DNA of 64,000 nucleotides. Origin: Medicago truncatula (taxonomy: Eukaryota > Streptophyta > Magnoliopsida > Fabales > Fabaceae). The stretch's first letter is position 1. Each line of letters starts with the position of its first letter. Below are positions 1-64,000 of the stretch, piece after piece. The stretch spans positions 9,372,001-9,436,000 of the forward strand of contig NC_053046.1 of NCBI RefSeq assembly GCF_003473485.1. The letters are read 5' to 3'. The notes under the pieces were generated by a model. That model had not been told where the DNA came from, did not search any database, and saw only the letters and a list, made by a program, of their open reading frames with translations. Both the position numbers and the translations under genes were made by a program.

Positions 1-132
1 TGAATCAGATGTGGATGTTGATGTGGCTTCCCATGTCTTGATTTTGCATAGCTCTTGTTCTATTCTTGTGGAGTTGGGATGTGATTGAGAAGGAAAACTG
101 TTTGAGCGAACATGATACTTGGTGTTTGCCAT
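1..132 (-). CDS. DUF241 family protein, 5' end only (cut by window edge)
   Basis: The first 44 codons of a DUF241 gene read on the minus strand from the ATG at 130-132 to the window edge. The peptide begins MANTKYHVRSNSFPSQSHP and runs on to the TWEATSTSTSDS block, almost identical to the three complete genes at 4285, 15498 and 21404. No stop or frame break is seen in the visible part, and the start is the same ATG context used by those copies. A TATATAAA box on the same strand (223-230) lies about 90 bases upstream, as in the other copies. The function of DUF241 proteins is unknown. This copy is opposite in strand to the three intact tandem genes and may be intact, but only its N-terminus is visible. 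Confidence 0.85.
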   Translation of the reverse strand, partial: MANTKYHVRSNSFPSQSHPNSTRIEQELCKIKTWEATSTSTSDS

Positions 133-560
133 ATTTGTCTTTAATTTGTTGTGTGTTATTTTTCTTTTCTAAGATTGTAAAGCTCAATGTTTGTGTGATG
201 TTACCAAGTTCTTGAATCTCTATTTATATAAGAGGTATTCGTCATATTGATTGGTTGATAATTATTAAATTCATATGATAATGAAATTAATAAAATAAAC
301 AGCACTTGTTAGTGATGGTGTAGAGCATGTGGTGCCTGCATGATTTCCTTTAAATATGGTAAGCTTGTTACATGTTTTCCCAACATTGTGAATATGTGAA
401 TGATACTGCATGTGATATTCTGCAAGATGCTTATGATATTGAAATGAGTTTGAGGTTCATGATGAATATAGCTGGCATGTTTTCAGTTAGAAAACCTCAT
501 TAGTCATCAATTAGCTTGCCTCCTTTGCTGCCACATAACTCTCATAATTTCAATTATAAA
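133..560 (-). promoter_or_regulatory. Conserved DUF241-type promoter region (minus strand)
   Basis: TATATAAA on the minus strand at 223-230, with a CCAAT-like block about 20-30 bases further up. Further upstream, stretches (the reverse complement of about 300-370, and 400-520) match the upstream regions of the genes at 4285, 15498 and 21404. Conservation extends at least 400 bases above the start codon, so promoter and gene were duplicated together. Confidence 0.6.
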
Positions 561-739
561 AACTGGTGCTGCATAGTTCTGAGATTTGTGCAGTAGGTTG
601 TCTCAATATGAAGGAGCTGCAGGCCAAAACATCTGATTTTTTAACAAAGTTGGTTTCCATCTTCAAGGTCTGAAAATATAGAAAAAGTGTACAATAATTG
701 AAGTGACGTGTATGTGCAAATTAGTAGGCATCTAGATTA

Positions 740-1650
740 GGAACGTGTGTGTGCACGAGTGGAGTTTTCCTATGGACATTTTTTTTATTTTGACAATAGA
801 ATTTTCTTGTGTGTTGAGATTTGGCTTCAAATTTGTGGTTTGAAAGAACAGAGAAATCGTGACGCGATTGTGGCATCGTGACACGATTTTGTAATGCCGT
901 GAGCTGGTTTGCAGGGTGTCAAATCGTGGCACGATTCTGTGAAATCGTGACACGATTTTCAAACTTGCTGGTTAAGTTTTCAGGATAAGGTTGGTCGTAC
1001 CTTGGGTCGTACATATCAATCGTGGCACGATTTGGAAAACGTGGCACGATTTTATCAGCTGAAGACTGGTATTTAAGTGTTCTTGTGCAGATTTTGGGAG
1101 AGGATGAAGAGAGAGAAACTTGGATTACAAAGGAGGTAACTTTAGGGTTAAGTGTCTTTGTAGTGAGGATCTCTTGGGTTGGGAAACATTGTAAACACCT
1201 TGGGTAGTGAGATTTCACCATTGGAAGGATCAAAAGCTTCCTTTTGTGTCTTCTCTTTAAGGTTCATTATTGAGAGAGTGGGAAACACAAATGGGTAGAA
1301 ATTAGATCTTGTTCTTGTGTAAGCTTGCAAGCTTTTTTCTTGTAACTCTTTGTAACACTTTCATCATAGTGGATTGGAGAGCTGCTCTCTCCCCCAGATT
1401 AGGTCATATTGGACCGAACTGGGTCAACAATCTTTTGGTGTGTTTGTTCCTTCTTTCATTGCTTATCTTTGTTCTTTGTATATGCTTGTGGTGTTGCTCT
1501 ACACTAGACTAGGTCTGTTTTTGTTGTTGTTGCTTGGAGACACTTTACACATTGTTTACCACTTCCTTTGCTCCACACATCTTTGTTTTTTCATTGGTGT
1601 GATTATCAACCGAAACTCACAACATTGTGTACTATTCATGTTTCCTTTTG
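740..1650 (+). mobile_element. LTR-derived fossil, copia-like, ends not resolved
   Basis: Fossil. The stretch at about 1350-1440 resembles the R-U5 part of legume Ty1/copia LTRs (a 'gtggattgg..gctgctctctccc' block followed by 'aggtcatattggaccgaactgggt'). The 5' part (852-1052) holds six imperfect palindromes of the form ATCGTGNCACGAT, a U3-like position for them. No internal coding region is seen, and I could not fix terminal TG/CA with a target duplication. It is therefore a solo LTR or an LTR fragment of uncertain limits. Confidence 0.45.
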
Positions 1651-1939
1651 ATTTTCATATCATTACTTGTTACTGAATTTTAATATTGAATCAAACCCAT
1701 CTTATAAAACTAACAATGTCTTAACGCTACCTCCTTAAATGTTGCATGTTTAACTCTTTCATGTAGATAAAGTGTATACAAATATATGCAGAAAAAGAAT
1801 TTGAGGAATCTTTTTCTATGATATTTGTTGTCTTAGTTGTTACCAAAACTTCCTGGTCGAAAACTTGTTTAAGGCAAAGAGTGATGGGAAGTGACCTATA
1901 AGGAAATGAGGCGAGCATAGCAAAAATGCAAAACTTCCA

Positions 1940-1989
1940 AGTCCCACGTTGCTTAAAAGAGGAAAGAGATTAGCGTAAGGTTATATAAA
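1940..1989 (+). promoter_or_regulatory. Degenerate snRNA promoter (USE-like and TATA)
   Basis: AGTCCCACGTTG (1940-1951) is a weakened match to the plant upstream sequence element RTCCCACATCG. TATATAAA (1982-1989) follows after about 30 bases and lies 35 bases before the U4-like start at 2017. This is the same geometry as the two full U4 genes at 13058 and 19409. Confidence 0.6.
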
Positions 1990-2016
1990 AATAGAGCTTA
2001 GTCTATGAAAATAATC

Positions 2017-2074
2017 ATCTTTGCGCTTGGGGCAATGACGCAGCTAGTGAGGTATTAACTGAGGCGCGTCTATT
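2017..2074 (+). pseudogene. U4 snRNA pseudogene, 5' half only
   Basis: The first 58 bases match plant U4 snRNA: ATCTTTGCGCTTGGGGCAA, then the 5' stem-loop to GAGGCGCGTCTATT. Homology stops abruptly. The central and 3' parts, including the Sm site present in the copies at 13058 and 19409, are replaced by unrelated AT-rich sequence. It keeps the TATA position but has a degraded USE. It cannot make a normal U4 RNA. Its place, just before a decayed minus-strand DUF241 copy, mirrors the two full U4 genes and marks unit 1 of the tandem array. Confidence 0.8.
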
Positions 2075-2675
2075 ATAATAATTTGCTCATACAGAGTTGT
2101 GTTTTTGCATATATCAATATTAAATAGGCAAATTAATTCTTCAACCAAATATTTTTAAAAAAAAACATCTCCATTAATATTCATGCTTAGAATGGAAGAT
2201 ATCACAACATATTGAAACTGAGATGAACAAGGTCAAAAGATTGCAAGTTGGATCCATTTACTAACTTCGTTTATCTCAGTTAAAATCCTTGCTTTGCTTA
2301 GAATTTATTTCCCTAATGTGCCAGTCCCTAACTAACCTTCCCTCCCGGAACTGCATCCACCATATCTCACCATGGTTGTTACTGAATCCTGTAGCTTTTT
2401 AGTAACATGGGCTTTACCTAACAATTGCTCAAATGTTATTAAATTTAATTAGTAACATTTTTCTTGATTCAGTTACAATTTTCAATTGTTACTAAATCTC
2501 AATCATGTTGTAGTGCCACCACCACTTCCTAGTCATCCCCTAGCCAGGTTGATCGATAATGCAGGACAGCAACAATAATGCATCAGATGCAATTTCAAAT
2601 AGGCCTTTTATTGAAACCTAATAGTACCAGTCAAATAGTCCACTTGTCAATGTCCGCCTTTTATTGCGGTGTTGT

Positions 2676-2803
2676 TCTTAATATAGTTGCTAAAGATGAG
2701 GCGTCCAAGCCACTTCTAGTGTTGATCCTAATTCAATTTTAAGATCTTTGTAGCTCTTAATATAGTTGCTAAAGATGAGGCGTCCAAGCCACTTCTAGTG
2801 TTG
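2676..2803. repeat. Local direct duplication, about 49 bp
   Basis: Two near-identical copies of about 49 bases lie at 2676-2724 and 2755-2803, starting tcttaatatagttgctaaag and including 'gaggcgtccaagcc'. The second copy overlaps the 3' end of the decayed DUF241 copy. Confidence 0.8.
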
Positions 2804-3296
2804 CTCTTAACTCATTGAAATTCTCCAAGTTATTTTCACATATATGCATAAGTTTTTCAACCCTTAACCATTTGGTTGACTTCGACTTTGAAGCAGGTAA
2901 TGCTAAGAAAGATAAAAGGGATTGAAAGATAGACATGCTTGTAACAATAATTGCCCTAAGCACTCTAATCGAAGTATTGAGTTCAAAATCTTCATCCATA
3001 ACAGGGATACTTTAAATTCTCCATCCATCTCCTTCAATGATGTGATCAACTTCCTAGCATTCTTCTTCATCTTCATTGAGAATAAGTTATATTTAGCTAC
3101 ACTTTTTTTGTTGCTTCAATCCCATTTTCTCCTTCTAAGAGCAGAATAAAGTGCCTGAACATTTTCCCTTAATCAGTCGCATCACATAATGTCAAATTCT
3201 TGAGATTTTGTAACTTATCTTCTACTTTAATGTCGCTAGGATGAGAACCACATGACAAACTATTTAATTTGAGCGAATACGGTACTTATTTGCCAT
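2769..3296 (-). pseudogene. DUF241 pseudogene (unit 1, minus strand)
   Basis: Read on minus from a start-like ATG at 3294-3296, the sequence begins MANKYRIRSN and then hits a stop within the conserved SNSFPSQ block. Homology continues downstream in pieces: the 'CSALRRRK' region, the VAKYN/MKKNARKLITSLKEM region, and then a clean stretch ISIFQSLLSFLALPASKSKS..KWLRVEKLM..NLENFNEL. The block coding for residues about 35-110 of the intact genes is missing. The whole copy is about 530 bases against 855-873 for intact genes. It sits head-to-head with the intact gene at 4285, and inverted promoter-like sequence lies between them. Confidence 0.85.
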
Positions 3297-4284
3297 GGCT
3301 ACTTCTCTTTTTTGCAGATGGAAGCTCAAGCTCAATGTTTATAATTATGCATGTACTAATTGTTACCAAGTCCTTGACACCCTCTCCTTATATAATAGCA
3401 AGTGATTCATGTTTTATTCAAAAACTAATACTATAGCACATGCAGCAAACCTTTCTTAATCTATGTGAGCATGTGGTGGCTCCATGAGTTTTCCTTAGAA
3501 TTTGGTAAACTTGTCACATTTGTGCCAAACATTGTGCATTATTATACATGTCATATGCATGATGGTGATTAATGTAATGGAGTTGAGGTGTATAACACTG
3601 GCATGTCCTCCAAGTGTTACTAAACAGAAAACCTCATTAATCACTTTGTTTCTAATAAAAAAAAAAGGGTCATTTTTGCTTCAGATGTATCTATTGCTTG
3701 GCATGTTTCATATTTGAGGAGCTAGAACTGGGAAATGGTTTAAAGAATGGATTTTAGAAGGATGAGATCCAGATCTTGTGGGATATGATCAAAATATGGA
3801 CAACAATGTCAATTATATAGTATTACAATTTTTGTTTACTAGAACAAAATAATGTTAAATGGTTTAAATAATTTTTTATGACTAATGAGGTTTTCTGATT
3901 GCCAACATTAGGAAGACATGCCAGTTATATAGTGAATAATATTCATCATGCATCTTGAACCAATTTCAATATCAGAGCATCTTGCAGAGTATCACATGCA
4001 ATATCATTAACATATTCACAATGTTGGGTAGAGATATGACAACCTTACCATATTCAAATGGAAATTCATGCAGCCAGCACATGCTCTAAACCATGATTAA
4101 CAAGTGATACCTATTTTATCAATTTCCTTATTATATGAAATTAATAATCAGCAACCAATATCAATCATGAATGGCTCTTATATAAAGAGAGAGTCAGGCA
4201 CTTGGTAACACCACACAAACATTGAGCTTTACCATTTTCTTAGAACTAAAAAAGAAACAAACAACAAATTAAAGAGCAATTAAG
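3297..4284. promoter_or_regulatory. Divergent spacer between DUF241 pseudogene and gene
   Basis: On + there is TATATAAA at 4179-4186, about 100 bases before the ATG at 4285, with CCAAT at 4155-4159. The block at about 3885-4100 is shared with the upstream regions of the genes at 15498 and 21404. The left half of the spacer (about 3380-3650) is a degraded copy of the same promoter facing the other way. The two halves share a block resembling 'aaaacctcattagt' in opposite orientation, so the spacer is an inverted duplication. Confidence 0.6.
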
Positions 4285-5139
4285 ATGGCAAGCAAATACC
4301 ATGTTCGCTCAAATAGCTTTCCTTCTCAATCCCATCCAAGCTCCACAAGAATTGAACAAGATTTAAGAAAAATGAAGACATGGGAAGCTACATCAACATC
4401 CACATCTGATTCAATTACCACTGGCCTTTCCTTTCTTGAAGATTTGTATATTTCTTTGGATGATCTTCTACATATGTCATCAACACAAAAGGCCGTTTCT
4501 CACCATCAAGGTGAGAAATTTGTGGAAGAGTTGTTGGATGGTTCGGTGAAACTTTTAGATATATGTGGCATCACAAGAGACACCATGCTACAAATTAAAG
4601 AAAATGTTCAATCACTTCACTCTGCTCTTAGAAGGAGAAAGGGGGATTCAAGCATCGAAACTAGTGTAGCCGAATATAAATTCTTCACAAAGAAGATGAA
4701 GAAAAATGTCGCAAAGTTGATCACATCTTTAAAACAGATGGAAAGTAAATTTGGAGCTTCCTCACTTTTGAATAAAAATCAAGACCTTGTTGCAGTGATT
4801 ACAGTTCTTAGAGAGGTCATTGCAATGAACTTGTCTATCTTTCAATCCCTTTTTTCTTTCTTGGTTGGATCTTCATCAAAGTCAAAGGCAGCAAAATGGT
4901 TGAAAGTGACAAAGTTGATGCAAAAGAGGGTAACATGTGAAGAGAACATGGAGAGTATCAATGAATTCCAGTGTGTGGAAGCATCTTTAAGAACCCTTAT
5001 AAGTGAAGGTTCTAACGTTGCACATGAAAGATTTGAGGCTTTGGAGAATGCAATTGAAAGTATAGAAAAGGGTTTAGAGAATATATTTAGGTGTTTGGTT
5101 AAAACTAGAGTCTGTCTTTTGAACATCATGACTCATTAG
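4285..5139 (+). CDS. DUF241 domain protein (copy A)
   Basis: Single-exon gene of 284 residues, intact. DUF241 is a plant-specific family of unknown function, distantly related to BPS1/ROH1-type proteins. No enzyme motif is visible. The N-terminus carries the family signature VRSNSFPSQSHPS. Residues about 45-110 are helical and rich in leucine. A basic patch RRRKGDSS lies near residue 117. The middle (MKKNVAKLITSLKQME) and the C-terminal part look like amphipathic or coiled-coil helices, and the protein ends with the family motif IFRCLVKTRVCLLNIM. There is no signal peptide; a hydrophobic stretch (IFQSLFSFLVG) lies near residue 190. The start is the only ATG before the signature and is preceded by TATA and CCAAT boxes. 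The sequence is close to the copies at 15498 and 21404, showing recent tandem duplication. Confidence 0.93.
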   Translation: MASKYHVRSNSFPSQSHPSSTRIEQDLRKMKTWEATSTSTSDSITTGLSFLEDLYISLDDLLHMSSTQKAVSHHQGEKFVEELLDGSVKLLDICGITRDTMLQIKENVQSLHSALRRRKGDSSIETSVAEYKFFTKKMKKNVAKLITSLKQMESKFGASSLLNKNQDLVAVITVLREVIAMNLSIFQSLFSFLVGSSSKSKAAKWLKVTKLMQKRVTCEENMESINEFQCVEASLRTLISEGSNVAHERFEALENAIESIEKGLENIFRCLVKTRVCLLNIMTH

Positions 5140-6843
5140 TGTGCTGAGTTGTAAATTTCTTTCCAAATCTTCCAAAGAATCCAAATTTTAGGGAATTCTT
5201 GAGGATTGGAATTTTTTGCTTCATCAATCTGTATATATACAATTGAATAGTCATACAATCAAATAGAAACAACAAATTTTTGTCCTATATATTTCTGCTC
5301 TTTTATTTTTCCGCTAAGGTCTGAAATTGTGAATTATTGTATTCTTTGCCTAAAAACTATAGTTATTAATATTTGTTCTGTTAAACAAACAGAACTCATT
5401 AATAACAGGTTTAACTAAAACTTAAGCACTTTAGTAGTAGAATATAATGTAAATGGAGAGGTATCAAGCAGGTGATGATATTTAGGTGGCAGCAACTATC
5501 TTTGGGGCTTAATGAATCAATGCAAGGTGATAGTTTGATGAAACACAGGTGCAAAATATCACTAAAACCGTGTTGGACGAAGAATGCAGAAAAGATATGT
5601 TTCATTAATGATATTTCATCTTGGTTCTTTTTTATGTTTTGGAACCATGATAAATGAAAGGTAAAGGAAATTCAATAAGCTCATCAACGAAGCTGTTTTT
5701 ATATTGTTTTCAAAGCTGATACCTCAAATCAGAATAGCAAAAGCATCAAAATATAAAAATTATTGTTCTGTTTATACTGTCATATGAGCATGGTGGATGA
5801 CCGAACTATATAGAATCTTGTATGTAGCATACATGATCAAAAGTAATAAACTAATCAGATGTATCAATTAAAATTACTAAAGGTATCAGACATTTTTGTA
5901 TGGAAGCTAGTCTTTTTTTATTTCTTCTTTGAAATGAATCAGTCCAATGTCATCTTATCTAAGTACCATATAGGAAATTTTATAGTGAAAATAGCTTATA
6001 ATTGGAAAACTTAATAATCTAATGAGCAACATATCTCTCTTTGAATTTCATTACTTTTCTACTTGCAATATCCGCCATGCTTAATCACTCCTTGCTTATG
6101 CAGGCATCACTATTTTGCTATTGTACTAGCATTACCCTCTATTGTAACTATTAAAGAGATTTTGCATGAAAATATATAGAGATTAACTAGTTTACAATCT
6201 AAAAGACACGTCTCCTCTAAAATTATTAGCATCCTCAAGTAACCCTCAGATCATAATACAGGACAGAACATGCATTTAAACTAAAATCAAAGGCATCATC
6301 AACATTTCTCATATCATAATCTCAATAGTTATATAAAGCATTTCTTTTTCACATTCATTTCTCAATGAAGTTTTTCAGGTTCTTCAGACACACCAAGTAT
6401 TCCTTGTTGTCTTTGTTGAATATGCATTCCAGCAAAAAGTTGGCTGTGTTAGGGTTTTAGGTTTTGAAGGACTGTGATTGACTGCGGTCAAAATAATAAC
6501 ACAGTCAAATTAACTGCAGCCATTGGATCAAAGCAATGCTTCAGATTCACTTTCACTTATAAACCACAACAATTTCACTTTTTTAGTTGCACTTTACTCT
6601 TGCAATAAGCACTTTACATTGCACTTCTCAAAACTTATGTTTCAAAAATAGGTAATCAAACAAGTTTTTAATTTTTAAAATTTTAAAAACTAAAAAAGTG
6701 TTTCTCTCAAAAAAAGAAAAACTAAAAAAGTGTTTTTAAGAAATGTTTCAAACAGGCCCTTAATCTTCTAATAGAAGACAAAACACCCAAGAAAATGTTA
6801 ATGGACAATATAAGAAGTAGGAAAATGTTACTTCTCCCAAGAA
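5140..6843. other. Spacer without recognised gene
   Basis: The first 200 bases (5140-5340) are the DUF241 3' flank, also seen after 9558, 16370 and 22264. The remainder is AT-rich. I see no convincing coding region, RNA gene or bounded mobile element. Confidence 0.5.
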
Positions 6844-8950
6844 ATCATTTCCCAAGAACATCACGGACGTACAATAATAGATAGATATAATCACCTCCAT
6901 GAAGCTTCTGAATATAGACACAACTATCATTACTACTTCTAGAGAAACCTTGTTTTATCATAAAAGAATCAAATCGCTTGTACCACTGTCTAGGAGATTG
7001 TTTCAGCCCGTAAAGTGATTTTCTCAAGCGACATACCTGACTCTCTTTACCCTCAACCTTGTAACCCTCAGGTTGATACATATATATTTCCTCGTCTAAG
7101 TCTCCATGCAAGAAGGTTGTCTTCACATCTAGTTGTTCCAGCTCAAGATCACCATGAGCTACTAAACTTAATAGCACCCGGATAGAAGTATGTTTCACCA
7201 CCGGAGAAAATATCTCATTGTAATCAACTCCTTCCTTTTGTGCAAACCCTTTAGCCACTAGTCTAGCCTTATATCTTGTATTGCACGACTTAGTATGATC
7301 TTCTTTTCTTTTATACACCCATTTACAACCAATAGCAGACTTTCCTACAGGTAATGGGACTACCTCCCATGTCTTGTTCTTGTGAAGAGATTGCATCTCT
7401 TCCTCCATTGCAACCAACCAACTCTCTTTATCCTTGTCTTTGACAACTTGTTTGAAGGTGACCGGCTCATCATCTTCAACCGAGAGTGCATATTCCACCA
7501 AGTTTACCTGCCCATAATGCCTTAGAGGTTTGTCTGACCCCAACTTCTGAACTGTTTTATAATTTCTCTTTGGCCTAGTGGTATCCAAAGATTCCTGCAG
7601 CTGCTGTTGCAATACATGTGTATTTTCCTATTGAACCTCATTATCAAGTTCATCCTCCTCATCATCTTGAGTGACACTAGGATGTTCCACCTGAACATGA
7701 CTAGAATCTAGTTGGTCTTTAGATTCTATATCAACTATTTGATTTGATACTTTAACATCACCATAGTTAGGCACCATAGATTTCTCATCAAAGGTAACAT
7801 CCCTGCTAATCACAAATTTAGAATCTTCTAGACACCAAAGATAATAGCCTTTGACTCCTTTTGCATATCCTAAAAAGATAGTTTTCTTGGCTCTATTATC
7901 AAGTTTGTTATCCTTGACGTGATAATATGACGTGCATCCAAAAATTTCGAGTTTGTCATAGTCCGCATATTCACCTGACCACACCTTGTAGGGTGTGTCT
8001 CCACCTAAACTAGAATGTGGGGATCTGTTTACTACATAACCAGCTGTAGCAACCGACTCTGCCCACCATTCTCGACCTAACCCAGAATTAGAGCGCATAC
8101 ACCTTGCTTTCTCAAGAAGTGTACAGTTCAGTCTTTCCGTGACTCCATTCTGTTGTGGTGTGCCTCTTACCGTCCAGTGTCTAACAATGCCTTCCTGGTC
8201 ACAAAACCTCTTGAAAGCTCCATATGTATACTCTGTACCATTATCTGATCGCAGAGTTTTCAGCTTTCTACCCGTTATGTTCTCAACCATTGCTTTCCAA
8301 CACTTGAAAATATAAAATACCTCATTCTTATGCTTAAGAAAATAAATCCAAGCATACCTCGAATAATCATTAACATATGTAACAAAGTACCTGGAACCAC
8401 CCTTAGAAGTAACCGAAGCCGAACCCCAAACATCAGTATGCACGTAGTCTAACAATCCTCTGCTTTTGTGTTTGCTTGTAGAAAACTTCAAGCGATGTGC
8501 TTTTCCATACACACAATGTTCACAAAATTCCATGCATGGCTTTTTCATGTTCTTCAGCAAACCTTTCTCACCAAGTAATGATAGACCCTTTTCTGACATA
8601 TGCCCAAGGCGCATGTGCCATATCCTTGTCCATTTTGTTTGATCTTTACTTCCAATGATTCCAACTGCCAAGTCTCCTGTAACGGTTTTACCTATAAGAG
8701 GATAAAGATTTCTGTGTCGAACTCCCTTCATCACAACCAACGAACCACGTACAACTTTTAAAATTCCACCTTCCATAACTATTTTGCAACCATTTTCCTC
8801 TAGAACGCCAAGAGAAATAAGGTTTTTCCGCAAATTTGGAACATGTCTCACATTCATCAGAGTTCTTAACGCTCCATCATGCATCTTGATTTGTATTGTA
8901 CCATACCCCATAATAATATGAACTATGCACTCACTAAAGTTGAACATGAA
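6844..8950 (-). mobile_element. Ty1/copia pol fossil (integrase and partial reverse transcriptase)
   Basis: Fossil. On minus, the order is a pre-integrase domain (from about 8947), the integrase core (about 8500-7900, with recognisable YVHTDVWG and LRSDNGTEY segments), a linker, and the N-terminal part of a Ty1/copia reverse transcriptase (about 7450-6850, with SLYGLKQSPRQWYKRFD). The order integrase before reverse transcriptase identifies Ty1/copia. The gag/protease part, the RT end, RNase H and both LTRs are not seen. The piece is about 2.1 kb, broken in more than one place, and not capable of movement. Its right edge lies just before the truncated DUF241 copy at 9028. Confidence 0.9.
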
Positions 8951-9027
8951 TGTAGCTAGAACAATAAATTTGTATGAAAAATGTCTAAGAAGAAAGATGA
9001 ACTTCTAATTAATAAATTCACTTTGTA

Positions 9028-9558
9028 ACAAATTAAAGAAAATGTTCAAACACTTCACTCTTCTCTTAGAAGGAGAAAAGGAGATTCAAGCATTGAAAAA
9101 AGTGTAGCAGAATATAAATTCTTCACAAAGATGAAGAAGAATGTCACAAAGTTGATCACATCTTTAAAACATATGGAAACTAAATTTGGAGCTTCCTCAC
9201 TTTTGAATCAAGATCAAGAAATTGTTGCAGTGATTACAGTTCTTAGAGAGATCATTGCAATAAACATGTCTATCTTTCAATCCATTTTGTCTTTCTTGGT
9301 TGGATCATCATCAAAGTCACAAAGTTGATGCAAAAGAGGGTAGTATGTGAAGAGATCGTGGAGAATTTCAATGAATTGAAGGGTGTGGTCGTGGAAGCAT
9401 CTTTAAGAAATCTTTTAAGTGAAGGTTCTAATGTTGCACAAAAAAGATTTGAGGCTTTGGAGAAAGCAATTGAAAAGCTAGAAAATGGTTTGGAGAATGT
9501 ATTTAGCCATTTAATTAAAACTAGAGTTTGTCTTTTGAACATCATGACTCTATCTTAG
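9028..9558 (+). pseudogene. DUF241 pseudogene, 5'-truncated
   Basis: Homology to copies A-C starts abruptly at IKENVQTLHSSLRRRKGDSS (about residue 103 of the intact protein) and runs to the normal C-terminus LIKTRVCLLNIMTLS and stop at 9556-9558. The first third and the promoter are absent. The break lies about 80 bases from the end of the copia fossil. Within the remaining part there is a one-codon loss in the MKKN region and a 25-base deletion at about 9320, removing KATKWLKV and shifting the frame. It therefore reads as two pieces, 9028-9328 and 9325-9558. Confidence 0.9.
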
Positions 9559-9930
9559 AAATTTGATGAGGATTGAAAAATTTTGCACAGTCGATCCGTA
9601 TATAAATATTATGTACAATTCAATAGCAATACAAGAAAATAGAAAAAAACAAATTTGTTCTATATATATGATCTTTTTATTTATAATTTGAAGTGACAAC
9701 TGTTAGAACACTAGCAAGTTATAGACTTAAAGTGGAAAGTTGGAAAGAATAGACACCTTTCGTAAGAGCTAGTGTTGGTATGACTTAAAAATGTGCCACA
9801 TTGGAGAGACATACTACCTAGTAAGTATTTATATAAGTGGAGGGTGATCCAAGGGTGTGCCCTTGTGGTATCCACTTTTGCAAACGGATGAACGCTTAGA
9901 AAATATATACATTTCACACGTGCGATGCCG

Positions 9931-10010
9931 TTGGGTCGGGCGGGGCTTGGGTATAAAAGAAATATATTTTTTGGGTCGGACGGGGCTTAGGTATAAAAGA
10001 AATATATTTT
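9931..10010. repeat. Two 40-bp direct repeats
   Basis: A 40-base unit beginning ttgggtcgg and containing gtataaaagaaatatattt occurs at 9931-9970 and 9971-10010 with very few differences. It is GC-rich at its left end against an AT-rich background. Function unknown. Confidence 0.8.
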
Positions 10011-10493
10011 TTTGTCACTTGAAAATGTTAAATTAATTTTTGTTAATTTAATTATTAAACCGGACATGCTAGTTCCAACATGAGTGACTTAAGGAGTGAA
10101 GAAAATATTATGGTGTTTGGGGTTCGAACCCCGGACTAAGCTAAGCTCACGAGGATAAACATCCTTAATTAATGTAATAACAACATTAATCCTTATTATA
10201 TTATGCTATTTTATTTTTGTCAATATTAATAAATATAGATATGGTAGCAAAGTCAAACATACAATTTATATCTTAGAGAAGCAACAATATGATCTGTGCA
10301 TCAAGGAAATGATGAATGCTCTTTATTAAGAATTATGATTTTACACAAATACAAGAAACTTGTGGTGGTTTTATAATTTAATAAGTAGGATCTTTCAACA
10401 AATCAATATGAAGATAATATCTTAAAAACTGTTAATTTGGAGAAAAGTGTGGAGATAAATCATATATTTCTAGGCAGTCACCGCCATGTAAAG

Positions 10494-10616
10494 TTTTTTT
10501 TTTGTAGATAGACGAAACGACAAAGTCATTATAAACTCACACACAACCGGGGTTCGAACTCCGATCATGACATTCGGCCTAACAATTTTATCATTTTACC
10601 AGTTGAGCTAGATTTT
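10494..10616 (-). mobile_element. tRNA-derived SINE (minus strand)
   Basis: Read on minus, the left end carries a box A-like TAGCTCAACTGG and, about 40 bases on, a box B-like GTTCGAACCCC. The body then runs to an A-tail (the T run at about 10494-10503 on plus). Spacing and sequence fit an internal Pol III promoter of a tRNA-derived SINE. No cloverleaf forms, so it is not a tRNA gene. Target duplications are not clear. Confidence 0.65.
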
Positions 10617-11470
10617 AAGTAATTAATATAAAAGATTATTTGACCTTGTTCGTCTTATATATAATTATCTATTAAGCGACATCATTTTACTTATCTTCTA
10701 AGTCATACCATATTTATCAATTAAATACTTAACTCTTAAGTTATGTCAATATATTCCTTAAAAAAAATCAGAATTAAAAATTAATTTTAAAAACAATAAA
10801 TGTGTAGGTCGTGCAAACCGTCCTCTTCGGAACTTCACACAACCGACGATGCACTGCAATCAAAGCACCCTTCATAGAGATGTGAGATTTTGGAATTGGG
10901 GATGGTGTATTATTATTTGGTCATTAACATGCGTGTATTAGAAATTGGGGGATAACACCCGGTTACACCCACCAAGAGTGTTCAAAAACTGATGTGTGGG
11001 AAAGAAAACGGTGGATCTTCTACCTTTCAGTTCCAATGAGGTCAATATCAACCACCGTCTTATTTTCTTTGTTTCAAGAAATCAACCACTTCTTCAATTA
11101 CTTTGCCCTTTGTTCCTCAATTACTTACGGTGCATAAAACAACGTCGGATGCCGTCAAACGTCGAGATTGATCATGGAGACTATGATTGAAGAGATGTAG
11201 AACAATAGAGCGGAGAAGCAAAGAATTGAGAAGTGAGAATGATGTTTTTCTGAATTAATTAATTCAACTATGAAAGGCATGATGTGGCAAAATTCTATTG
11301 GATGACTGTGTAAAGTGCATTTACACTGTCAGAGCACTACAATTAAACTCTAACATAATTGTATAACGTTTTAAAGGTTTCAGAACACATAATCTTTTTC
11401 TTTTTTTCTTCACGTAAACAAACAAAAGCCCTTAAAGAGACCGCAGACATACGCAGTTTCGAATAGGTGG
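10617..11470. other. Spacer without recognised gene
   Basis: AT-rich sequence, with no supported coding region, RNA gene or element seen. Confidence 0.4.
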
Positions 11471-11474
11471 TGAA

Positions 11475-12120
11475 GATGTTAAGACTGTTGTTTCGACTCC
11501 ATCCGTTGTTGAAACCACCACCAGCAATCCATTACGGTTCTTGCCAGAAGAACTCATCGTTAAAATCCTCCTCAGTCTTCCGGTAAGATCACTCCTTCGG
11601 TTTAAGCGTGTTTGCAAAACATGGAAAACCCTAATCTCAGATACCCAATTCGCAAACAACCGCTTTCTGATCTCTACCGCTTATCCACAATTGGTTGCCG
11701 CTCAAAACCAGGAAATCAAATCTTATCCTATCGAGTCACTGTTACAAAACTCATCAACCACTGTTACACCTGTTAGCTTCAACACGGGACATCAGGACTA
11801 TATTATTATTCTAGGTTCATGCAATGGATTTCTGTGTCTTCATAATGTCCATCAACATTCTGTCAGATTGTGAAATCCTTCTATCAACTGGAAATCCAAC
11901 AGCTCTCCAACCTTTGACTGGTACGAGTTTCTCCTATATTATGGTTTTGGCTATGATCAAGTTAATGACAAGTACAAGTTGCTTGCAGTGTCTATTAAGA
12001 ATGATTATTATGGTGAAACTGAGACTATAATTTATACCTTTGGTGAAAATTCTTGTAAAAATGTCCAAGATTTTCCGCGCTGTCCTCTTAATCATAAGTG
12101 CTTAGGGATATTTGTGAGTG
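11475..12120 (+). pseudogene. F-box protein pseudogene
   Basis: An N-terminal F-box (FLPEELIVKILLSLPVRSLLRFKRVCKTW, about 11535-11620) is followed by the usual start of an F-box associated region (GSCNGFLCLHN, then NPSINWKS..YGFGYDQVNDKYKLLAVSIKNDYYGETETIIY, up to CLGIFVS at about 12118). F-box proteins are substrate adaptors of SCF ubiquitin ligases. The frame is broken by a TGA at about 11870-11875, where the family has the tryptophan of VRLWNPS; the same frame then stays open. No in-frame ATG is visible before the F-box, and the C-terminal half is missing where a hAT-like sequence begins. It is probably non-functional. Closest relatives are the large Medicago F-box/kelch-type families. Confidence 0.8.
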
Positions 12121-12132
12121 CAAACAGCTCAA

Positions 12133-12481
12133 CAGAGCTGGGCCTCCCTCAGTCATGGGCCTCAATTTTTTTTTAATATCCACTAGTACTACTGCTCTCC
12201 AATTTTTTTTTAATACCCCCAGCCATTTTATGTCCCCTTGTTTTAGTCTTTTAGGTCTATTAGAATTAGGTCCTCTTGCTTTTGATGTTAGGTGGGGGTT
12301 CCTCATGTATACGGTAGTCATTTTCACCTTTGGGTGTACCGCATATATACGGCACCTTATATTTATCTTTTAAAAAATATAAATAGAACATTGCTTTTAA
12401 AAAAAAAAATACGTTTTGATTTTATCACTGGCCTCTTTTCATTCCCAGAGCTGAGCCTCCGAATTCTTAGGGGTGGCCCTG
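12133..12481. mobile_element. Possible non-autonomous hAT-like element
   Basis: The left end CAGAGCTGGGCCTCC and the reverse complement of the right end CAGGGCCACCCCTAAG resemble the CAGGGCC-type termini of plant hAT elements, such as the clear one at 57309. No exact 8-bp target duplication is seen. It truncates the F-box pseudogene on its left. No coding content. Confidence 0.4.
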
Positions 12482-12979
12482 CTAGAGACCAACATATTAC
12501 CAATCTTTAGAAAAAAAATATGAAGCTTGAACAGAATGTAATCGGAAGAAAGCGTGAACGGTTTATAAAAGAAATTCATATTGAATGAATGTATGCTTAT
12601 AAGTTGATGTATACTGCAGAAGATCCAAATGCATTCCGTCTTTAAAGTTTTCACTTAGAAACTTCATAATTTTAATAATTAGCTGTAAACTTATAAAAAC
12701 ATAACAGTTGATGACAATTAAACAAGAAGGAAAAGATTTTTTTTAAGTCAAACACATCACTAGAGTTACTACTAAGCACTGAAGTCCGTAGCTCCTATAT
12801 TTCTTTTCATTGTCGTGATAGTCTTATGATATAACACTCGTATATGTAAAGTATGATGCAATTATAGATTTTGAAGTGTTTCTGTAAAATCTAAAGATTG
12901 TTGATGAATGAATAATGGACACTTGTTGAAGGCAAAGGCGTGGCGAGCGGTGACTAAAATTTCCAAGTCTTGCGTATTT

Positions 12980-13030
12980 AGTCCCACATCGCCCATATGA
13001 GAAACCAGGTGTGATTGAAGTCTATATAAA
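12980..13030 (+). promoter_or_regulatory. snRNA promoter of U4 copy 2 (USE and TATA)
   Basis: AGTCCCACATCG (12980-12991) matches the plant snRNA upstream sequence element exactly. TATATAAA lies at 13023-13030. About 31 bases separate the two, the longer spacing typical of Pol II-transcribed plant snRNA genes (U1, U2, U4, U5) rather than Pol III U6. The RNA start is 35 bases after the first TATA base. Confidence 0.9.
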
Positions 13031-13057
13031 AACATGTGAAGTTGAGCATTAGAAACC

Positions 13058-13211
13058 ATCTTTGCGCTTGGGGCAATGATGCAGCTAATGAGGTACTAAC
13101 CGAGGCGCGTCTATTGCTGGTTGAAAACTATTTCCAAACCCACTCTTAGGCTTAGGGTAACTTAAGCCTTTGAGAATTTCTGGAAGGACTCCTTTTGGGG
13201 TAAAGTCCTAC
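13058..13211 (+). ncRNA. U4: U4 spliceosomal snRNA (copy 2)
   Basis: U4 pairs with U6 in the U4/U6.U5 tri-snRNP and is released when the spliceosome is activated. The gene starts ATCTTTGCGCTTGGGGCAA (stem II with U6). It continues with the 5' stem-loop (GCTAATGAGGTACTAACCGAGGCG) that binds the 15.5K/Snu13 protein and PRP31, then TGCTGGTTGAAAACTATTTCC, and has a good Sm site AATTTCTGG near 13177. Length is about 154 bases, normal for plant U4. Immediately after the RNA is CAATTTCAGTTCAA (13211-13224), a match to the plant snRNA 3' box CA(N)3-10AGTNNAA. With USE and TATA in place, all parts needed for expression are present. It is followed by a decayed DUF241 copy on the other strand. Confidence 0.93.
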
Positions 13212-13224
13212 AATTTCAGTTCAA
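13211..13224 (+). terminator. snRNA 3' box of U4 copy 2
   Basis: CAATTTCAGTTCAA fits the plant snRNA 3'-end signal CA(N)3-10AGTNNAA. It stands at the expected position, at the 3' end of the RNA. Confidence 0.75.
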
Positions 13225-14279
13225 TGTTAGTCTGGAAAGTAAAAGTATTTAACCTTTTATTCTTGTGCTGAATCCTAAACTATTGTAGTACTAATTTTTT
13301 GCAAAAGATATATCTTCAAACCAGCATTACATTGCAACTTAGAAATATAACAGTAAACTACCTGTCAATCTGTCATGGCAAATCAATTAACTCCTAAAAC
13401 CAATGTTCCTCTTTGTATGCGCCTATTTAACTGTAAACTTAATGTTGAAGGTTTGCATATGAATGGATGTGTACTACATAATATGAAATGCATTCCATCA
13501 TCTTTAACATTTTCAGTTGGAATTGTACAGGAAGATTGAAGTACCAAACAATGTCTTAAAGCTACCAACATAGATGTTGCAATTTCAAAGTTTAAAGTTT
13601 AGCTGTTGCAAGTTACAAGTGCTTTTTGATTCCATGTTGTCATTGCTTTTGTTGCTTCAGGACTATGAATCCATTATGAAGATCTAAAACTAAAAAAGGG
13701 TAGATAATTTTCTCTTTTTTTATAATTTTATAATATTTGATTGTCTTTGTTAGTTATCGCCAAGAAATATAGGAAGTAACTCCTTATACATTTTTTTTTT
13801 AGAAAAACTCCTTGTACATGTAAAGAGACAAATAATTGGATTTTGTAGCTTTTTGTTCAGTCCGAAGAATACTATTGGCGAATAAGGAATATTGGACATT
13901 TGTTTAAGGCAAAGAGTGATGAATGGTGACTTAGAAATAAACTATTCACATCGTCCATTCCATTTCAAGATCAAAAACTATATCTAGTTACTCGCTTCCA
14001 CATGCATGCAAACCTCTTTGATTACTCAGGAATCCAGCAAACTAATTAAGGTGTCATGTTGATGTATGTATGCCGATGGCGGTACAAGTTCAATTGTTCG
14101 GATGAAAGCTTCCACTTGTTGCGTGGCTCGATGAAAACACGTAAGTATCTCTCGAAGAGGCCTGATGTGGATGATACTAACACTTGACAGAAGATTGTTG
14201 GAGCAACAAGTTCATGAAATTTTACCAGTTCTCAAAAGGGTGCTTAAATATGATTTCACCAGTTCTCAAAAGGGTGCTT

Positions 14280-14590
14280 AAATATGATTTCACATTCAGA
14301 AACTTATTGAAATTCTCCAAGTTCTCTTCACATGAAGTTATCCTCTTATGCATTAATTTTGCCATCCATAACCATTTGGTTGAATTTTACTCTGAAGCGG
14401 ATAATGTCGAGAAGGATAAAAAGGACTGGAAGATGCTTGAAACAATAATTTCCCTAAGCACTGTTATCAATGAAGTAAGCTCATGATCTTCATTTCAAAA
14501 TGGATTTATTCCAAACTCTCCTTCCATCTTCTTCAATGTTGTGATCTACTTCCTACAATTCTTCTTCATCTTCTTTGACACTCTCAATAT
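14280..14590 (-). pseudogene. DUF241 remnant (unit 2, minus strand)
   Basis: On minus, short blocks match the DUF241 C-terminal half (MKKN..KKM near 14560, CEENLE-type and NFNKFL-type blocks near 14310-14350), with frame breaks and large gaps. It is more decayed than the copy at 2769 but has the same order and orientation relative to U4 and the intact + gene. A 34-base direct duplication (about 14225-14292, ccagttctcaaaagggtgct..) borders it. Confidence 0.7.
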
Positions 14591-15059
14591 ATAGCAGCAA
14601 GCAACTCATGCTTCATTCGACAAAAATAATGCAGCACACGAGTTTCCCATAGAACTTGGTAAACTTGTCACGTTTATGCCAAACATTATGCATTATTATA
14701 CATGCCATAATGGTAATGAAATGGATTTGAGGTGTATATGACTTGCCATGTCCTCCGAGTGTTGGTAAACAGAAAACCTCTAGTCACTTTTTTCCAATAT
14801 ATATGAAGAAGAAAACAAAGTGTTGTTTTCAATTCAGAGGTATCTATTTGCTGGCATGTTCCATTCTTGAGAAGCTACAACTGCTATATGATTTAAAGAA
14901 TGGATTTCAGAAGGATGAGATCCAGATCTTGTTGGATATACATGACCAAAAACAGACAGCAATATCAATTATATGTATTTTTTATTTTATTATTACAACT
15001 GAAAGCTTGTAGCATGCAGCTCCTTCATACTGCACACATCTCTGAACCAAATGTGGCAC

Positions 15060-15497
15060 CAATTTTATAATTGAAATGATGAATGTATGTGGCAGCAAAG
15101 GAGGCAAGCTAATTGGTGACTAATGAGGTTTTCTAATTGCCAACACTCGGAGGACATGCCAGCTATATTCATCGTGCACCTCAAACTCATTTTAATATCA
15201 TTGCAGATTAACACATGCTATATCATTCAAATATTCACAATGTTGGGAAAACATCTAACAAGCTTACCATATTCAAAGGGGAATCATGCAGGCACCACAT
15301 GCTCTACACCATCACCGACAAGTGCTTCATATTTTATTAATTTCATTATCATATGAATTTAATAATTCTCAACCAATCAATATGATGAATACCTCTTATA
15401 TAAATAGAGAGTCAAGAACTTGGTAACATCACACAAACTTAGAGCTTTATAATTATCTTAGAAGAAAAAAAGAACAAACTATAATTTAAAGAGAAAT
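15060..15497 (+). promoter_or_regulatory. Promoter region of DUF241 copy B
   Basis: TATATAAA at 15397-15404 and CCAAT at about 15372-15376. The upstream sequence from about 15115 ('actaatgaggttttct..') onwards is shared with the regions before 4285 and 21404 and, inverted, with 133-560. The 5' leader downstream of TATA is also conserved. Confidence 0.7.
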
Positions 15498-16370
15498 ATG
15501 GCAAGCAACAATTACCATGTTCGCTCAAACAGTTTTCCTTCTCAATCTCATCCTAATACCTCAAGATTAGAACAAGAGCTAACCAAAATTAAGACATGGG
15601 AAGCCACATCAACATCGACATCTGATTCAATTACCAATGGCCTTTCATTTCTTGAAGATTTGTATATTTCTTTGGAAAATCTTCTCAATATGTCATCAAC
15701 ACAAAAGGCCATTGCTCACCGTCAAGGTGAGAAATTTGTTGAAGAGTTGTTGGATGGTTCAGTGAAAATTTTGGATATCTGCGGCATCACAAGGGACACC
15801 GTGTCACAAATTAAAGAAAATGTTCAAACACTTCACTCTGCTCTTAGAAGGAGAAAGGCAGATTCAAGCATTGAAAAAAGTGTAGCCGAATATAAATTCT
15901 TCACAAAGAAGATGAAGAAGAATGTCACAAAGTTGATCACATCTTTAAAACATATGGAAAGTAAATTTGGAGCTTCCTCGCTTTTGAATCAAGATCAAGA
16001 CCTTGTTGCAGTGATTACAGTTATTAGAGAGGTCATTGCAATGAACATGTCTATCTTTCAATCCCTTCTGTCTTTCTTGGTTGGTTCTGCATCAAAATCA
16101 AAGGCAACCAAATGGTTTAAAGTGGCAAAATTGATGCACAAAACGACAATCTCATGTGAAGAGAAGTTGGAGAATTTCAATGAATTGCAGTCAGTTGATG
16201 CATCTTTGAGAACCCTTTCAAGAGAAGGTTCAATTGTTTCAAAGGATGCACGTGAAAGATTTGAGGCTTTGGAGAATGCAATTGAAATGATTGAAAATGG
16301 TTTAGAGAATATATTTAGGTGTTTGGTTAAAACTAGAGTTTGTCTTTTGAACATTGTGACTCTATCTTAG
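15498..16370 (+). CDS. DUF241 domain protein (copy B)
   Basis: Intact single-exon gene of 290 residues, with unknown function. It starts MASNNYHVRSNSFPSQSHPN and is co-linear with copies A (4285) and C (21404) through TWEATSTSTSDS, EKFVEELLDGSVK, GITRDT, the basic patch RRRKADSSIEKS, FTKKMKKNVTKLITSLKHME and the C-terminal motif IFRCLVKTRVCLLNI. It is longer than A by small insertions, mainly near the C-terminus (VSKDAR before ERFEAL). There is no signal peptide; helical, coiled-coil-like segments predominate. Relative to the other copies, the KAVSH/KLVSH position reads KAIAH and the C-terminal linker is more divergent. TATA, CCAAT and leader are preserved, so it is likely expressed. Confidence 0.93.
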   Translation: MASNNYHVRSNSFPSQSHPNTSRLEQELTKIKTWEATSTSTSDSITNGLSFLEDLYISLENLLNMSSTQKAIAHRQGEKFVEELLDGSVKILDICGITRDTVSQIKENVQTLHSALRRRKADSSIEKSVAEYKFFTKKMKKNVTKLITSLKHMESKFGASSLLNQDQDLVAVITVIREVIAMNMSIFQSLLSFLVGSASKSKATKWFKVAKLMHKTTISCEEKLENFNELQSVDASLRTLSREGSIVSKDARERFEALENAIEMIENGLENIFRCLVKTRVCLLNIVTLS

Positions 16371-16566
16371 AGATCTGCTCAGGATCGAAAAATTTTGCAC
16401 AGTTAATTTGTATATAAATACTATGTATACAATTCAATAGAAATACAATCAAATAGAAACAACAAATTTGGCTCTATATTTCAGCTCTTCTATTTTTAAT
16501 TTGAAGTTATTACAATTTTTCTCTAAGGTCTGAAGTTATAAATTATTGTATTATTTGCCTAAAAAC

Positions 16567-16920
16567 TGTTAAGAGTCATACATCGGATAGGAGATGGCGT
16601 GACAATGTGTTTATAAGTGGAGGCAATCCTCACCTCACAAGCCGGTTTTGTGGGGTTGTGTTAGGCCCAACCATAATTTCTAAGGTGGTATCAGAGCCTC
16701 TTCAAGATCCATTGGGCCACCTGCTATCAGGTTTCCGCTATTGGACCACCCACCATGTATGTCCACGAACCAAACCCAATAGTGCTGGTCGTGAGGGGGT
16801 GTCTTAAGAGTCCCACATCGGATAGGAGATGGCATGACAATGTGTTTATAAGTGGGGGCAATTCTCACTTCACAAGCCGATTATGTGGGGTTGTGTTAGG
16901 CCCAACCACAATTTCTAAGA
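16567..16920 (+). mobile_element. TRIM (terminal-repeat retrotransposon in miniature)
   Basis: Fossil of the TRIM class. Two direct LTRs of about 119 bases (16567-16685 and 16802-16920) flank an internal part of about 116 bases. Right after the left LTR is a primer-binding site TGGTATCAGAGC (16686-16697), complementary to initiator tRNA-Met. A purine-rich stretch precedes the right LTR. A 5-base target duplication AAAAC lies at 16562-16566 and 16921-16925. There is no coding capacity, as normal for TRIMs. The LTRs are about 90% alike, so it is not very recent. Structurally it looks whole. Confidence 0.88.
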
Positions 16921-16999
16921 AAAACTACAATAACTGATGTGCTCAAGCACTTGTAGAAAATACTGTAATTACAGGAAAAAAATCATATAAAAAAATGTT

Positions 17000-17699
17000 G
17001 CAAGCTCAAACAAAAAAATTGGTTCCACCAACATAAAATCAAAGATGATGTAGCCAACAAATGAATTCTAACACCAAGACATAATGAGTAACTTAAATCA
17101 CGGAAGGTTGGGACAAGTGATGAGTATTGAGTTCGGTTTTTACTCAATGGAAAAAGAAAGAAGAAAAACAGTATTAATGGCTCAAACGTGTCTATAAATC
17201 TACATCAGCAGCAGAAATTTCCTAAACCAGTCGACTATAGTTCTGCAACCTTTTAAAGCTTCTCATCCAAGACACATTAGATCCAAACAGTACAAATTTG
17301 ATTATTGACCAGCCCCCACTAATACACTTGAACTTGATTACATCGTGCGCATGATCTATTTTGTTTTGGTTTTTTTTTACTGGTGTGTGTGTTCCATAGG
17401 GGGCACTGCTGAAATGTAGCAGTTTGCCAGTTCTTCCTTGTCTTGTGTAATGATCTATTTTTTGATGCAAAATGACTTGGACTGTATGCAAATGCCAGAC
17501 ACTATTTGGTTGCATATCCAAGCTGCAATGCCTGTAATTTTCGCATCTATGCGGTCCTCTTTCTCCTGCAGCCTCCACCTGTACCAATTCATCTATTTCA
17601 AGCCAGCAGTACAATTGCTGGCTTTAACTCCTGTTGTTCAGCTACCCTTTGTAGGAATCCGGCTCTATCAAGGGTTGCAGATAATAATGCATCGGGGAA
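17000..17699. other. Spacer, no recognised gene
   Basis: Short open stretches exist on both strands, but none gives a recognisable protein. The part next to 17700 may belong to the duplicated fragment described there. Confidence 0.4.
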
Positions 17700-17874
17700 G
17701 TCAATACAACAGGAAAATGAATTGAAAATTGATCCTTGAACGCTTTTAGAAGATAACGCTGGATCTTTCCCTTCTCCAAGTAATGCTGCTAGCAAGGAGA
17801 TGGTGACCATGATAACTTTCGAGCTGCGAGATGGCTTAAAGGGGGCTGTAAGGGTGAGAGGGACAGACATCACA
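17700..17874 (+). pseudogene. Unrecognised duplicated gene fragment, copy 1
   Basis: About 170 bases match 22930-23108 at roughly 80%. The shared reading (..ENEL..DP..TLLED..S.PS.SNAAS..) is broken in both copies, and the copies differ by small insertions. I do not recognise the parent gene. The end 'gctgtaagggtgaga' reads KGAVRVR in both. The copies stand just before the U1 gene and just after DUF241 copy C. Confidence 0.5.
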
Positions 17875-17885
17875 CATATTATCTA

Positions 17886-17938
17886 AGTCCCACATCGGAA
17901 GTTTTATAGTGAATGTTATGGAGCATGAGTTATAAAAG
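17886..17938 (+). promoter_or_regulatory. snRNA promoter of U1 (USE and TATA)
   Basis: AGTCCCACATCG at 17886-17897 is a perfect USE core. TATAAAAG at 17931-17938 follows after 33 bases. The RNA start at 17962 lies 31 bases after the TATA start. The spacing is of the Pol II type. Confidence 0.88.
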
Positions 17939-17961
17939 AGAATTGTGTGATTCATTGCAAC

Positions 17962-18123
17962 ATACTTACCTGGATGGGGTCAATGGGTGATCAAAAAGGC
18001 CCATGGCCTAGGCAAGTGACCTTCATTGCACTTTGAAGGGGTGCTAGCCTAAGGTCTACCCAAGTGGTGGAGCCTACATCATAATATGTTGTGGTTGGGG
18101 CTTGCGTTCGCGCGGCCCCTCCC
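17962..18123 (+). ncRNA. U1: U1 spliceosomal snRNA (possible variant)
   Basis: U1 recognises 5' splice sites. The 5' end ATACTTACCTG, which pairs with the intron start, is intact. Stem-loop I (U1-70K site) follows with a loop GATCAAAAAGG in place of the usual GATCANGAAGG. The remainder (CCTTCATTGCACTTTGAAGG, GCCTAAGGTCTACCC, then the GC-rich last stem CTTGCGTTCGCGCGGCCCC) follows plant U1 order. Length about 162 bases is normal. The Sm region reads AATATGTTGTGG rather than AATTTGTGG, so snRNP assembly may be weak. The 3' box CAATTTTAGTTTAA (18123-18136) and the promoter are good. It could be a functional variant or a young pseudogene. Confidence 0.88.
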
Positions 18124-18136
18124 AATTTTAGTTTAA
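18123..18136 (+). terminator. snRNA 3' box of U1
   Basis: CAATTTTAGTTTAA matches CA(N)3-10AGTNNAA directly at the RNA end. Confidence 0.7.
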
Positions 18137-18385
18137 ATATTTACAATTATATCTTACACTCTTGTGCAACCTGTGATGGATGTACTATGGGGGAAGGTAC
18201 TGGTTTTCTGAGGATCATAACTTAATGAAAGTACTGATTATTAATTACTCTTTGTTTTGTGTTCTTTGATAATGTGTTTTTTTTTAATTACTTGCTTAAC
18301 TCATTGTTCATATTCACCCTTCTAGTTTGATTTTGTTACTTGTAATTTATGTGTGAATTGTGCATTTTGTAGGAGTAGTAATACA

Positions 18386-18800
18386 ATGGTCAAACTCAAA
18401 CATAAGAAACTTGAAGCATTTTATAACAGAAAACTTCCTGAGGAAGATGCAAATTGTATAGCTTCAACATCAAATCTCGAAAAGAACCCTTCCGGTGATC
18501 AAACAGTTCAACCGGACGAGCAACCTTGCAAGATTCAAAGAGTCATTGTGGAGAACTTTGATGTCAATTGTTTAGAACGTGACCCCGGGAAGTGCCTCCA
18601 AATTTGGGAATATCCGGTGAATCAAAGAGATGTAGCTGAAAAATATCCTCTCAATGGGTAGCTGAAAAATATCCTCTCAATGAAGATAAGCATTCAAGAC
18701 GATTTCAAGCATCTTGGTTCAAAATGTTCCCTTCATGGCTAGAGTACTCTCCAACAAATGATGCTGCTTATTGTTTGTTTTGTTACTTGTCTGGTGCGAT
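18386..18800 (+). pseudogene. hAT transposase fragment (TTF-type zinc finger N-terminus)
   Basis: Starts MVKLKHKKLEAFYNRKLPEE and carries the family block DPGKCLQIWEYPVNQRDVAEKYPLN, then SRRFQASWFKMFPSWLEYSPTNDAAYCLFCYL, typical of the TTF-type zinc finger of hAT transposases and ZMYM1-like plant proteins. A 26-base tandem duplication (18632-18657 and 18658-18683, from gtagctgaaaaatatcc) shifts the frame between the two blocks. Everything after CLFCYL, including the DDE and dimerisation regions, is missing. It is a dead piece of a DNA transposon. Confidence 0.8.
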
Positions 18801-19154
18801 TGTTTTTCTATTATGCATGTGGCAAGCATCTGAGTAGGCTGGTTTTAATCCTCCAAGTTTAGGATAGGTTATCTCTCTAGTTGGTATATAGTATATTTGG
18901 AGCTTTAGTCTCGTGTTTGAGCTATTGCGGTGATATTTTTTGGATGAAATTGTTATAACTTCCCCCCAATATTTTCGGCAAGATCCGCCACTGCATGTGT
19001 GATGTTAAGTATCAATCATATAATCGAAATGTGCAGTTGTAATCATCTTTCTTCCGTCTTCTCCTTTAATAAAGCAATTGTTGATGATTGAGAGTGTTGA
19101 AATCTGCAGGCTGATTTGGTTGGGAAAATATCCAACGGAAACTACATACCAATC

Positions 19155-19320
19155 TCTATAGACCAACATATTACCAATATTTAGAAGAAAGTATGAATCT
19201 TGAAGAGAATGTAATCGGAAGAAAGCGTGGACGGTTTATAAAAGAAATTCATATTGAAAGAATGTATGCTTACAACTGCAACTTGATGTATACTGCAGAA
19301 GATCCAAATGCATTCCAAGT
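19155..19320. repeat. Shared left part of units 2 and 3
   Basis: About 165 bases starting at 'accaacatattaccaat' match 12487-12640, placing the left boundary of the U4/DUF241 unit in both copies. In unit 3 about 320 bases present in unit 2 (about 12640-12965) are missing, and the match resumes directly at the USE. Confidence 0.7.
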
Positions 19321-19331
19321 CTTGCGTATTT

Positions 19332-19381
19332 AGTCCCACATCGCCCTATGAGAAACAAGGTGTGGTTGAAATCTATATTAA
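19332..19381 (+). promoter_or_regulatory. snRNA promoter of U4 copy 3 (USE and TATA)
   Basis: AGTCCCACATCG at 19332-19343 and a TATA box TATATTAA at 19374-19381, one base off copy 2. The spacing is 30 bases between the elements and 35 bases from TATA to the RNA start. Confidence 0.88.
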
Positions 19382-19408
19382 AACATGTGAAGTTGAACAG
19401 TAGAAACC

Positions 19409-19561
19409 ATCTTTGCGCTTGGGGCAATGACGCAGCTAATGAGGTACTAACCGAGGCGCGTCTATTGCTGGTTGAAAACTATTTCCAAACCCCCTCTAGG
19501 CTTAGGGTAGCTTAAGCCTTTGAGAATTTTTGGAAGGACTCCCTTTGGGGTAAAATCCTAC
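19409..19561 (+). ncRNA. U4: U4 spliceosomal snRNA (copy 3)
   Basis: Full-length plant U4, about 153 bases. It has the 5' end ATCTTTGCGCTTGGGGCAATG, the 5' stem-loop with the K-turn sequence (TAATGAGG..CCGAGGCG), TGCTGGTTGAAAACTATTTCC and an Sm site AATTTTTGG. It differs from copy 2 at a handful of positions; the tract CAAACCCCCTCTAGG is closer to canonical U4 than in copy 2. The 3' box CAATTTCAGTTCAAG starts at 19561. Promoter, RNA and 3' signal are all present, so it is probably functional. It is the left member of unit 3 and is followed by a DUF241 remnant on the other strand. Confidence 0.93.
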
Positions 19562-20389
19562 AATTTCAGTTCAAGTTTAGTCAGGAAAGTAAAATTCTTT
19601 AACCTTTTATTCTTGTGCTGAATCCTAATCTTTTGCAATTTGCGAAAATTGTACTAATCTTTTGCATAAGATATATCTTCAAACTAGTATTACAAAATAT
19701 CTGTCATTGCAAATCAATTAATGTTGAATGTTTGCATATGAATTGATGTGTGCTACAGAATATGAAATGCATTCCTTCATCTTTTAACGTTTTCACCTGG
19801 AATTGTGCAGGATATGATTGAAGTACCAAACAATGTCTTAAAGCTACCAACATAGATGCTACAATTCCTAAGTTTAAAGTTTAGCTGTACAAGTTACAAG
19901 TGCTTTTTGATTCCATATTGTCATTGCTTTGGTTGCTTCAGGACTTGGAATCCATTATGTAGATCTAAAAGTAAAAAAGGGTAGAGAATTCTCTTTTTTT
20001 ATAATATTTACTTTTCTTTGTTATTTATTGCCAAGAAATATAGGAAGTTAGAAACTTTTGGCTTTCATAAGAATATTATATCTTGTTACTCGCTTCCACA
20101 TGCATGCAACCCTCTTTGATTACTCAGGAATCCAGCAAACTAATTAAGGTGTCATGTTGATGTATGTATGCCAATGACGGTACAAGTTCAATTGTTCGAA
20201 CAAAAGCTTCCAGTAGGAGAGAGAGCTTCTTTGGTCTTAGAATGGCTCGATGAAAACACTTAAGTATCTCTCGAAGAGGCCCGATGTGGACGAGACTAAC
20301 ACTTGACAGAAGATTGTTGGAGCGCCAAGTTCATGAAATTTTACCAGTTCTCTTTACAAACATGAGTACTTAAAAGGGTGCTTAAATAT

Positions 20390-20600
20390 GCTTTCACATT
20401 CAGAAACTTGTTGAAATTCTCCAAGTTCTCTTCACATGAAGTTATCCTCTTATGAATTAGTTTTGCCATCCTTAACCATTTGGTTGACTTTGACTCTGAA
20501 GCAGACTAAGCACTGTTATCAATGAAGTGAGCTCATGATCTTCATTTCAAAATGGATCAACTTCCTGCAATTCTTTTTCATCTTCTTTGTCTCTCTATAT
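20390..20600 (-). pseudogene. DUF241 remnant (unit 3, minus strand)
   Basis: About 200 bases match the minus-strand remnant of unit 2 (14290-14580), with further internal loss. Minus-strand blocks such as KVNQMVKDGK and the NFNKFLNV-type segment can be seen, but no open frame remains. It is the most decayed of the three inverted DUF241 copies. Confidence 0.65.
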
Positions 20601-20999
20601 ATAATAGAAAGCAATTCATGCTTCATTCAACAAAATAATGTAGCACGTGAGTTTTCCTTAGAACTTGGTAAATTTGTCATTTTTATGCCAAACATTGTAC
20701 ATTAGTCACTTTTTTCTAATGCTAAAATAAAGGTGTTGTTTTCGATCCAGAGGTATCTATTGGCTGGCATGTTCCATTGTTGCGGAGCTACAACTGCTAC
20801 ATGGTTTTAAAGAATGGATTTCAGAAGGATGAGATCCAGATCTTGTGGGATATATATGATCAAACACAGACAACAATATCAATTATATATAATTTTTATG
20901 TTATTATTACAATTGAAATCATGTAGCATGCAGCTCCTTCATATAGAACACATCTCTGAGTAATATGCAGCACCAATAATAATAATTGAAATGATGAGG

Positions 21000-21403
21000 G
21001 TAATGTGGCAGCAGAGTATGCACAAACTTATTGATGACTAATGATGTTTTCTGATTGCCAACACAAAGAAGACATGCCAGCTATATTCATCATGCATCTC
21101 AAACTCATTTTAATATTCATGGCATCTTGCAGAATAACACATGCAGTATCATTAATAAATTCACAATGTTGGACTAACATGTAACAAGCTTACCATATTC
21201 AAAGGAAAATTCATGTAGGCACCACATGCTCTACTCCATCATTAACAACTGCCCTCTATTTTATTCATTTCCTTTCTATATGAACTTGATAATTATCAAC
21301 CAATATCATGATTAGCTCTTATATAAAGAGAGAGTCTAGCACTTGGTAATATCAAACAAACATCGAGCTTTACAAAATAACAAACAACAGATTAAAGAGA
21401 AAT
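21000..21403 (+). promoter_or_regulatory. Promoter region of DUF241 copy C
   Basis: TATATAAA at 21320-21327, 77 bases before the ATG, and CCAAT at about 21300. From about 21037 ('gactaatgatgttttctgatt') the sequence follows the upstream regions of copies A and B. The 5' leader is shorter than in A and B. Confidence 0.7.
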
Positions 21404-22264
21404 ATGGCAAGCAACAAGTACCATGTTCGCTCAAACAGTTTTCCTTCTCAATCTCATCCTAACTCCACAAGAATAGAACAAGAGCTAACCAAAATCAAGA
21501 CATGGGAAGCCACATCAACATCCACATCTGATTCAATTACCAATGGCCTCTTCTTGCTTGAAGATTTGTATATATCTTTGGAAGATCTTCTAAATATGAC
21601 ATCAACACAGAAGCTTGTTTCTCACCATCAAGGTGAGAAATTTGTGGAAGAGTTGTTGGATGGTTCAGTGAAAGTTTTGGATATCTGTGGCATCACAAGG
21701 GACACCATGTTACAAATTAAAGAAAATGTTCAATCACTTCACTCTTCTCTTAGAAGGAGAAAGGGAGATTCAAGCATTGAAACAAGTGTAGCCGAATATA
21801 AATTCTTCACAAAGAAGATGAAGAAGAATGTCACAAAGTTGATCACATCTTTAAAACATATGGAAACTAAATTTGGAGTTTCTTCACTTTTGAATCAAGA
21901 TCAAGACCTTGTCGCAGTTATTACAGTTCTTAGAGAGGTCATTAAAATGAACTTGTCTATCTTTCAATCCATTTTCTCTTTCTTGGTTGGATCTTCATCA
22001 AAGTCAAAGGCAACCAAATGGTTGAAAGTGACAAAGTTGATGCATAAGAGGGTATCCTCTGAAGAGAACTCAGACAATTTCAATGAATTGGAATGTGTTG
22101 AAGCATCTTTAAGAACCCTTTCAAGTGAAGGTTCTAATGTTGCACATGAAAGATTTGAGGCTTTGGAGAATGCAATTGAAAGTATAGAAAATGGTTTAGA
22201 GAATATATTTAGGTGTTTGGTTAAAACTAGAGTCTGTCTTTTGAATATCATGACTCTATCTTAG
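21404..22264 (+). CDS. DUF241 domain protein (copy C)
   Basis: Intact single-exon gene of 286 residues, with unknown function. N-terminus MASNKYHVRSNSFPSQSHPN. It carries the same blocks as copies A and B: TWEATSTSTSDS, EKFVEELLDGSVKVLDICGITRDTML, SLRRRKGDSSIETSVAEYKFFTKKMKKN, IFQSIFSFLVGSSSKSKATKWLKVTKLM and the C-terminal IFRCLVKTRVCLLNIMTLS. It shares details with copy A (RRRKGDSSIETS, SNVAHERFEALENAIESIE), suggesting that A and C are closest or have exchanged sequence. No signal peptide or enzyme motif. The 3' flank is the same conserved tail as in the other copies. Confidence 0.93.
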   Translation: MASNKYHVRSNSFPSQSHPNSTRIEQELTKIKTWEATSTSTSDSITNGLFLLEDLYISLEDLLNMTSTQKLVSHHQGEKFVEELLDGSVKVLDICGITRDTMLQIKENVQSLHSSLRRRKGDSSIETSVAEYKFFTKKMKKNVTKLITSLKHMETKFGVSSLLNQDQDLVAVITVLREVIKMNLSIFQSIFSFLVGSSSKSKATKWLKVTKLMHKRVSSEENSDNFNELECVEASLRTLSSEGSNVAHERFEALENAIESIENGLENIFRCLVKTRVCLLNIMTLS

Positions 22265-22532
22265 GGATTTGATGAGGCTTGAAAAATTTTGTACAGTTAA
22301 TTTGTATATAAATACTGTATACAATTCAATAGAAACAACAAATTTTTGCTCTATATTTCTGCTCTTTTACTAAATTCTTTGCCTAAAAACTCCAATTGCT
22401 AATTTGTTGGTAAACAAACAGAATCATCAATAAAAGTTGTAACTAAAACTTAATTACTAGATGTGCTCAACACTGGTGGCAGAAAATACTAAAACTAAAA
22501 CTAACCGGTGGCAACTAGGCTACCCATGAAAG

Positions 22533-22655
22533 AATGATGGGTAATTTACCCCAACCAATACACATTAGCCACCTAAACACATATTCATGAACTATCTTGA
22601 CCCCATAAATAAATTGCTCATTTTCATTGGTTGGTGGGTAAATTACCCACCATTT
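22533..22655. mobile_element. Small inverted-repeat element (MITE-like)
   Basis: ATGGGTAATTTACCCCAACCAAT near 22537-22559 is mirrored by ATTGGTTGGTGGGTAAATTACCCACCAT near 22626-22652, giving terminal inverted repeats of about 25 bases around an AT-rich core. It is about 120 bases with no coding content. Target duplication is unclear, so the superfamily is not assigned. Confidence 0.6.
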
Positions 22656-22929
22656 TTCAAAGGTAATTTAGAAAAAAACCAAACTTATTTACACGCCTAG
22701 GATCCTCCACACCAGTAGCCGAAATAAAAGCTCCTTCCAAACCAATACTTTAACCGTACCACTTCACCATAACAACTATATATAGAGAATTTTTTTCATT
22801 TGGAAAAAGTATATTTCCTGTGACATTTGATATCAAAGTACTTTTGCTGACATTTTTTATATATCATTGGAATTTGATAAGTTCAAGAGTTCTTGTACCT
22901 CCAATGAGTCATACCCAAAAAAAAAAAAA

Positions 22930-23108
22930 TAACAGGAAAGTGAATTGGAAACTGATCCTTTTATATCAACGCTTTTAGAAGATGGCGCTCGATCTTGCCC
23001 TTTTGCAAGTAATGCTGCTAGCATGGGAGGTGGTGACCATGCTAATTTTCGAGCTGCAAGCTGGCATACTTAAAGGGGCTGTAAGGGTGAGAAGGAAAGA
23101 CCTCACAT
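22930..23108 (+). pseudogene. Unrecognised duplicated gene fragment, copy 2
   Basis: Matches 17700-17874 (about 80%). It reads ..SNAASMGGGDHANFRAAS.. in one frame and KGAVRVRRKDL in another, so it is broken relative to any single frame. Parent gene unknown. Confidence 0.5.
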
Positions 23109-23819
23109 ATGTTGCTGTCGATGATGATAGTTCATTAACAATATTTTTTATTGGTTTTGGATTGGAATGTGCAAACCCCTCAGCAGGTACGTTTTTCTAT
23201 GCATGAAATAAATCGTTAAGGATCTTGTTCAAAAATAAATAAATAGTTAAGGATATAATAGCAAAATTAACATTAATATTTCATTTGTATTGTAAAACGA
23301 CATATAATTTGAAATAGATGGAGTATTAGCTGGACCTGAGAGTTTACTCCTCCTCAAGGTCTCAAATGTTAAACTAGGTGGGTTAATTTATCTTAGAAAA
23401 AAATAGTGAGCTATGGCTATTTGTGATAGTATGGTCCCACATGTCTAACCAAATGCCGTTAACTAATTTAATTAGACCTACCTTGCTAATGGTGAGGCTC
23501 CACCCAAATCCGTCTATATGTATAAGCATTTATTTGACTAAAAGTTTCTCTATAAATATAAACCATTTTTAAATTACTAGATATATTTATTATTTTTTTC
23601 TTAAACATATTCTTGATTAATACTACTAACTTATCTTGAAATATGAAAAATCAAATTTAATAAACATACAAACAAAAGACAATTTGGTAATATTAGCACA
23701 CAAAATAAATATATTAATTGCACTAATAATTTTTCCTAAAAATGTGAAAAAAGGCAAAAGGGTTTATATACATGAACGGAGGGAGTATAAAATCTAATTT
23801 AGTTTGATATTGATTTTGA

Positions 23820-26600
23820 AAGTGATCAATACAAGTTGATGTCTTTCTCATCTAATGCGGTTCTAATCGAGCCATGTCTATTGTTAAGAAATGGTACTTT
23901 AACAATAACATGTCGTTCCTTAATAGTATCTAGAATGGCACATTCAACGTAGTTAAGAAACTTTTAAGAATTTTTACAAACATTTCGAAATTGCATTATC
24001 GTACTTGCATATGATTCCTTTGAAGAAAATTCAACCCCATCATCTCAGGCTCTCAGTAGTTTGTTAACTATGTCACTTGGCCTCTCCTCCTTCACTACCT
24101 TCTCTTTCTCATCCAATTTTACATCATTGGGTTTTACTCTACAGTGATGCATTTAGCTCTAACATTTCTACCAACATGAAAATAACAAAGTAATGCAGTA
24201 ATGTTAGGGAGAACAGTTGCTAGAGCATTCATCAAAACTATATTCCTATCAGTCACAATCACATTTGGCATATCTTTCTTTAAGTTAAGAAGTTGAAGCA
24301 ACATCTGTAAAACCCAAACAAAATTATCCGCTTTCTCAGCCATAAGAAAAGAAAAAGCAACCGAATATGGCATATCTGTTGAGGTGACCTCAACTATCTC
24401 AAACAATGGCATCTTGTACATGTTGGTTTTATAGGTGGGGTCCATGATCAAAAATATCGATAAATTATTAAACAACTTTATAGATTTCGGGATGAGTCCA
24501 AAATATGTCCTAAATAGTAGTACTCTCACATTGTAATCTGGTCAAATAAACTTATTTGTACTCCTCCAACTTTGCAACTAGATGTTGCATCTTCGTCTTG
24601 TCATCTCTCCTTGATTTTTTTTATTCTTTGACATGCATTTTATACTTGTTTTATATTTGTCAGACACTCCTGTCTTTTTCCCTTCAAATTCATCAAAATA
24701 TTCTTAGGTGGCACCAAACTCTTGGTCAAGTCACGAACGATATGTTTTTCCCTTCTAACTTTGGCATCATTGAAGGTGAAAAACACAAGAAGGGGGGGGG
24801 GTTGAATTGTGTTTTCTTTTTCTCTTAAAAAAGGATTCTTCTTCTGATAAAACTTCAGAAGCAGTTTGATTGCTTCTGATGAAATGATCAGAGTCAGATT
24901 GCAGCGGAAAAGAACAGAGCAGAGAAAAGAAAGACAAAGACACAGGCAGTTATCCTGGTTCCTTCCACAACACGGAAGTAGTCCAGTCCCCCTTGCACTT
25001 CCAAGGAGATTTCACTATAATCACAAGATTACAACTGCTCAATACTTTCAAAGTATGAGACTTCACAAAACAATGCTCAAGCACACACGCAAGAGTCTTC
25101 CAATGCTCAAGCACTAAGCAAGAGACTTCTAATGCTCAAGCACGCAGGCAAGAGACTTCTAATCAAACAAAAATACAGAGAATTGAGTTTGAATTGAACA
25201 CTTGATATACAATCAGTGGTGTTCACAATACAATACAGAAAAGACTCTAGACTTTGAATTTCTAAGATGTATCAAATCAGTGCAGAAATTCAGTGTGCTT
25301 TTTAGAATCAAATTGACAGAGTTTTGGCGCTTTTAAACTTATGTATCTCTCTCTAAAATCTTCAAGTCTTCATTCCTTTATATAGAGGTGTGAAAGAGAC
25401 GTTGAGATAATCAGCACGTCTAAAGAGTCGTTTGAAATCCTTTGATTATCCACCAGTGATCCTTTGCCTGATTTGGGTGTAGTCCTTTGAAGAATAAACT
25501 TCAAATTCATTCCCATCTTGAGTGTACAAATTCTGCAGGCATGGCTGTTGTTTTGTCTTGTAGCGTAGACAGAAAACAGAGTAGTGGAGGTAGTGGTTGT
25601 ACACTTGTACTTTGTCAACTCTATTAACGAGAGACAAGAGCTCAGTGCTATCCATATATCCGTTGATACCTCCCTTTCAATTCTTCGTTCTTCTTTGATA
25701 AGACTGAATTGAGAATCAGCTACTTTGAATCTTCAGTTTGATTAAAGGATCAAATGTAGCTTCTGGTGAAGATATTGCTTCTGATGAAAACTTTTGCTTC
25801 TGATGACTTTCTGCTTCTGATGACGTCATCTCTTCAGGAGCAGTTTAGCTTCAGGAGCAGTTTTCTTCAGATGCTCAGAATTTCTTTTTCTTTCCATTGT
25901 TCTTCCAAGACCTATTGAAATAACTTGAGTAGCCTTTGGTCCTGTACACTTGAACAATTATTAGTAATAACCAATTGACAATTTTTAATACCTTGTTATC
26001 ATCAAAACTCAATAAGGTTCATTGTGAAACACATTTTGTTCCAACAATCATCTCATAGTTGTGAACTCTATTAAGGATAACCAACTCTTATTCCTTTGTT
26101 TTACTACTAATATATACATGCAACATGAACAAACAACCACATTTTCTTGAGTCTGATGCTTCATGCTTCAATTTTTTTAGGTGCTTTGTGATCGCCACTT
26201 CTTTAAGACAATAACTACAACATTGGATTATATAAATTGGATCATTCTATAACAATTGTAAATCTTGTGCTCTTCAATTGTCAGATTATCCAATTAAGCA
26301 TGTGATCTCTAACTTTCTATGTATCTTCGGTTGAAAAGAAAGGAGATGTGTCAACTTCATTGACACCAAATTGGGAGATACCGGAATTAAAATGTGAAGC
26401 TTCAACATGAACAGAAGCTTCATCATATTTGGATTTGCATCAACCGAAACTTCAACCTTAGACGATTTCAAGTTGCTGGAAGAAACGACAAAAGTAGGTT
26501 TTGGTTTTTTCTTACTTCTGGGTTGATGGTTTTTTTTCTGGGTATATTTTTGTATGAAGGTGATGTTGAAGAAGATGGAAGAAGATGAATAAAGAGATAA
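23820..26600 (-). pseudogene. Mutator-like (MULE/FAR1-type) transposase pseudogene, split by a solo LTR
   Basis: Read on minus, 26600-26047 gives weak N-terminal, FAR1-like pieces. 24765-24540 gives the region before the catalytic domain (..KSLVPPKNIL.., then ..RMQHLVAKLEEYK). 24529-24134 gives a clear MULE domain: MDPTYKTNMYKMPLFEIV with the first catalytic Asp, VIVTDRNIVLMNA with the second, and LLCYFHVGRNVRAKC. 24130-23830 gives the C-terminal part (CRVKPNDVKLDEKEKVVKEERPSDIV.., then a VCKNS..FLNYVE block). Several stops and frame breaks occur. The coding sequence is interrupted at 24771-26046 by a solo LTR with its own target duplication, so the transposase gene is older than the LTR insertion. 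Confidence 0.8.
24771..26046 (-). mobile_element. Solo LTR, family 1 (minus orientation)
   Basis: Fossil, 1,276 bases, probably left by LTR-LTR recombination. On minus it begins TGTTGGAACAAAATG and ends in CA. A 5-base target duplication ATCAT lies at 24766-24770 and 26047-26051. It matches the solo LTR at 46399-47556 in order: 'gttttgatgataa' near the start, clusters of cttctga/tcagaag, 'ttgaattgtgtt' near the end. Length and sequence suggest the SIRE/Maximus group of Ty1/copia, but this is recognition only. No internal region remains. Confidence 0.85.
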
Positions 26601-27620
26601 AAAGATTAGGTGGTGACAATGTACTATTACTTATAATGTTGGTCCACCTTAGACATTTGAGGTTAACAAGCTAACTGAAGGGACAGAAATATGTAACGGA
26701 GATGAACTTAAAGGACTTAAACGGACCAAAAATTAATTATGCGACCAAAGTGATACCAAAAAAATAGTTAATGGACCAAATTAGCAATTTAGCTTTTAAA
26801 AAACATCCAAATTTATGTATTCATGCTTAAATGAATCTAATTTTGCATAAAAGAAAAATTGTGTAACCTTATTTTGCTAAACAAATTTTGAATACCCTAT
26901 TTTCTCCACATAAACAATAGGTGAAGAATTGACAATTGTTGGGTTTGAGAAGAAATATGATGCTTTGACATCAATTTGATGAAACTTTATGGAGGAAAGA
27001 AGAATAGGGTTGGAGGAAGGAAGAATAGGTTTGGGTTGTCAAGAATTCAAGTTTGTAATGTTTTAAAATAAATAATATAGAAACAAGGGTTTTGATCTAG
27101 TCTTCTTATGGAACTTATCGAAACATATTTTCCGATAAGTATCTATCAGAAGTTATATTCTGAAAAGTTTTGATTTCTAATAGGCATATACGAAGAATGT
27201 TATTCACACTTCACTCGATGCTTGAAAACTACAGTAATTTATCAATATAACTTCATCGGTTGTTAACTGTCGATGAATTTTAACCGGCGGCAGTTAATTA
27301 TCGATGAGAATTTATGTCTTTTTCTGGTGTATTTCAGCCTTCTTAGAAGTGTATATAGCAATTTTTGGCCTATAAGGGGTATTTTTTATTTTTGGGAGCA
27401 CTTGGAAGTCTATAAAGCAAAATTCTTTGAAAATTGTTCGATAGGCCCCTTCGATTACTTAGAGGCCCCTCACAAATCCAAAAAGACCTCTTTTAGAAGT
27501 TACGAACTGAACCTAACTAATCTCTATGATTTTAATTTATATATAAAGGATGGGTGTCTAATATCTTTCACTTTTGCACTTTCGGTACAACATTCTCAAG
27601 ATGATGCAAAGCTCTATGAG

Positions 27621-27622
<2 letters not shown>
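26601..27622. other. Spacer without recognised gene
   Basis: Open frames here have no recognisable protein content and run into the TA repeat. No bounded element is seen. Confidence 0.4.

Positions 27623-27698
<76 letters not shown>
27623..27698. repeat. (TA)38 microsatellite
   Basis: An uninterrupted run of 38 TA units. It is self-complementary and can form a cruciform, and is likely length-variable. Confidence 0.98.
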
Positions 27699-27701
<3 letters not shown>

Positions 27702-27929
27702 GTTAGTTATAATCAACTGTGTCGGGTGGTGTGTAATGAGATAATCGTAGATGATGGTGTGATGATTGTTGAAAACCTTGACGAGAAAGAGAAGGTCGAA
27801 CATGGAGTAAAAGTTGAAGTTGATAGTCTTAGAATTGAAGTTTGTAGCATTATACTTTGGTACAGATTAGTTCAAATGTATAGCATTATAGAACTTAATA
27901 CATATTTTGTGTATGTATTGATTTTTTTA

Positions 27930-28788
27930 GGCTTAATTAATGAATTGGTCCCTTAAGTTATTTGTTGGTTACATTTTGGTTCCACAAGTTATTAACGTTA
28001 CGTTTTGGTCCCTTAACTTATAATATGTTAGCCAAATAAATCCTTTCCGTTAAATTTTGTAAAAAAAACTGTTAATCTTCATCATTAAACCCAGAATTCA
28101 TCACTCATTCATCATCAAAACCCAAAATTCATCACCAAAACCCATAATTCATGAGAAATTCATCATATTCACTTACCTAGAGTTGTTTGTCCTTCATATT
28201 TCCATATATACATATTAATTAGACAAAATTAAACCTTAGCAATAGCACCATCAAATGGCCACCTAAAAAAAAATAGCACCATCAAATGCCATAAATTACC
28301 AAAACAGAGCATAATACCTGAACGTGTGTCTCTTCCAATTCATTATGTTCTACAATTCCCTCTTCAGGTTGTATTTGTGCCTATTCCTCAACACTTCCAA
28401 TTGAACGATCACTCTGACTGACATGTGTAGAAGGCTCATCAGTCCCAGCACTATCTAACAAACCCAATTGATTCCCACTCTCTCCATCTCCACGACTACT
28501 CCTTGTATTTCCTCTCATCCTACTACCCTTACCACGTTCCTTCTCTTCCTCACCTGACAAATTTATTCATTAAGACACCCGACAACTTTGGGTTTTTGGA
28601 TTTTGATGATGAAGGAGTGATGAATTTTGGGTTTAATGATGAAGATTAACAGTTTTTTACAAAATTTAACGGGAAGGATTTATTTGACTAACATATTATA
28701 AGTGAAGGGACCAAAACGTAACATTAATAACTTATGGGATCAAAATGTAACCAACAAATAACTTAAGGGATCAATTCATTAATTAAGC
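27930..28788. mobile_element. Non-autonomous long-TIR element (Mutator-like), possibly carrying a captured gene piece
   Basis: Terminal inverted repeats of about 180-190 bases (about 27930-28120 and 28598-28788) agree at around 95% and start GCTTAATTAATGAATTG. An 8-base flank TTTTTTTA is found on both sides (27922-27929 and 28789-28796). Long TIRs and an 8-9 base target duplication suggest Mutator. On minus, the interior (about 28320-28560) has an exon-like stretch bounded by CAG/GT-like sites, rich in Arg, Gly, Ser and acidic residues (GNTRSSRGDGESGNQLGLLD). I cannot name its parent. High TIR identity suggests recent activity. Confidence 0.7.
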
Positions 28789-29209
28789 TTTTTTTATATA
28801 TAACTATAATTTTTTTAGTCAAATGTTTAGTTTATGAAATTTGGTTAAATGTACAAAAGCATTTTATATGGTTTGTTGAACTCATGAGTAATTCATATTA
28901 CATAATCTAAAAAGGTTCAGAATATGTTTGTCAAATCAAAGTTCACGCGAGAAGTCAAGAAGTGAAAAGAAATTCTCTAATTTGTCTATCGGTGCCTTTT
29001 GAGTATGTAATCAATCTTATTCGGAATGAGGTTTAATGAATAGTTTTTAGATTATTACTCTTTAAACTTTAAAAATTGTTCTTACGCACCCAAAATTACC
29101 TTCAATACCCCAGCAGTAGTTACTGCTAAATATTACTTTTGAGTGTGTGGGAGCAATTTTGGAAGGCTAAAGAGTAATTTTCTAGTTTTTAAGCACCAAC
29201 CTTAAGCAA

Positions 29210-29296
29210 TGGGCCTTGACACCAAACTCGGGTCTTGATCCATCAAAAACAAATAAGCCCCATACAACTAGGGTTTTATGTTTTCACGGTATAAAA
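29210..29296 (+). promoter_or_regulatory. Site II / telo-box promoter of a snoRNA gene
   Basis: TGGGCC (29210-29215, site II) and AAGCCC (about 29255-29260) are followed by a telo-box CTAGGGTTTTA (29268-29278) and TATAAAA (29290-29296). This combination is typical of plant ribosomal-protein and snoRNA gene promoters. It supports the box C/D RNA candidate about 190 bases downstream. Confidence 0.55.
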
Positions 29297-29483
29297 CAGA
29301 GGTCGCTTCCATTCATCTCCCTCACCATCTTTTTTCTTTCTCGATTTCTCATAGCTTATGATAAATCAATATCTAAGTTTTGCTTTGAACTTTTATTTTT
29401 AAGCTTTTTGTATGTTCATGGTTTTGTTGCTTGCTTAGGTCTTATATTTGTTTGCGTAAGGTTTATTTGTATTGCTTTGAATC

Positions 29484-29569
29484 AGCCTCTGATGATGATC
29501 AAACACATAACTTTCGTTCTTCCGAGTTATCCATGCGGAAATTTTATGGAGACCTGAACTGAAGAGGCT
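29484..29569 (+). ncRNA. Box C/D snoRNA candidate
   Basis: A terminal stem AGCCTC (29484-29489) pairs with GAGGCT (29564-29569). Directly inside it are box C TGATGAT (29490-29496) and box D CTGA (29559-29562). A second CTGA at 29554-29557 is also possible. The length of 86 bases is normal for the class. These RNAs guide 2'-O-methylation of rRNA or snRNA through the bases before box D or D'. I could not match the guide region to a known target, so the name is left blank. An open frame across 29216-29557 seems accidental. Confidence 0.55.
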
Positions 29570-30699
29570 TTTTTATGTTTTTTTTTCCCTTTTCCTTATT
29601 TCCATGTCTTTCATTTCTTGTTCATTTTAAATATGAAGTTTTATTATCTAATGATGTGAATCTGTACCACTATGTTACAATCGATGATGCAATGCAAGAA
29701 GAGTTTTAAAACTCAATAAATATCAAAAATCATTAGTGCACCTTACAAATTTAAACAACATAGTGATTAATCATGGTGGTGAACGAGGCAATCTTGAACT
29801 TAGCTATCCATCTTAAAAGGGAGAAAAGAGTTGGGACTTTTTAGGTTAAGAATGAGGAAATCTTTCTGAACATTTAAAGTCGAGCCTTTTTCTTCATTTT
29901 ATAGATGGATTGCTAAGGTCAAACTTCAAAATATCAATCAGTGAGAAGTACGGTGATGGTGGCGGTTAGGTTGTGTGTACCTGTGATGTAATTTATTGTT
30001 TTTATTATCTCTACCAAAAAGTAAGTTTGGTGTGTAATTCTACTAATTATCATTTACTCCTAATTAATTAAGCTTGTTTTCTAATTATTTTTTGTTTTTA
30101 AGAATGAAAAAGTTATCAGAGGATAGACTAAAAAACTAGTGATCACTACACAAATGGTGCTAAGACGTTTACAGTTAATCCAAGTAACCCGTTACCCAAT
30201 TTTATGAAAATTGGGGCGTTGAAGAATATCGAAGACAAGTTGGAGCTTATAAATAATGAAAATATTAGATGCAGTAAGTAAAACACAAATCTGCTCAACC
30301 AATGGCTGATGAACTACTTTATAAGCTATTTGACAACTGGATTGAGTTAAAAGATAAGAAATTGGAGGCTTTGGATACAAATGAGAAAAAAAACTAGTAA
30401 CATAATAGTTAACTAACATTTTGCATAAACAAAAAAAAACACTATAACCTAGTAAAAATAAACTTTAAGATCGTGTGAAAATGACGATGATTTTTGTGTT
30501 ATAAGCACAAACATATCTCTTATCAAGTAGACCTTAAAAGGAACTTCGAGTAACATTTACAATATTTGTCCAGAATATTTAGTTTCATATGTCTTGAATG
30601 CTATGAACACTACCTTTGAGGAGAATATCATAATGCAGTCTTTCGTCTCCCCTATTACAACTAGGGATGAGGCACTGGAGCAAGACAAAAGGAAGGTTC

Positions 30700-31357
30700 A
30701 TTTGTTTGAGGGAATTAAAAATACTGTTGCAGCCTGTATGAAAGATGGTAGAATTTTAAGCAGATAAGAGAGGAAGGCCCAAGAAACAAAAGAGTCCAGC
30801 TGATAAAAATGGTGATTCAGCAGTTCATCAAAGCTCTCCTAAATTAGCTAAGGAAACTGTACATACTAGGTCCCAAACTGGCAGCAAGGCAAAACCCAAA
30901 AACAATTGCATTTGCACTCAATGAAATGCATATATTGGAACATCAGGGGAGTTGGCAACCTTGAGACCCAAATAGATTTGTTCCATATGATTAAAACTCA
31001 CAAGCCTGACATCTTGTTTCTTGATGAGCCTCTGATGCATTTTACATCTATTCCTTCTTGGTATTGGAAGAGGCTTAATCTTCACCTTAACAAAAAATGG
31101 ACAGGGACTCTCTTGGCATTCACTCAATGGTGGCCATCTGCACCTAATTTCCTCCTTAATTTTCTCTCTAGAGATAGATTAGGGATGCCATTTACTAGAT
31201 TTCATATGTCTTGATTGTTTCCCTCCCTCCTGATTTGGTTTTGGGAGGGTTTGGTTTTGATCGGTTTAATTGTTTTTAGATGTTATCTTGTTTGAGGTTC
31301 AGACATCTCCTGACTTTTATATTGAATTTCTAGCTTTATAAAAAAAAAAAAAAAAAA
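30700..31357 (+). mobile_element. L1-type LINE remnant with poly(A) tail
   Basis: The end of ORF1 is visible as an AT-hook-like RGRPKKQKSPADKN followed by a stop near 30920. ORF2 begins at 30921 as MKCIYWNIRGVGN, the start of the LINE endonuclease, continuing HKPDILFLDEPL. After about 60 residues the endonuclease homology is lost (LTLLAFTQWWPS..), and the sequence passes into a 3' UTR and an 18-base A run (31340-31357). Nearly all of the endonuclease, reverse transcriptase and RNase H are deleted. It cannot move on its own. The left limit is uncertain. Confidence 0.75.
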
Positions 31358-32700
31358 TGCTAACCGAAATGTCAATCTTCATCTTTGGCTTAAGCTTAAG
31401 TTTAACTATTCTTCATGGAAGAAAAGTTTTCATTACCCAAACTACCAATACTTGAGGGAAAAACACACCAAATTTATTGAAGAAATTTATGTATAATCTT
31501 TAAACTGAGAAATTGTAAATTCAAACTTGAGTTACAATTAATTGATACAAGGTGAAAGTATGACCATGTGACAAAATTTATTAGATTTTTTCGTTGTTGT
31601 GTAAAGTATCCTTCGATTGAAGTTAAAGACTAATCAATCATTTGAGATACAAAAAATGTCTATTTAAGGAGCTGACTTCTCACAACAATATTCTTTCATT
31701 TGCAACGATCAAGGTCGAACCAATACTCACATGTTTAATGAACTCAATTATGTGTCGCCTGTGTGACACTATATTGTAAATTTTATTCGACACTACAATA
31801 TGATGAATTTGCATGTTGTGTTTTTTTAATTAAATCTAGTAGTGTTGAATAGGAATTTTTCTTTTGATTTGCAATTGGACTAATATATTTTTAATTATAA
31901 AGACTATATGTCGAACTTTGTATTAAAAATGACAAAGTTCTCGTTGCATATTTAAGTAATAGTTTCAGGGGAGAAAAGTTTAGTCTTTTTTTTATTATTA
32001 CTATTCTTTCATTTTACAATGATAGATAATAGTTTCGAGTTTCTAACTAAAAAGAATCAATCCAAACCGAATTTTCTCCCCCTGTTCTTTGGTAACACGG
32101 TGGTTGTCCCCTTCTTATACAAGTGGTTAGCCTACAAACATACGTTTTTGACGTATTGTTCGTTTTGGATTGTGTGAGAACTCACAATTTTATTCTTTAA
32201 AAAATGTGATTCGTTGAATTGAGAAGTATGGGTCTTGTTTATAAATTACCTATAATTTTGATTACCAAATAATTTGAGACTATTTTTAATGTCCTGGGTT
32301 TTTTAAATAATTGTTTCTAATGTTTGTGGGTATGCTGGTGTGTATGCATAGCCAAAAATGAATTGGGAGGCATTGGGATGAGAATACAAATTAAGATTTG
32401 GTTTGGAAGAGTTTAGTGGTAAGAGTTTAGATTAAAGGACAAAATTCAAATCTATTCATTGTAAATCTATTCATAAACAATTGTAAAATGATCATTATAT
32501 CAAAGGTCCAATAATATAATTCTTTTTGTAATGACCAATAATATAATTCTAAAACATCAATGGTCACAAAGTATTGCATCAAAGGTCCAATAATATAATT
32601 CTAAAACATGAAGCTCTCGTTCAAACATGGATTGATTTTCACTACAAGATCATTCTCTCATTTACAAAAGGACATTAATTTTTACTCCACCTATGTTAGC
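31358..32700. other. Spacer without recognised gene
   Basis: AT-rich, with no supported coding region. The phrase 'gtccaataatataattct' occurs twice at about 32505-32605 as a small local repeat. Confidence 0.4.
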
Positions 32701-33618
32701 CTAATGAGTTAACATATTCAAACACAACACTCTATTTTTTACCAAACATCTAAATATGCAATCTAATCCACCTTCTAAACTATCAACATTAACATTCAAT
32801 GTCTCTAACAATCTCAATGCCCTTTGACCTTCACTATTAGAATGATCACTATTTTTATCTTTTCCAATAAGAGAACACAAAGCATTGTTTAGATCCTCAA
32901 CCTCATTTTTGTTCTTCCCTTCTTTCTCATAAGAGAAAAACACCATAGGCTTCAACTTCGAAATCAAAGATGACCCTTTTGTTCCAAGTGCTGGCATAGA
33001 AAAAAAAAGTAGTACAGAACTTAATATAGATATAGTGATTGTGTTCACTTCTCTTAAAACTCTAACCAAAAATGCTAGTTGTTGATCTTGATCACAAAGA
33101 GAAAATGAGTTAACTTTGTTCTGCATTTTCTTTAGCTCCAAAAGTTGGTATGAAATTTTCTTCCTTGCCTTCTTTCTGAAATTTTCATAAGAAGAAACAC
33201 TGTTTTCAATGCTTGAATCACCTTTTCTTCTTCTACGTATTGCTGATTGAAGTGTTTGTATATGTTCTCTAAGAACCAATAATAAATCCCTTGAACACTC
33301 ACAAGCATCTAGCAATGTGATTGAGCTACACAATGAATCTGATATGAGTTTTCCATCTTGGTAACGTAGAAGAGATTGTTGAGTTTGTGGAGAGTTGAAG
33401 AGTTCTTCCATACAATTGTAAATCTCTGCAAGCCCTACTAAGTCACTCTGAATTTTCTCTGCTTCCAAATGAATGTTGCTTGAGAGAGAGTTTTGATGAT
33501 GATGTTTTAGGTGGTTTAAAAGTTCTTCAATTCTTTGAGAAGAAGGGTTTCCTCTTGTAGGAAAACTAATGGACCTTATTGGTTGATGTGTATGGGGAAA
33601 TTTTGAAATGGCTTCCAT
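32701..33618 (-). CDS. DUF241 domain protein, divergent member
   Basis: Intact single-exon gene of 305 residues on minus. It has the family plan: N-terminal RSISFPTRGNPSSQRIEELL, a helical region with YQDGKLISDSL, the basic patch RRRRKGDSSIENSVSSYENF, KKMQNK, a hydrophobic stretch ISILSSVLLFFSMP and the C-terminal IFRCLVKNRVLCLNMLTH. Identity to the left-hand array is modest, so it is an old paralogue and not part of the recent amplification. The amphipathic and low-complexity helices suggest a structural or scaffold protein. Function unknown. The TATA box lies at 33698-33705, about 80 bases before the ATG (33616-33618). Confidence 0.93.
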   Translation of the reverse strand: MEAISKFPHTHQPIRSISFPTRGNPSSQRIEELLNHLKHHHQNSLSSNIHLEAEKIQSDLVGLAEIYNCMEELFNSPQTQQSLLRYQDGKLISDSLCSSITLLDACECSRDLLLVLREHIQTLQSAIRRRRKGDSSIENSVSSYENFRKKARKKISYQLLELKKMQNKVNSFSLCDQDQQLAFLVRVLREVNTITISILSSVLLFFSMPALGTKGSSLISKLKPMVFFSYEKEGKNKNEVEDLNNALCSLIGKDKNSDHSNSEGQRALRLLETLNVNVDSLEGGLDCIFRCLVKNRVLCLNMLTH

Positions 33619-33697
33619 TTTTTCTCTTTGTTGCTTGTTTGAAAGTTGTTCCTAAGACAAGGATATGTTTGAGTGACAACAAGCCTTTGTTCCATCT

Positions 33698-33705
33698 TAT
33701 TTATA
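33698..33705 (-). promoter_or_regulatory. TATA box of the divergent DUF241 gene
   Basis: TATAAATA on minus, 80 bases before the ATG at 33616-33618. Confidence 0.6.
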
Positions 33706-33779
33706 GGAACATGGTTAGGGGGCCTAAATATAATAATATCAAAGTTAACATAATATCATATTTTATTGATTGAACCTAG

Positions 33780-36700
33780 TATCACGGCTAATCTTTAAGG
33801 TATATAAGGTATTGAAATTTATTTAAAAGGTTCGGTTGAGTCTGACTCATAATTACTCGTTGCAAAAGAAATCTCTTTTTGGACCAAACCCAAATGTTAA
33901 TCGGATTGCGATAGAAGAGTGTGGGGGTGAATCTCTCAATATACAGAATGAGTAACCGTGAAAAATTGAGAAATATATTATTGACAAATTACAATCTTAA
34001 ATTATACAAACAAAAGTTAAATATTGAAGAAAAAAAATGTACTCAAATAACACTTAAAAATTACTAGAGAGAATCTATTATAAAGTTTGGTATAATAAAT
34101 CTATAGATGTGTGACGGCATAAATCCATTTCGAATGATATTTTAAGAACCTTAACCAATTTAGAATATAATATGTGTGCATGTGATGGCAAGTTTTGTGA
34201 CCCTATGTTTCATATGGTTTTCTGACAATTTAGGCCAGCAAGTCGGTAGCTCAAGTCAATTTATTAATCCATGGCCATAACATGAGCAACGTAGAGCTTT
34301 CAGAAAATTGTGGTGAACATTATGAGAACGTAAACATTGCTGCCTTGCTGGGGTTTGTTCCCCTGCTATGCATCAATTATTTGCATCATCTTTCAACCAT
34401 ATATTATTCAATAATGTAAGATATATCTCAAAATTATAATGTTTATTAAGGGCTTATGTTGTTAATTCATGCCTTATTTCAAAGGTTTATTATAATTGAT
34501 GGATTAAATAATCCTAAATAACTCAAAATGTAGTGGTTGTAGCCTTAAAGTATTTTCCATCATAGGTTTCTAATCTAGGCTAGTTAAAGATGAAGATATT
34601 ATTGAATAGTAAAATTTGCTAATTAGCGATTTATATAGTGACCATTATATTTTGGTATCTCTAATTCAATGACATTATTTAGCAACTGGTTCTTTAAATA
34701 TCATGAATCGAATTTAAGTTTTCTCGAACGATTTTTGTTTGGCGAAGTTTATTAACCACTTGAGCTCAATTGCTTACTTTTTAAATCGGTCACTTTGTTC
34801 GATCAACTTTTTTGTCTTGTAATAATTTCAACCGTGATGTACGGTGATGGCAGTACATTTACTGTTAATGGAGACAAAGGGTAGCAATGAACCAAGATAT
34901 TTGTGATATTCTCATACCTAGGATATTTGATGTGTTAGCATAATACAAACATCGCGGCATGTAATATCTGTTACTAGTGCTATGGTTTGGGGGGATATTT
35001 GTGTCTAGATAGTAACAAGAGAGAGAGGGGCCACTAATAGGAATCACATGTTGATTTGGACAAGTAATTAACAAGTTTTTTATGTATTTTGTTGTGTTCT
35101 TCAGAATGCATTTGCAGTGTTAACAATAACATTACGTTTCAAGATCAATGTATCCAAGCATCATATTCTATGACAGGCTTGTGATGGTTGTGACAGTTAA
35201 ACTTAAATATTTTTCTATCAAAATGTTCAATACAATATCTGCATATATTGTCACTTACAGGTTACAATCAATTATAGAAAAATATTTTTTTCATAAATTT
35301 TTTTATTAAGATAATTTTATTTAAAGCGTGTCGAGTATAAATTTGAGTGTATCTTTTAACTATGATATGAATCTTAGTTCGTCACATTGTGAGAATCTAA
35401 CCCCATTTATTATATCCAACTTTCGCTGGTTAGAAAATCATTTTTGATAGTTGCATTATACAAAATGCTTAATTTTTTAACCTTTCATTCTATCTAACTT
35501 TAATTGTATAACTCAAATGTGTATATTTTTTTTTAACAATCAAAAATTGAATATATATTAGAAACCCAAAAGAGAAGTCTCAAGCACAAGGTATAACTCA
35601 AATGTGTATATTTAAGTATTTAACTAAATTGAGATAAGTAAATATATACTTTAATTGATAAATTTAACTTAAATGTAAATAAAATAAATGTATTGCATTT
35701 TTTCTATGTATTATTTTAAAAAGATAAATCAATTCCCCACCAAGGTAAATTTATAAAACCAATAATACTATAAACCTTTAACAAATAATTTAATTTATTA
35801 TTAACTTTCTTAATTTTCTTGTTTTTTGTAAGCAAAAAGAAGTGTCGATTGGATCATTTTATTTTGGATAAATACAAAATCTGACAGTGGTTAATGGCTT
35901 AGTTCTTTTGCCCTGTAATATGAAATACAATTATACAACATAACATAAGCCCTTGTTTTGTGGCTCCATGTGACTTTATGTAAAGCATGTGTATCCTCGG
36001 ATGAAGGTCATATGTATCATGAAAAAGACAAAAACAATGTGTTATGTCCAGTTATAAACGTGATCAACAAATAAAAAAATACTAATAAAACTAACTAACT
36101 AATAACCAAATTAAGACTAGCATGATACATGGTTGGACTCACTGTCATCTAACATGACGTCAAGTAACTAAGACAACAAAATGGGTTTTAGTTCATCAAC
36201 CAATAATTATTATTAGTTCAAGTAATAATATAAGAATAATGATATTTATACAATTATTTTATAACAATCGGTAATTTTTTGTAAAAAATATTAACATGAG
36301 TCATTGTTCTAAAGGCACGTGTTAATGAACAAAATGTATAAATTATATCATAGAATTTGTGCTATAAATTCTCTAAAATTTTGAAATTTACTATACAAAA
36401 TTTTTGCTTTTAAATTCCTTAGCAAGACTAAAATAAACATAGTCATGAAACAATAAAACTAAATAAGACTATTGGCAATGAGTAGATCTTTGACTCAATT
36501 CAGGTGGTTGGTCCTCTAATGATTTATAAGCAGTTAAGCACACCACCACTCCAATCATAATTTCCTATATGGCCTTAAATCCACACTGCTTGGCAAACAT
36601 GCGATGTAACCGTCCCACATTCATCATCACATAGGTGTACCCCGTGACTTTCATGTGATTTTATTTACATGAACTTTTGATCATATGATAATGAGAATCT

Positions 36701-37203
36701 ATTTCAATAATCCATTGCATTAAACTAAATTAAATGAATCATATTTTTTTTCCTTTAGAACATAACTATTTTATATCATGAGATTTTTCAAATGTTCTTT
36801 AAAAGCATAATTTTTATGTACTCTCGGTGTAAAACTTTTTTACACATGTATTCAATCAAATTACCTCTCAATGTCTCTTCTATAGGTTAATTTCTAAAAT
36901 ATCTCTAAATATTTAACATAATATGATTGGATACATGTGTAGAAAAGTCTTGCCCAAAAAATTTAAAATCAAGTGTCATTAAATCAATCACAGTTTTTCA
37001 AACATTTCTATTTGCCATACTGTTTGTTTTCAGATAAATCTTGCAAAATCATCACCGAAATGTGAATATTAAATCATTATAAATAATGTCATCAGTTGTA
37101 CAAACATTCATTCATACAATTCCAGGGCTTGAATATTCTTGGCTTAAAAATGAAAATGAAATCAAAATAACGGTGGAAAAGACATGGATTAATGAGGACA
37201 AGC
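33780..37203. other. Long AT-rich spacer without recognised gene
   Basis: About 3.4 kb with no coding frame, RNA gene or bounded element that I can support. Only short homopolymer and TA-rich stretches were noted. Confidence 0.5.
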
Positions 37204-40200
37204 TCAGCTTGAGCCATCATCAACTACATCTAAAGAACGGGCCAGACAACTTGGGTACTTAAAGGGGAGAGTTGTCAAAGGACTGTCATCAGAGAGTCCT
37301 AGAATTGCTAAACCTAATGTGTATCCAAGGGCAAGGGCCACAGGAACAGCAACTGCGTTTCCAACTTGCATGTACCTGCATTAAAGATGAAACTATTGAG
37401 TGCCATGCAATACATAATAATGGGAAGAAAAAAAAATATAATGAAAGATAGAAAATGTTACTAACTAATCTCACTTATAACTAGTTTAGTCTTCTACATT
37501 TAGCAATCTTTCTAACCATAATGTTAGACCAATAAGAAATATTACACCTAAAAAGTTCTGAACTGATCCCTTAGGAGAGTTATTGAACAGTTGTGCAATT
37601 TAGTAATAAATATGGAAGTTAGTTATAATAATAGGTTAATCAGTTATTGGTTAAGGAATTGGAAGGAACAGATTCCTATCTCAAAATGGAAGGGAAGGCT
37701 GAACATTCAGTCATCCTTGTCTCTAAATACTTCATATGATAATATATTGTGTATTATCTTAAATCATAGATAAAATATTGTGAAAATTTGTGGATACAAG
37801 GCTACATAAGTTCTCTAACAAAATTCTGCTTATATCTTTCATTAATTAACTCAAGATAAGATACCAGTTCAAACACATACCTCTGTTTGACAGGGCCACA
37901 AAGCTTATAGCAGTCTGGAAATCCTTGTAGCCTTGCATTCTCTCGAATACTAAGAACTCTGTCTTGTTCTGGATGGAGAAGAACCTGGAAATGGAATAAC
38001 ATGGGATTGAGAAAATGCAGAATCAGAAATGAAAAAGAAAAAAATTGAAAACAAGTCCAAACAAAGAACATGGTCAGATGAGTTTAATTGAAAAAATGCT
38101 AACATGATAATCCTGAGGTCAATAACATTTTTCATATACAACATTGTTTTAAAGAGGTTTTGCAATGGGAGGATAGCATAAGTGGCATTAGTTTTACAAA
38201 ATATAATGTACACAACTTCAAACAATAACCTGATTATGAGGCTCGGCCCTTGTTACAACAGTAGACACAATTTCGTCCCACCAAAGTCGACCAAATGGCC
38301 TGTTGTGTTCAACAGATACATGAGAACTTTGATATAGATAAAATAGACATAAAATATGATGACCTAAAATAGATGTACATATGTACATACTTAGAAGAGG
38401 TCCCACGAACAAATGTCATTGCATAATCTGGAACCTGTGTGGGAAAAAAAGGTTGTGGTCAACAAAGAACTAACTTCAAAATAAATGTGTCCCAAGACAA
38501 GTCAAGATTAGTACCAAAGGCTTTCCAGATTTTAGATACACTCTTTCAACTGAGGGGTCCCATTCCACCTTGTTTTCTTTAACAAGCACTCCCTTGAGGT
38601 CCCTGAAGTTTGCCCCCTAAAAAGGCAAGCAAGCACAATTAAAATTTACATAATAACAGTACATAATATCAATTCAAGATATGATACCTTCTTCTTTGGA
38701 ATGTGGCAAACTCTCTCATAGTCATCGGTATTTAATTTCAAAGGTCTGTGATCATACAGCATACCACTTGGTGCACTTTGAGAGTCAGCAGAATAATTCA
38801 CCATCTCTGGAGTAGAAAACACAAGATTCAACACCAGTTCAGCTTAATGATGAAGGAAGCAAGACAGATTTTCTAACCATGTAATGTGACATGTAACATC
38901 ATGCAATGACCACATACACAATTCTAGTTATAAAAAAGACCAGAGTGTGACAAAATGCAGTTCATATATATGCAGCCAGTACATTTTAGCTGATAAATAG
39001 AGATTGTATGAATCTTACTCTAGGTAAGCTTGATATTTAGTATGAACACATTGAAATATAAAACATTCATTCATAAAAAACTGCTGACATCTTTCATTGC
39101 AATGACAACAGAGTACTAAAAATGCAAACAACCAAGACTACTTCAAAACTCAAAAATCAATACAAAACTTACCACTTCTCTGTAATCTGATATATTTTTG
39201 AAAATCAGTACGAGGAGTAGTCCCATAGCTCCTTTCATCATCACTATCATCATTTTCAACCTGTTTGATAAACGAAAACCGAGTAAAGAAGTGGAATCAA
39301 AATTTTATAAGAATCAAACAAACTATATTCACAATGTATTAGTGAACAAATCAACATACTGGTGGGAGATCATTAATTGCACCCTCAAGGTTTAATGCCT
39401 TGGCCAGCTGACAATTTTCATTAGTGGAATATGCAACTGTAATTTCCTGCATTATGAAAGTACCCAGATCACATTGATTAGAACTTTACTATCACAGCAT
39501 GGGTTCCTTGTCTAAGAAAAAGGCACAAACATCTCTATTTCTATCAGTTCTTACTTCAAACTCAGTTGGGATGACTGATCTCGATACAACCTTATGAGTT
39601 GGTAACGGATATGACGGTAATTTCTACAAACAGAAAAGATGATAAATCATTAACCTTCCATTTAAAAATATTTAGAGAGTAACTTAAATAACACAACAAA
39701 ATAAAAAACAAGTACTATAAGAAATGGCCTTACTTCAGTGGCAAGAGCTCCCCAAAGAAAAACACGCATCCGAAATTGAGGAAGGCCATATGACCCTGCA
39801 GCCATCATTCCCATTCGAGCTTGATAATTCATGGCCACTAGACGGCCCACAGCATAACGCCCCAGAAACCCACCAGCAAATTTCAAAATGTCTACAACAT
39901 TCTCCATCAGAACATACTTAGGCTTCAAGAAATCAATAATGTTCATGTAAACAATTAATTGCTTATTTTTTTCATCCTCCAACGGAGCATTTTTGTTCCT
40001 GAAGCGATTGAAACCACTAACACCTTGACAAGGTGGCCCACCACAAATAAAATCAGCTTGGCCCTGTACGAGCATAAAGTAGTACAGATCATTTTAATGA
40101 ATAACAAAGAATTGATAAACCATTAGAGGTGAAAGAAGGGGTTGAGTACAAGTCAATAATGAGGAGTGGTGAGACTTACAGGAAGAGGCAGTATCTTTTC

Positions 40201-43019
40201 CTTATATCCATTTATAACAAAATCTTTCATAGCATCTTTACACTCGCTGTTAAATAATAATCAAAGTTAGAATCTTGCATATAATTAGCTATAAGCCTTA
40301 AGTAACGGGCAAATCTTAAGTAATGCAAAGTTAGAGGAACAATAATCAATATCTTGATAATTGGAACATACCTCAAGCCCTCAATGGGCTCCCAAGTATC
40401 ATAACTGGAATCGTAACCCTTCCAATGCACCTGAAAGATTAGAAATTTATAGCATAAAAAATAATGACCACTAGCTGAAAATAATTAATTACACATTAAG
40501 GCAAGAAAACTTACTTTAAAATAAAGTCCTGGTTTTTCATCTTCGTTGGGATCACCATAGCAAATAGAGAGTAGTCTTTCAACCTCAAATACCTCAGAGT
40601 CAGGTGAATCATCCATAGCTTCATCATCAGCTTTTTCCTCAGCTTCTTCAGCAGCATTCAAATCAGAATCTGTACTTTCTGCACCATTCAGTACAAACTC
40701 GTCACAAAGTTTAGCCCACTCTTTAAGTAGGCTTAAAAAGTCTTCTGTGGGTTCATTCCTCACCTGAATTTAACATTTCGGGAAGCAATACATGCATGTT
40801 AATAAGAATAATAATGAAGAATAATGAAAAAAGTTAAAATGACAGACATTAAGTACAGAATAACACCAAAACATACGTATGTTTCTGGGTGATTCAGCTT
40901 TAGACTCTCACAAGCATATTTATTTATATCCACAGCCCATTTCTTCAAGTCAAAAACAACCAAGATTATACAATCAGTAAAAATATTATTTACCAGCAAA
41001 GTTAAAATGAACCAAAGAAACATTATGCAAATTAGTCTAAATACCGTGACAAGCTTAATGCCAGAAATAGACGCTCCAAAGCAAAGGCCAGTGGACATAG
41101 CTCCACACCCAGAATACAAATCCAGTAAAGTCCACTCAGGCCTATTAGATTCTTTAATTTGTGTTGACTTTTCTTTAACCCCTTTTTTATCAGTTGCACG
41201 GACATTGGACCCAGATTCACTTGAAAGTGTTGAAGTCTCGCTTTCTATTATGGCATGTGCTGTATCAATCAGGGCAAACCACAATCAACAAAAAAAATAC
41301 GGTAAAGCTACAAGCAAGAAACTTAAGCAAATCATCATAATTAATTTATGAAATCATACCATTGTCAATATTAGAGAAAGTTAAATATGGCACATTGTAC
41401 TTCATATCAAAATAGAAGTCACAAGGAGGAATTTTCTTCTTTTTTGCAGCCTGTAGTAAACAAAATCAACGTATTTCAAAACTGAACATTATAATGCAAA
41501 ATTACAAGTTATACAACAAAAGAAGAACTACACAAAGCACTTACATCAGGAGAAATTTGTACAATGTTTATTTTCCTAACTAAACAATCTAAAGGATTTT
41601 CATCTTTTACATCAGATTTGAAAATTCTCTTTTTGTCAACTAGATTCCCATGGTCCTTAATCACCTGCACACGCATTCATATCACCAAAATCAACAATAA
41701 CCCTAAACAGCTAAACAAACCCAAAACACAAGAGTTAAAATTCAATATTTACGGTGTCTTCGGCTCTGTAAAACCATTGGGCAGTAAAATATTGTTCTTC
41801 CTCAGGAGTTTCAAACATCTCCACAATCGTAGCGATGTAATCCTCTTTTCCTTCCTCCCCCTAAACAATCAACAAACAAACACAGTAAAATCAAAACTCT
41901 AGTAAAAAATAGTACCAAATCAATAAACCCAGACAACACAGTATTTAGCATGAAATCAAAGAAATGAATCCTAAAACCAAATTTTCAACATGAAATCAAA
42001 AAATACAAAACATAATCTCCAACACCAAATCAAAGAAATGAATCCTAAAACACAGTTTTCAACATGGTATCAAATAAAAGGAACCTAAAACCAAATTTTC
42101 AACATGAAATCAAAGAATACAAAACATAATTTCCAACACCAAATCAAAGAAATGAATCCAAAAACACAATTTTCAACATTAAATCAAAAGAAAGGAACCT
42201 AGAACCAAAATTTCAACATGAATCAAAAAATAAAAAACATAATTTCCATCACCAAATCAAAGAAATGAACCATAAAACACAGTTTTCAACATGAAATTCA
42301 AACCAATGAACCATAAAAAAAATAAAAAAATAATTTCAACATAAATAAAATAGAAACAGAATTTCCAACATGCAATAAAAGAAATAAACACTAAAACCCA
42401 ATTTTCAACACGAAATCATATGAATAAACCCTAAAGAAGAAAATTTTCAACATAAAATCAAACAAAATAACATAAAAACACAGTTGCCAACATGAAATCA
42501 AAGAAATAAACCCTAAAACATCAAATTTTCAACAAGAAATCAAAAACAGAAATTTATGAACATTATATGAAATAGAATAGAAACCTTGACATAAGCATTA
42601 TCCTCCAGCTTATATAAAATCCCATCAACCTTGGCTTCACGGTAGTGAAACTTTGCCTTCAAACTTTCATCCTCACTCGATTCACTACAAAACACAATCA
42701 TATAGCAGTAAATTTCAAATCTTGCAATAACACAACAAAAAAAAATCAAAAAATAAATAAAAATAACTCACTCGTTCTTGGTGTATCGGTGAGGCCATTT
42801 CTTTTGAGCTTCATCAGCCGGAATAGGTTCTCCGACGAAACATGCATCGTCGGAGTTAACCGAAGATTGCTTCGCTTTCTTTCTTCTAGAAGGAAGAAGC
42901 GAAACCTGTAGTTCTTCTTCGACGGGATTAACCGGAGATTTTTTGGATTTCTTCCATTTAGAAGAATGAGGAACGACGTCGTCTTGTTTGGAAGATTTAC
43001 GAACGCGTTTTTTAGGCAT
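37204..43019 (-). CDS. CMT3: Chromomethylase (CMT3-like CHG cytosine-5 DNA methyltransferase)
   Basis: Twenty GT..AG exons on minus: 43019-42772, 42684-42585, 41860-41753, 41664-41545, 41450-41360, 41259-41045, 40942-40877, 40763-40515, 40430-40372, 40246-40180, 40063-39734, 39623-39555, 39446-39360, 39260-39173, 38806-38688, 38616-38515, 38434-38391, 38299-38230, 37984-37881, 37375-37204. They join to 2,508 bases, giving 835 residues (Arabidopsis CMT3 has 839). The N-terminus is basic ([11 protein letters not shown]), followed by a BAH domain (exons 2-5), methyltransferase motif [15 protein letters not shown] (about 268), a chromodomain inserted in the catalytic domain (about 385-420, [14 protein letters not shown]), catalytic PPCQG (Cys about 453), [15 protein letters not shown] and the last motif GNAVAVPVA. 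In plants CMT3 reads H3K9me2 and maintains CHG methylation, silencing transposons. No break was found. Confidence 0.95.
41930..42545. repeat. Degenerate minisatellite in intron 2 of the chromomethylase gene
   Basis: About 600 bases made of a degenerate unit of roughly 35-38 bases, with the recurring pieces 'caacatgaaatcaaa', 'gaatcctaaaa' and 'attttcaac', at least 15 times. A higher-order period of about 110 bases is visible between 41950 and 42230. It accounts for most of the length of intron 2. Confidence 0.8.
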
Positions 43020-43351
43020 TGTTGAGGTGAAGGAGAAAATAAGTACTTGTTTTTTGTTAGGAGAAGAGAGAGAGAAGAAGGTGAATAGTGAAAGCTGTGA
43101 ACAAAAAAAGCGATTATTATAAATGAAAGAGAAGAAAAGAAGCGGTTTTGAACTGAAGCGGGAAAATGAATTGAATCGTGCACTTTTAATTTTGACTACT
43201 TTTCATTTCCCGCACTTGAACCCGCTCAGTGTGAATGGAAATTATTAAATGTTTTTTTTACGGTGTGAATGGAAATAGAGTGAAGTAATTTTCCACTCCT
43301 ATTGTTAATGGGGACCAAAGAGTAAGAATTTAATACATTATAAAAATATTA

Positions 43352-43478
43352 CTACCTCCGGTCCTATTTATAAGAGAAATTTAGGTCAACAAAAGTGAAT
43401 GTATTTGGACTGAATTTTTAACTAGATACATCAACTTTTGTTGACCCAAAATTCTCTTATAAATAGGACCGGAGGGAG
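43352..43478. mobile_element. Stowaway MITE (Tc1/mariner)
   Basis: A 127-base element flanked by TA on both sides (43350-43351 and 43479-43480). Ends CTACCTCCGGTCC and, inverted, CTCCCTCCGGTCC; the inverted repeats extend about 55 bases, so most of it folds into one hairpin. It lies about 330 bases upstream of the chromomethylase start codon. Non-coding. Confidence 0.9.
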
Positions 43479-43649
43479 TATTATTTAAACGTCAATTGCA
43501 ATTTGGCCCATTGGTATTGTCTCTATCGAAAGAACAAAAGAATGTCTTTTTTCCAAAGGTGTGGATATAGACCTTCAGTGGGTTTATTCTAACAAAAGTC
43601 ATGTATTACATTTTGTCTTAGGGAGTTTCAGAGATAGAATTCCTTTGTA

Positions 43650-44670
43650 AAAAGGACGTGGGTAAAGATATTTTTCGATGTTAGTTGTAAAACATTGGAT
43701 TAGGTTTGTAATCACACATGTTAAGTGTAATGTCATTTTATTAGTTAATTGAGCGAGGCATCGGAGACAAAAGAATAGAGTAGATATCTCGTTATCTGCA
43801 AGACTTTGAGATATGGGGAAGGCAATAAACGGAGGTATAATTAAAATATAAGGAGTATATAATCGATCAAATAAAAGTATTAGAGGATTAACCACTAAAA
43901 TTTAATCTCGTTGCAACTTTTCACTTGTTTACTTCACCTCTCCAATTATGTCGATATAAACTACCAACCATATATCTAATACCACCACTTTTAACGGTCA
44001 AAGTAATTCAATGATTCATTAACCAACTTCGTGTGGATCAATAATTAAAAATATTTTAATTCTGCTAGTAAAGTGAATTATCGAGTTGTCATGGTGATGA
44101 TAGCCAGTTGAGAAGAAATTGTTGCGGTTGGTGAGTTGCATGGGGAGGAGATTCTCCAACTGCGACGTAAGTCACTGCATATGAACATGTGGCTACTTTG
44201 TTTTTGGTGGCAATTCCGACCATTGTTGCAATAGTAAAAAAAAATAAAAAATTGATCGGTTTCGAGGCACCAATATTTTTGTCATCAAATAGAAAAGTCG
44301 GGCATAGACGGTGCAAACCAATTGATGCATTAGTTTACAGTTGTTAGAGAATATCCTTCATCGGTATTTTGGAGGGTGGGAGGGTGTACCTGCAAATACA
44401 CTCCAACACTCAAGTCGGTGACGTTTCGATGAGCTTTTAGGAGATTTTTCATAATGAAAATGTGTAAAGTATTTTTAGTGTTGCACACGCAATTTATACA
44501 CCCCTAGTGTGGATGCTTAATTTTTGTCCTTGTGTCTTAGTGGTCGGATGATCAAGAGAAGATTCTAAGCTGCTTTGAACATATGATTTTGTGCAACACA
44601 ACTCTTCACCAATGCATGTAGATTATAGTGGTGAGTGGACGACGTCTTGTTGGATCTTGATTGTAATAGT
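43650..44670. repeat. 1-kb repeat, copy 1
   Basis: Matches 45527-46398 plus 47557-47690 at roughly 80%, in the same orientation. Anchors include 'gatatctcgttatctgcaag', 'accaccacttttaac' and 'caatgcatgtagatt'. No protein is recognised. The nature of the repeat is unknown; a non-coding mobile element is possible. Confidence 0.75.
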
Positions 44671-44925
44671 ACACTTAAGCTTTGTTTGGGAGTTTTGAGA
44701 GGATGAGAGGGGAAGGTCCGTACAAAAAAGGAAGGAAAAAATGGAAAGAATAGAGAACTATGAGAGTGGGGGGTTTTGGGGGTTTGGTTTTCTTCACCGG
44801 TGTTGCACAAAAATTTTGACCTGCGGATAAGCTAATTAATAAGCATTTTTTTCAGAGAAATTAATAAGCATTTTTCTTCACCAGAAACATAGGATAGTCC
44901 CTAAAAAAAATTATCTTGATAGTAT

Positions 44926-45000
44926 AGGGAGTAATTTCAGCCTTTGAACAACTCACCTGAATTCTTTGGATGGGATAAGTGTACACGTGGGCCGTTCCTA
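44926..45000. repeat. Direct repeat left of the P450 gene
   Basis: About 75 bases containing 'agtaatttcagcctttgaac' and continuing to 'gtacacgtgggc' are repeated at 50070-50146. A short upstream piece 'gacctgcggataagc' also recurs (44817 and 49990). The two copies bracket 47-kb repeat material and the P450 gene. Confidence 0.8.
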
Positions 45001-45526
45001 TTTTTTTAAAAGCAAAGGAGAATAAAAATCATGGGAGCTGATCTGTTAAACCATTCGTTATAAATAGCAATAGATAGATATGCACCACCGTGTTCGGTAA
45101 AAATAACGGATGATTGATCAATTAATTTATAACGTATAACAAGATAGTTGATGGTTGACAAGTTAATTGAGTTGTTTGGTAAAATTAGCGGTTCAACTAG
45201 ATGATAAATGTGAAATGACATAAAAGGGTATTCTTTAATTCACACTAAAAAATTTATCAATTAATATTTAAATTATTTAAAATTTAGCAATTTTATTTTA
45301 TTAATTGATATATCTTGTATATATATATTATTATTATTATTAAATTAATTTTATTTCTTAATTTTTTTTTCTTTCCTATTTTTAGTCTCCATAATGTATA
45401 AATAATTAAACGTGACAATAAAATACACTCAGCACATAATAATAATCTTTGACATATAGTTTTAAAAAATAAACAGTAGTGAACTTTTTTTAATACAAAA
45501 ATAATTCAAAATTTATTAATACATTA

Positions 45527-47690
45527 TGGACGTGGGTAAAGACATTTGTAGATGTTGGTTGTGAGACATCGGAGTTAAGTTTATAACTGCACATGTTGTT
45601 GGAGTGTAATGTCATTCTATTAGCTAACTGGACGAGACATCGGAGGCAAAAGAATAGAGTGGATATCTCGTTATCTGCAAGACTTCGAGATGTATGGAGG
45701 ACAATAGGTAAATGTATAATTGAAATATGAGAAATATATAATCGACCAAGGAAAGAGATTAGATTACTAGCAAGTGAAACTTAATCTCATCACAGCTTGT
45801 CAATTGTTTGTATCACCTCTCTAATTTTGTCGATATAAACTATCAACCATCTATCTACTACCACCACTTTTAACCGTCAAAGTAATTAAATGATTCACTA
45901 ACCAAGCTCATATGGATCGATATTTAAAAATAATTTGATTCCACTAGCAAAGTGATTTATCAAGTTGTTGTGTTGATGATCACCGGTCAAGAATAAATGA
46001 TTGTGGTTGGTGAGTTGAGTTGGGTGGGGAGAAGATTCTCGAATCGCGATATTGGTCAATACATGAGAACGAGGGGCTGCTTTGTTTTTGTGGTAATTTC
46101 AACCATTGTTGTAATAGTCAAAAAGTAAAGAGGTTTCGAGGCGCCACTATTTTTGTCGTCAAATAGAACTATCGGTCAAAGATGGTGTGAAGCAACTGAT
46201 GCATTAATTTACAGTTGTTGGAGAATATCTTCACTAGTGTTGGGGGTACCTGCAAAGACACTCTAACGTTAAAGTTAGTGAAGCTTTGAGGAGATTTCTC
46301 ATAATGAGAATGTACAACCTATTTTTAGTGTGGCACGTCCTATTTATCGACCCCCCAACGTGGAAGTTTAATTTATGTCCTTATGTCTCAGTGGTCGGTG
46401 TTGGAACAAAATATGTTTAACATGACCTTTTGAGAGTTTTGATGATAATAAGGTATTAAAAATTGTCAATTGGATATGCTAATATTTGTTCAAGTGTGCA
46501 AGACCATATACAAGGTTAAGTATATTTGTAGGTTCTGAAGTAACAAATTAAGAGCTATGGAATCAACAAAAAGGAAGCTTGAAGCATTTGAAGAGAAGTG
46601 CTGCTGAAGTCAAGTGCTCCTGAAGTGATGACGTCATCAACATCAAGTTCATCAGAAGCTCAAGATCACCAGAAGTTGAAGTTCATCAGAAGATGAGAGA
46701 CTTAAAGGTTCAAAGGTTGTTCATTGGATTTGATCTCGTCTAAGATCAGGAGAGTGGAGCAACGACTAATTCAAATGAAGTTGAAGGCATTGAATGCTTA
46801 CTTTTTGAAGAGCGTTGACAAAGTACAATTGTACGAAGTGTATAACCACTATCTCCACTACTCAGTTTGTGTCTCTGCTACAAGACAAGAATAACAGCTC
46901 TGCCTGCAACATTGTTCCCTCAGACTTGGAATGGATTTGAAATTGATCCTTCATAGGACAATAACCATATCAGGCAAAAGATCATTGCGATTGATCAAAG
47001 CTTCGAACGACTCTATTTTGATGTGCTGGCAATTTACAACGTCTCTTATCAAAGTTCATATCTTAGAAATTCTAGAGTCTTAAGAGTCTGTATATGATTT
47101 GTATTGTGAACACCACTGATTGTATATAAAGTGTTCAACCTCAAACAATTTTCTTTGTAATTCTGTTTGAATAGAAGTCTTTTGCAGTTGTGCTTGAGCA
47201 TATGAAGTCTCTTGATTGTGTTCAGGAGCATAGGAAATCTCCTGCAGTTGTGCTTGAGTAGTTTGAAGTCTCTTGCTAGTTGTAGCTCTGAGTAGTTGTA
47301 ATCAGATATTACATTTTTAGTGAACTCTCCTTGGAAGTGCAAGGGGGACATGACTACTTCCGGTTTGTGGAAGGAACTTGTATAATTGTTTTGTGTCTCT
47401 CTTCTTTCTCTCTTTGTTTTATCCGCTGCAATTAGTCCTGACATCACTTCAGAAATAGAATTCTATCTGCTTCTGATTAGTGTTTTCAGCTTAGGAGAAA
47501 ATGAAGAAAAAACTAACACAATTCAACCCTCCTTTCTTGTGTTTTTCTCACCTTCAGTCGGGAGGTCATTGAATCAAGATAAGGATTCAAAGTGGCTTCG
47601 AGCATATGATTATGTGTGACACATATCTTCACCAATGCATGTAGATTGTAGTGGCGAGTAGACGCCACCTTATTAAATCTTAATTGTAAT
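45527..47690. repeat. 1-kb repeat, copy 2 (split by a solo LTR)
   Basis: Second copy of the repeat at 43650-44670. It is interrupted at 46399-47556 by a solo LTR, and the match resumes right after the target duplication. Confidence 0.75.
46399..47556 (+). mobile_element. Solo LTR, family 1 (plus orientation)
   Basis: Fossil, 1,158 bases, TG..CA, with a 5-base target duplication GTCGG at 46394-46398 and 47557-47561. Start TGTTGGAACAAAATATG. It belongs to the same family as 24771-26046 but lies in the other orientation, and is probably of the SIRE/Maximus type of Ty1/copia. No internal region. The empty-site sequence is preserved in the sister repeat near 44548, which confirms both borders. 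Confidence 0.9.
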
Positions 47691-47957
47691 CGCAGACTGA
47701 GTGTGTAGAAAATTGAACCTTTGCTCGATCCGAAACAAATATATAAACCAAAGTTGAAACTAAAATCTATCTTTCTTTTTTTTTATGTTTTGTTTTTTTG
47801 TATTATAATAGAATATAGATAAATCAAAACAAATTAATCAAAAAGTACCACAAGTATATTGACATATAAACACAGAAAGTTATGTGAGAAATGAGAATCC
47901 AACAACGAGACGATGAAGATGAGGACGACGATGATAGTTCTATAATAATAAAGAAAC

Positions 47958-48051
47958 TGCATCTACGTTGAGACCTTGGCAATTAGAAAGTTATATGATA
48001 ATCAAAACAACGAGACGAGGACGATGAATAAATTGCATCTACGTTGGGACC
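47958..48051. repeat. Small direct duplication at the P450 3' end
   Basis: 'ctgcatctacgttgagacct' and its near copy occur at about 47958 and 48026. The right copy contains the P450 stop codon, so the last coding bases and stop have been duplicated just beyond the gene. Confidence 0.7.
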
Positions 48052-49859
48052 TTGGCAAAAAGGCAAAGATGGTTCTTCTTGTGTTGAGCAATCCCTGGCA
48101 ACCTTTCAAAATCAACATCTTCCTTAACCAACCCATGTGGCAATTCCCAATCAAAGGAATAGAGGATATTGGCAAGGATAAGTTCCAATGATGCAACTGC
48201 CATAGAAATGCCTGGACAAATTCTTCGTCCAGATCCAAAGGGAATAAATTCAAAGTCTTGTCCAAGAAAATTTATAGAACTTTCTAAGAATCTCTCTGGA
48301 TAAAACTCTTCTGGATCTTTCCAAACATTAGAGTCTCTATGAATAGCCCAAGCATTCACATACACTATTGTCTTTGCTGGAATCTGGTAACCACCTATAG
48401 TGCACATTTCCATTGACTCCCTTGGCAGTAGCAATGGATTTGGTAGGAATAATCTCAATGTCTCTTTTATGACTGCCTTCAAGTAGGAGAAATTTTGTAT
48501 ATCATCTTCATCTAAAAAGTCTTTTTTAACTCTTGAACTCCTAATCTCTTGTTGTACTTTCTTCATTACTGCAGGGTTCTTTATTAGGACAGTCATTGCC
48601 CAAACTAATGTAGCTGATGTTGTATCTGTTGCAGCTACAAGCATATTCTGCGCGTTAAAATAAAATTAAAAAAATAGTTTTAAGTACTATTTAAAAATAA
48701 ATTTTTTAAATTTGGTTTATGATATAATACTATGGCGTCATTTGATCCAGGTAGCCGACCCCATTTAGTGGGATTAGGCTTGGTTATTGTTGTTGCTGCT
48801 TACTTTTAATATGATCAACTTCGGCACCACAATTTCACAGCATAACTATAAAGCCACAATTTTACGAGAGAATATAAATTATTGCTAAAGGTGGATTTAA
48901 GAAGGTGTTAACCAAAAACTAAAACAAAGATTAAAGTGGAAAATTTAATTAAAATAGCTTACCATAAGGATCCCTTTTATGTGATCAAAAGTGATATCAA
49001 AAGAAAATGAACGCTTTTCCTTCAATTGGAGTAAGACATCAACAATAACCTTTTCACTTGTAAATTGTTGTTCATTTGGATCCAAATGTTCATCAATAAT
49101 TTCTTGGTAGAATTCATCAAACTCTTTGAAATTTCTATCAAGACGACCATGCAACCCTCTTAGTTTATCAATCCAACCCATAAATGGAATATAATCAGAA
49201 ACAAAGAAAGCTGTCAACATGGCCTCAAACTCATGCAACATTCCATGGAATTTACTACTCTCTAGTCCTTCATCTTCATACCTCCTCCCAAAAGCAACCC
49301 TACAAATTATTTTACTTGAGAGAGAAATTAATAATTCACTCAAATTTGTAACAACTGAAGAAGTAACATTGTTAGAAATTTTTTTGATCATTTCTTTCAC
49401 CTCAAACTTTCTTATAGAGGAATAAGATGACACACGCTTGACACTAAATATATGAATATTACAAATTTTTCTTAAATCTCTCCAAGGATCACTATATTGA
49501 GAAAATGCAATTTCTGATCCATTATAAGATAATTTTTGTTGGCCATATAGGATAGGTCTATTACAAAACACATGATCATTGTCTTTAAATATTTCTTTGG
49601 CAATTTTAGCTGAAGAAACAACAATTGCTGGCCTTAAACCAAGTTGAAGTGAAAATATTGGTCCATATATTTTTGAAAGTTTTGATAATTGAAGATAAAG
49701 AGTAGAATTGTCTAGCTGATGAAGATTCCCTATTATGGGTAGGCCTCTAGGACCAGGTGGAAAAGGTGCATTCATGGTTCTTCTACGTTTATGAAAGAAC
49801 ATAAGTAATGGAAAAATCAGGCACAAAACAAGGAGAATTAGTGACAACATTATCACCAA
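48039..49859 (-). CDS. Cytochrome P450, CYP71 clan (CYP83-like)
   Basis: Two exons on minus, 49859-48963 and 48647-48039, joined in frame (ILM/NMLV) to 501 residues, the normal length for the clan. Exon 1 has a membrane anchor (about 1-22), the basic hinge and PPGPRGLPIIGNLHQL. Exon 2 has the I-helix oxygen-binding ATDTTSA, the K-helix KETLR, PERF and the haem loop FGSGRRICPG with the axial Cys at about 443. It would sit in the ER membrane and use NADPH-P450 reductase to oxidise a small molecule. The substrate cannot be read from sequence. The single phase-0 intron before the I-helix is typical of A-type plant P450s. CYP83-like is my best family guess, from legume homologues remembered. No break seen. 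Confidence 0.93.
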
Positions 49860-49923
49860 AATGAAGAGGAAAAAATACGCTTCAATCTTGTTAAGTTCAA
49901 CTTCGAATGATAAAATATTACAC

Positions 49924-49932
49924 GTATATATA
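49924..49932 (-). promoter_or_regulatory. TATA box of the P450 gene
   Basis: TATATATA-type box on minus, about 65-70 bases before the ATG at 49857-49859. Confidence 0.5.
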
Positions 49933-50069
49933 ACCTGGTTTTAGACCTTCATTTAATACGTTAGTATTTTGAGAGCCACAAATTTTTTTGACCTGCGGAT
50001 AAGCAAAAAATAGGCACTTGATAACACATGAATGATATCATATGTATGTAGAAGTGTGTCTGATATAGT

Positions 50070-50146
50070 AGGGAGTAATTTCAGCCTTTGAACAACTCAC
50101 CTGAATTCTTTGGATGAGATAAGGGTACACGTGGGCTGTTTCATGG
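50070..50146. repeat. Direct repeat right of the P450 gene
   Basis: Second copy of the repeat described at 44926-45000. Confidence 0.8.
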
Positions 50147-51703
50147 CACCCAGCAACATTGTTGTTTGGAAACTAGTGATTCCAATCCCTTTACTGTTTT
50201 TTTTCTGGGCTATTACCTTTTTTATCTATACGTTTTTCACACGTCCTATTTTTTCTTTTGTAAATACCCTTTATTCGAATTATAGAATTTCAACCATGTT
50301 TTGTGTTCTCTAATCCGAACGTTGTTACAATTGAAGTCAAGACTATAGAACTATATTGATGTTTGTCTGGTGCTTGTAAATATACGGTTCAAATTATACC
50401 ATGCACCCTAACACACCTACGGCGATATGCAACCCCTCCCTAAGCCTTTTACATAATTGCATTCAGACTAATACAAGTCGGACTTCCCTCCTCCATTTGA
50501 CCACTGTCCATTATAGCATGGCTTGGTCTCTGATGCGGCCTAACCGTATCCTAAAGTCTAGCCATTATTGGTCCCATGATGCTCAACAACAACCTCATCA
50601 AAGGTCTTCTGCTCAGGTGGCCTCATGATATAAACATATTCTGGTTAAGGTATGATGTATGGATGTGAAATATCACCTCATGTATCCGGTTTCCATCTCT
50701 AGACCAGTCGGAGCACGCAAACCTAAATATTTCGATATTAGTAATGATCAAAATACTACACGTAGCGCTAACTGATCTCCTGCCCGTTCATCTGAGGACT
50801 TTCAATATCATGTGGATGCCTTGGGGTGGTTTGACATAACCAAACTAGTGCAACATCCGTTTTGGCAGACATCGGACCATGCAAGGTATGTATCTGAGTC
50901 ATCTAGAATAAAGACTTATTCGCTGGAAGAGACATGTCTCACGATGGCCTGCCATAGTTTCATGGGAACAGAGCTAAGACCCATGTGATCCAAATGGGAT
51001 CATGTGGGATCTACGACAACATGACCCTTTAAGGAAACAAACATCATGCGACATGGGTGTCAATCCTCTTTGTATCCACCTCAATAATCCCTAGCCTCAA
51101 TTGCCTGAAAATGCTGGAATATCCAAGCATGTATCAACATCAATATAAGTATAAAAAACATGTTTAACATGTAAATAAATAGCAATTCATTGTTGTTTAT
51201 ACATGTAAGAAGCTCAAGTTTTCAGCCAACTGTGAAGTCTTATAATGGGCTCCTTGCTTAGCTCCTTATACATGTGAGCAAGGGAAGTCATTCCCCATAC
51301 GTACAAGAGAGGTTTCTGATTTCGACTTATATGTAGGAAGGGTTCGGATTATAGAATCCAAAACATAGTTTGGATTCTATAATTCAAGCAAATGATATTT
51401 TGTATAAAAAAAAAAAAAAAAAAAAGGATGTGTGAATAACGTATTAGATAAAAAAAAAAAAATACAGTCCTTTTAGTGCTTCTATCACATGGCAACATGC
51501 ACCTTTATGTATTTGTGATTTGATATATAATAGAATGTTATAAACATGTTCTCCTAAAAAGAAGAAAAGTATCAATTAAGGTTAAGTTTAAAAAATAATA
51601 ATAATAAAAACATTTGGTAATTAGAAAAGAGACTTACATTAAAAAAGAAGTTGTCACAAAAGTTGTATCAAATGGTTGTTTAAATATCACTACTCTTTTT
51701 TTA
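50147..51703. other. Spacer without recognised gene
   Basis: Several short frames with no recognisable protein. The A-rich stretches at about 51400-51460 could be tails of retroposed sequence, but no element is defined. Confidence 0.4.
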
Positions 51704-51708
51704 ATGAG

Positions 51709-53224
51709 TGATAAGTGCTCAAAAGTAACATATTTCATGTGTTAACTTAGGCAAATTAGTGACTTGTTTTGCAAGTTATCTAAGGAAAAGCTACCATTTG
51801 AGTGTAATATTACTATTTATGCTTTACATGCCTGATTCTACCCAATTTATGCAGGAAATGACAAGCAAGGACCAAAAGAAGGAAGCTCCTGAACCAAGGT
51901 CTGTTCGCTTAAGCGAACCAGTTACAGAGAGCAACCGTTCTATTCGCTTACAAGCACGCCTTCAGTTCGCTCAGGACAAAGCTCCGTTCGCTTAAGCGAC
52001 CTATGGTTCGCTTAAGCGACCTATGGTTCGCTTAAGCGAACCAGTTCCAGAGAGCACCAGGATTCTTCGCTTACTAGCACGTTTCCAGTTCGCTCATGAA
52101 GAAAAGGTCATTTCGCTTAAGCGACCTACGGTTCGCTTAAGCGAACCAGTTACAGAGAGCTCCAGGAAAGTTCGCTCACACGCTCGCTTGCGTTTCGCTT
52201 AAGCGAAGTTCATCCAACTTCAGAAGATAAGGACCACGTGGCAGCTCCTCAATGGTCAACATTAGATTTCCTGGATGTTCGCTTAAGCGAACTATGCTTC
52301 GCTTAAGCGAACTGGCACGCAGTCAGCCCATATAAATAGTTTTCTTTTCTCTTTCCAAAGTATTCTATTACATTTTTATTCATATTTTTCTGGTTTTAGA
52401 GAGAGACTAGGGCTTTTCTAGAGAGAGAAACACAAAGCAAGGTAGTTAGGAGTAGATTCAAGCCAAGATTTGTTGAGACATCATGGATCTTGTCATGGAA
52501 TCTTCACCCTTTCTTCATCCTTTGCAAAGCTATCATAGACATATGTAGCTACATCTACTCTTGTAGTTTTGAGGTATTCAAACAAGCTATTATGTAATCT
52601 TTTGATCTTTTAATATATGGTTCTAGCTTATTTATTCAATATTGTTGTTATTCTTGTTTTTATTGTTTTATTGAGATTCAAAATGATATGGACACATACT
52701 TTTGAATCTAGAAATAGAATAACAATCTATCTTAAGTTATCACTCTAGACATGGATGTTAATATTTGATAATCACTTTTAATCTAGAACTTAATGCTTTT
52801 GGGTAATTTAATCGGTTGGGAAATCGTCGATTAAACTACCCAAACGACTTTGTGATCGTTTAAATGTTTGGGAAATCGATGTTTAAACGATCCCTTAGAA
52901 ATAACGATATCATTTGGACACGAATGATATTGTTGAGTGATTGTGATAATATAGTTTAAAAAGCTAGAATCCGTTAATCGATCGAGAGATTGCAGCTGTT
53001 ACGCTTGGTTGATGTCTCTGACCGCAAGCGGAATAGCCCTATCTCTTCTCGTTTTACTTTTATGTCGATTAGGAAAATAGTTTTACACAAACAAACAATT
53101 TATACCCAAACACTTAACGTGACAAATATTGTGAAAATGCTTATGAAATACGCAACTCCCTGTGGACACGATCCTATTATACTTACGTGTAAATAGTTTT
53201 ATGAGAGGTAAAAATCCTTCATCA
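51709..53224 (+). mobile_element. Solo LTR, family 2, with a cluster of short palindromes
   Basis: Fossil, 1,516 bases, begins TGATAAGTGCTC and ends CATCA, with a 5-base target duplication ATGAG at 51704-51708 and 53225-53229. The U3-like part (51904-52312) holds nine copies of TTCGCTTAAGCGA. A TATA box (CATATAAATAG near 52330) follows, then a likely transcribed part. The segment 'ctccctgtggacacgat' near the right end resembles Ty3/gypsy-type LTR ends. No internal region remains, so the superfamily is tentative. Confidence 0.85.
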
Positions 53225-53466
53225 ATGAGCACTTGTAACATTCTATTATATATTTTGGGTCAGATAGTATAGTAGTTATAAATTCACATTTACGGTGAAT
53301 AAATATTTGTCGTAATATATTTACTAGAATATTCACGAATCATTTAACCTATTTGAGTTGGTCAGGTATTGGTTTAAGACCTCAGAGTGTGCTTTTTCTT
53401 ACAGTTTTAGATTAGATTATCCTTGTTGCTAATTTGGATGAATTAGTTTAGCTTCTTTTTTCTTTG

Positions 53467-54056
53467 TTACAAATGAAAAAGGAAAAAAAAAACTACAAAC
53501 CGAGTACCATTAGCATCATCAATTAAAAGGGGGCCTAAATCTGTAAGGGGGTTTCTACAAACTGCGAAGTCGACATTGTTTCTAGCACCCGTCTTCGCAA
53601 ACCAGTTCGCACAAGAATTACCTTCGCGGTAGATGTGAGATATATGCACCTGCCAATTACGTTGCAGCAGCTTACGCAACAAAGCAACCTCATTACCATA
53701 AAGATGATATAATGTGTTTGCCTCATTAAGGATTCTAATAGTTTCCAAGGAATCGGTAAAACATTGAACTTTCTGGTACCCCTCTTCCCAACACAACAAC
53801 ATACCTTTAAGCAAACCCATCAACTCATCATACAAGATATTAGACCAACCAACAGATCCAGAAAACCCAAGCATGAATCGACCTTCATGGTTTCGGATGA
53901 TGCCTCCGAACCCCGCTGCACTTGGGTCAGTGAGAGCGCTCCCATCAACATTCAAAGCCATCCATCCAGTGTCTGGTCTCTTCCAACAAACCTCACACGC
54001 AACCCCACTTCCACGAGCACCTATGCCCCCAATCCCAAATGCCTTGACAGTTTAGC
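53467..54056 (-). pseudogene. RNase H-domain fragment (plant LINE-type RVT_3)
   Basis: Read on minus: ..KRPDTGWMALNVDGSALTDPSAAGFGGIIRNHEGRF (first Asp), DELMGLLKGML (Glu), QCFTDSLETIRIL (second Asp), HISHIYREGNSCANWFAKTGA, about 165 residues. This is the reverse-transcriptase-like RNase H domain found at the end of plant L1-type LINEs and in many orphan host copies. The catalytic DED residues are visible. No LINE reverse transcriptase precedes it, and no promoter or start context supports an independent gene. I take it as a LINE-derived or orphan fragment that happens to have an open frame. Confidence 0.75.
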
Positions 54057-54099
54057 TTTTTAAAAAAAGAAGTGTGCTCCTTCAAAAAACTATAGCTGT

Positions 54100-55218
54100 C
54101 ATTACTTAACAATGATTTAAGGTTGATATTGATCTGAAATCACACTTTCTCTATGATTAAATAAGTGATTTTCACATATTTTTCACTCATCTTTCATTTG
54201 CTTTGTGATTTAATCGTATTTGCACAACTTTATTTGTTTTGATTTATCGCCTTTGTGCACTGTTTTTTTTTTCTTCATCCGTATAAGTGCAATATTTATT
54301 TGACTTAAGTTGAAATATTAGCCTTAATCAAGTGTAGATTTAATCAATAACTTTGGTGTCTCCCGCGTTGCAGATCAGAGACATGAGTTTTATGAAGACT
54401 TGAATATAGTCATATTTGTAGGCTTATGTACTCCGTCTTTTTATGCTATTAACATAGATGATGCAAGTTTGTTTTCATATTCATGATTTTTATTTTTATC
54501 GACTTTGAATTTGTATTGTTTGAATATTTTATCAATTTAAATAAATGAATATCGTTTATTTTTATTAAAAAATAAATTAAAAATTATACAAAATTTTTAG
54601 TTTGGTGTTTTACATTTAAAAATATATGCCAGGGCCGCTGTATTCCATTTGATATGCATGCAGATGCAGCTAATTGCAAATTTTGGTAGCGTCTACTCCC
54701 ATTTTCGTCATTTCAGAAGAGACATACATGCACCATGACCTCTGTGAGTGTGAGGGATGGACCAACGCATAACATGCAAATATAAATTAATATTTAATTT
54801 GATTGATGTGGAGGAATCATAAGAATTCTTGTAATATACATTGGTAGAATGAAGGAAAATTTTGTCTACTCGAAGAATTAATCTCTACAATTAATAATTT
54901 CAACGTATTTTTTTAACAAGCAAAATGAAATATATTAAAAAAAAGAAACTCATTAGCATAAGATGTGTTAGAGAAAAACACTAATGATTTTAAAGTTACA
55001 CTCCGATAATTTAATATGTACCATGCAATCAATTGTTAATAGTTACGTGAGTTATTGTCTTTGAAAAAGAAATATTTTTTATCATTTAAAATTGTAACAA
55101 CAAAACATTGTCAACCAAATGTGTCAACGAAATAAAATTTATTTTTAAAATTTTTTATTACTCATAATATTAATTATTTTTTATGTTAAAATTTTAAAAA
55201 ATGATTATTACAGACAAT

Positions 55219-55250
<32 letters not shown>

Positions 55251-55560
55251 TGAGATCCAATGACACCAAGTGTCAACGGATTCGTTGACACCAAATCTTA
55301 AGCGTTCATTTCTTTTAATCTAAAGGTCAATAATTATTGATAAAAATCTTAATGTGGACACTTAGTATTTCATATCTCCTTTCCTAAAAATCCTCTTGTT
55401 TCCTAAACTATACCTATCTTCTTCTCATTGATATATATGTACCAACACCATGTTATTTTTCAAAAGAATTGATTCATGGTTGTTAAATTGTTTTATGTCA
55501 TTTTTTTTGACATAAACCCTTTTTTATTCCTTCACAAGAATATGAGTTTGGGATCATCCC
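54100..55560. other. AT-rich spacer with a TA/GA microsatellite
   Basis: (TA)n followed by (GA)n lies at about 55219-55249. A short self-complementary phrase 'tgacaccaagtgtcaacgg' follows at about 55260. No gene seen. Confidence 0.6.
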
Positions 55561-55590
55561 TTTCAAATCATATTTCACCGTATCTTTCCA

Positions 55591-55680
55591 ATTCAAACCG
55601 TAACAAAAATATGAGATTAAGTTCAAACCGTAACAAAAATATGAGATTAAGTTCAAACCGTAACAAAAATATGAGATTAA
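55591..55680. repeat. Three 30-bp tandem repeats
   Basis: The unit beginning ttcaaaccgtaacaaaaata occurs three times in a row, with copies nearly identical. In frame it would read SNRNKNMRLS repeats, but no gene context supports a protein. Confidence 0.9.
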
Positions 55681-56927
55681 GCACCTGAATTAAATTCTTG
55701 AAATTGGAATAAAAAAGTATGTGAGTCAATCGAACTGCATCATTGTTGTGAAATTAAATTCATGAATTATCACAACAATAATTGATCCAATTTTGCCATG
55801 GCATCTCTAAAGAATTAGATATAGACGACATCATTATAAAAAAAAAAAATGAAGCACAAATCGAAATTAATCACAAGATGTGAGAGGGCAAAAGATCAAG
55901 AAGATTCATGAATATCAGATTCACTTTGCAAACAAGAGAATAAGCAGGATCATGATTGGGGTTTTTTAATCATTGAATACAATAATAGTGTGTGATTGAA
56001 AAAGAGGATACACAATAAATAAAATATGGAAAGTTATCATATATATATATATACACCATTTTTCATACACTTCTTATGTACACCCCCATATATTAGGGGT
56101 ATTTGAGTAATTTTACATCATATCATCACCCTTTTTCATCTCTTCTTTCAATGTTTTTGCCACGTGTCACAAATGTGTGTGAGTGTAAAAGGGCGTATGT
56201 CACCTGAGGTGGTTCATGTATAAGAGCTCTATAAAATATGAAGGGATGAAGTCATTCACTGTACGATGCGATATGGAATGAAATAAATTAATAAGCAGCT
56301 GATGGATGTTCCATTAATCACCACACTTGCGTTATTAATCAGCATACGCATTCGACACTTTATTACTCATCACTTTTTGTTTTTTTGTTAAAAAAAGACA
56401 AACATGCATAATATACAACACATTAAGTAATTATCTATTGCTAATGACCCTGACTTGGCATTCACCGTATAGCATGATTGCTAATAAACACACTGTATCT
56501 TTAATATTTACTTTTTTATTGGATAAAATTATGTTGATCTTACACTTTAAAAATGAATATTTTTTATTGTGATTTTAAAAATGAATCTAATATAAAATGA
56601 TAAGATTCATGTAAGTTATAATAAAGGTTATTTTCTACTTAAAATTTATTTTTTTAACTTCCTTAATCGATATCTCCCGAATACTGATTAGTATAACTTT
56701 TTTTTAAAAAAAACCTTAGGGCAAAACACATGTACACTCCAAATGCTAAGAACTGAAAACTCGTGGATTCAAACTAGTGTTTCAACTTATCAATAATTGC
56801 AACTATGATTTTAACTTTATACTTACGAGATTGTTTGCATTGAAATCAAGTAATATGATATTATCATGTAGACGGTAGTAACATTTTCATCTATCCATTT
56901 ATTTTACGGATTTTATTCTTTTTTTTA

Positions 56928-57062
56928 TCAGGTAGTTTAGTGGTTAGAATTCATCTTATAAGTTGAATAAATGAGGTGTCCGGGGTTCGAACTCCGACCC
57001 CTGCATATAACAATGCATTGTCCCTGCCAACTGAGTTATGTTCATGGGGATATATCATTTTT
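56928..57062 (+). mobile_element. tRNA-derived SINE (plus strand)
   Basis: Box A-like TAGTTTAGTGGTTAG (about 56934-56948) and box B-like GGTTCGAACTCC (about 56985-56996), with a body of about 130 bases. It is related in layout to the element at 10494 but differs in the tRNA-like head. No tRNA fold. The tail is T-rich and the ends are uncertain. Confidence 0.6.
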
Positions 57063-57308
57063 ATTCTATTCTTCATTTTATGTTCTCTTTTATCATGTTT
57101 CAGTGGGAAAATACGAAAAGTTACAATTTGTTAAAATATTTTTCCTTCAGTTTTTATTATAAGAATATTTATTTTAAGATTGATCTTATTTGTAAAGAAC
57201 ATTAAAATGCACTTTTGAAACACCAAGTTTTAATAAAATCTGACAATTTTGACCTTTTATTTTCAAATTTCACTTCTAGCCTCGTAAGATTAATCCATTT
57301 GTTAAAAC

Positions 57309-58012
57309 CAGAGCCGTTCCTAGAGTTTTATGGGTCTTAGGCATAATATGAAAAAAGGGTCATTACATAATAGATCATAATTTTTTTTAGCTTATTGTTG
57401 TGTTTTTTCAGCTCTTCATTTCGTTTTTTATTTCGCTTTTCACTACCAAATAAATGTTTTTTAGATAACATCTGAAAATAAATTAAATACTCTATATACA
57501 CAAAAACAAAATAAAATTTTAGAGAAAAATAGCACATGCATGGTAAACTAAAATTTTAGCACCCCATTTTCAACTAAAATAGAATTTGCTTTGTTATGAA
57601 AATTATCCCAATTTCTTGGATAAAAAATATCGTCGATATTTTTAATATTAGTGAAGCACATTATTAGGAAAAAAGGACCCAAAAAAATATCATTAATTTC
57701 TTCGATAATAAATTTTTTAGCATATTATTAAGAACAACCAAAAAAAATTATAGGAGGGTGTATATAGAAATATTTGTGCCACATGGGATATATATAATAA
57801 ATCTCACTAAAAGGGCCAAAAACATTAACAGATTTCAGCCCATTCCTTTATCATGTCAAAGTTTAGGCCTTTTCAGATAATTTTGCTATATATACCCCCC
57901 AAAATCCAAATATTTCTATATACCCCCTACACCTTAAAAAAACTTTTGGACCCCCTACCGACATGGGCCCTAGGCCGTCGCACTCGCGGCCTATGCCCTA
58001 GGGCCGGCCCTG
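57309..58012. mobile_element. Non-autonomous hAT element with target duplication
   Basis: A 704-base element bounded by an exact 8-base target duplication GTTAAAAC (57301-57308 and 58013-58020). Ends CAGAGCCGTTCCTAG and, inverted, CAGGGCCGGCCCTAG are hAT-type termini. The interior is AT-rich without a transposase, so movement would need an hAT transposase in trans. Both ends look intact. Confidence 0.88.
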
Positions 58013-58794
58013 GTTAAAACCTTAATTTTGACATGGTCAATACTTACTTGAATGATGTGACACATTCCGACTGTAAATATATTGTTGACTTGACTTTTTA
58101 ATTATTAAAATATTAATAAAATTAAGGGGCCAAAATAAAATTGCTAGATTTTTAACAATAGACGTTGGTGCCATGACTAAGTCGAGATGCTTATGTGTGG
58201 AATGAGTGACTTATGAGCTTTAGTTGTTGAGAGATGACCTTATTTATAGAGGTAAGAGGTAGGTAACCTTTTCCCCTATTATGTGGGGAGTCTATCATGC
58301 AAAAATCGTAATAAGGGATGCAAAAATCGTGATTGAGTTGCTTTTCTTAAGATAGCGGGCTAAAATCATAATAAAGTGGACAAAGTTTGACGGGTATGAA
58401 TTGAGTGCGAGTCGAATACGAAGATTATGGTCCAATATAGTAAAATAGTTATGTGGTTCAGATATATCAGTTTCTCATAATTATTTATCTGACAAGATAT
58501 GATTGAATTCACGTGTAATATTTTTTACATTGACAACATATATAAATTAAATTAAGGTTTATTCCTTCGATTGAACCAAATTAATGATTTATATTTTATG
58601 AACTTTAAATTTACATTTAATTAATATTTTTTAAAGATGTAATTTAATACTATTAATTTTTCTAAAATCACACAGAGATGCTGGTACTAGACCCACATGA
58701 AGCCCAACGGGCCAGCCTGACTCGATCAATTTTTGTTTCGAATCAATTCTTTTTTAATTTAGAATTGAAAACAACTGGAACTAGTATCTACTTC

Positions 58795-58918
58795 TAAGAA
58801 GCAGGTGCAGCGGTAGCTGCAGAATCTTCCACTGGGACATGGACAACTGTGTGGACTGATAACTTATCAGTCTTGATCGTTACAAAGGACGCTGCTACCA
58901 CATCGAACCTGTTGTTGG
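58795..58918 (+). pseudogene. rbcL: Nuclear plastid DNA insertion: rbcL fragment
   Basis: About 124 bases match the chloroplast Rubisco large-subunit gene. They read EAGAAVAAESSTGTWTTVWTD, then, with small changes, the region of [18 protein letters not shown] (..[16 protein letters not shown].. in a shifted frame). A missing base after TVWTD breaks the frame. The flanks are unrelated nuclear sequence. It is an old, short NUPT with no function. Confidence 0.9.
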
Positions 58919-59255
58919 GCTGCACTTCGGCTCGACAATATGGAACCTCCCAACAGCTCTTGTTCCTTTATGAGGTCCTATCGGGAGTTAATTATATTGT
59001 GACAAAAAGACCTAATTGTTTTTGCTTTTTTTTTTTTACGGTTCAACCCATGTTAAAATGTAAGCCAAATGGACTGCTCTAAATCTAAGGGACTAAGTCC
59101 ATTTTGATAGCTCTACAAAATATTCCAGCCACGAAGCAGGGCATTGTGTGATTTTAAACTCGGTCATCTAAATTGATTCGGTCTGTTTTTTGCGGGTTTA
59201 AGAGAGACGAGTTTAAACAGGTTGGGCCGACCCGCTTTGCCATCCTTAACTCTAA

Positions 59256-59433
59256 TGGATTTGGATCCTCTCCTGCATTTTTTGTGCAGCCCCCTCTCCT
59301 TTTCTGATCCAATGGTTGATTGGTTCATAAATAAACAAAAAACAACACTAAAGAGAGAAAATAGGTGAATAAATGGCTTAGATTATGGCAGGACAAACAA
59401 CATGAGAGAAATGGTTGGAGAGGATCCAAGTCC
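59256..59433. mobile_element. MITE with TGGAYTTGGATCCTCTCC inverted ends
   Basis: Ends TGGATTTGGATCCTCTCC and, inverted, TGGACTTGGATCCTCTCC, total about 178 bases. The flank ACTCTAA is present on both sides, giving a 7-8 base target duplication. Non-coding; hAT- or Mutator-like by duplication length. Confidence 0.75.
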
Positions 59434-59941
59434 AACTCTAATGACTAAGTCTATTTTGACAGCTATGCAAAATATTAATGCACTATATATATGTTGCATG
59501 GCGGGTTTTGGCATGGGGAAATCCTTAAATTTCTCCATCTTAGATCAATTTTGTTTTATGTGTGTTATTACCTGTACTCCCTGTCTTTTTATATTTCATT
59601 TCAGACCCTAATTAAAAATAATAATTTGACCCCAATTGTTTTAGTTAATTCATTTATGGGTGGATACTTGGTTTTTTTACCCTCCTCTGTTGAAAAGTCT
59701 AACACCCGTTACTCAATCTCATTTTCAATATACTTAATTGCTAGAAGCTTTTCTTCACTGATACAACTTGAATCCTTCGTTGATTTTGGTGTCTTTGTTG
59801 CGTTTTGTATCCACCAAATCTTGTTCTAGTTGCTGCGTGTTGCCACGTTTCGAAGCGCGGTTGTTGTTCGATCTCGGCGTTGTTGTTGCTGTTCGATTGA
59901 CGCTTTTATACGAACTCAGTTCATCTCTGTTGTTGTTACTA

Positions 59942-62682
59942 ATGGAAGACGAAGCCACATCTGCTACACGCGCTGGCTCGCGGTCAAACGATGACGAAGT
60001 TGATCCAACCCAGGTTTTTTTTTTCTTTTCATTTGTGTTAGTTCTCGTTGATTCTGTATTTTGACCCTTGAATTTTTCCATGATTTTGTTTTCATTATCT
60101 TTTTAAAAATTCAAACATTGCTGTTGCTGATTATTTTGTTTTAAAAATAATTTTATTGTTAACTAATTGTAAATTCAAGTTAACTAATTTCATTTACAAC
60201 TGCTGTTAATTAATTGACACACAATAATTCAATGTTGCTGGTTGTTCTGTTTGTAAATTTTTTTGTTTGTTGTTAATAACTTGTAGGGATTGGAAGACAC
60301 AGTTATAAAAGATTTTTTTTTTATGTTCACTTTTGATTGCAAGATATTTTGTAAATTGGTTTCTAAATTGGTTTTGTTGTTATTAACTTATAGGGATTGG
60401 AAGATAAGTCATTAGATGATGAGTATGGTACTGACTTAAACGAGGAACATCTTGCCAATTCTGGATTTGATCGATGTAATTTTGATGACGATACTGCAGT
60501 TAACGGGCTTCAAGATATATGGAAAGTTGAAGTAAATGAGGCACCTGCTGAGTACATTATGAAATTTCATTTTCCAAATAATGAGGTTGCTTTTGTGTTT
60601 TACAATTGGTACGCTAATGTGAATGGTTTTGCTGCCCGGAAAAGCAAGTTTATGAGGAACATCAAGGGTGAGATAACGCAACAGACTTTCCTTTGCTATA
60701 GAGAAGGTACTAGACAAGTAAAAGTTGATGCAGGGGTGATTAGGAAGCGACGTTCAAAACTACGAACCAGATGTGGTTGCTTGGCAAAATGTCGTGTTCA
60801 TATTGAAGCTACCAATGGGAGATGGTACATCAAATATTTGAATGACGAACACAATCACCCCTTATTGGATGACAAATTTATGGGCATGTTACCTGCACAT
60901 AGGAAGATGACGGAGTATGATATATTGCAAATGAACAACATGAGAAAGGTTGGGATTAGGACCCCTCACATATACGGTTTGTTTGCCAATCAGGCTGGTG
61001 GGTATCAAAAGGTTGGATTCAGAAAAAGAGATATGTATAATCAGTTAGAGAGGCAAAGACGATCTAACATTTCAGATGCAAGTGATGCCCTTGGATTTCT
61101 CGAATCAATGGGATCTACTGATGATAAGATTTTCTGGAAGCATACTGTAGATGAAGATGGAAGATTGGAAAAGTTGATATGGTTTGACGGTGTAGGACAA
61201 ATGGACTATTCTGTGTTTGGTGATGTTTTGGCATTTGACGCTACATATCAAAAGAACAAGTACTTGTGTCCGTTGGTTGTTTTCTCCGGTGTCAATCATC
61301 ACAATCAGAGTATTGTGTTTGGGTCTGCCATTGTTCGTAATGAGACAGAGCAAACATATGTGTGGTTGTTGGAGCAATTTTTGACAGCAATGGGAGGTAA
61401 GAGTCCTACATCAGTCATAACAGATGGAGATTTGTCTATGCGAAATGCAATCAAAAGAGTCTTTCCTGATGCTCACCATAGACTTTGTGCTTGGCACCTT
61501 CTCCGCAATGCAACAAGCAACGTAGGAAATGTCCAATTTGTATCTAGATTAAGACAATGTATGTTGGGTGATTATGATATTGCTGAATTCAAGCGTAAAT
61601 GGGAATCAATGGTAGTTGAATTTTGTGTTGAGGAAAACAAATGGGTAAATGAACTGTATGAGAAGAGGAATATGTGGGCCACTGCTCATATTCGTGGTAA
61701 TTTCTTTGCTGGTTTTAGGACGACTTCTCGTTGTGAGGCTTTGCATTCTCAACTGGGTAAGTATGTTAATTTTCAAAACAATCTTTTGGAGTTTTTACAC
61801 CATTACTTTCGTTGTCTGAGTTTTATGAGGTACAAAGAAGTCGAAGCAGATTTTTCTTCGGTCCATGGGGAGATTTTAATGCAGACTGAATTTCATTCTC
61901 TTGAGAGGTCAGCGGCTAATGTTTATACAAGAGAGATATTTTTGCTATTTCTTCCCGTACTAAAGAAAGCATGCAGATTAAAGGTGTTGGGTGTTAGACA
62001 AACCACAAGTAGTTATATATACACAGTGTCAAAGTATTGTAGAGAAGGGTCAGAATGGCAGGTGTCATATTACCCAGCTAGTCTCGAATTTAAGTGCTCT
62101 TGTTTGAGGTTGGAATCATTGGGTATTCCATGCGAACACTTAATTTATGTAATCACATATTTGGACATTGTAAAACTCCCTGATTGTTTAGTTTTGAAGA
62201 GATGGAGAAAGGACGTGAAGGACTCATTGCCAATTTCAAATGATTGTCTGTCTTCTGCCTGGGACCCATCAATTGTAAGTCAATATGTTGGTATTGTCGA
62301 GCATTGCAAGAGGATGGCATGTGCTGCTGTAAAATGTCGAAATGCAGAGTACGTTCGAAGCACTATAGAGTGGATAAGTACACGTACAGAGACATTGGAG
62401 TCAATTGCTGCAGAGGATATTCCGACTCATTCTGACTTAAACGGTGCTTTCGCAGAAAACTTGATGAACCCATCCCGTGCTAGAACTAAAGGTTGTCGTA
62501 GTGCTGTGCCGTCTGCTAGTAATCGATTAAAGCGACCATCACGTAAAGCACCAGCATGCGGCGTATGTCGTGAAGAAGGTCATAACCGAAAGTGTTGTCC
62601 GGTTCAAAGACGGACCGATGCCATGTCCCAAAATCAAGTTGGCTCAAATGTAATGTATTATGAAGATGAAGAGTGGCAGTAG
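59942..62682 (+). CDS. FAR1-related / Mutator-type transposase-like protein
   Basis: Two exons, 59942-60013 and 60394-62682, joined in phase 0 (..DPTQ/GLEDKS..) to 786 residues. There is no ATG at the start of the large exon, so the small first exon supplies it. Order: an acidic N-terminus; a FAR1-type DNA-binding domain (about 80-180, FYNWYANVNGFAARKS..RCGCLAKCRVHI..HNHPL); a MULE DDE domain with Asp in LAFDATY (about 300), Asp in VITDGD (about 366) and Glu in RCEALHS (about 470); a SWIM zinc finger CSCLRLESLGIPCEHL (about 590); and a C-terminal zinc knuckle CGVCREEGHNRKCC (about 746). Intact DDE residues leave two options: a domesticated FRS-type transcription factor (phytochrome A signalling type) or a live MULE transposase. 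No long TIRs were recognised. Confidence 0.88.
60255..60410 (+). repeat. Duplicated splice-acceptor block in the FAR1-like intron
   Basis: The end of the intron is repeated. 'taacttgtag/GGATTGGAAGA' (acceptor at 60285-60286) and 'taacttatag/GGATTGGAAGA' (acceptor at 60392-60393) are 107 bases apart, each preceded by a 'ttgttgttaa'-like stretch. Only the second keeps the long reading frame; use of the first would shift frame and hit a stop before or near the second acceptor. Confidence 0.7.
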
Positions 62683-63715
62683 CCAAATCCTCACTAGGTA
62701 ATTATGTCATTATTTATATGTAAAATTATCTTAACATATCGATATGGTTGAAGTTATTTGGTACATGTCTATCGGATACATGAAATTTGTTTAATTTTTT
62801 TGTAGGATGACAAGGTCAAGTGCATGTACGAGTTGAAGTATTAGGCCTCCATATTTGCTCTATATTTAAGTTTATTTTGTTGTTTTCATGAAAGACCTAT
62901 GTTAGTTGTTAATTTAATTTCCTTTTCGAATTATTTATTTTACTGTGACCCGTTACTATTAGTAATTTAGTTTGATATCTTTGAAAAATTGAATGATGCA
63001 CTGTTATGGACAGAAAAATCAAAGATGCACCAAAGAGTATATGAATTGTACTGTGTTATTAATTTTGCACAAAGAGAGGTCCAATTTGTATCAAAGATAA
63101 GTCATAATATTCCTTGCTATGATCAACACACACACACACACACTCACTGCTCCCTTTTAAAGGCCTCTTCCTCTTGATACTTGGCATATTTTCTGTTAGC
63201 TTTGTGGGTCCTGATAGGCAGCACTAGTGGCCTCAATATGAGCCATTAAACGTACCATGAAAACATAAGTTGCAACCTAATTGGTTATGCAAGTTTGACT
63301 TATAAAATAGATTTTGCTTAGCAGTATAATGATGAGTTTTTGTTATGTAAAACTAATTTACACTATACATTTCAGTAATATGTTTTATTTGTATTATTTG
63401 AATTACAAAAGTAATAATAATTGTGTGATTATTGTGTACTTACAACAATAAATGGGTTATGGCCCAATTGACCAAAGATGAACCAAAAGTAATAATGACA
63501 CAAACTCCACACTCTTAGATCTGATCACTAGTCTCTGTTTTGATTGGTTTGCCTTTGGATTTTGGGCTGTTTATAATTGCTTATGTGATTTGTCTTTGGA
63601 TCTTGAGTGTGAGTGTGAGTGTGCCTCAAATCATTTTATAGAAATTCATATAGATTTATCTTGATGTATACCAATTCACATGTCATAATTATGAAAAGAG
63701 CCTAATAGATGTATT
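62683..63715. other. 3' flank and spacer after the FAR1-like gene
   Basis: A possible 3' UTR intron runs from GTAATTATG near 62698 to TTTTTGTAG near 62805. A (CA)n microsatellite lies at 63127-63142. No other gene seen. Confidence 0.4.
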
Positions 63716-63790
63716 ATGTTGGCGGTGCAGGCTTTGTATGCTACACACACAGTCTCATCCTCAAACAACAATGAAGTTGACCCAAACCAG
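63716..63790 (+). CDS. First exon of a second FAR1-like gene (cut by window edge)
   Basis: Reads MLAVQALYATHTVSSSNNNEVDPNQ and then GT. The end SSSNNNEVDPNQ/GT matches the end of exon 1 of the gene at 59942 (SRSNDDEVDPTQ/GT), including intron phase and the T-rich intron that follows. The main exon would lie beyond the window. The ATG at 63716 is the first in frame; an acceptor 'tgcag' at about 63726-63730 makes an upstream exon possible. It suggests tandem duplication of the FAR1-like gene. Confidence 0.55.
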
Positions 63791-64000
63791 GTCCGTCTTT
63801 TTCAATTGTTGTTAACCAACCATGCATTTTTATTTATTTTTTTGTTCATCTATGTTAGTTATTGTTTTCTATTGTTGTTAACCAACCATGTATAAGGTTC
63901 AGGTTTGTTTACAGTTCAAAATCTGTAAATTGAAACACAATGATTTAGAGTTACTGGAAATTGGTTTAATAACTTTGTTTGTAGCACAATAAATTTGAAG

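Follow-up and report, generated by a model that had tools for sequence, protein, structure and literature searches.

The window, a 64,000-nucleotide stretch of Medicago truncatula DNA (contig NC_053046.1, here C5, positions 9,372,001 to 9,436,000), carries three units of the same order: U4 snRNA sequence on the plus strand, a decayed DUF241 copy on the minus strand and an intact DUF241 gene on the plus strand. Five more such units adjoin it in the same genome. The features in the window are:

1-138, minus strand: 5' portion of an intact DUF241 gene that extends beyond the window's left edge (tblastn, open frame; whole gene C5:9371272-9372138)
1942-1952, plus strand: USE-like element of the unit 1 U4, with two mismatches, GTCCCACGTTG; TATA-like box at -35
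2017-2156, plus strand: Rfam match to the unit 1 U4, 50.2 bits
2017-2074, plus strand: actual unit 1 U4, a stump of ~58 nt that lacks the 3' part and with it the Sm site
2802-3296, minus strand: decayed DUF241 of unit 1 (C-terminal half at 2802-3172, profile and tblastn)
4285-5139, plus strand: intact DUF241 of unit 1, 284 aa, PF03087
6845-8947: coding remnants of a copia-like retroelement, adjoining the next feature
9008-9555, plus strand: DUF241 fragment, 3' part from codon ~97 (profile match and tblastn)
12981-12991, plus strand: promoter of the unit 2 U4, perfect USE GTCCCACATCG; TATA box at -35
13058-13207, plus strand: unit 2 U4, full length (Rfam, 109.3 bits)
14225-14578, minus strand: decayed DUF241 of unit 2, 5' half deleted, upstream region joined to codon ~136
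15498-16370, plus strand: intact DUF241 of unit 2, 290 aa, PF03087
17887-17897, plus strand: promoter of the unit 3 U1, perfect USE with TATA box
17962-18122, plus strand: unit 3 U1 snRNA gene, full length (covariance-model match, 140 bits)
19333-19343, plus strand: promoter of the unit 3 U4, perfect USE; TATA-like TATATTAAA
19409-19557, plus strand: unit 3 U4, full length (Rfam match 19409-19550, 115.1 bits)
20368-20590, minus strand: decayed DUF241 of unit 3, best piece 20368-20487, smaller pieces beyond
21404-22264, plus strand: intact DUF241 of unit 3, 286 aa, PF03087
32701-33618, minus strand: intact but diverged DUF241 gene on the right-hand edge of the array, with no adjacent U4 match

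The complete U1, the left-edge DUF241 gene, the fragment at 9008-9555 and the five outside units are additions to the original prediction.

The three intact unit genes begin at 4285, 15498 and 21404, as had been predicted, and match PF03087 over the whole profile (1-238 of 238) at 270.9-280.2 bits, far above the curated cut-off of 23.5. DUF241/PF03087 now bears the Pfam name BPS1; BYPASS1 proper (PF05633, DUF793) scored 18.7-20.5 bits in the three window genes, below its cut-off of 21.5, and a bean paper links BPS1 with PF05633 while attributing DUF241 to BPS3. The left-edge gene (PF03087 match C5:9371284-9371991) is a divergent neighbour upstream of the unit 1 U4. Among 11 intact DUF241 genes (13 less the two diverged edge genes), dN/dS lay at 0.25-0.57 in 54 of 55 pairs, the 55th having a dS of 0, and the intact genes are under purifying selection. 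The unit frame is open in seven of the eight units; in unit 5 it is interrupted by an LTR element whose two ends are nearly identical.

All three U4 matches in the window, each on the plus strand, exceed the RF00015 gathering score of 46, and the threefold order that had been read from the sequence stands, except that the U4 at 2017 comprises the first ~58 nt only. Just 62 of its bases (2013-2074) align with the other two window copies, and the sequence 3' of the stump does not look like U4; we rejected this copy as a gene despite its passing 50-bit score. Units 2 and 3, in contrast to unit 1, hold complete U4 copies with the Sm site and the conserved columns. The unit 2 copy has two changes at the 116 columns that are invariant in nine outside U4 genes, and the 3' end of the unit 3 copy lies ~7 nt beyond the end of its Rfam match at 19550 (TAAAATC). 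The U4 copies of units 2, 3 and 6 also carry bases that set them apart from outside U4 genes. Across the eight units, U4 is present in six and gone from two; of the six, two are truncated, one is altered and three are complete (two of them in the window).

Plant snRNA genes transcribed by Pol II carry the USE, RTCCCACATCG, at about -70 and a TATA box at about -30. The complete U4 copies of units 2, 3 and 6 each have a perfect USE, which lies at -76 in unit 2 and -75 in unit 3, and units 2 and 3 also retain after U4 a sequence that we take to be a 3'-box-like element. An excerpt of the ASRG survey gives the USE as RTCCACATCG (PMC545797).

The U1 of unit 3 lies upstream of U4 on the same strand, 1287 nt apart (17962-18122 versus 19409), and is 95% identical over 261 bp to a U1 at C5:9231381. 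Unit 5 retains an 84-nt U1 fragment beside its U4 (C5:9326468-9326551, E 5e-16), in a search whose reversed-sequence control stayed empty up to E 1. Comparison with the U1-U4-U1 locus at C5:12.604-12.608 Mb, which itself gave no DUF241 match with tblastn, shows that unit 6 has retained the two flanks of a U1 gene while the U1 is missing. Behind unit 1, a remnant resembling a U1 promoter (5947-5989) is a weak match (E 0.0012). A U1 match is thus left in just two of the eight units, complete in one. Because unit 3 holds a complete U1 and units 5 and 6 a U1 fragment and U1 flanks, respectively, the inherited package probably comprised a plant-typical U1-U4 pair together with the pseudogene and DUF241.

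The decayed DUF241 copies, earlier placed at 2769, 14280 and 20390, lie close to those positions in the pieces found by tblastn. The unit 1 pseudogene has a stop and frame shifts within 2802-3172, and keeps an ATG and an N-terminal piece to about 3296 around a large internal deletion; the unit 3 pseudogene is the most reduced of the three in the window. Judging the alignments by eye, we found that a 5' deletion that joins upstream sequence to about codon 136 is common to pseudogenes 2, 3, 6, 7 and 8, a further internal deletion is common to those of units 6, 7 and 8, and pseudogenes 1, 4 and 5 retain the start and an N-terminal piece with the internal part absent. The lesions are old and common to units.

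Altogether, eight recognizable units extend over about 86 kb (C5:9307788-9394261), on both strands. Self-homology of the window is, in length and order, far more than chance would produce (E values reaching 0), and units 2 and 3 share sequence, in pieces, from 12482/19156 (89%) to 16492/22369, which agrees with the start that had been proposed for it. Such collinear homologous blocks with common lesions identify a local segmental-duplication array. The suggestion that U4 and DUF241 were amplified as one block is supported by the same order in eight units, by a homologous U4 context in several of them and by three trees with the same clades, with the amendments that U1 was probably also in the package and that one window U4 is a stump. 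Simple unequal crossing over, the mechanism first put forward, is insufficient by itself, because the units lie in both orientations.

We compared trees of the unit parts, with support given as bootstrap/SH-aLRT and topologies examined by AU tests. The pseudogene tree recovered {2,3} (100/100), {6,7,8} (97/96) and {1,4,5} (91/88), and the tree of the 900 bp 5' of DUF241 recovered the same groups (100/100, 91/93 and 100/100, respectively). In the array-only U4 tree, {1,4,5} (99/98) and {2,3} (100/99) reappeared, with unit 6 separate. These shared clades support co-descent of these parts. In the DUF241 coding tree, by contrast, unit 2 joined unit 6, unit 3 joined two other genes, and {1,4} was the sole unit grouping in agreement. 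Enforcing {2,3} on the coding sequences gave p 0.014 with 13 rows and 0.079 with 7 rows, and enforcing {6,7,8} gave 0.027 and 0.005. When outside U4 copies were added, a U4 clade {2,3,6} was rejected (p 0.00012; 0.0056 without the copy at C5:12.6 Mb), and the outside-rooted tree set the U4 of units 2 and 3 apart from that of unit 6 despite the pseudogene deletion common to these units. The discordance between U4 and DUF241 trees that would speak against a common block is present in part, in the coding and rooted U4 trees, while the pseudogene, flank and array-only U4 trees agree. Two of the four parts thus depart from strict one-block descent. As the pseudogenes and flanks agree, we infer that the discordance reflects later exchange between copies (gene conversion, U4 exchange) and not separate origins.

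A fairly plausible rival reading, somewhat less likely than not, has U4 entering the array more than once: units 1, 4, 5 and 6 would carry an older lineage, and the common ancestor of the other two U4-complete window units, 2 and 3, would have received a second U1-U4 cassette by replacement or insertion. Such an entry would account for the rejection of {2,3,6} and for the fact that the U4 of units 2 and 3, promoter included, is 82-87% identical to outside copies (C5:37.17, C5:9.232 and C7:7.03 Mb) versus 71-73% to units 4 and 6; unit 2 and the 9.232-Mb copy have as much as ~340 bp 5' of U4 in common. The spacer 3' of U4 in units 2 and 3 is alignable with other units only near the pseudogene. 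Export of U4 from units 2 and 3 would, however, yield the same tree, and a U1-U4 pair already in the common unit is favoured by the U1 remnants in units 3 and 5, together with the U1-flanking sequence in unit 6. We rejected the stronger statement that two independent U4 origins are proven, and keep the weaker one, the rejection of {2,3,6}: a single clade of all six array U4 first gave p 7e-5, but most of the drop in likelihood stemmed from the 12.6-Mb copy on C5, an outside U4 that clusters with the U4 of unit 6, and the clade was not rejected once that copy was allowed to nest within it (p 0.079), when it was dropped (0.17) or with complete copies only (0.12). Of the 27 U4 matches listed in the genome by Rfam score, one U4 tree left out 6, and the later U4 trees and AU tests left out 10 that were weak or broken and used just the U4 portion of units 1 and 5; the re-tests omitted the 12.6-Mb row or units 1 and 5.

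We consider it likely that the locus is a local segmental-duplication array of a U1-U4 pair, a reversed, decaying DUF241 and an intact DUF241, in which the DUF241 genes were selected and the snRNA genes were passengers, with later reshaping. The block would have been duplicated several times, in both orientations; selection would retain the DUF241 genes, while the snRNA genes, with USE and TATA promoters of their own, would ride along, each new U4 possibly serving for a time as a working extra copy and then often decaying. LTR insertions and gene conversion would then have reshaped the units, which may be why unit history is no longer reflected in the coding sequences and in some of the U4 copies. 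The passenger status of U4, as read from its decay and its promoters, is suggested by the purifying selection on DUF241 in the face of U4 copies that are absent or truncated in four of eight units. It is further suggested by the separation of the two genes elsewhere and by a U4 triplet on C4 that was duplicated with another gene. Outside the array, the nearest distances between U4 and DUF241 matches are 65 kb on C5, where the closest outside U4 (C5:9232351) lies left of the array's edge gene, and then 226 kb on C8.

That the block was amplified by selection for additional U4 snRNA, DUF241 being carried along, is very unlikely: units 2, 3 and 6 would fit, having complete U4 copies with a perfect USE, but five of the eight units have lost U4 or have it in truncated or altered form, while the unit DUF241 frame is open in seven. 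Clusters at C3:58.09, C4:34.70 and C8:33.92-33.98 Mb, of the same family and likewise with several open copies close together, have no nearby U4 match, the C5 array alone carrying U4.

We regard as highly improbable that transcription from U4 continues across the inverted pseudogene, with the putative antisense or small RNAs from these U1/U4 units tuning a dosage-sensitive DUF241 array by damping its mRNA; order and relative strands fit, in that run-on past U4 would be antisense to DUF241, and exact pseudogene-gene matches reach 22 nt (pseudogenes 1 and 6) and 21 nt (pseudogene 5), but the window pseudogenes are just about 69-76% identical to the intact genes, the longest matches fall to 20, 14, 17 and 13 nt in pseudogenes 2, 3, 7 and 8, half of the units have an absent or truncated U4, and the presumed 3'-box-like sequence of units 2 and 3 should stop transcription. 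If true, it would mean that spliceosomal RNA promoters were recruited to regulate a protein gene family. Small interfering RNA or a hairpin from pseudogene and gene was rejected as a main reading, since the longest exact match is at most 20 nt in four of the seven pseudogenes compared (unit 4's left out).

The segmental-duplication reading makes the locus a case of ordinary genome evolution, richly recorded: a clear record of plant spliceosomal RNA genes multiplying and dying through amplification of an adjoining gene family, with piecewise loss of U1 and U4 and exchange between copies. It also warns that Rfam-scored U4 copy counts, such as the 27 matches listed here, take in stumps and passengers. 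Literature searches on DUF241 (Medicago, tandem) and on snRNA genes (Medicago, tandem U4) listed no such arrangement. Arabidopsis has U1-U4 snRNA gene clusters, with several duplicated pairs and pseudogenes, according to an excerpt of the ASRG survey (PMC545797); as in unit 3 and the unit 5 remnant, U1 lies upstream of U4, with USE and TATA promoters. The Arabidopsis spacing given there is 180-300 nt, versus 1287 nt in unit 3, that excerpt mentions no co-amplified protein gene, unlike DUF241 here, and the Arabidopsis U1-U4 pairs contrast with an array in which only two of eight units retain a U1 match. A second U4 cluster in the M. truncatula genome was co-amplified likewise: at C4:48.692-48.705 Mb, three U4 genes are locally duplicated with protein-gene sequence, the companion there being an Exo_endo_phos2 (inositol 5-phosphatase-like) gene in pieces, as scanned at the third copy.

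Matches to Rfam and Pfam, together with the placement of decayed copies on the minus strand, confirmed the predicted order of a U4 snRNA gene, an inverted decayed DUF241 copy and an intact DUF241 gene, which occurs three times in the window (units 1 to 3); one decayed minus-strand DUF241 lies between each U4 and the next intact plus-strand gene. All three predicted U4 positions matched Rfam, but the copy at 2017 is a 5' stump only. DUF241 is PF03087, named BPS1 in the current Pfam release.

Rfam and Pfam matches in the window
2017, plus strand: U4 (Rfam)
13058, plus strand: U4 (Rfam)
19409, plus strand: U4 (Rfam)
17962, plus strand: U1 (Rfam)
4285, plus strand: intact DUF241 of unit 1 (PF03087)
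15498, plus strand: intact DUF241 of unit 2 (PF03087)
21404, plus strand: intact DUF241 of unit 3 (PF03087)
32701-33618, minus strand: diverged DUF241 (PF03087)

A perfect USE, the upstream promoter element of plant snRNA genes, stands at 16810-16820 (+) with no snRNA match following, beside a 116-bp direct repeat (16569-16684/16804-16919). Unit 3 is bracketed by an 82% identical direct repeat (17708-17880 and 22931-23113, +), the first copy just before U1 and the second after the unit-3 DUF241. A weak 35-base match to the 5' part of U4 at 23849-23883 (+; E 0.009-0.018) may be left over from a unit since lost.

Searching the assembly (430 Mb, 42 contigs), we found five further units left of the window on the same contig, C5.

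Units left of the window (C5 coordinates)
Unit 4: DUF241 (-) 9351546; U4 9353136; pseudogene in pieces 9354065-9367699; DUF241 (+) 9368903
Unit 5: DUF241 (-) 9324748; U4 9326953; pseudogene 9327510; DUF241 (+) 9329879, resuming at 9348970
Unit 6, opposite strand: U4 9310800; pseudogene 9309579; DUF241 9307788
Unit 7, opposite strand: pseudogene 9314249; DUF241 9312308; without U4
Unit 8, opposite strand: pseudogene 9318673; DUF241 9316915; without U4

Neither an unfiltered profile search (E up to 5) nor a second search (E up to 1) found a U4 remnant in units 7 and 8. A divergent DUF241 gene lies upstream of U4 in units 1, 4 and 5, and units 2, 3, 6, 7 and 8 each stand head-to-tail behind another DUF241 copy. 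The array holds six of at least 27 U4 matches listed genome-wide (25 of those 27 above cut-off). Among the matches listed, the smallest gap between a DUF241 and a U4 outside the array is 65 kb, from the left edge gene to a U1-paired U4 at C5:9232351; the second smallest, on C8, is ~226 kb.

Scoring pseudogene lesions by eye on alignments, we found a 5' deletion fusing upstream sequence to about codon 136 common to units 2, 3, 6, 7 and 8, and a further inner deletion common to units 6, 7 and 8; pseudogenes of units 1, 4 and 5 retain the start and miss an internal part. As such lesions are common to several pseudogenes, decay started before amplification ended. The pseudogene tree and that of the 900 bp before DUF241 both gave {1,4,5}, {2,3} and {6,7,8} (supports 91/88 to 100/100), and the array-only U4 tree gave {1,4,5} and {2,3} with unit 6 apart.

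The original prediction, that the unit moved as one block, was to fall if U4 and DUF241 trees disagreed, and in part they do: the coding DUF241 and rooted U4 trees are discordant. Differing from the pseudogene and flank trees, the coding tree joined unit 2 with unit 6 (93/97) and unit 3 with the genes at 9321130 and 9324748 (93/99). Clades were constrained on two row sets, one of 13 rows and one limited to the seven unit genes: p was 0.014 and 0.079, respectively, for {2,3}, and 0.027 and 0.005 for {6,7,8}. Both row sets recovered {1,4} (80/74 and 100/99, respectively), and {2,3,6,7,8} as one clade was not rejected (p 0.278). With outside U4 genes added, a U4 clade {2,3,6} was rejected (p 0.00012; 0.0056 without the outside U4 at 12.6 Mb on C5), as was a single clade of all array U4 with that copy kept outside it (p 7e-5); the single clade gave p 0.079 with the copy inside and 0.17 with its row dropped. 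We read the discordance as suggesting exchange between copies after duplication. In one case sequence comparison points plainly to exchange: between the divergent genes that belong to units 1 and 4, dS is 0 and the coding part nearly unchanged, but there are 12-17 changes per 100 columns further upstream.

The duplicated package probably included a U1-U4 pair originally. U1 is complete in unit 3; its 5' part (84 nt, E 5e-16) begins ~485 nt ahead of the unit-5 U4; unit 6 retains sequence from both U1 flanks with U1 itself gone, as judged against the U1-U4-U1 locus at C5:12.604-12.608 Mb; and a portion of the spacer between U1 and U4 survives in unit 7. The 10 kb searched at that reference locus yielded no DUF241. 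By coordinates, a U1 match lies no more than 2 kb from 3 of the 27 U4 matches listed. A published Arabidopsis account describes seven U1-U4 clusters, with U1 upstream at a spacing of 180-300 nt (PMC545797).

The USE is perfect in units 2, 3 and 6, with one mismatch in 4 and 5 and two in 1. Nine outside U4 genes are identical at 116 columns; at these columns two changes occur in unit 2, three in unit 6 and five in unit 4; unit 3 has six apparent changes, five of them where its match was cut short, and the sequence beyond continues with one further change. In units 1 and 5, U4 is truncated. DUF241 is present in the region as 13 full open frames and three partial copies, and among 11 genes (two edge genes left out) dN/dS was 0.25-0.57 in 54 of 55 pairs, the remaining pair having dS 0. 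Given this constraint and the damage to U4, DUF241 appears to be kept while U4 decays, and the simplest reading would be that U4 is a passenger of DUF241 duplication.

Three further U4 genes lie inside another duplicated block at C4:48.692-48.705 Mb (region C4:48691001-48706200), where, unlike in the C5 array, the companion is pieces of an inositol 5-phosphatase-like gene, with Exo_endo_phos2 matches beside the third U4. Hence, U4 has been carried along with a neighbouring gene at least twice in this genome, which makes the C5 array less singular. Within a limited literature search, we met no published account of the U4-DUF241 arrangement.

Copia-like remnants (integrase, GAG-pre-integrase) at 6845-8947 (-), between units 1 and 2, adjoin a DUF241 3' fragment (9008-9555). 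Outside the window, an 18.8-kb element (C5:9330184-9348970) interrupts the unit-5 DUF241 (+); as its ends are 99.9% identical over 3.54 kb, with GACAC at both sides, it is on these sequence features a recent LTR-type insertion. An 11.9-kb stretch (C5:9355642-9367504), its ends 99.1% identical over ~1.28 kb, interrupts the unit-4 pseudogene. Elsewhere in the window are a C-5 cytosine DNA methyltransferase piece (PF00145; 39662-40075, -), a gene derived from a FAR1/MULE transposase, its open frame long (60397-62682, +), and a smaller MULE-type fragment (24134-24529, -).
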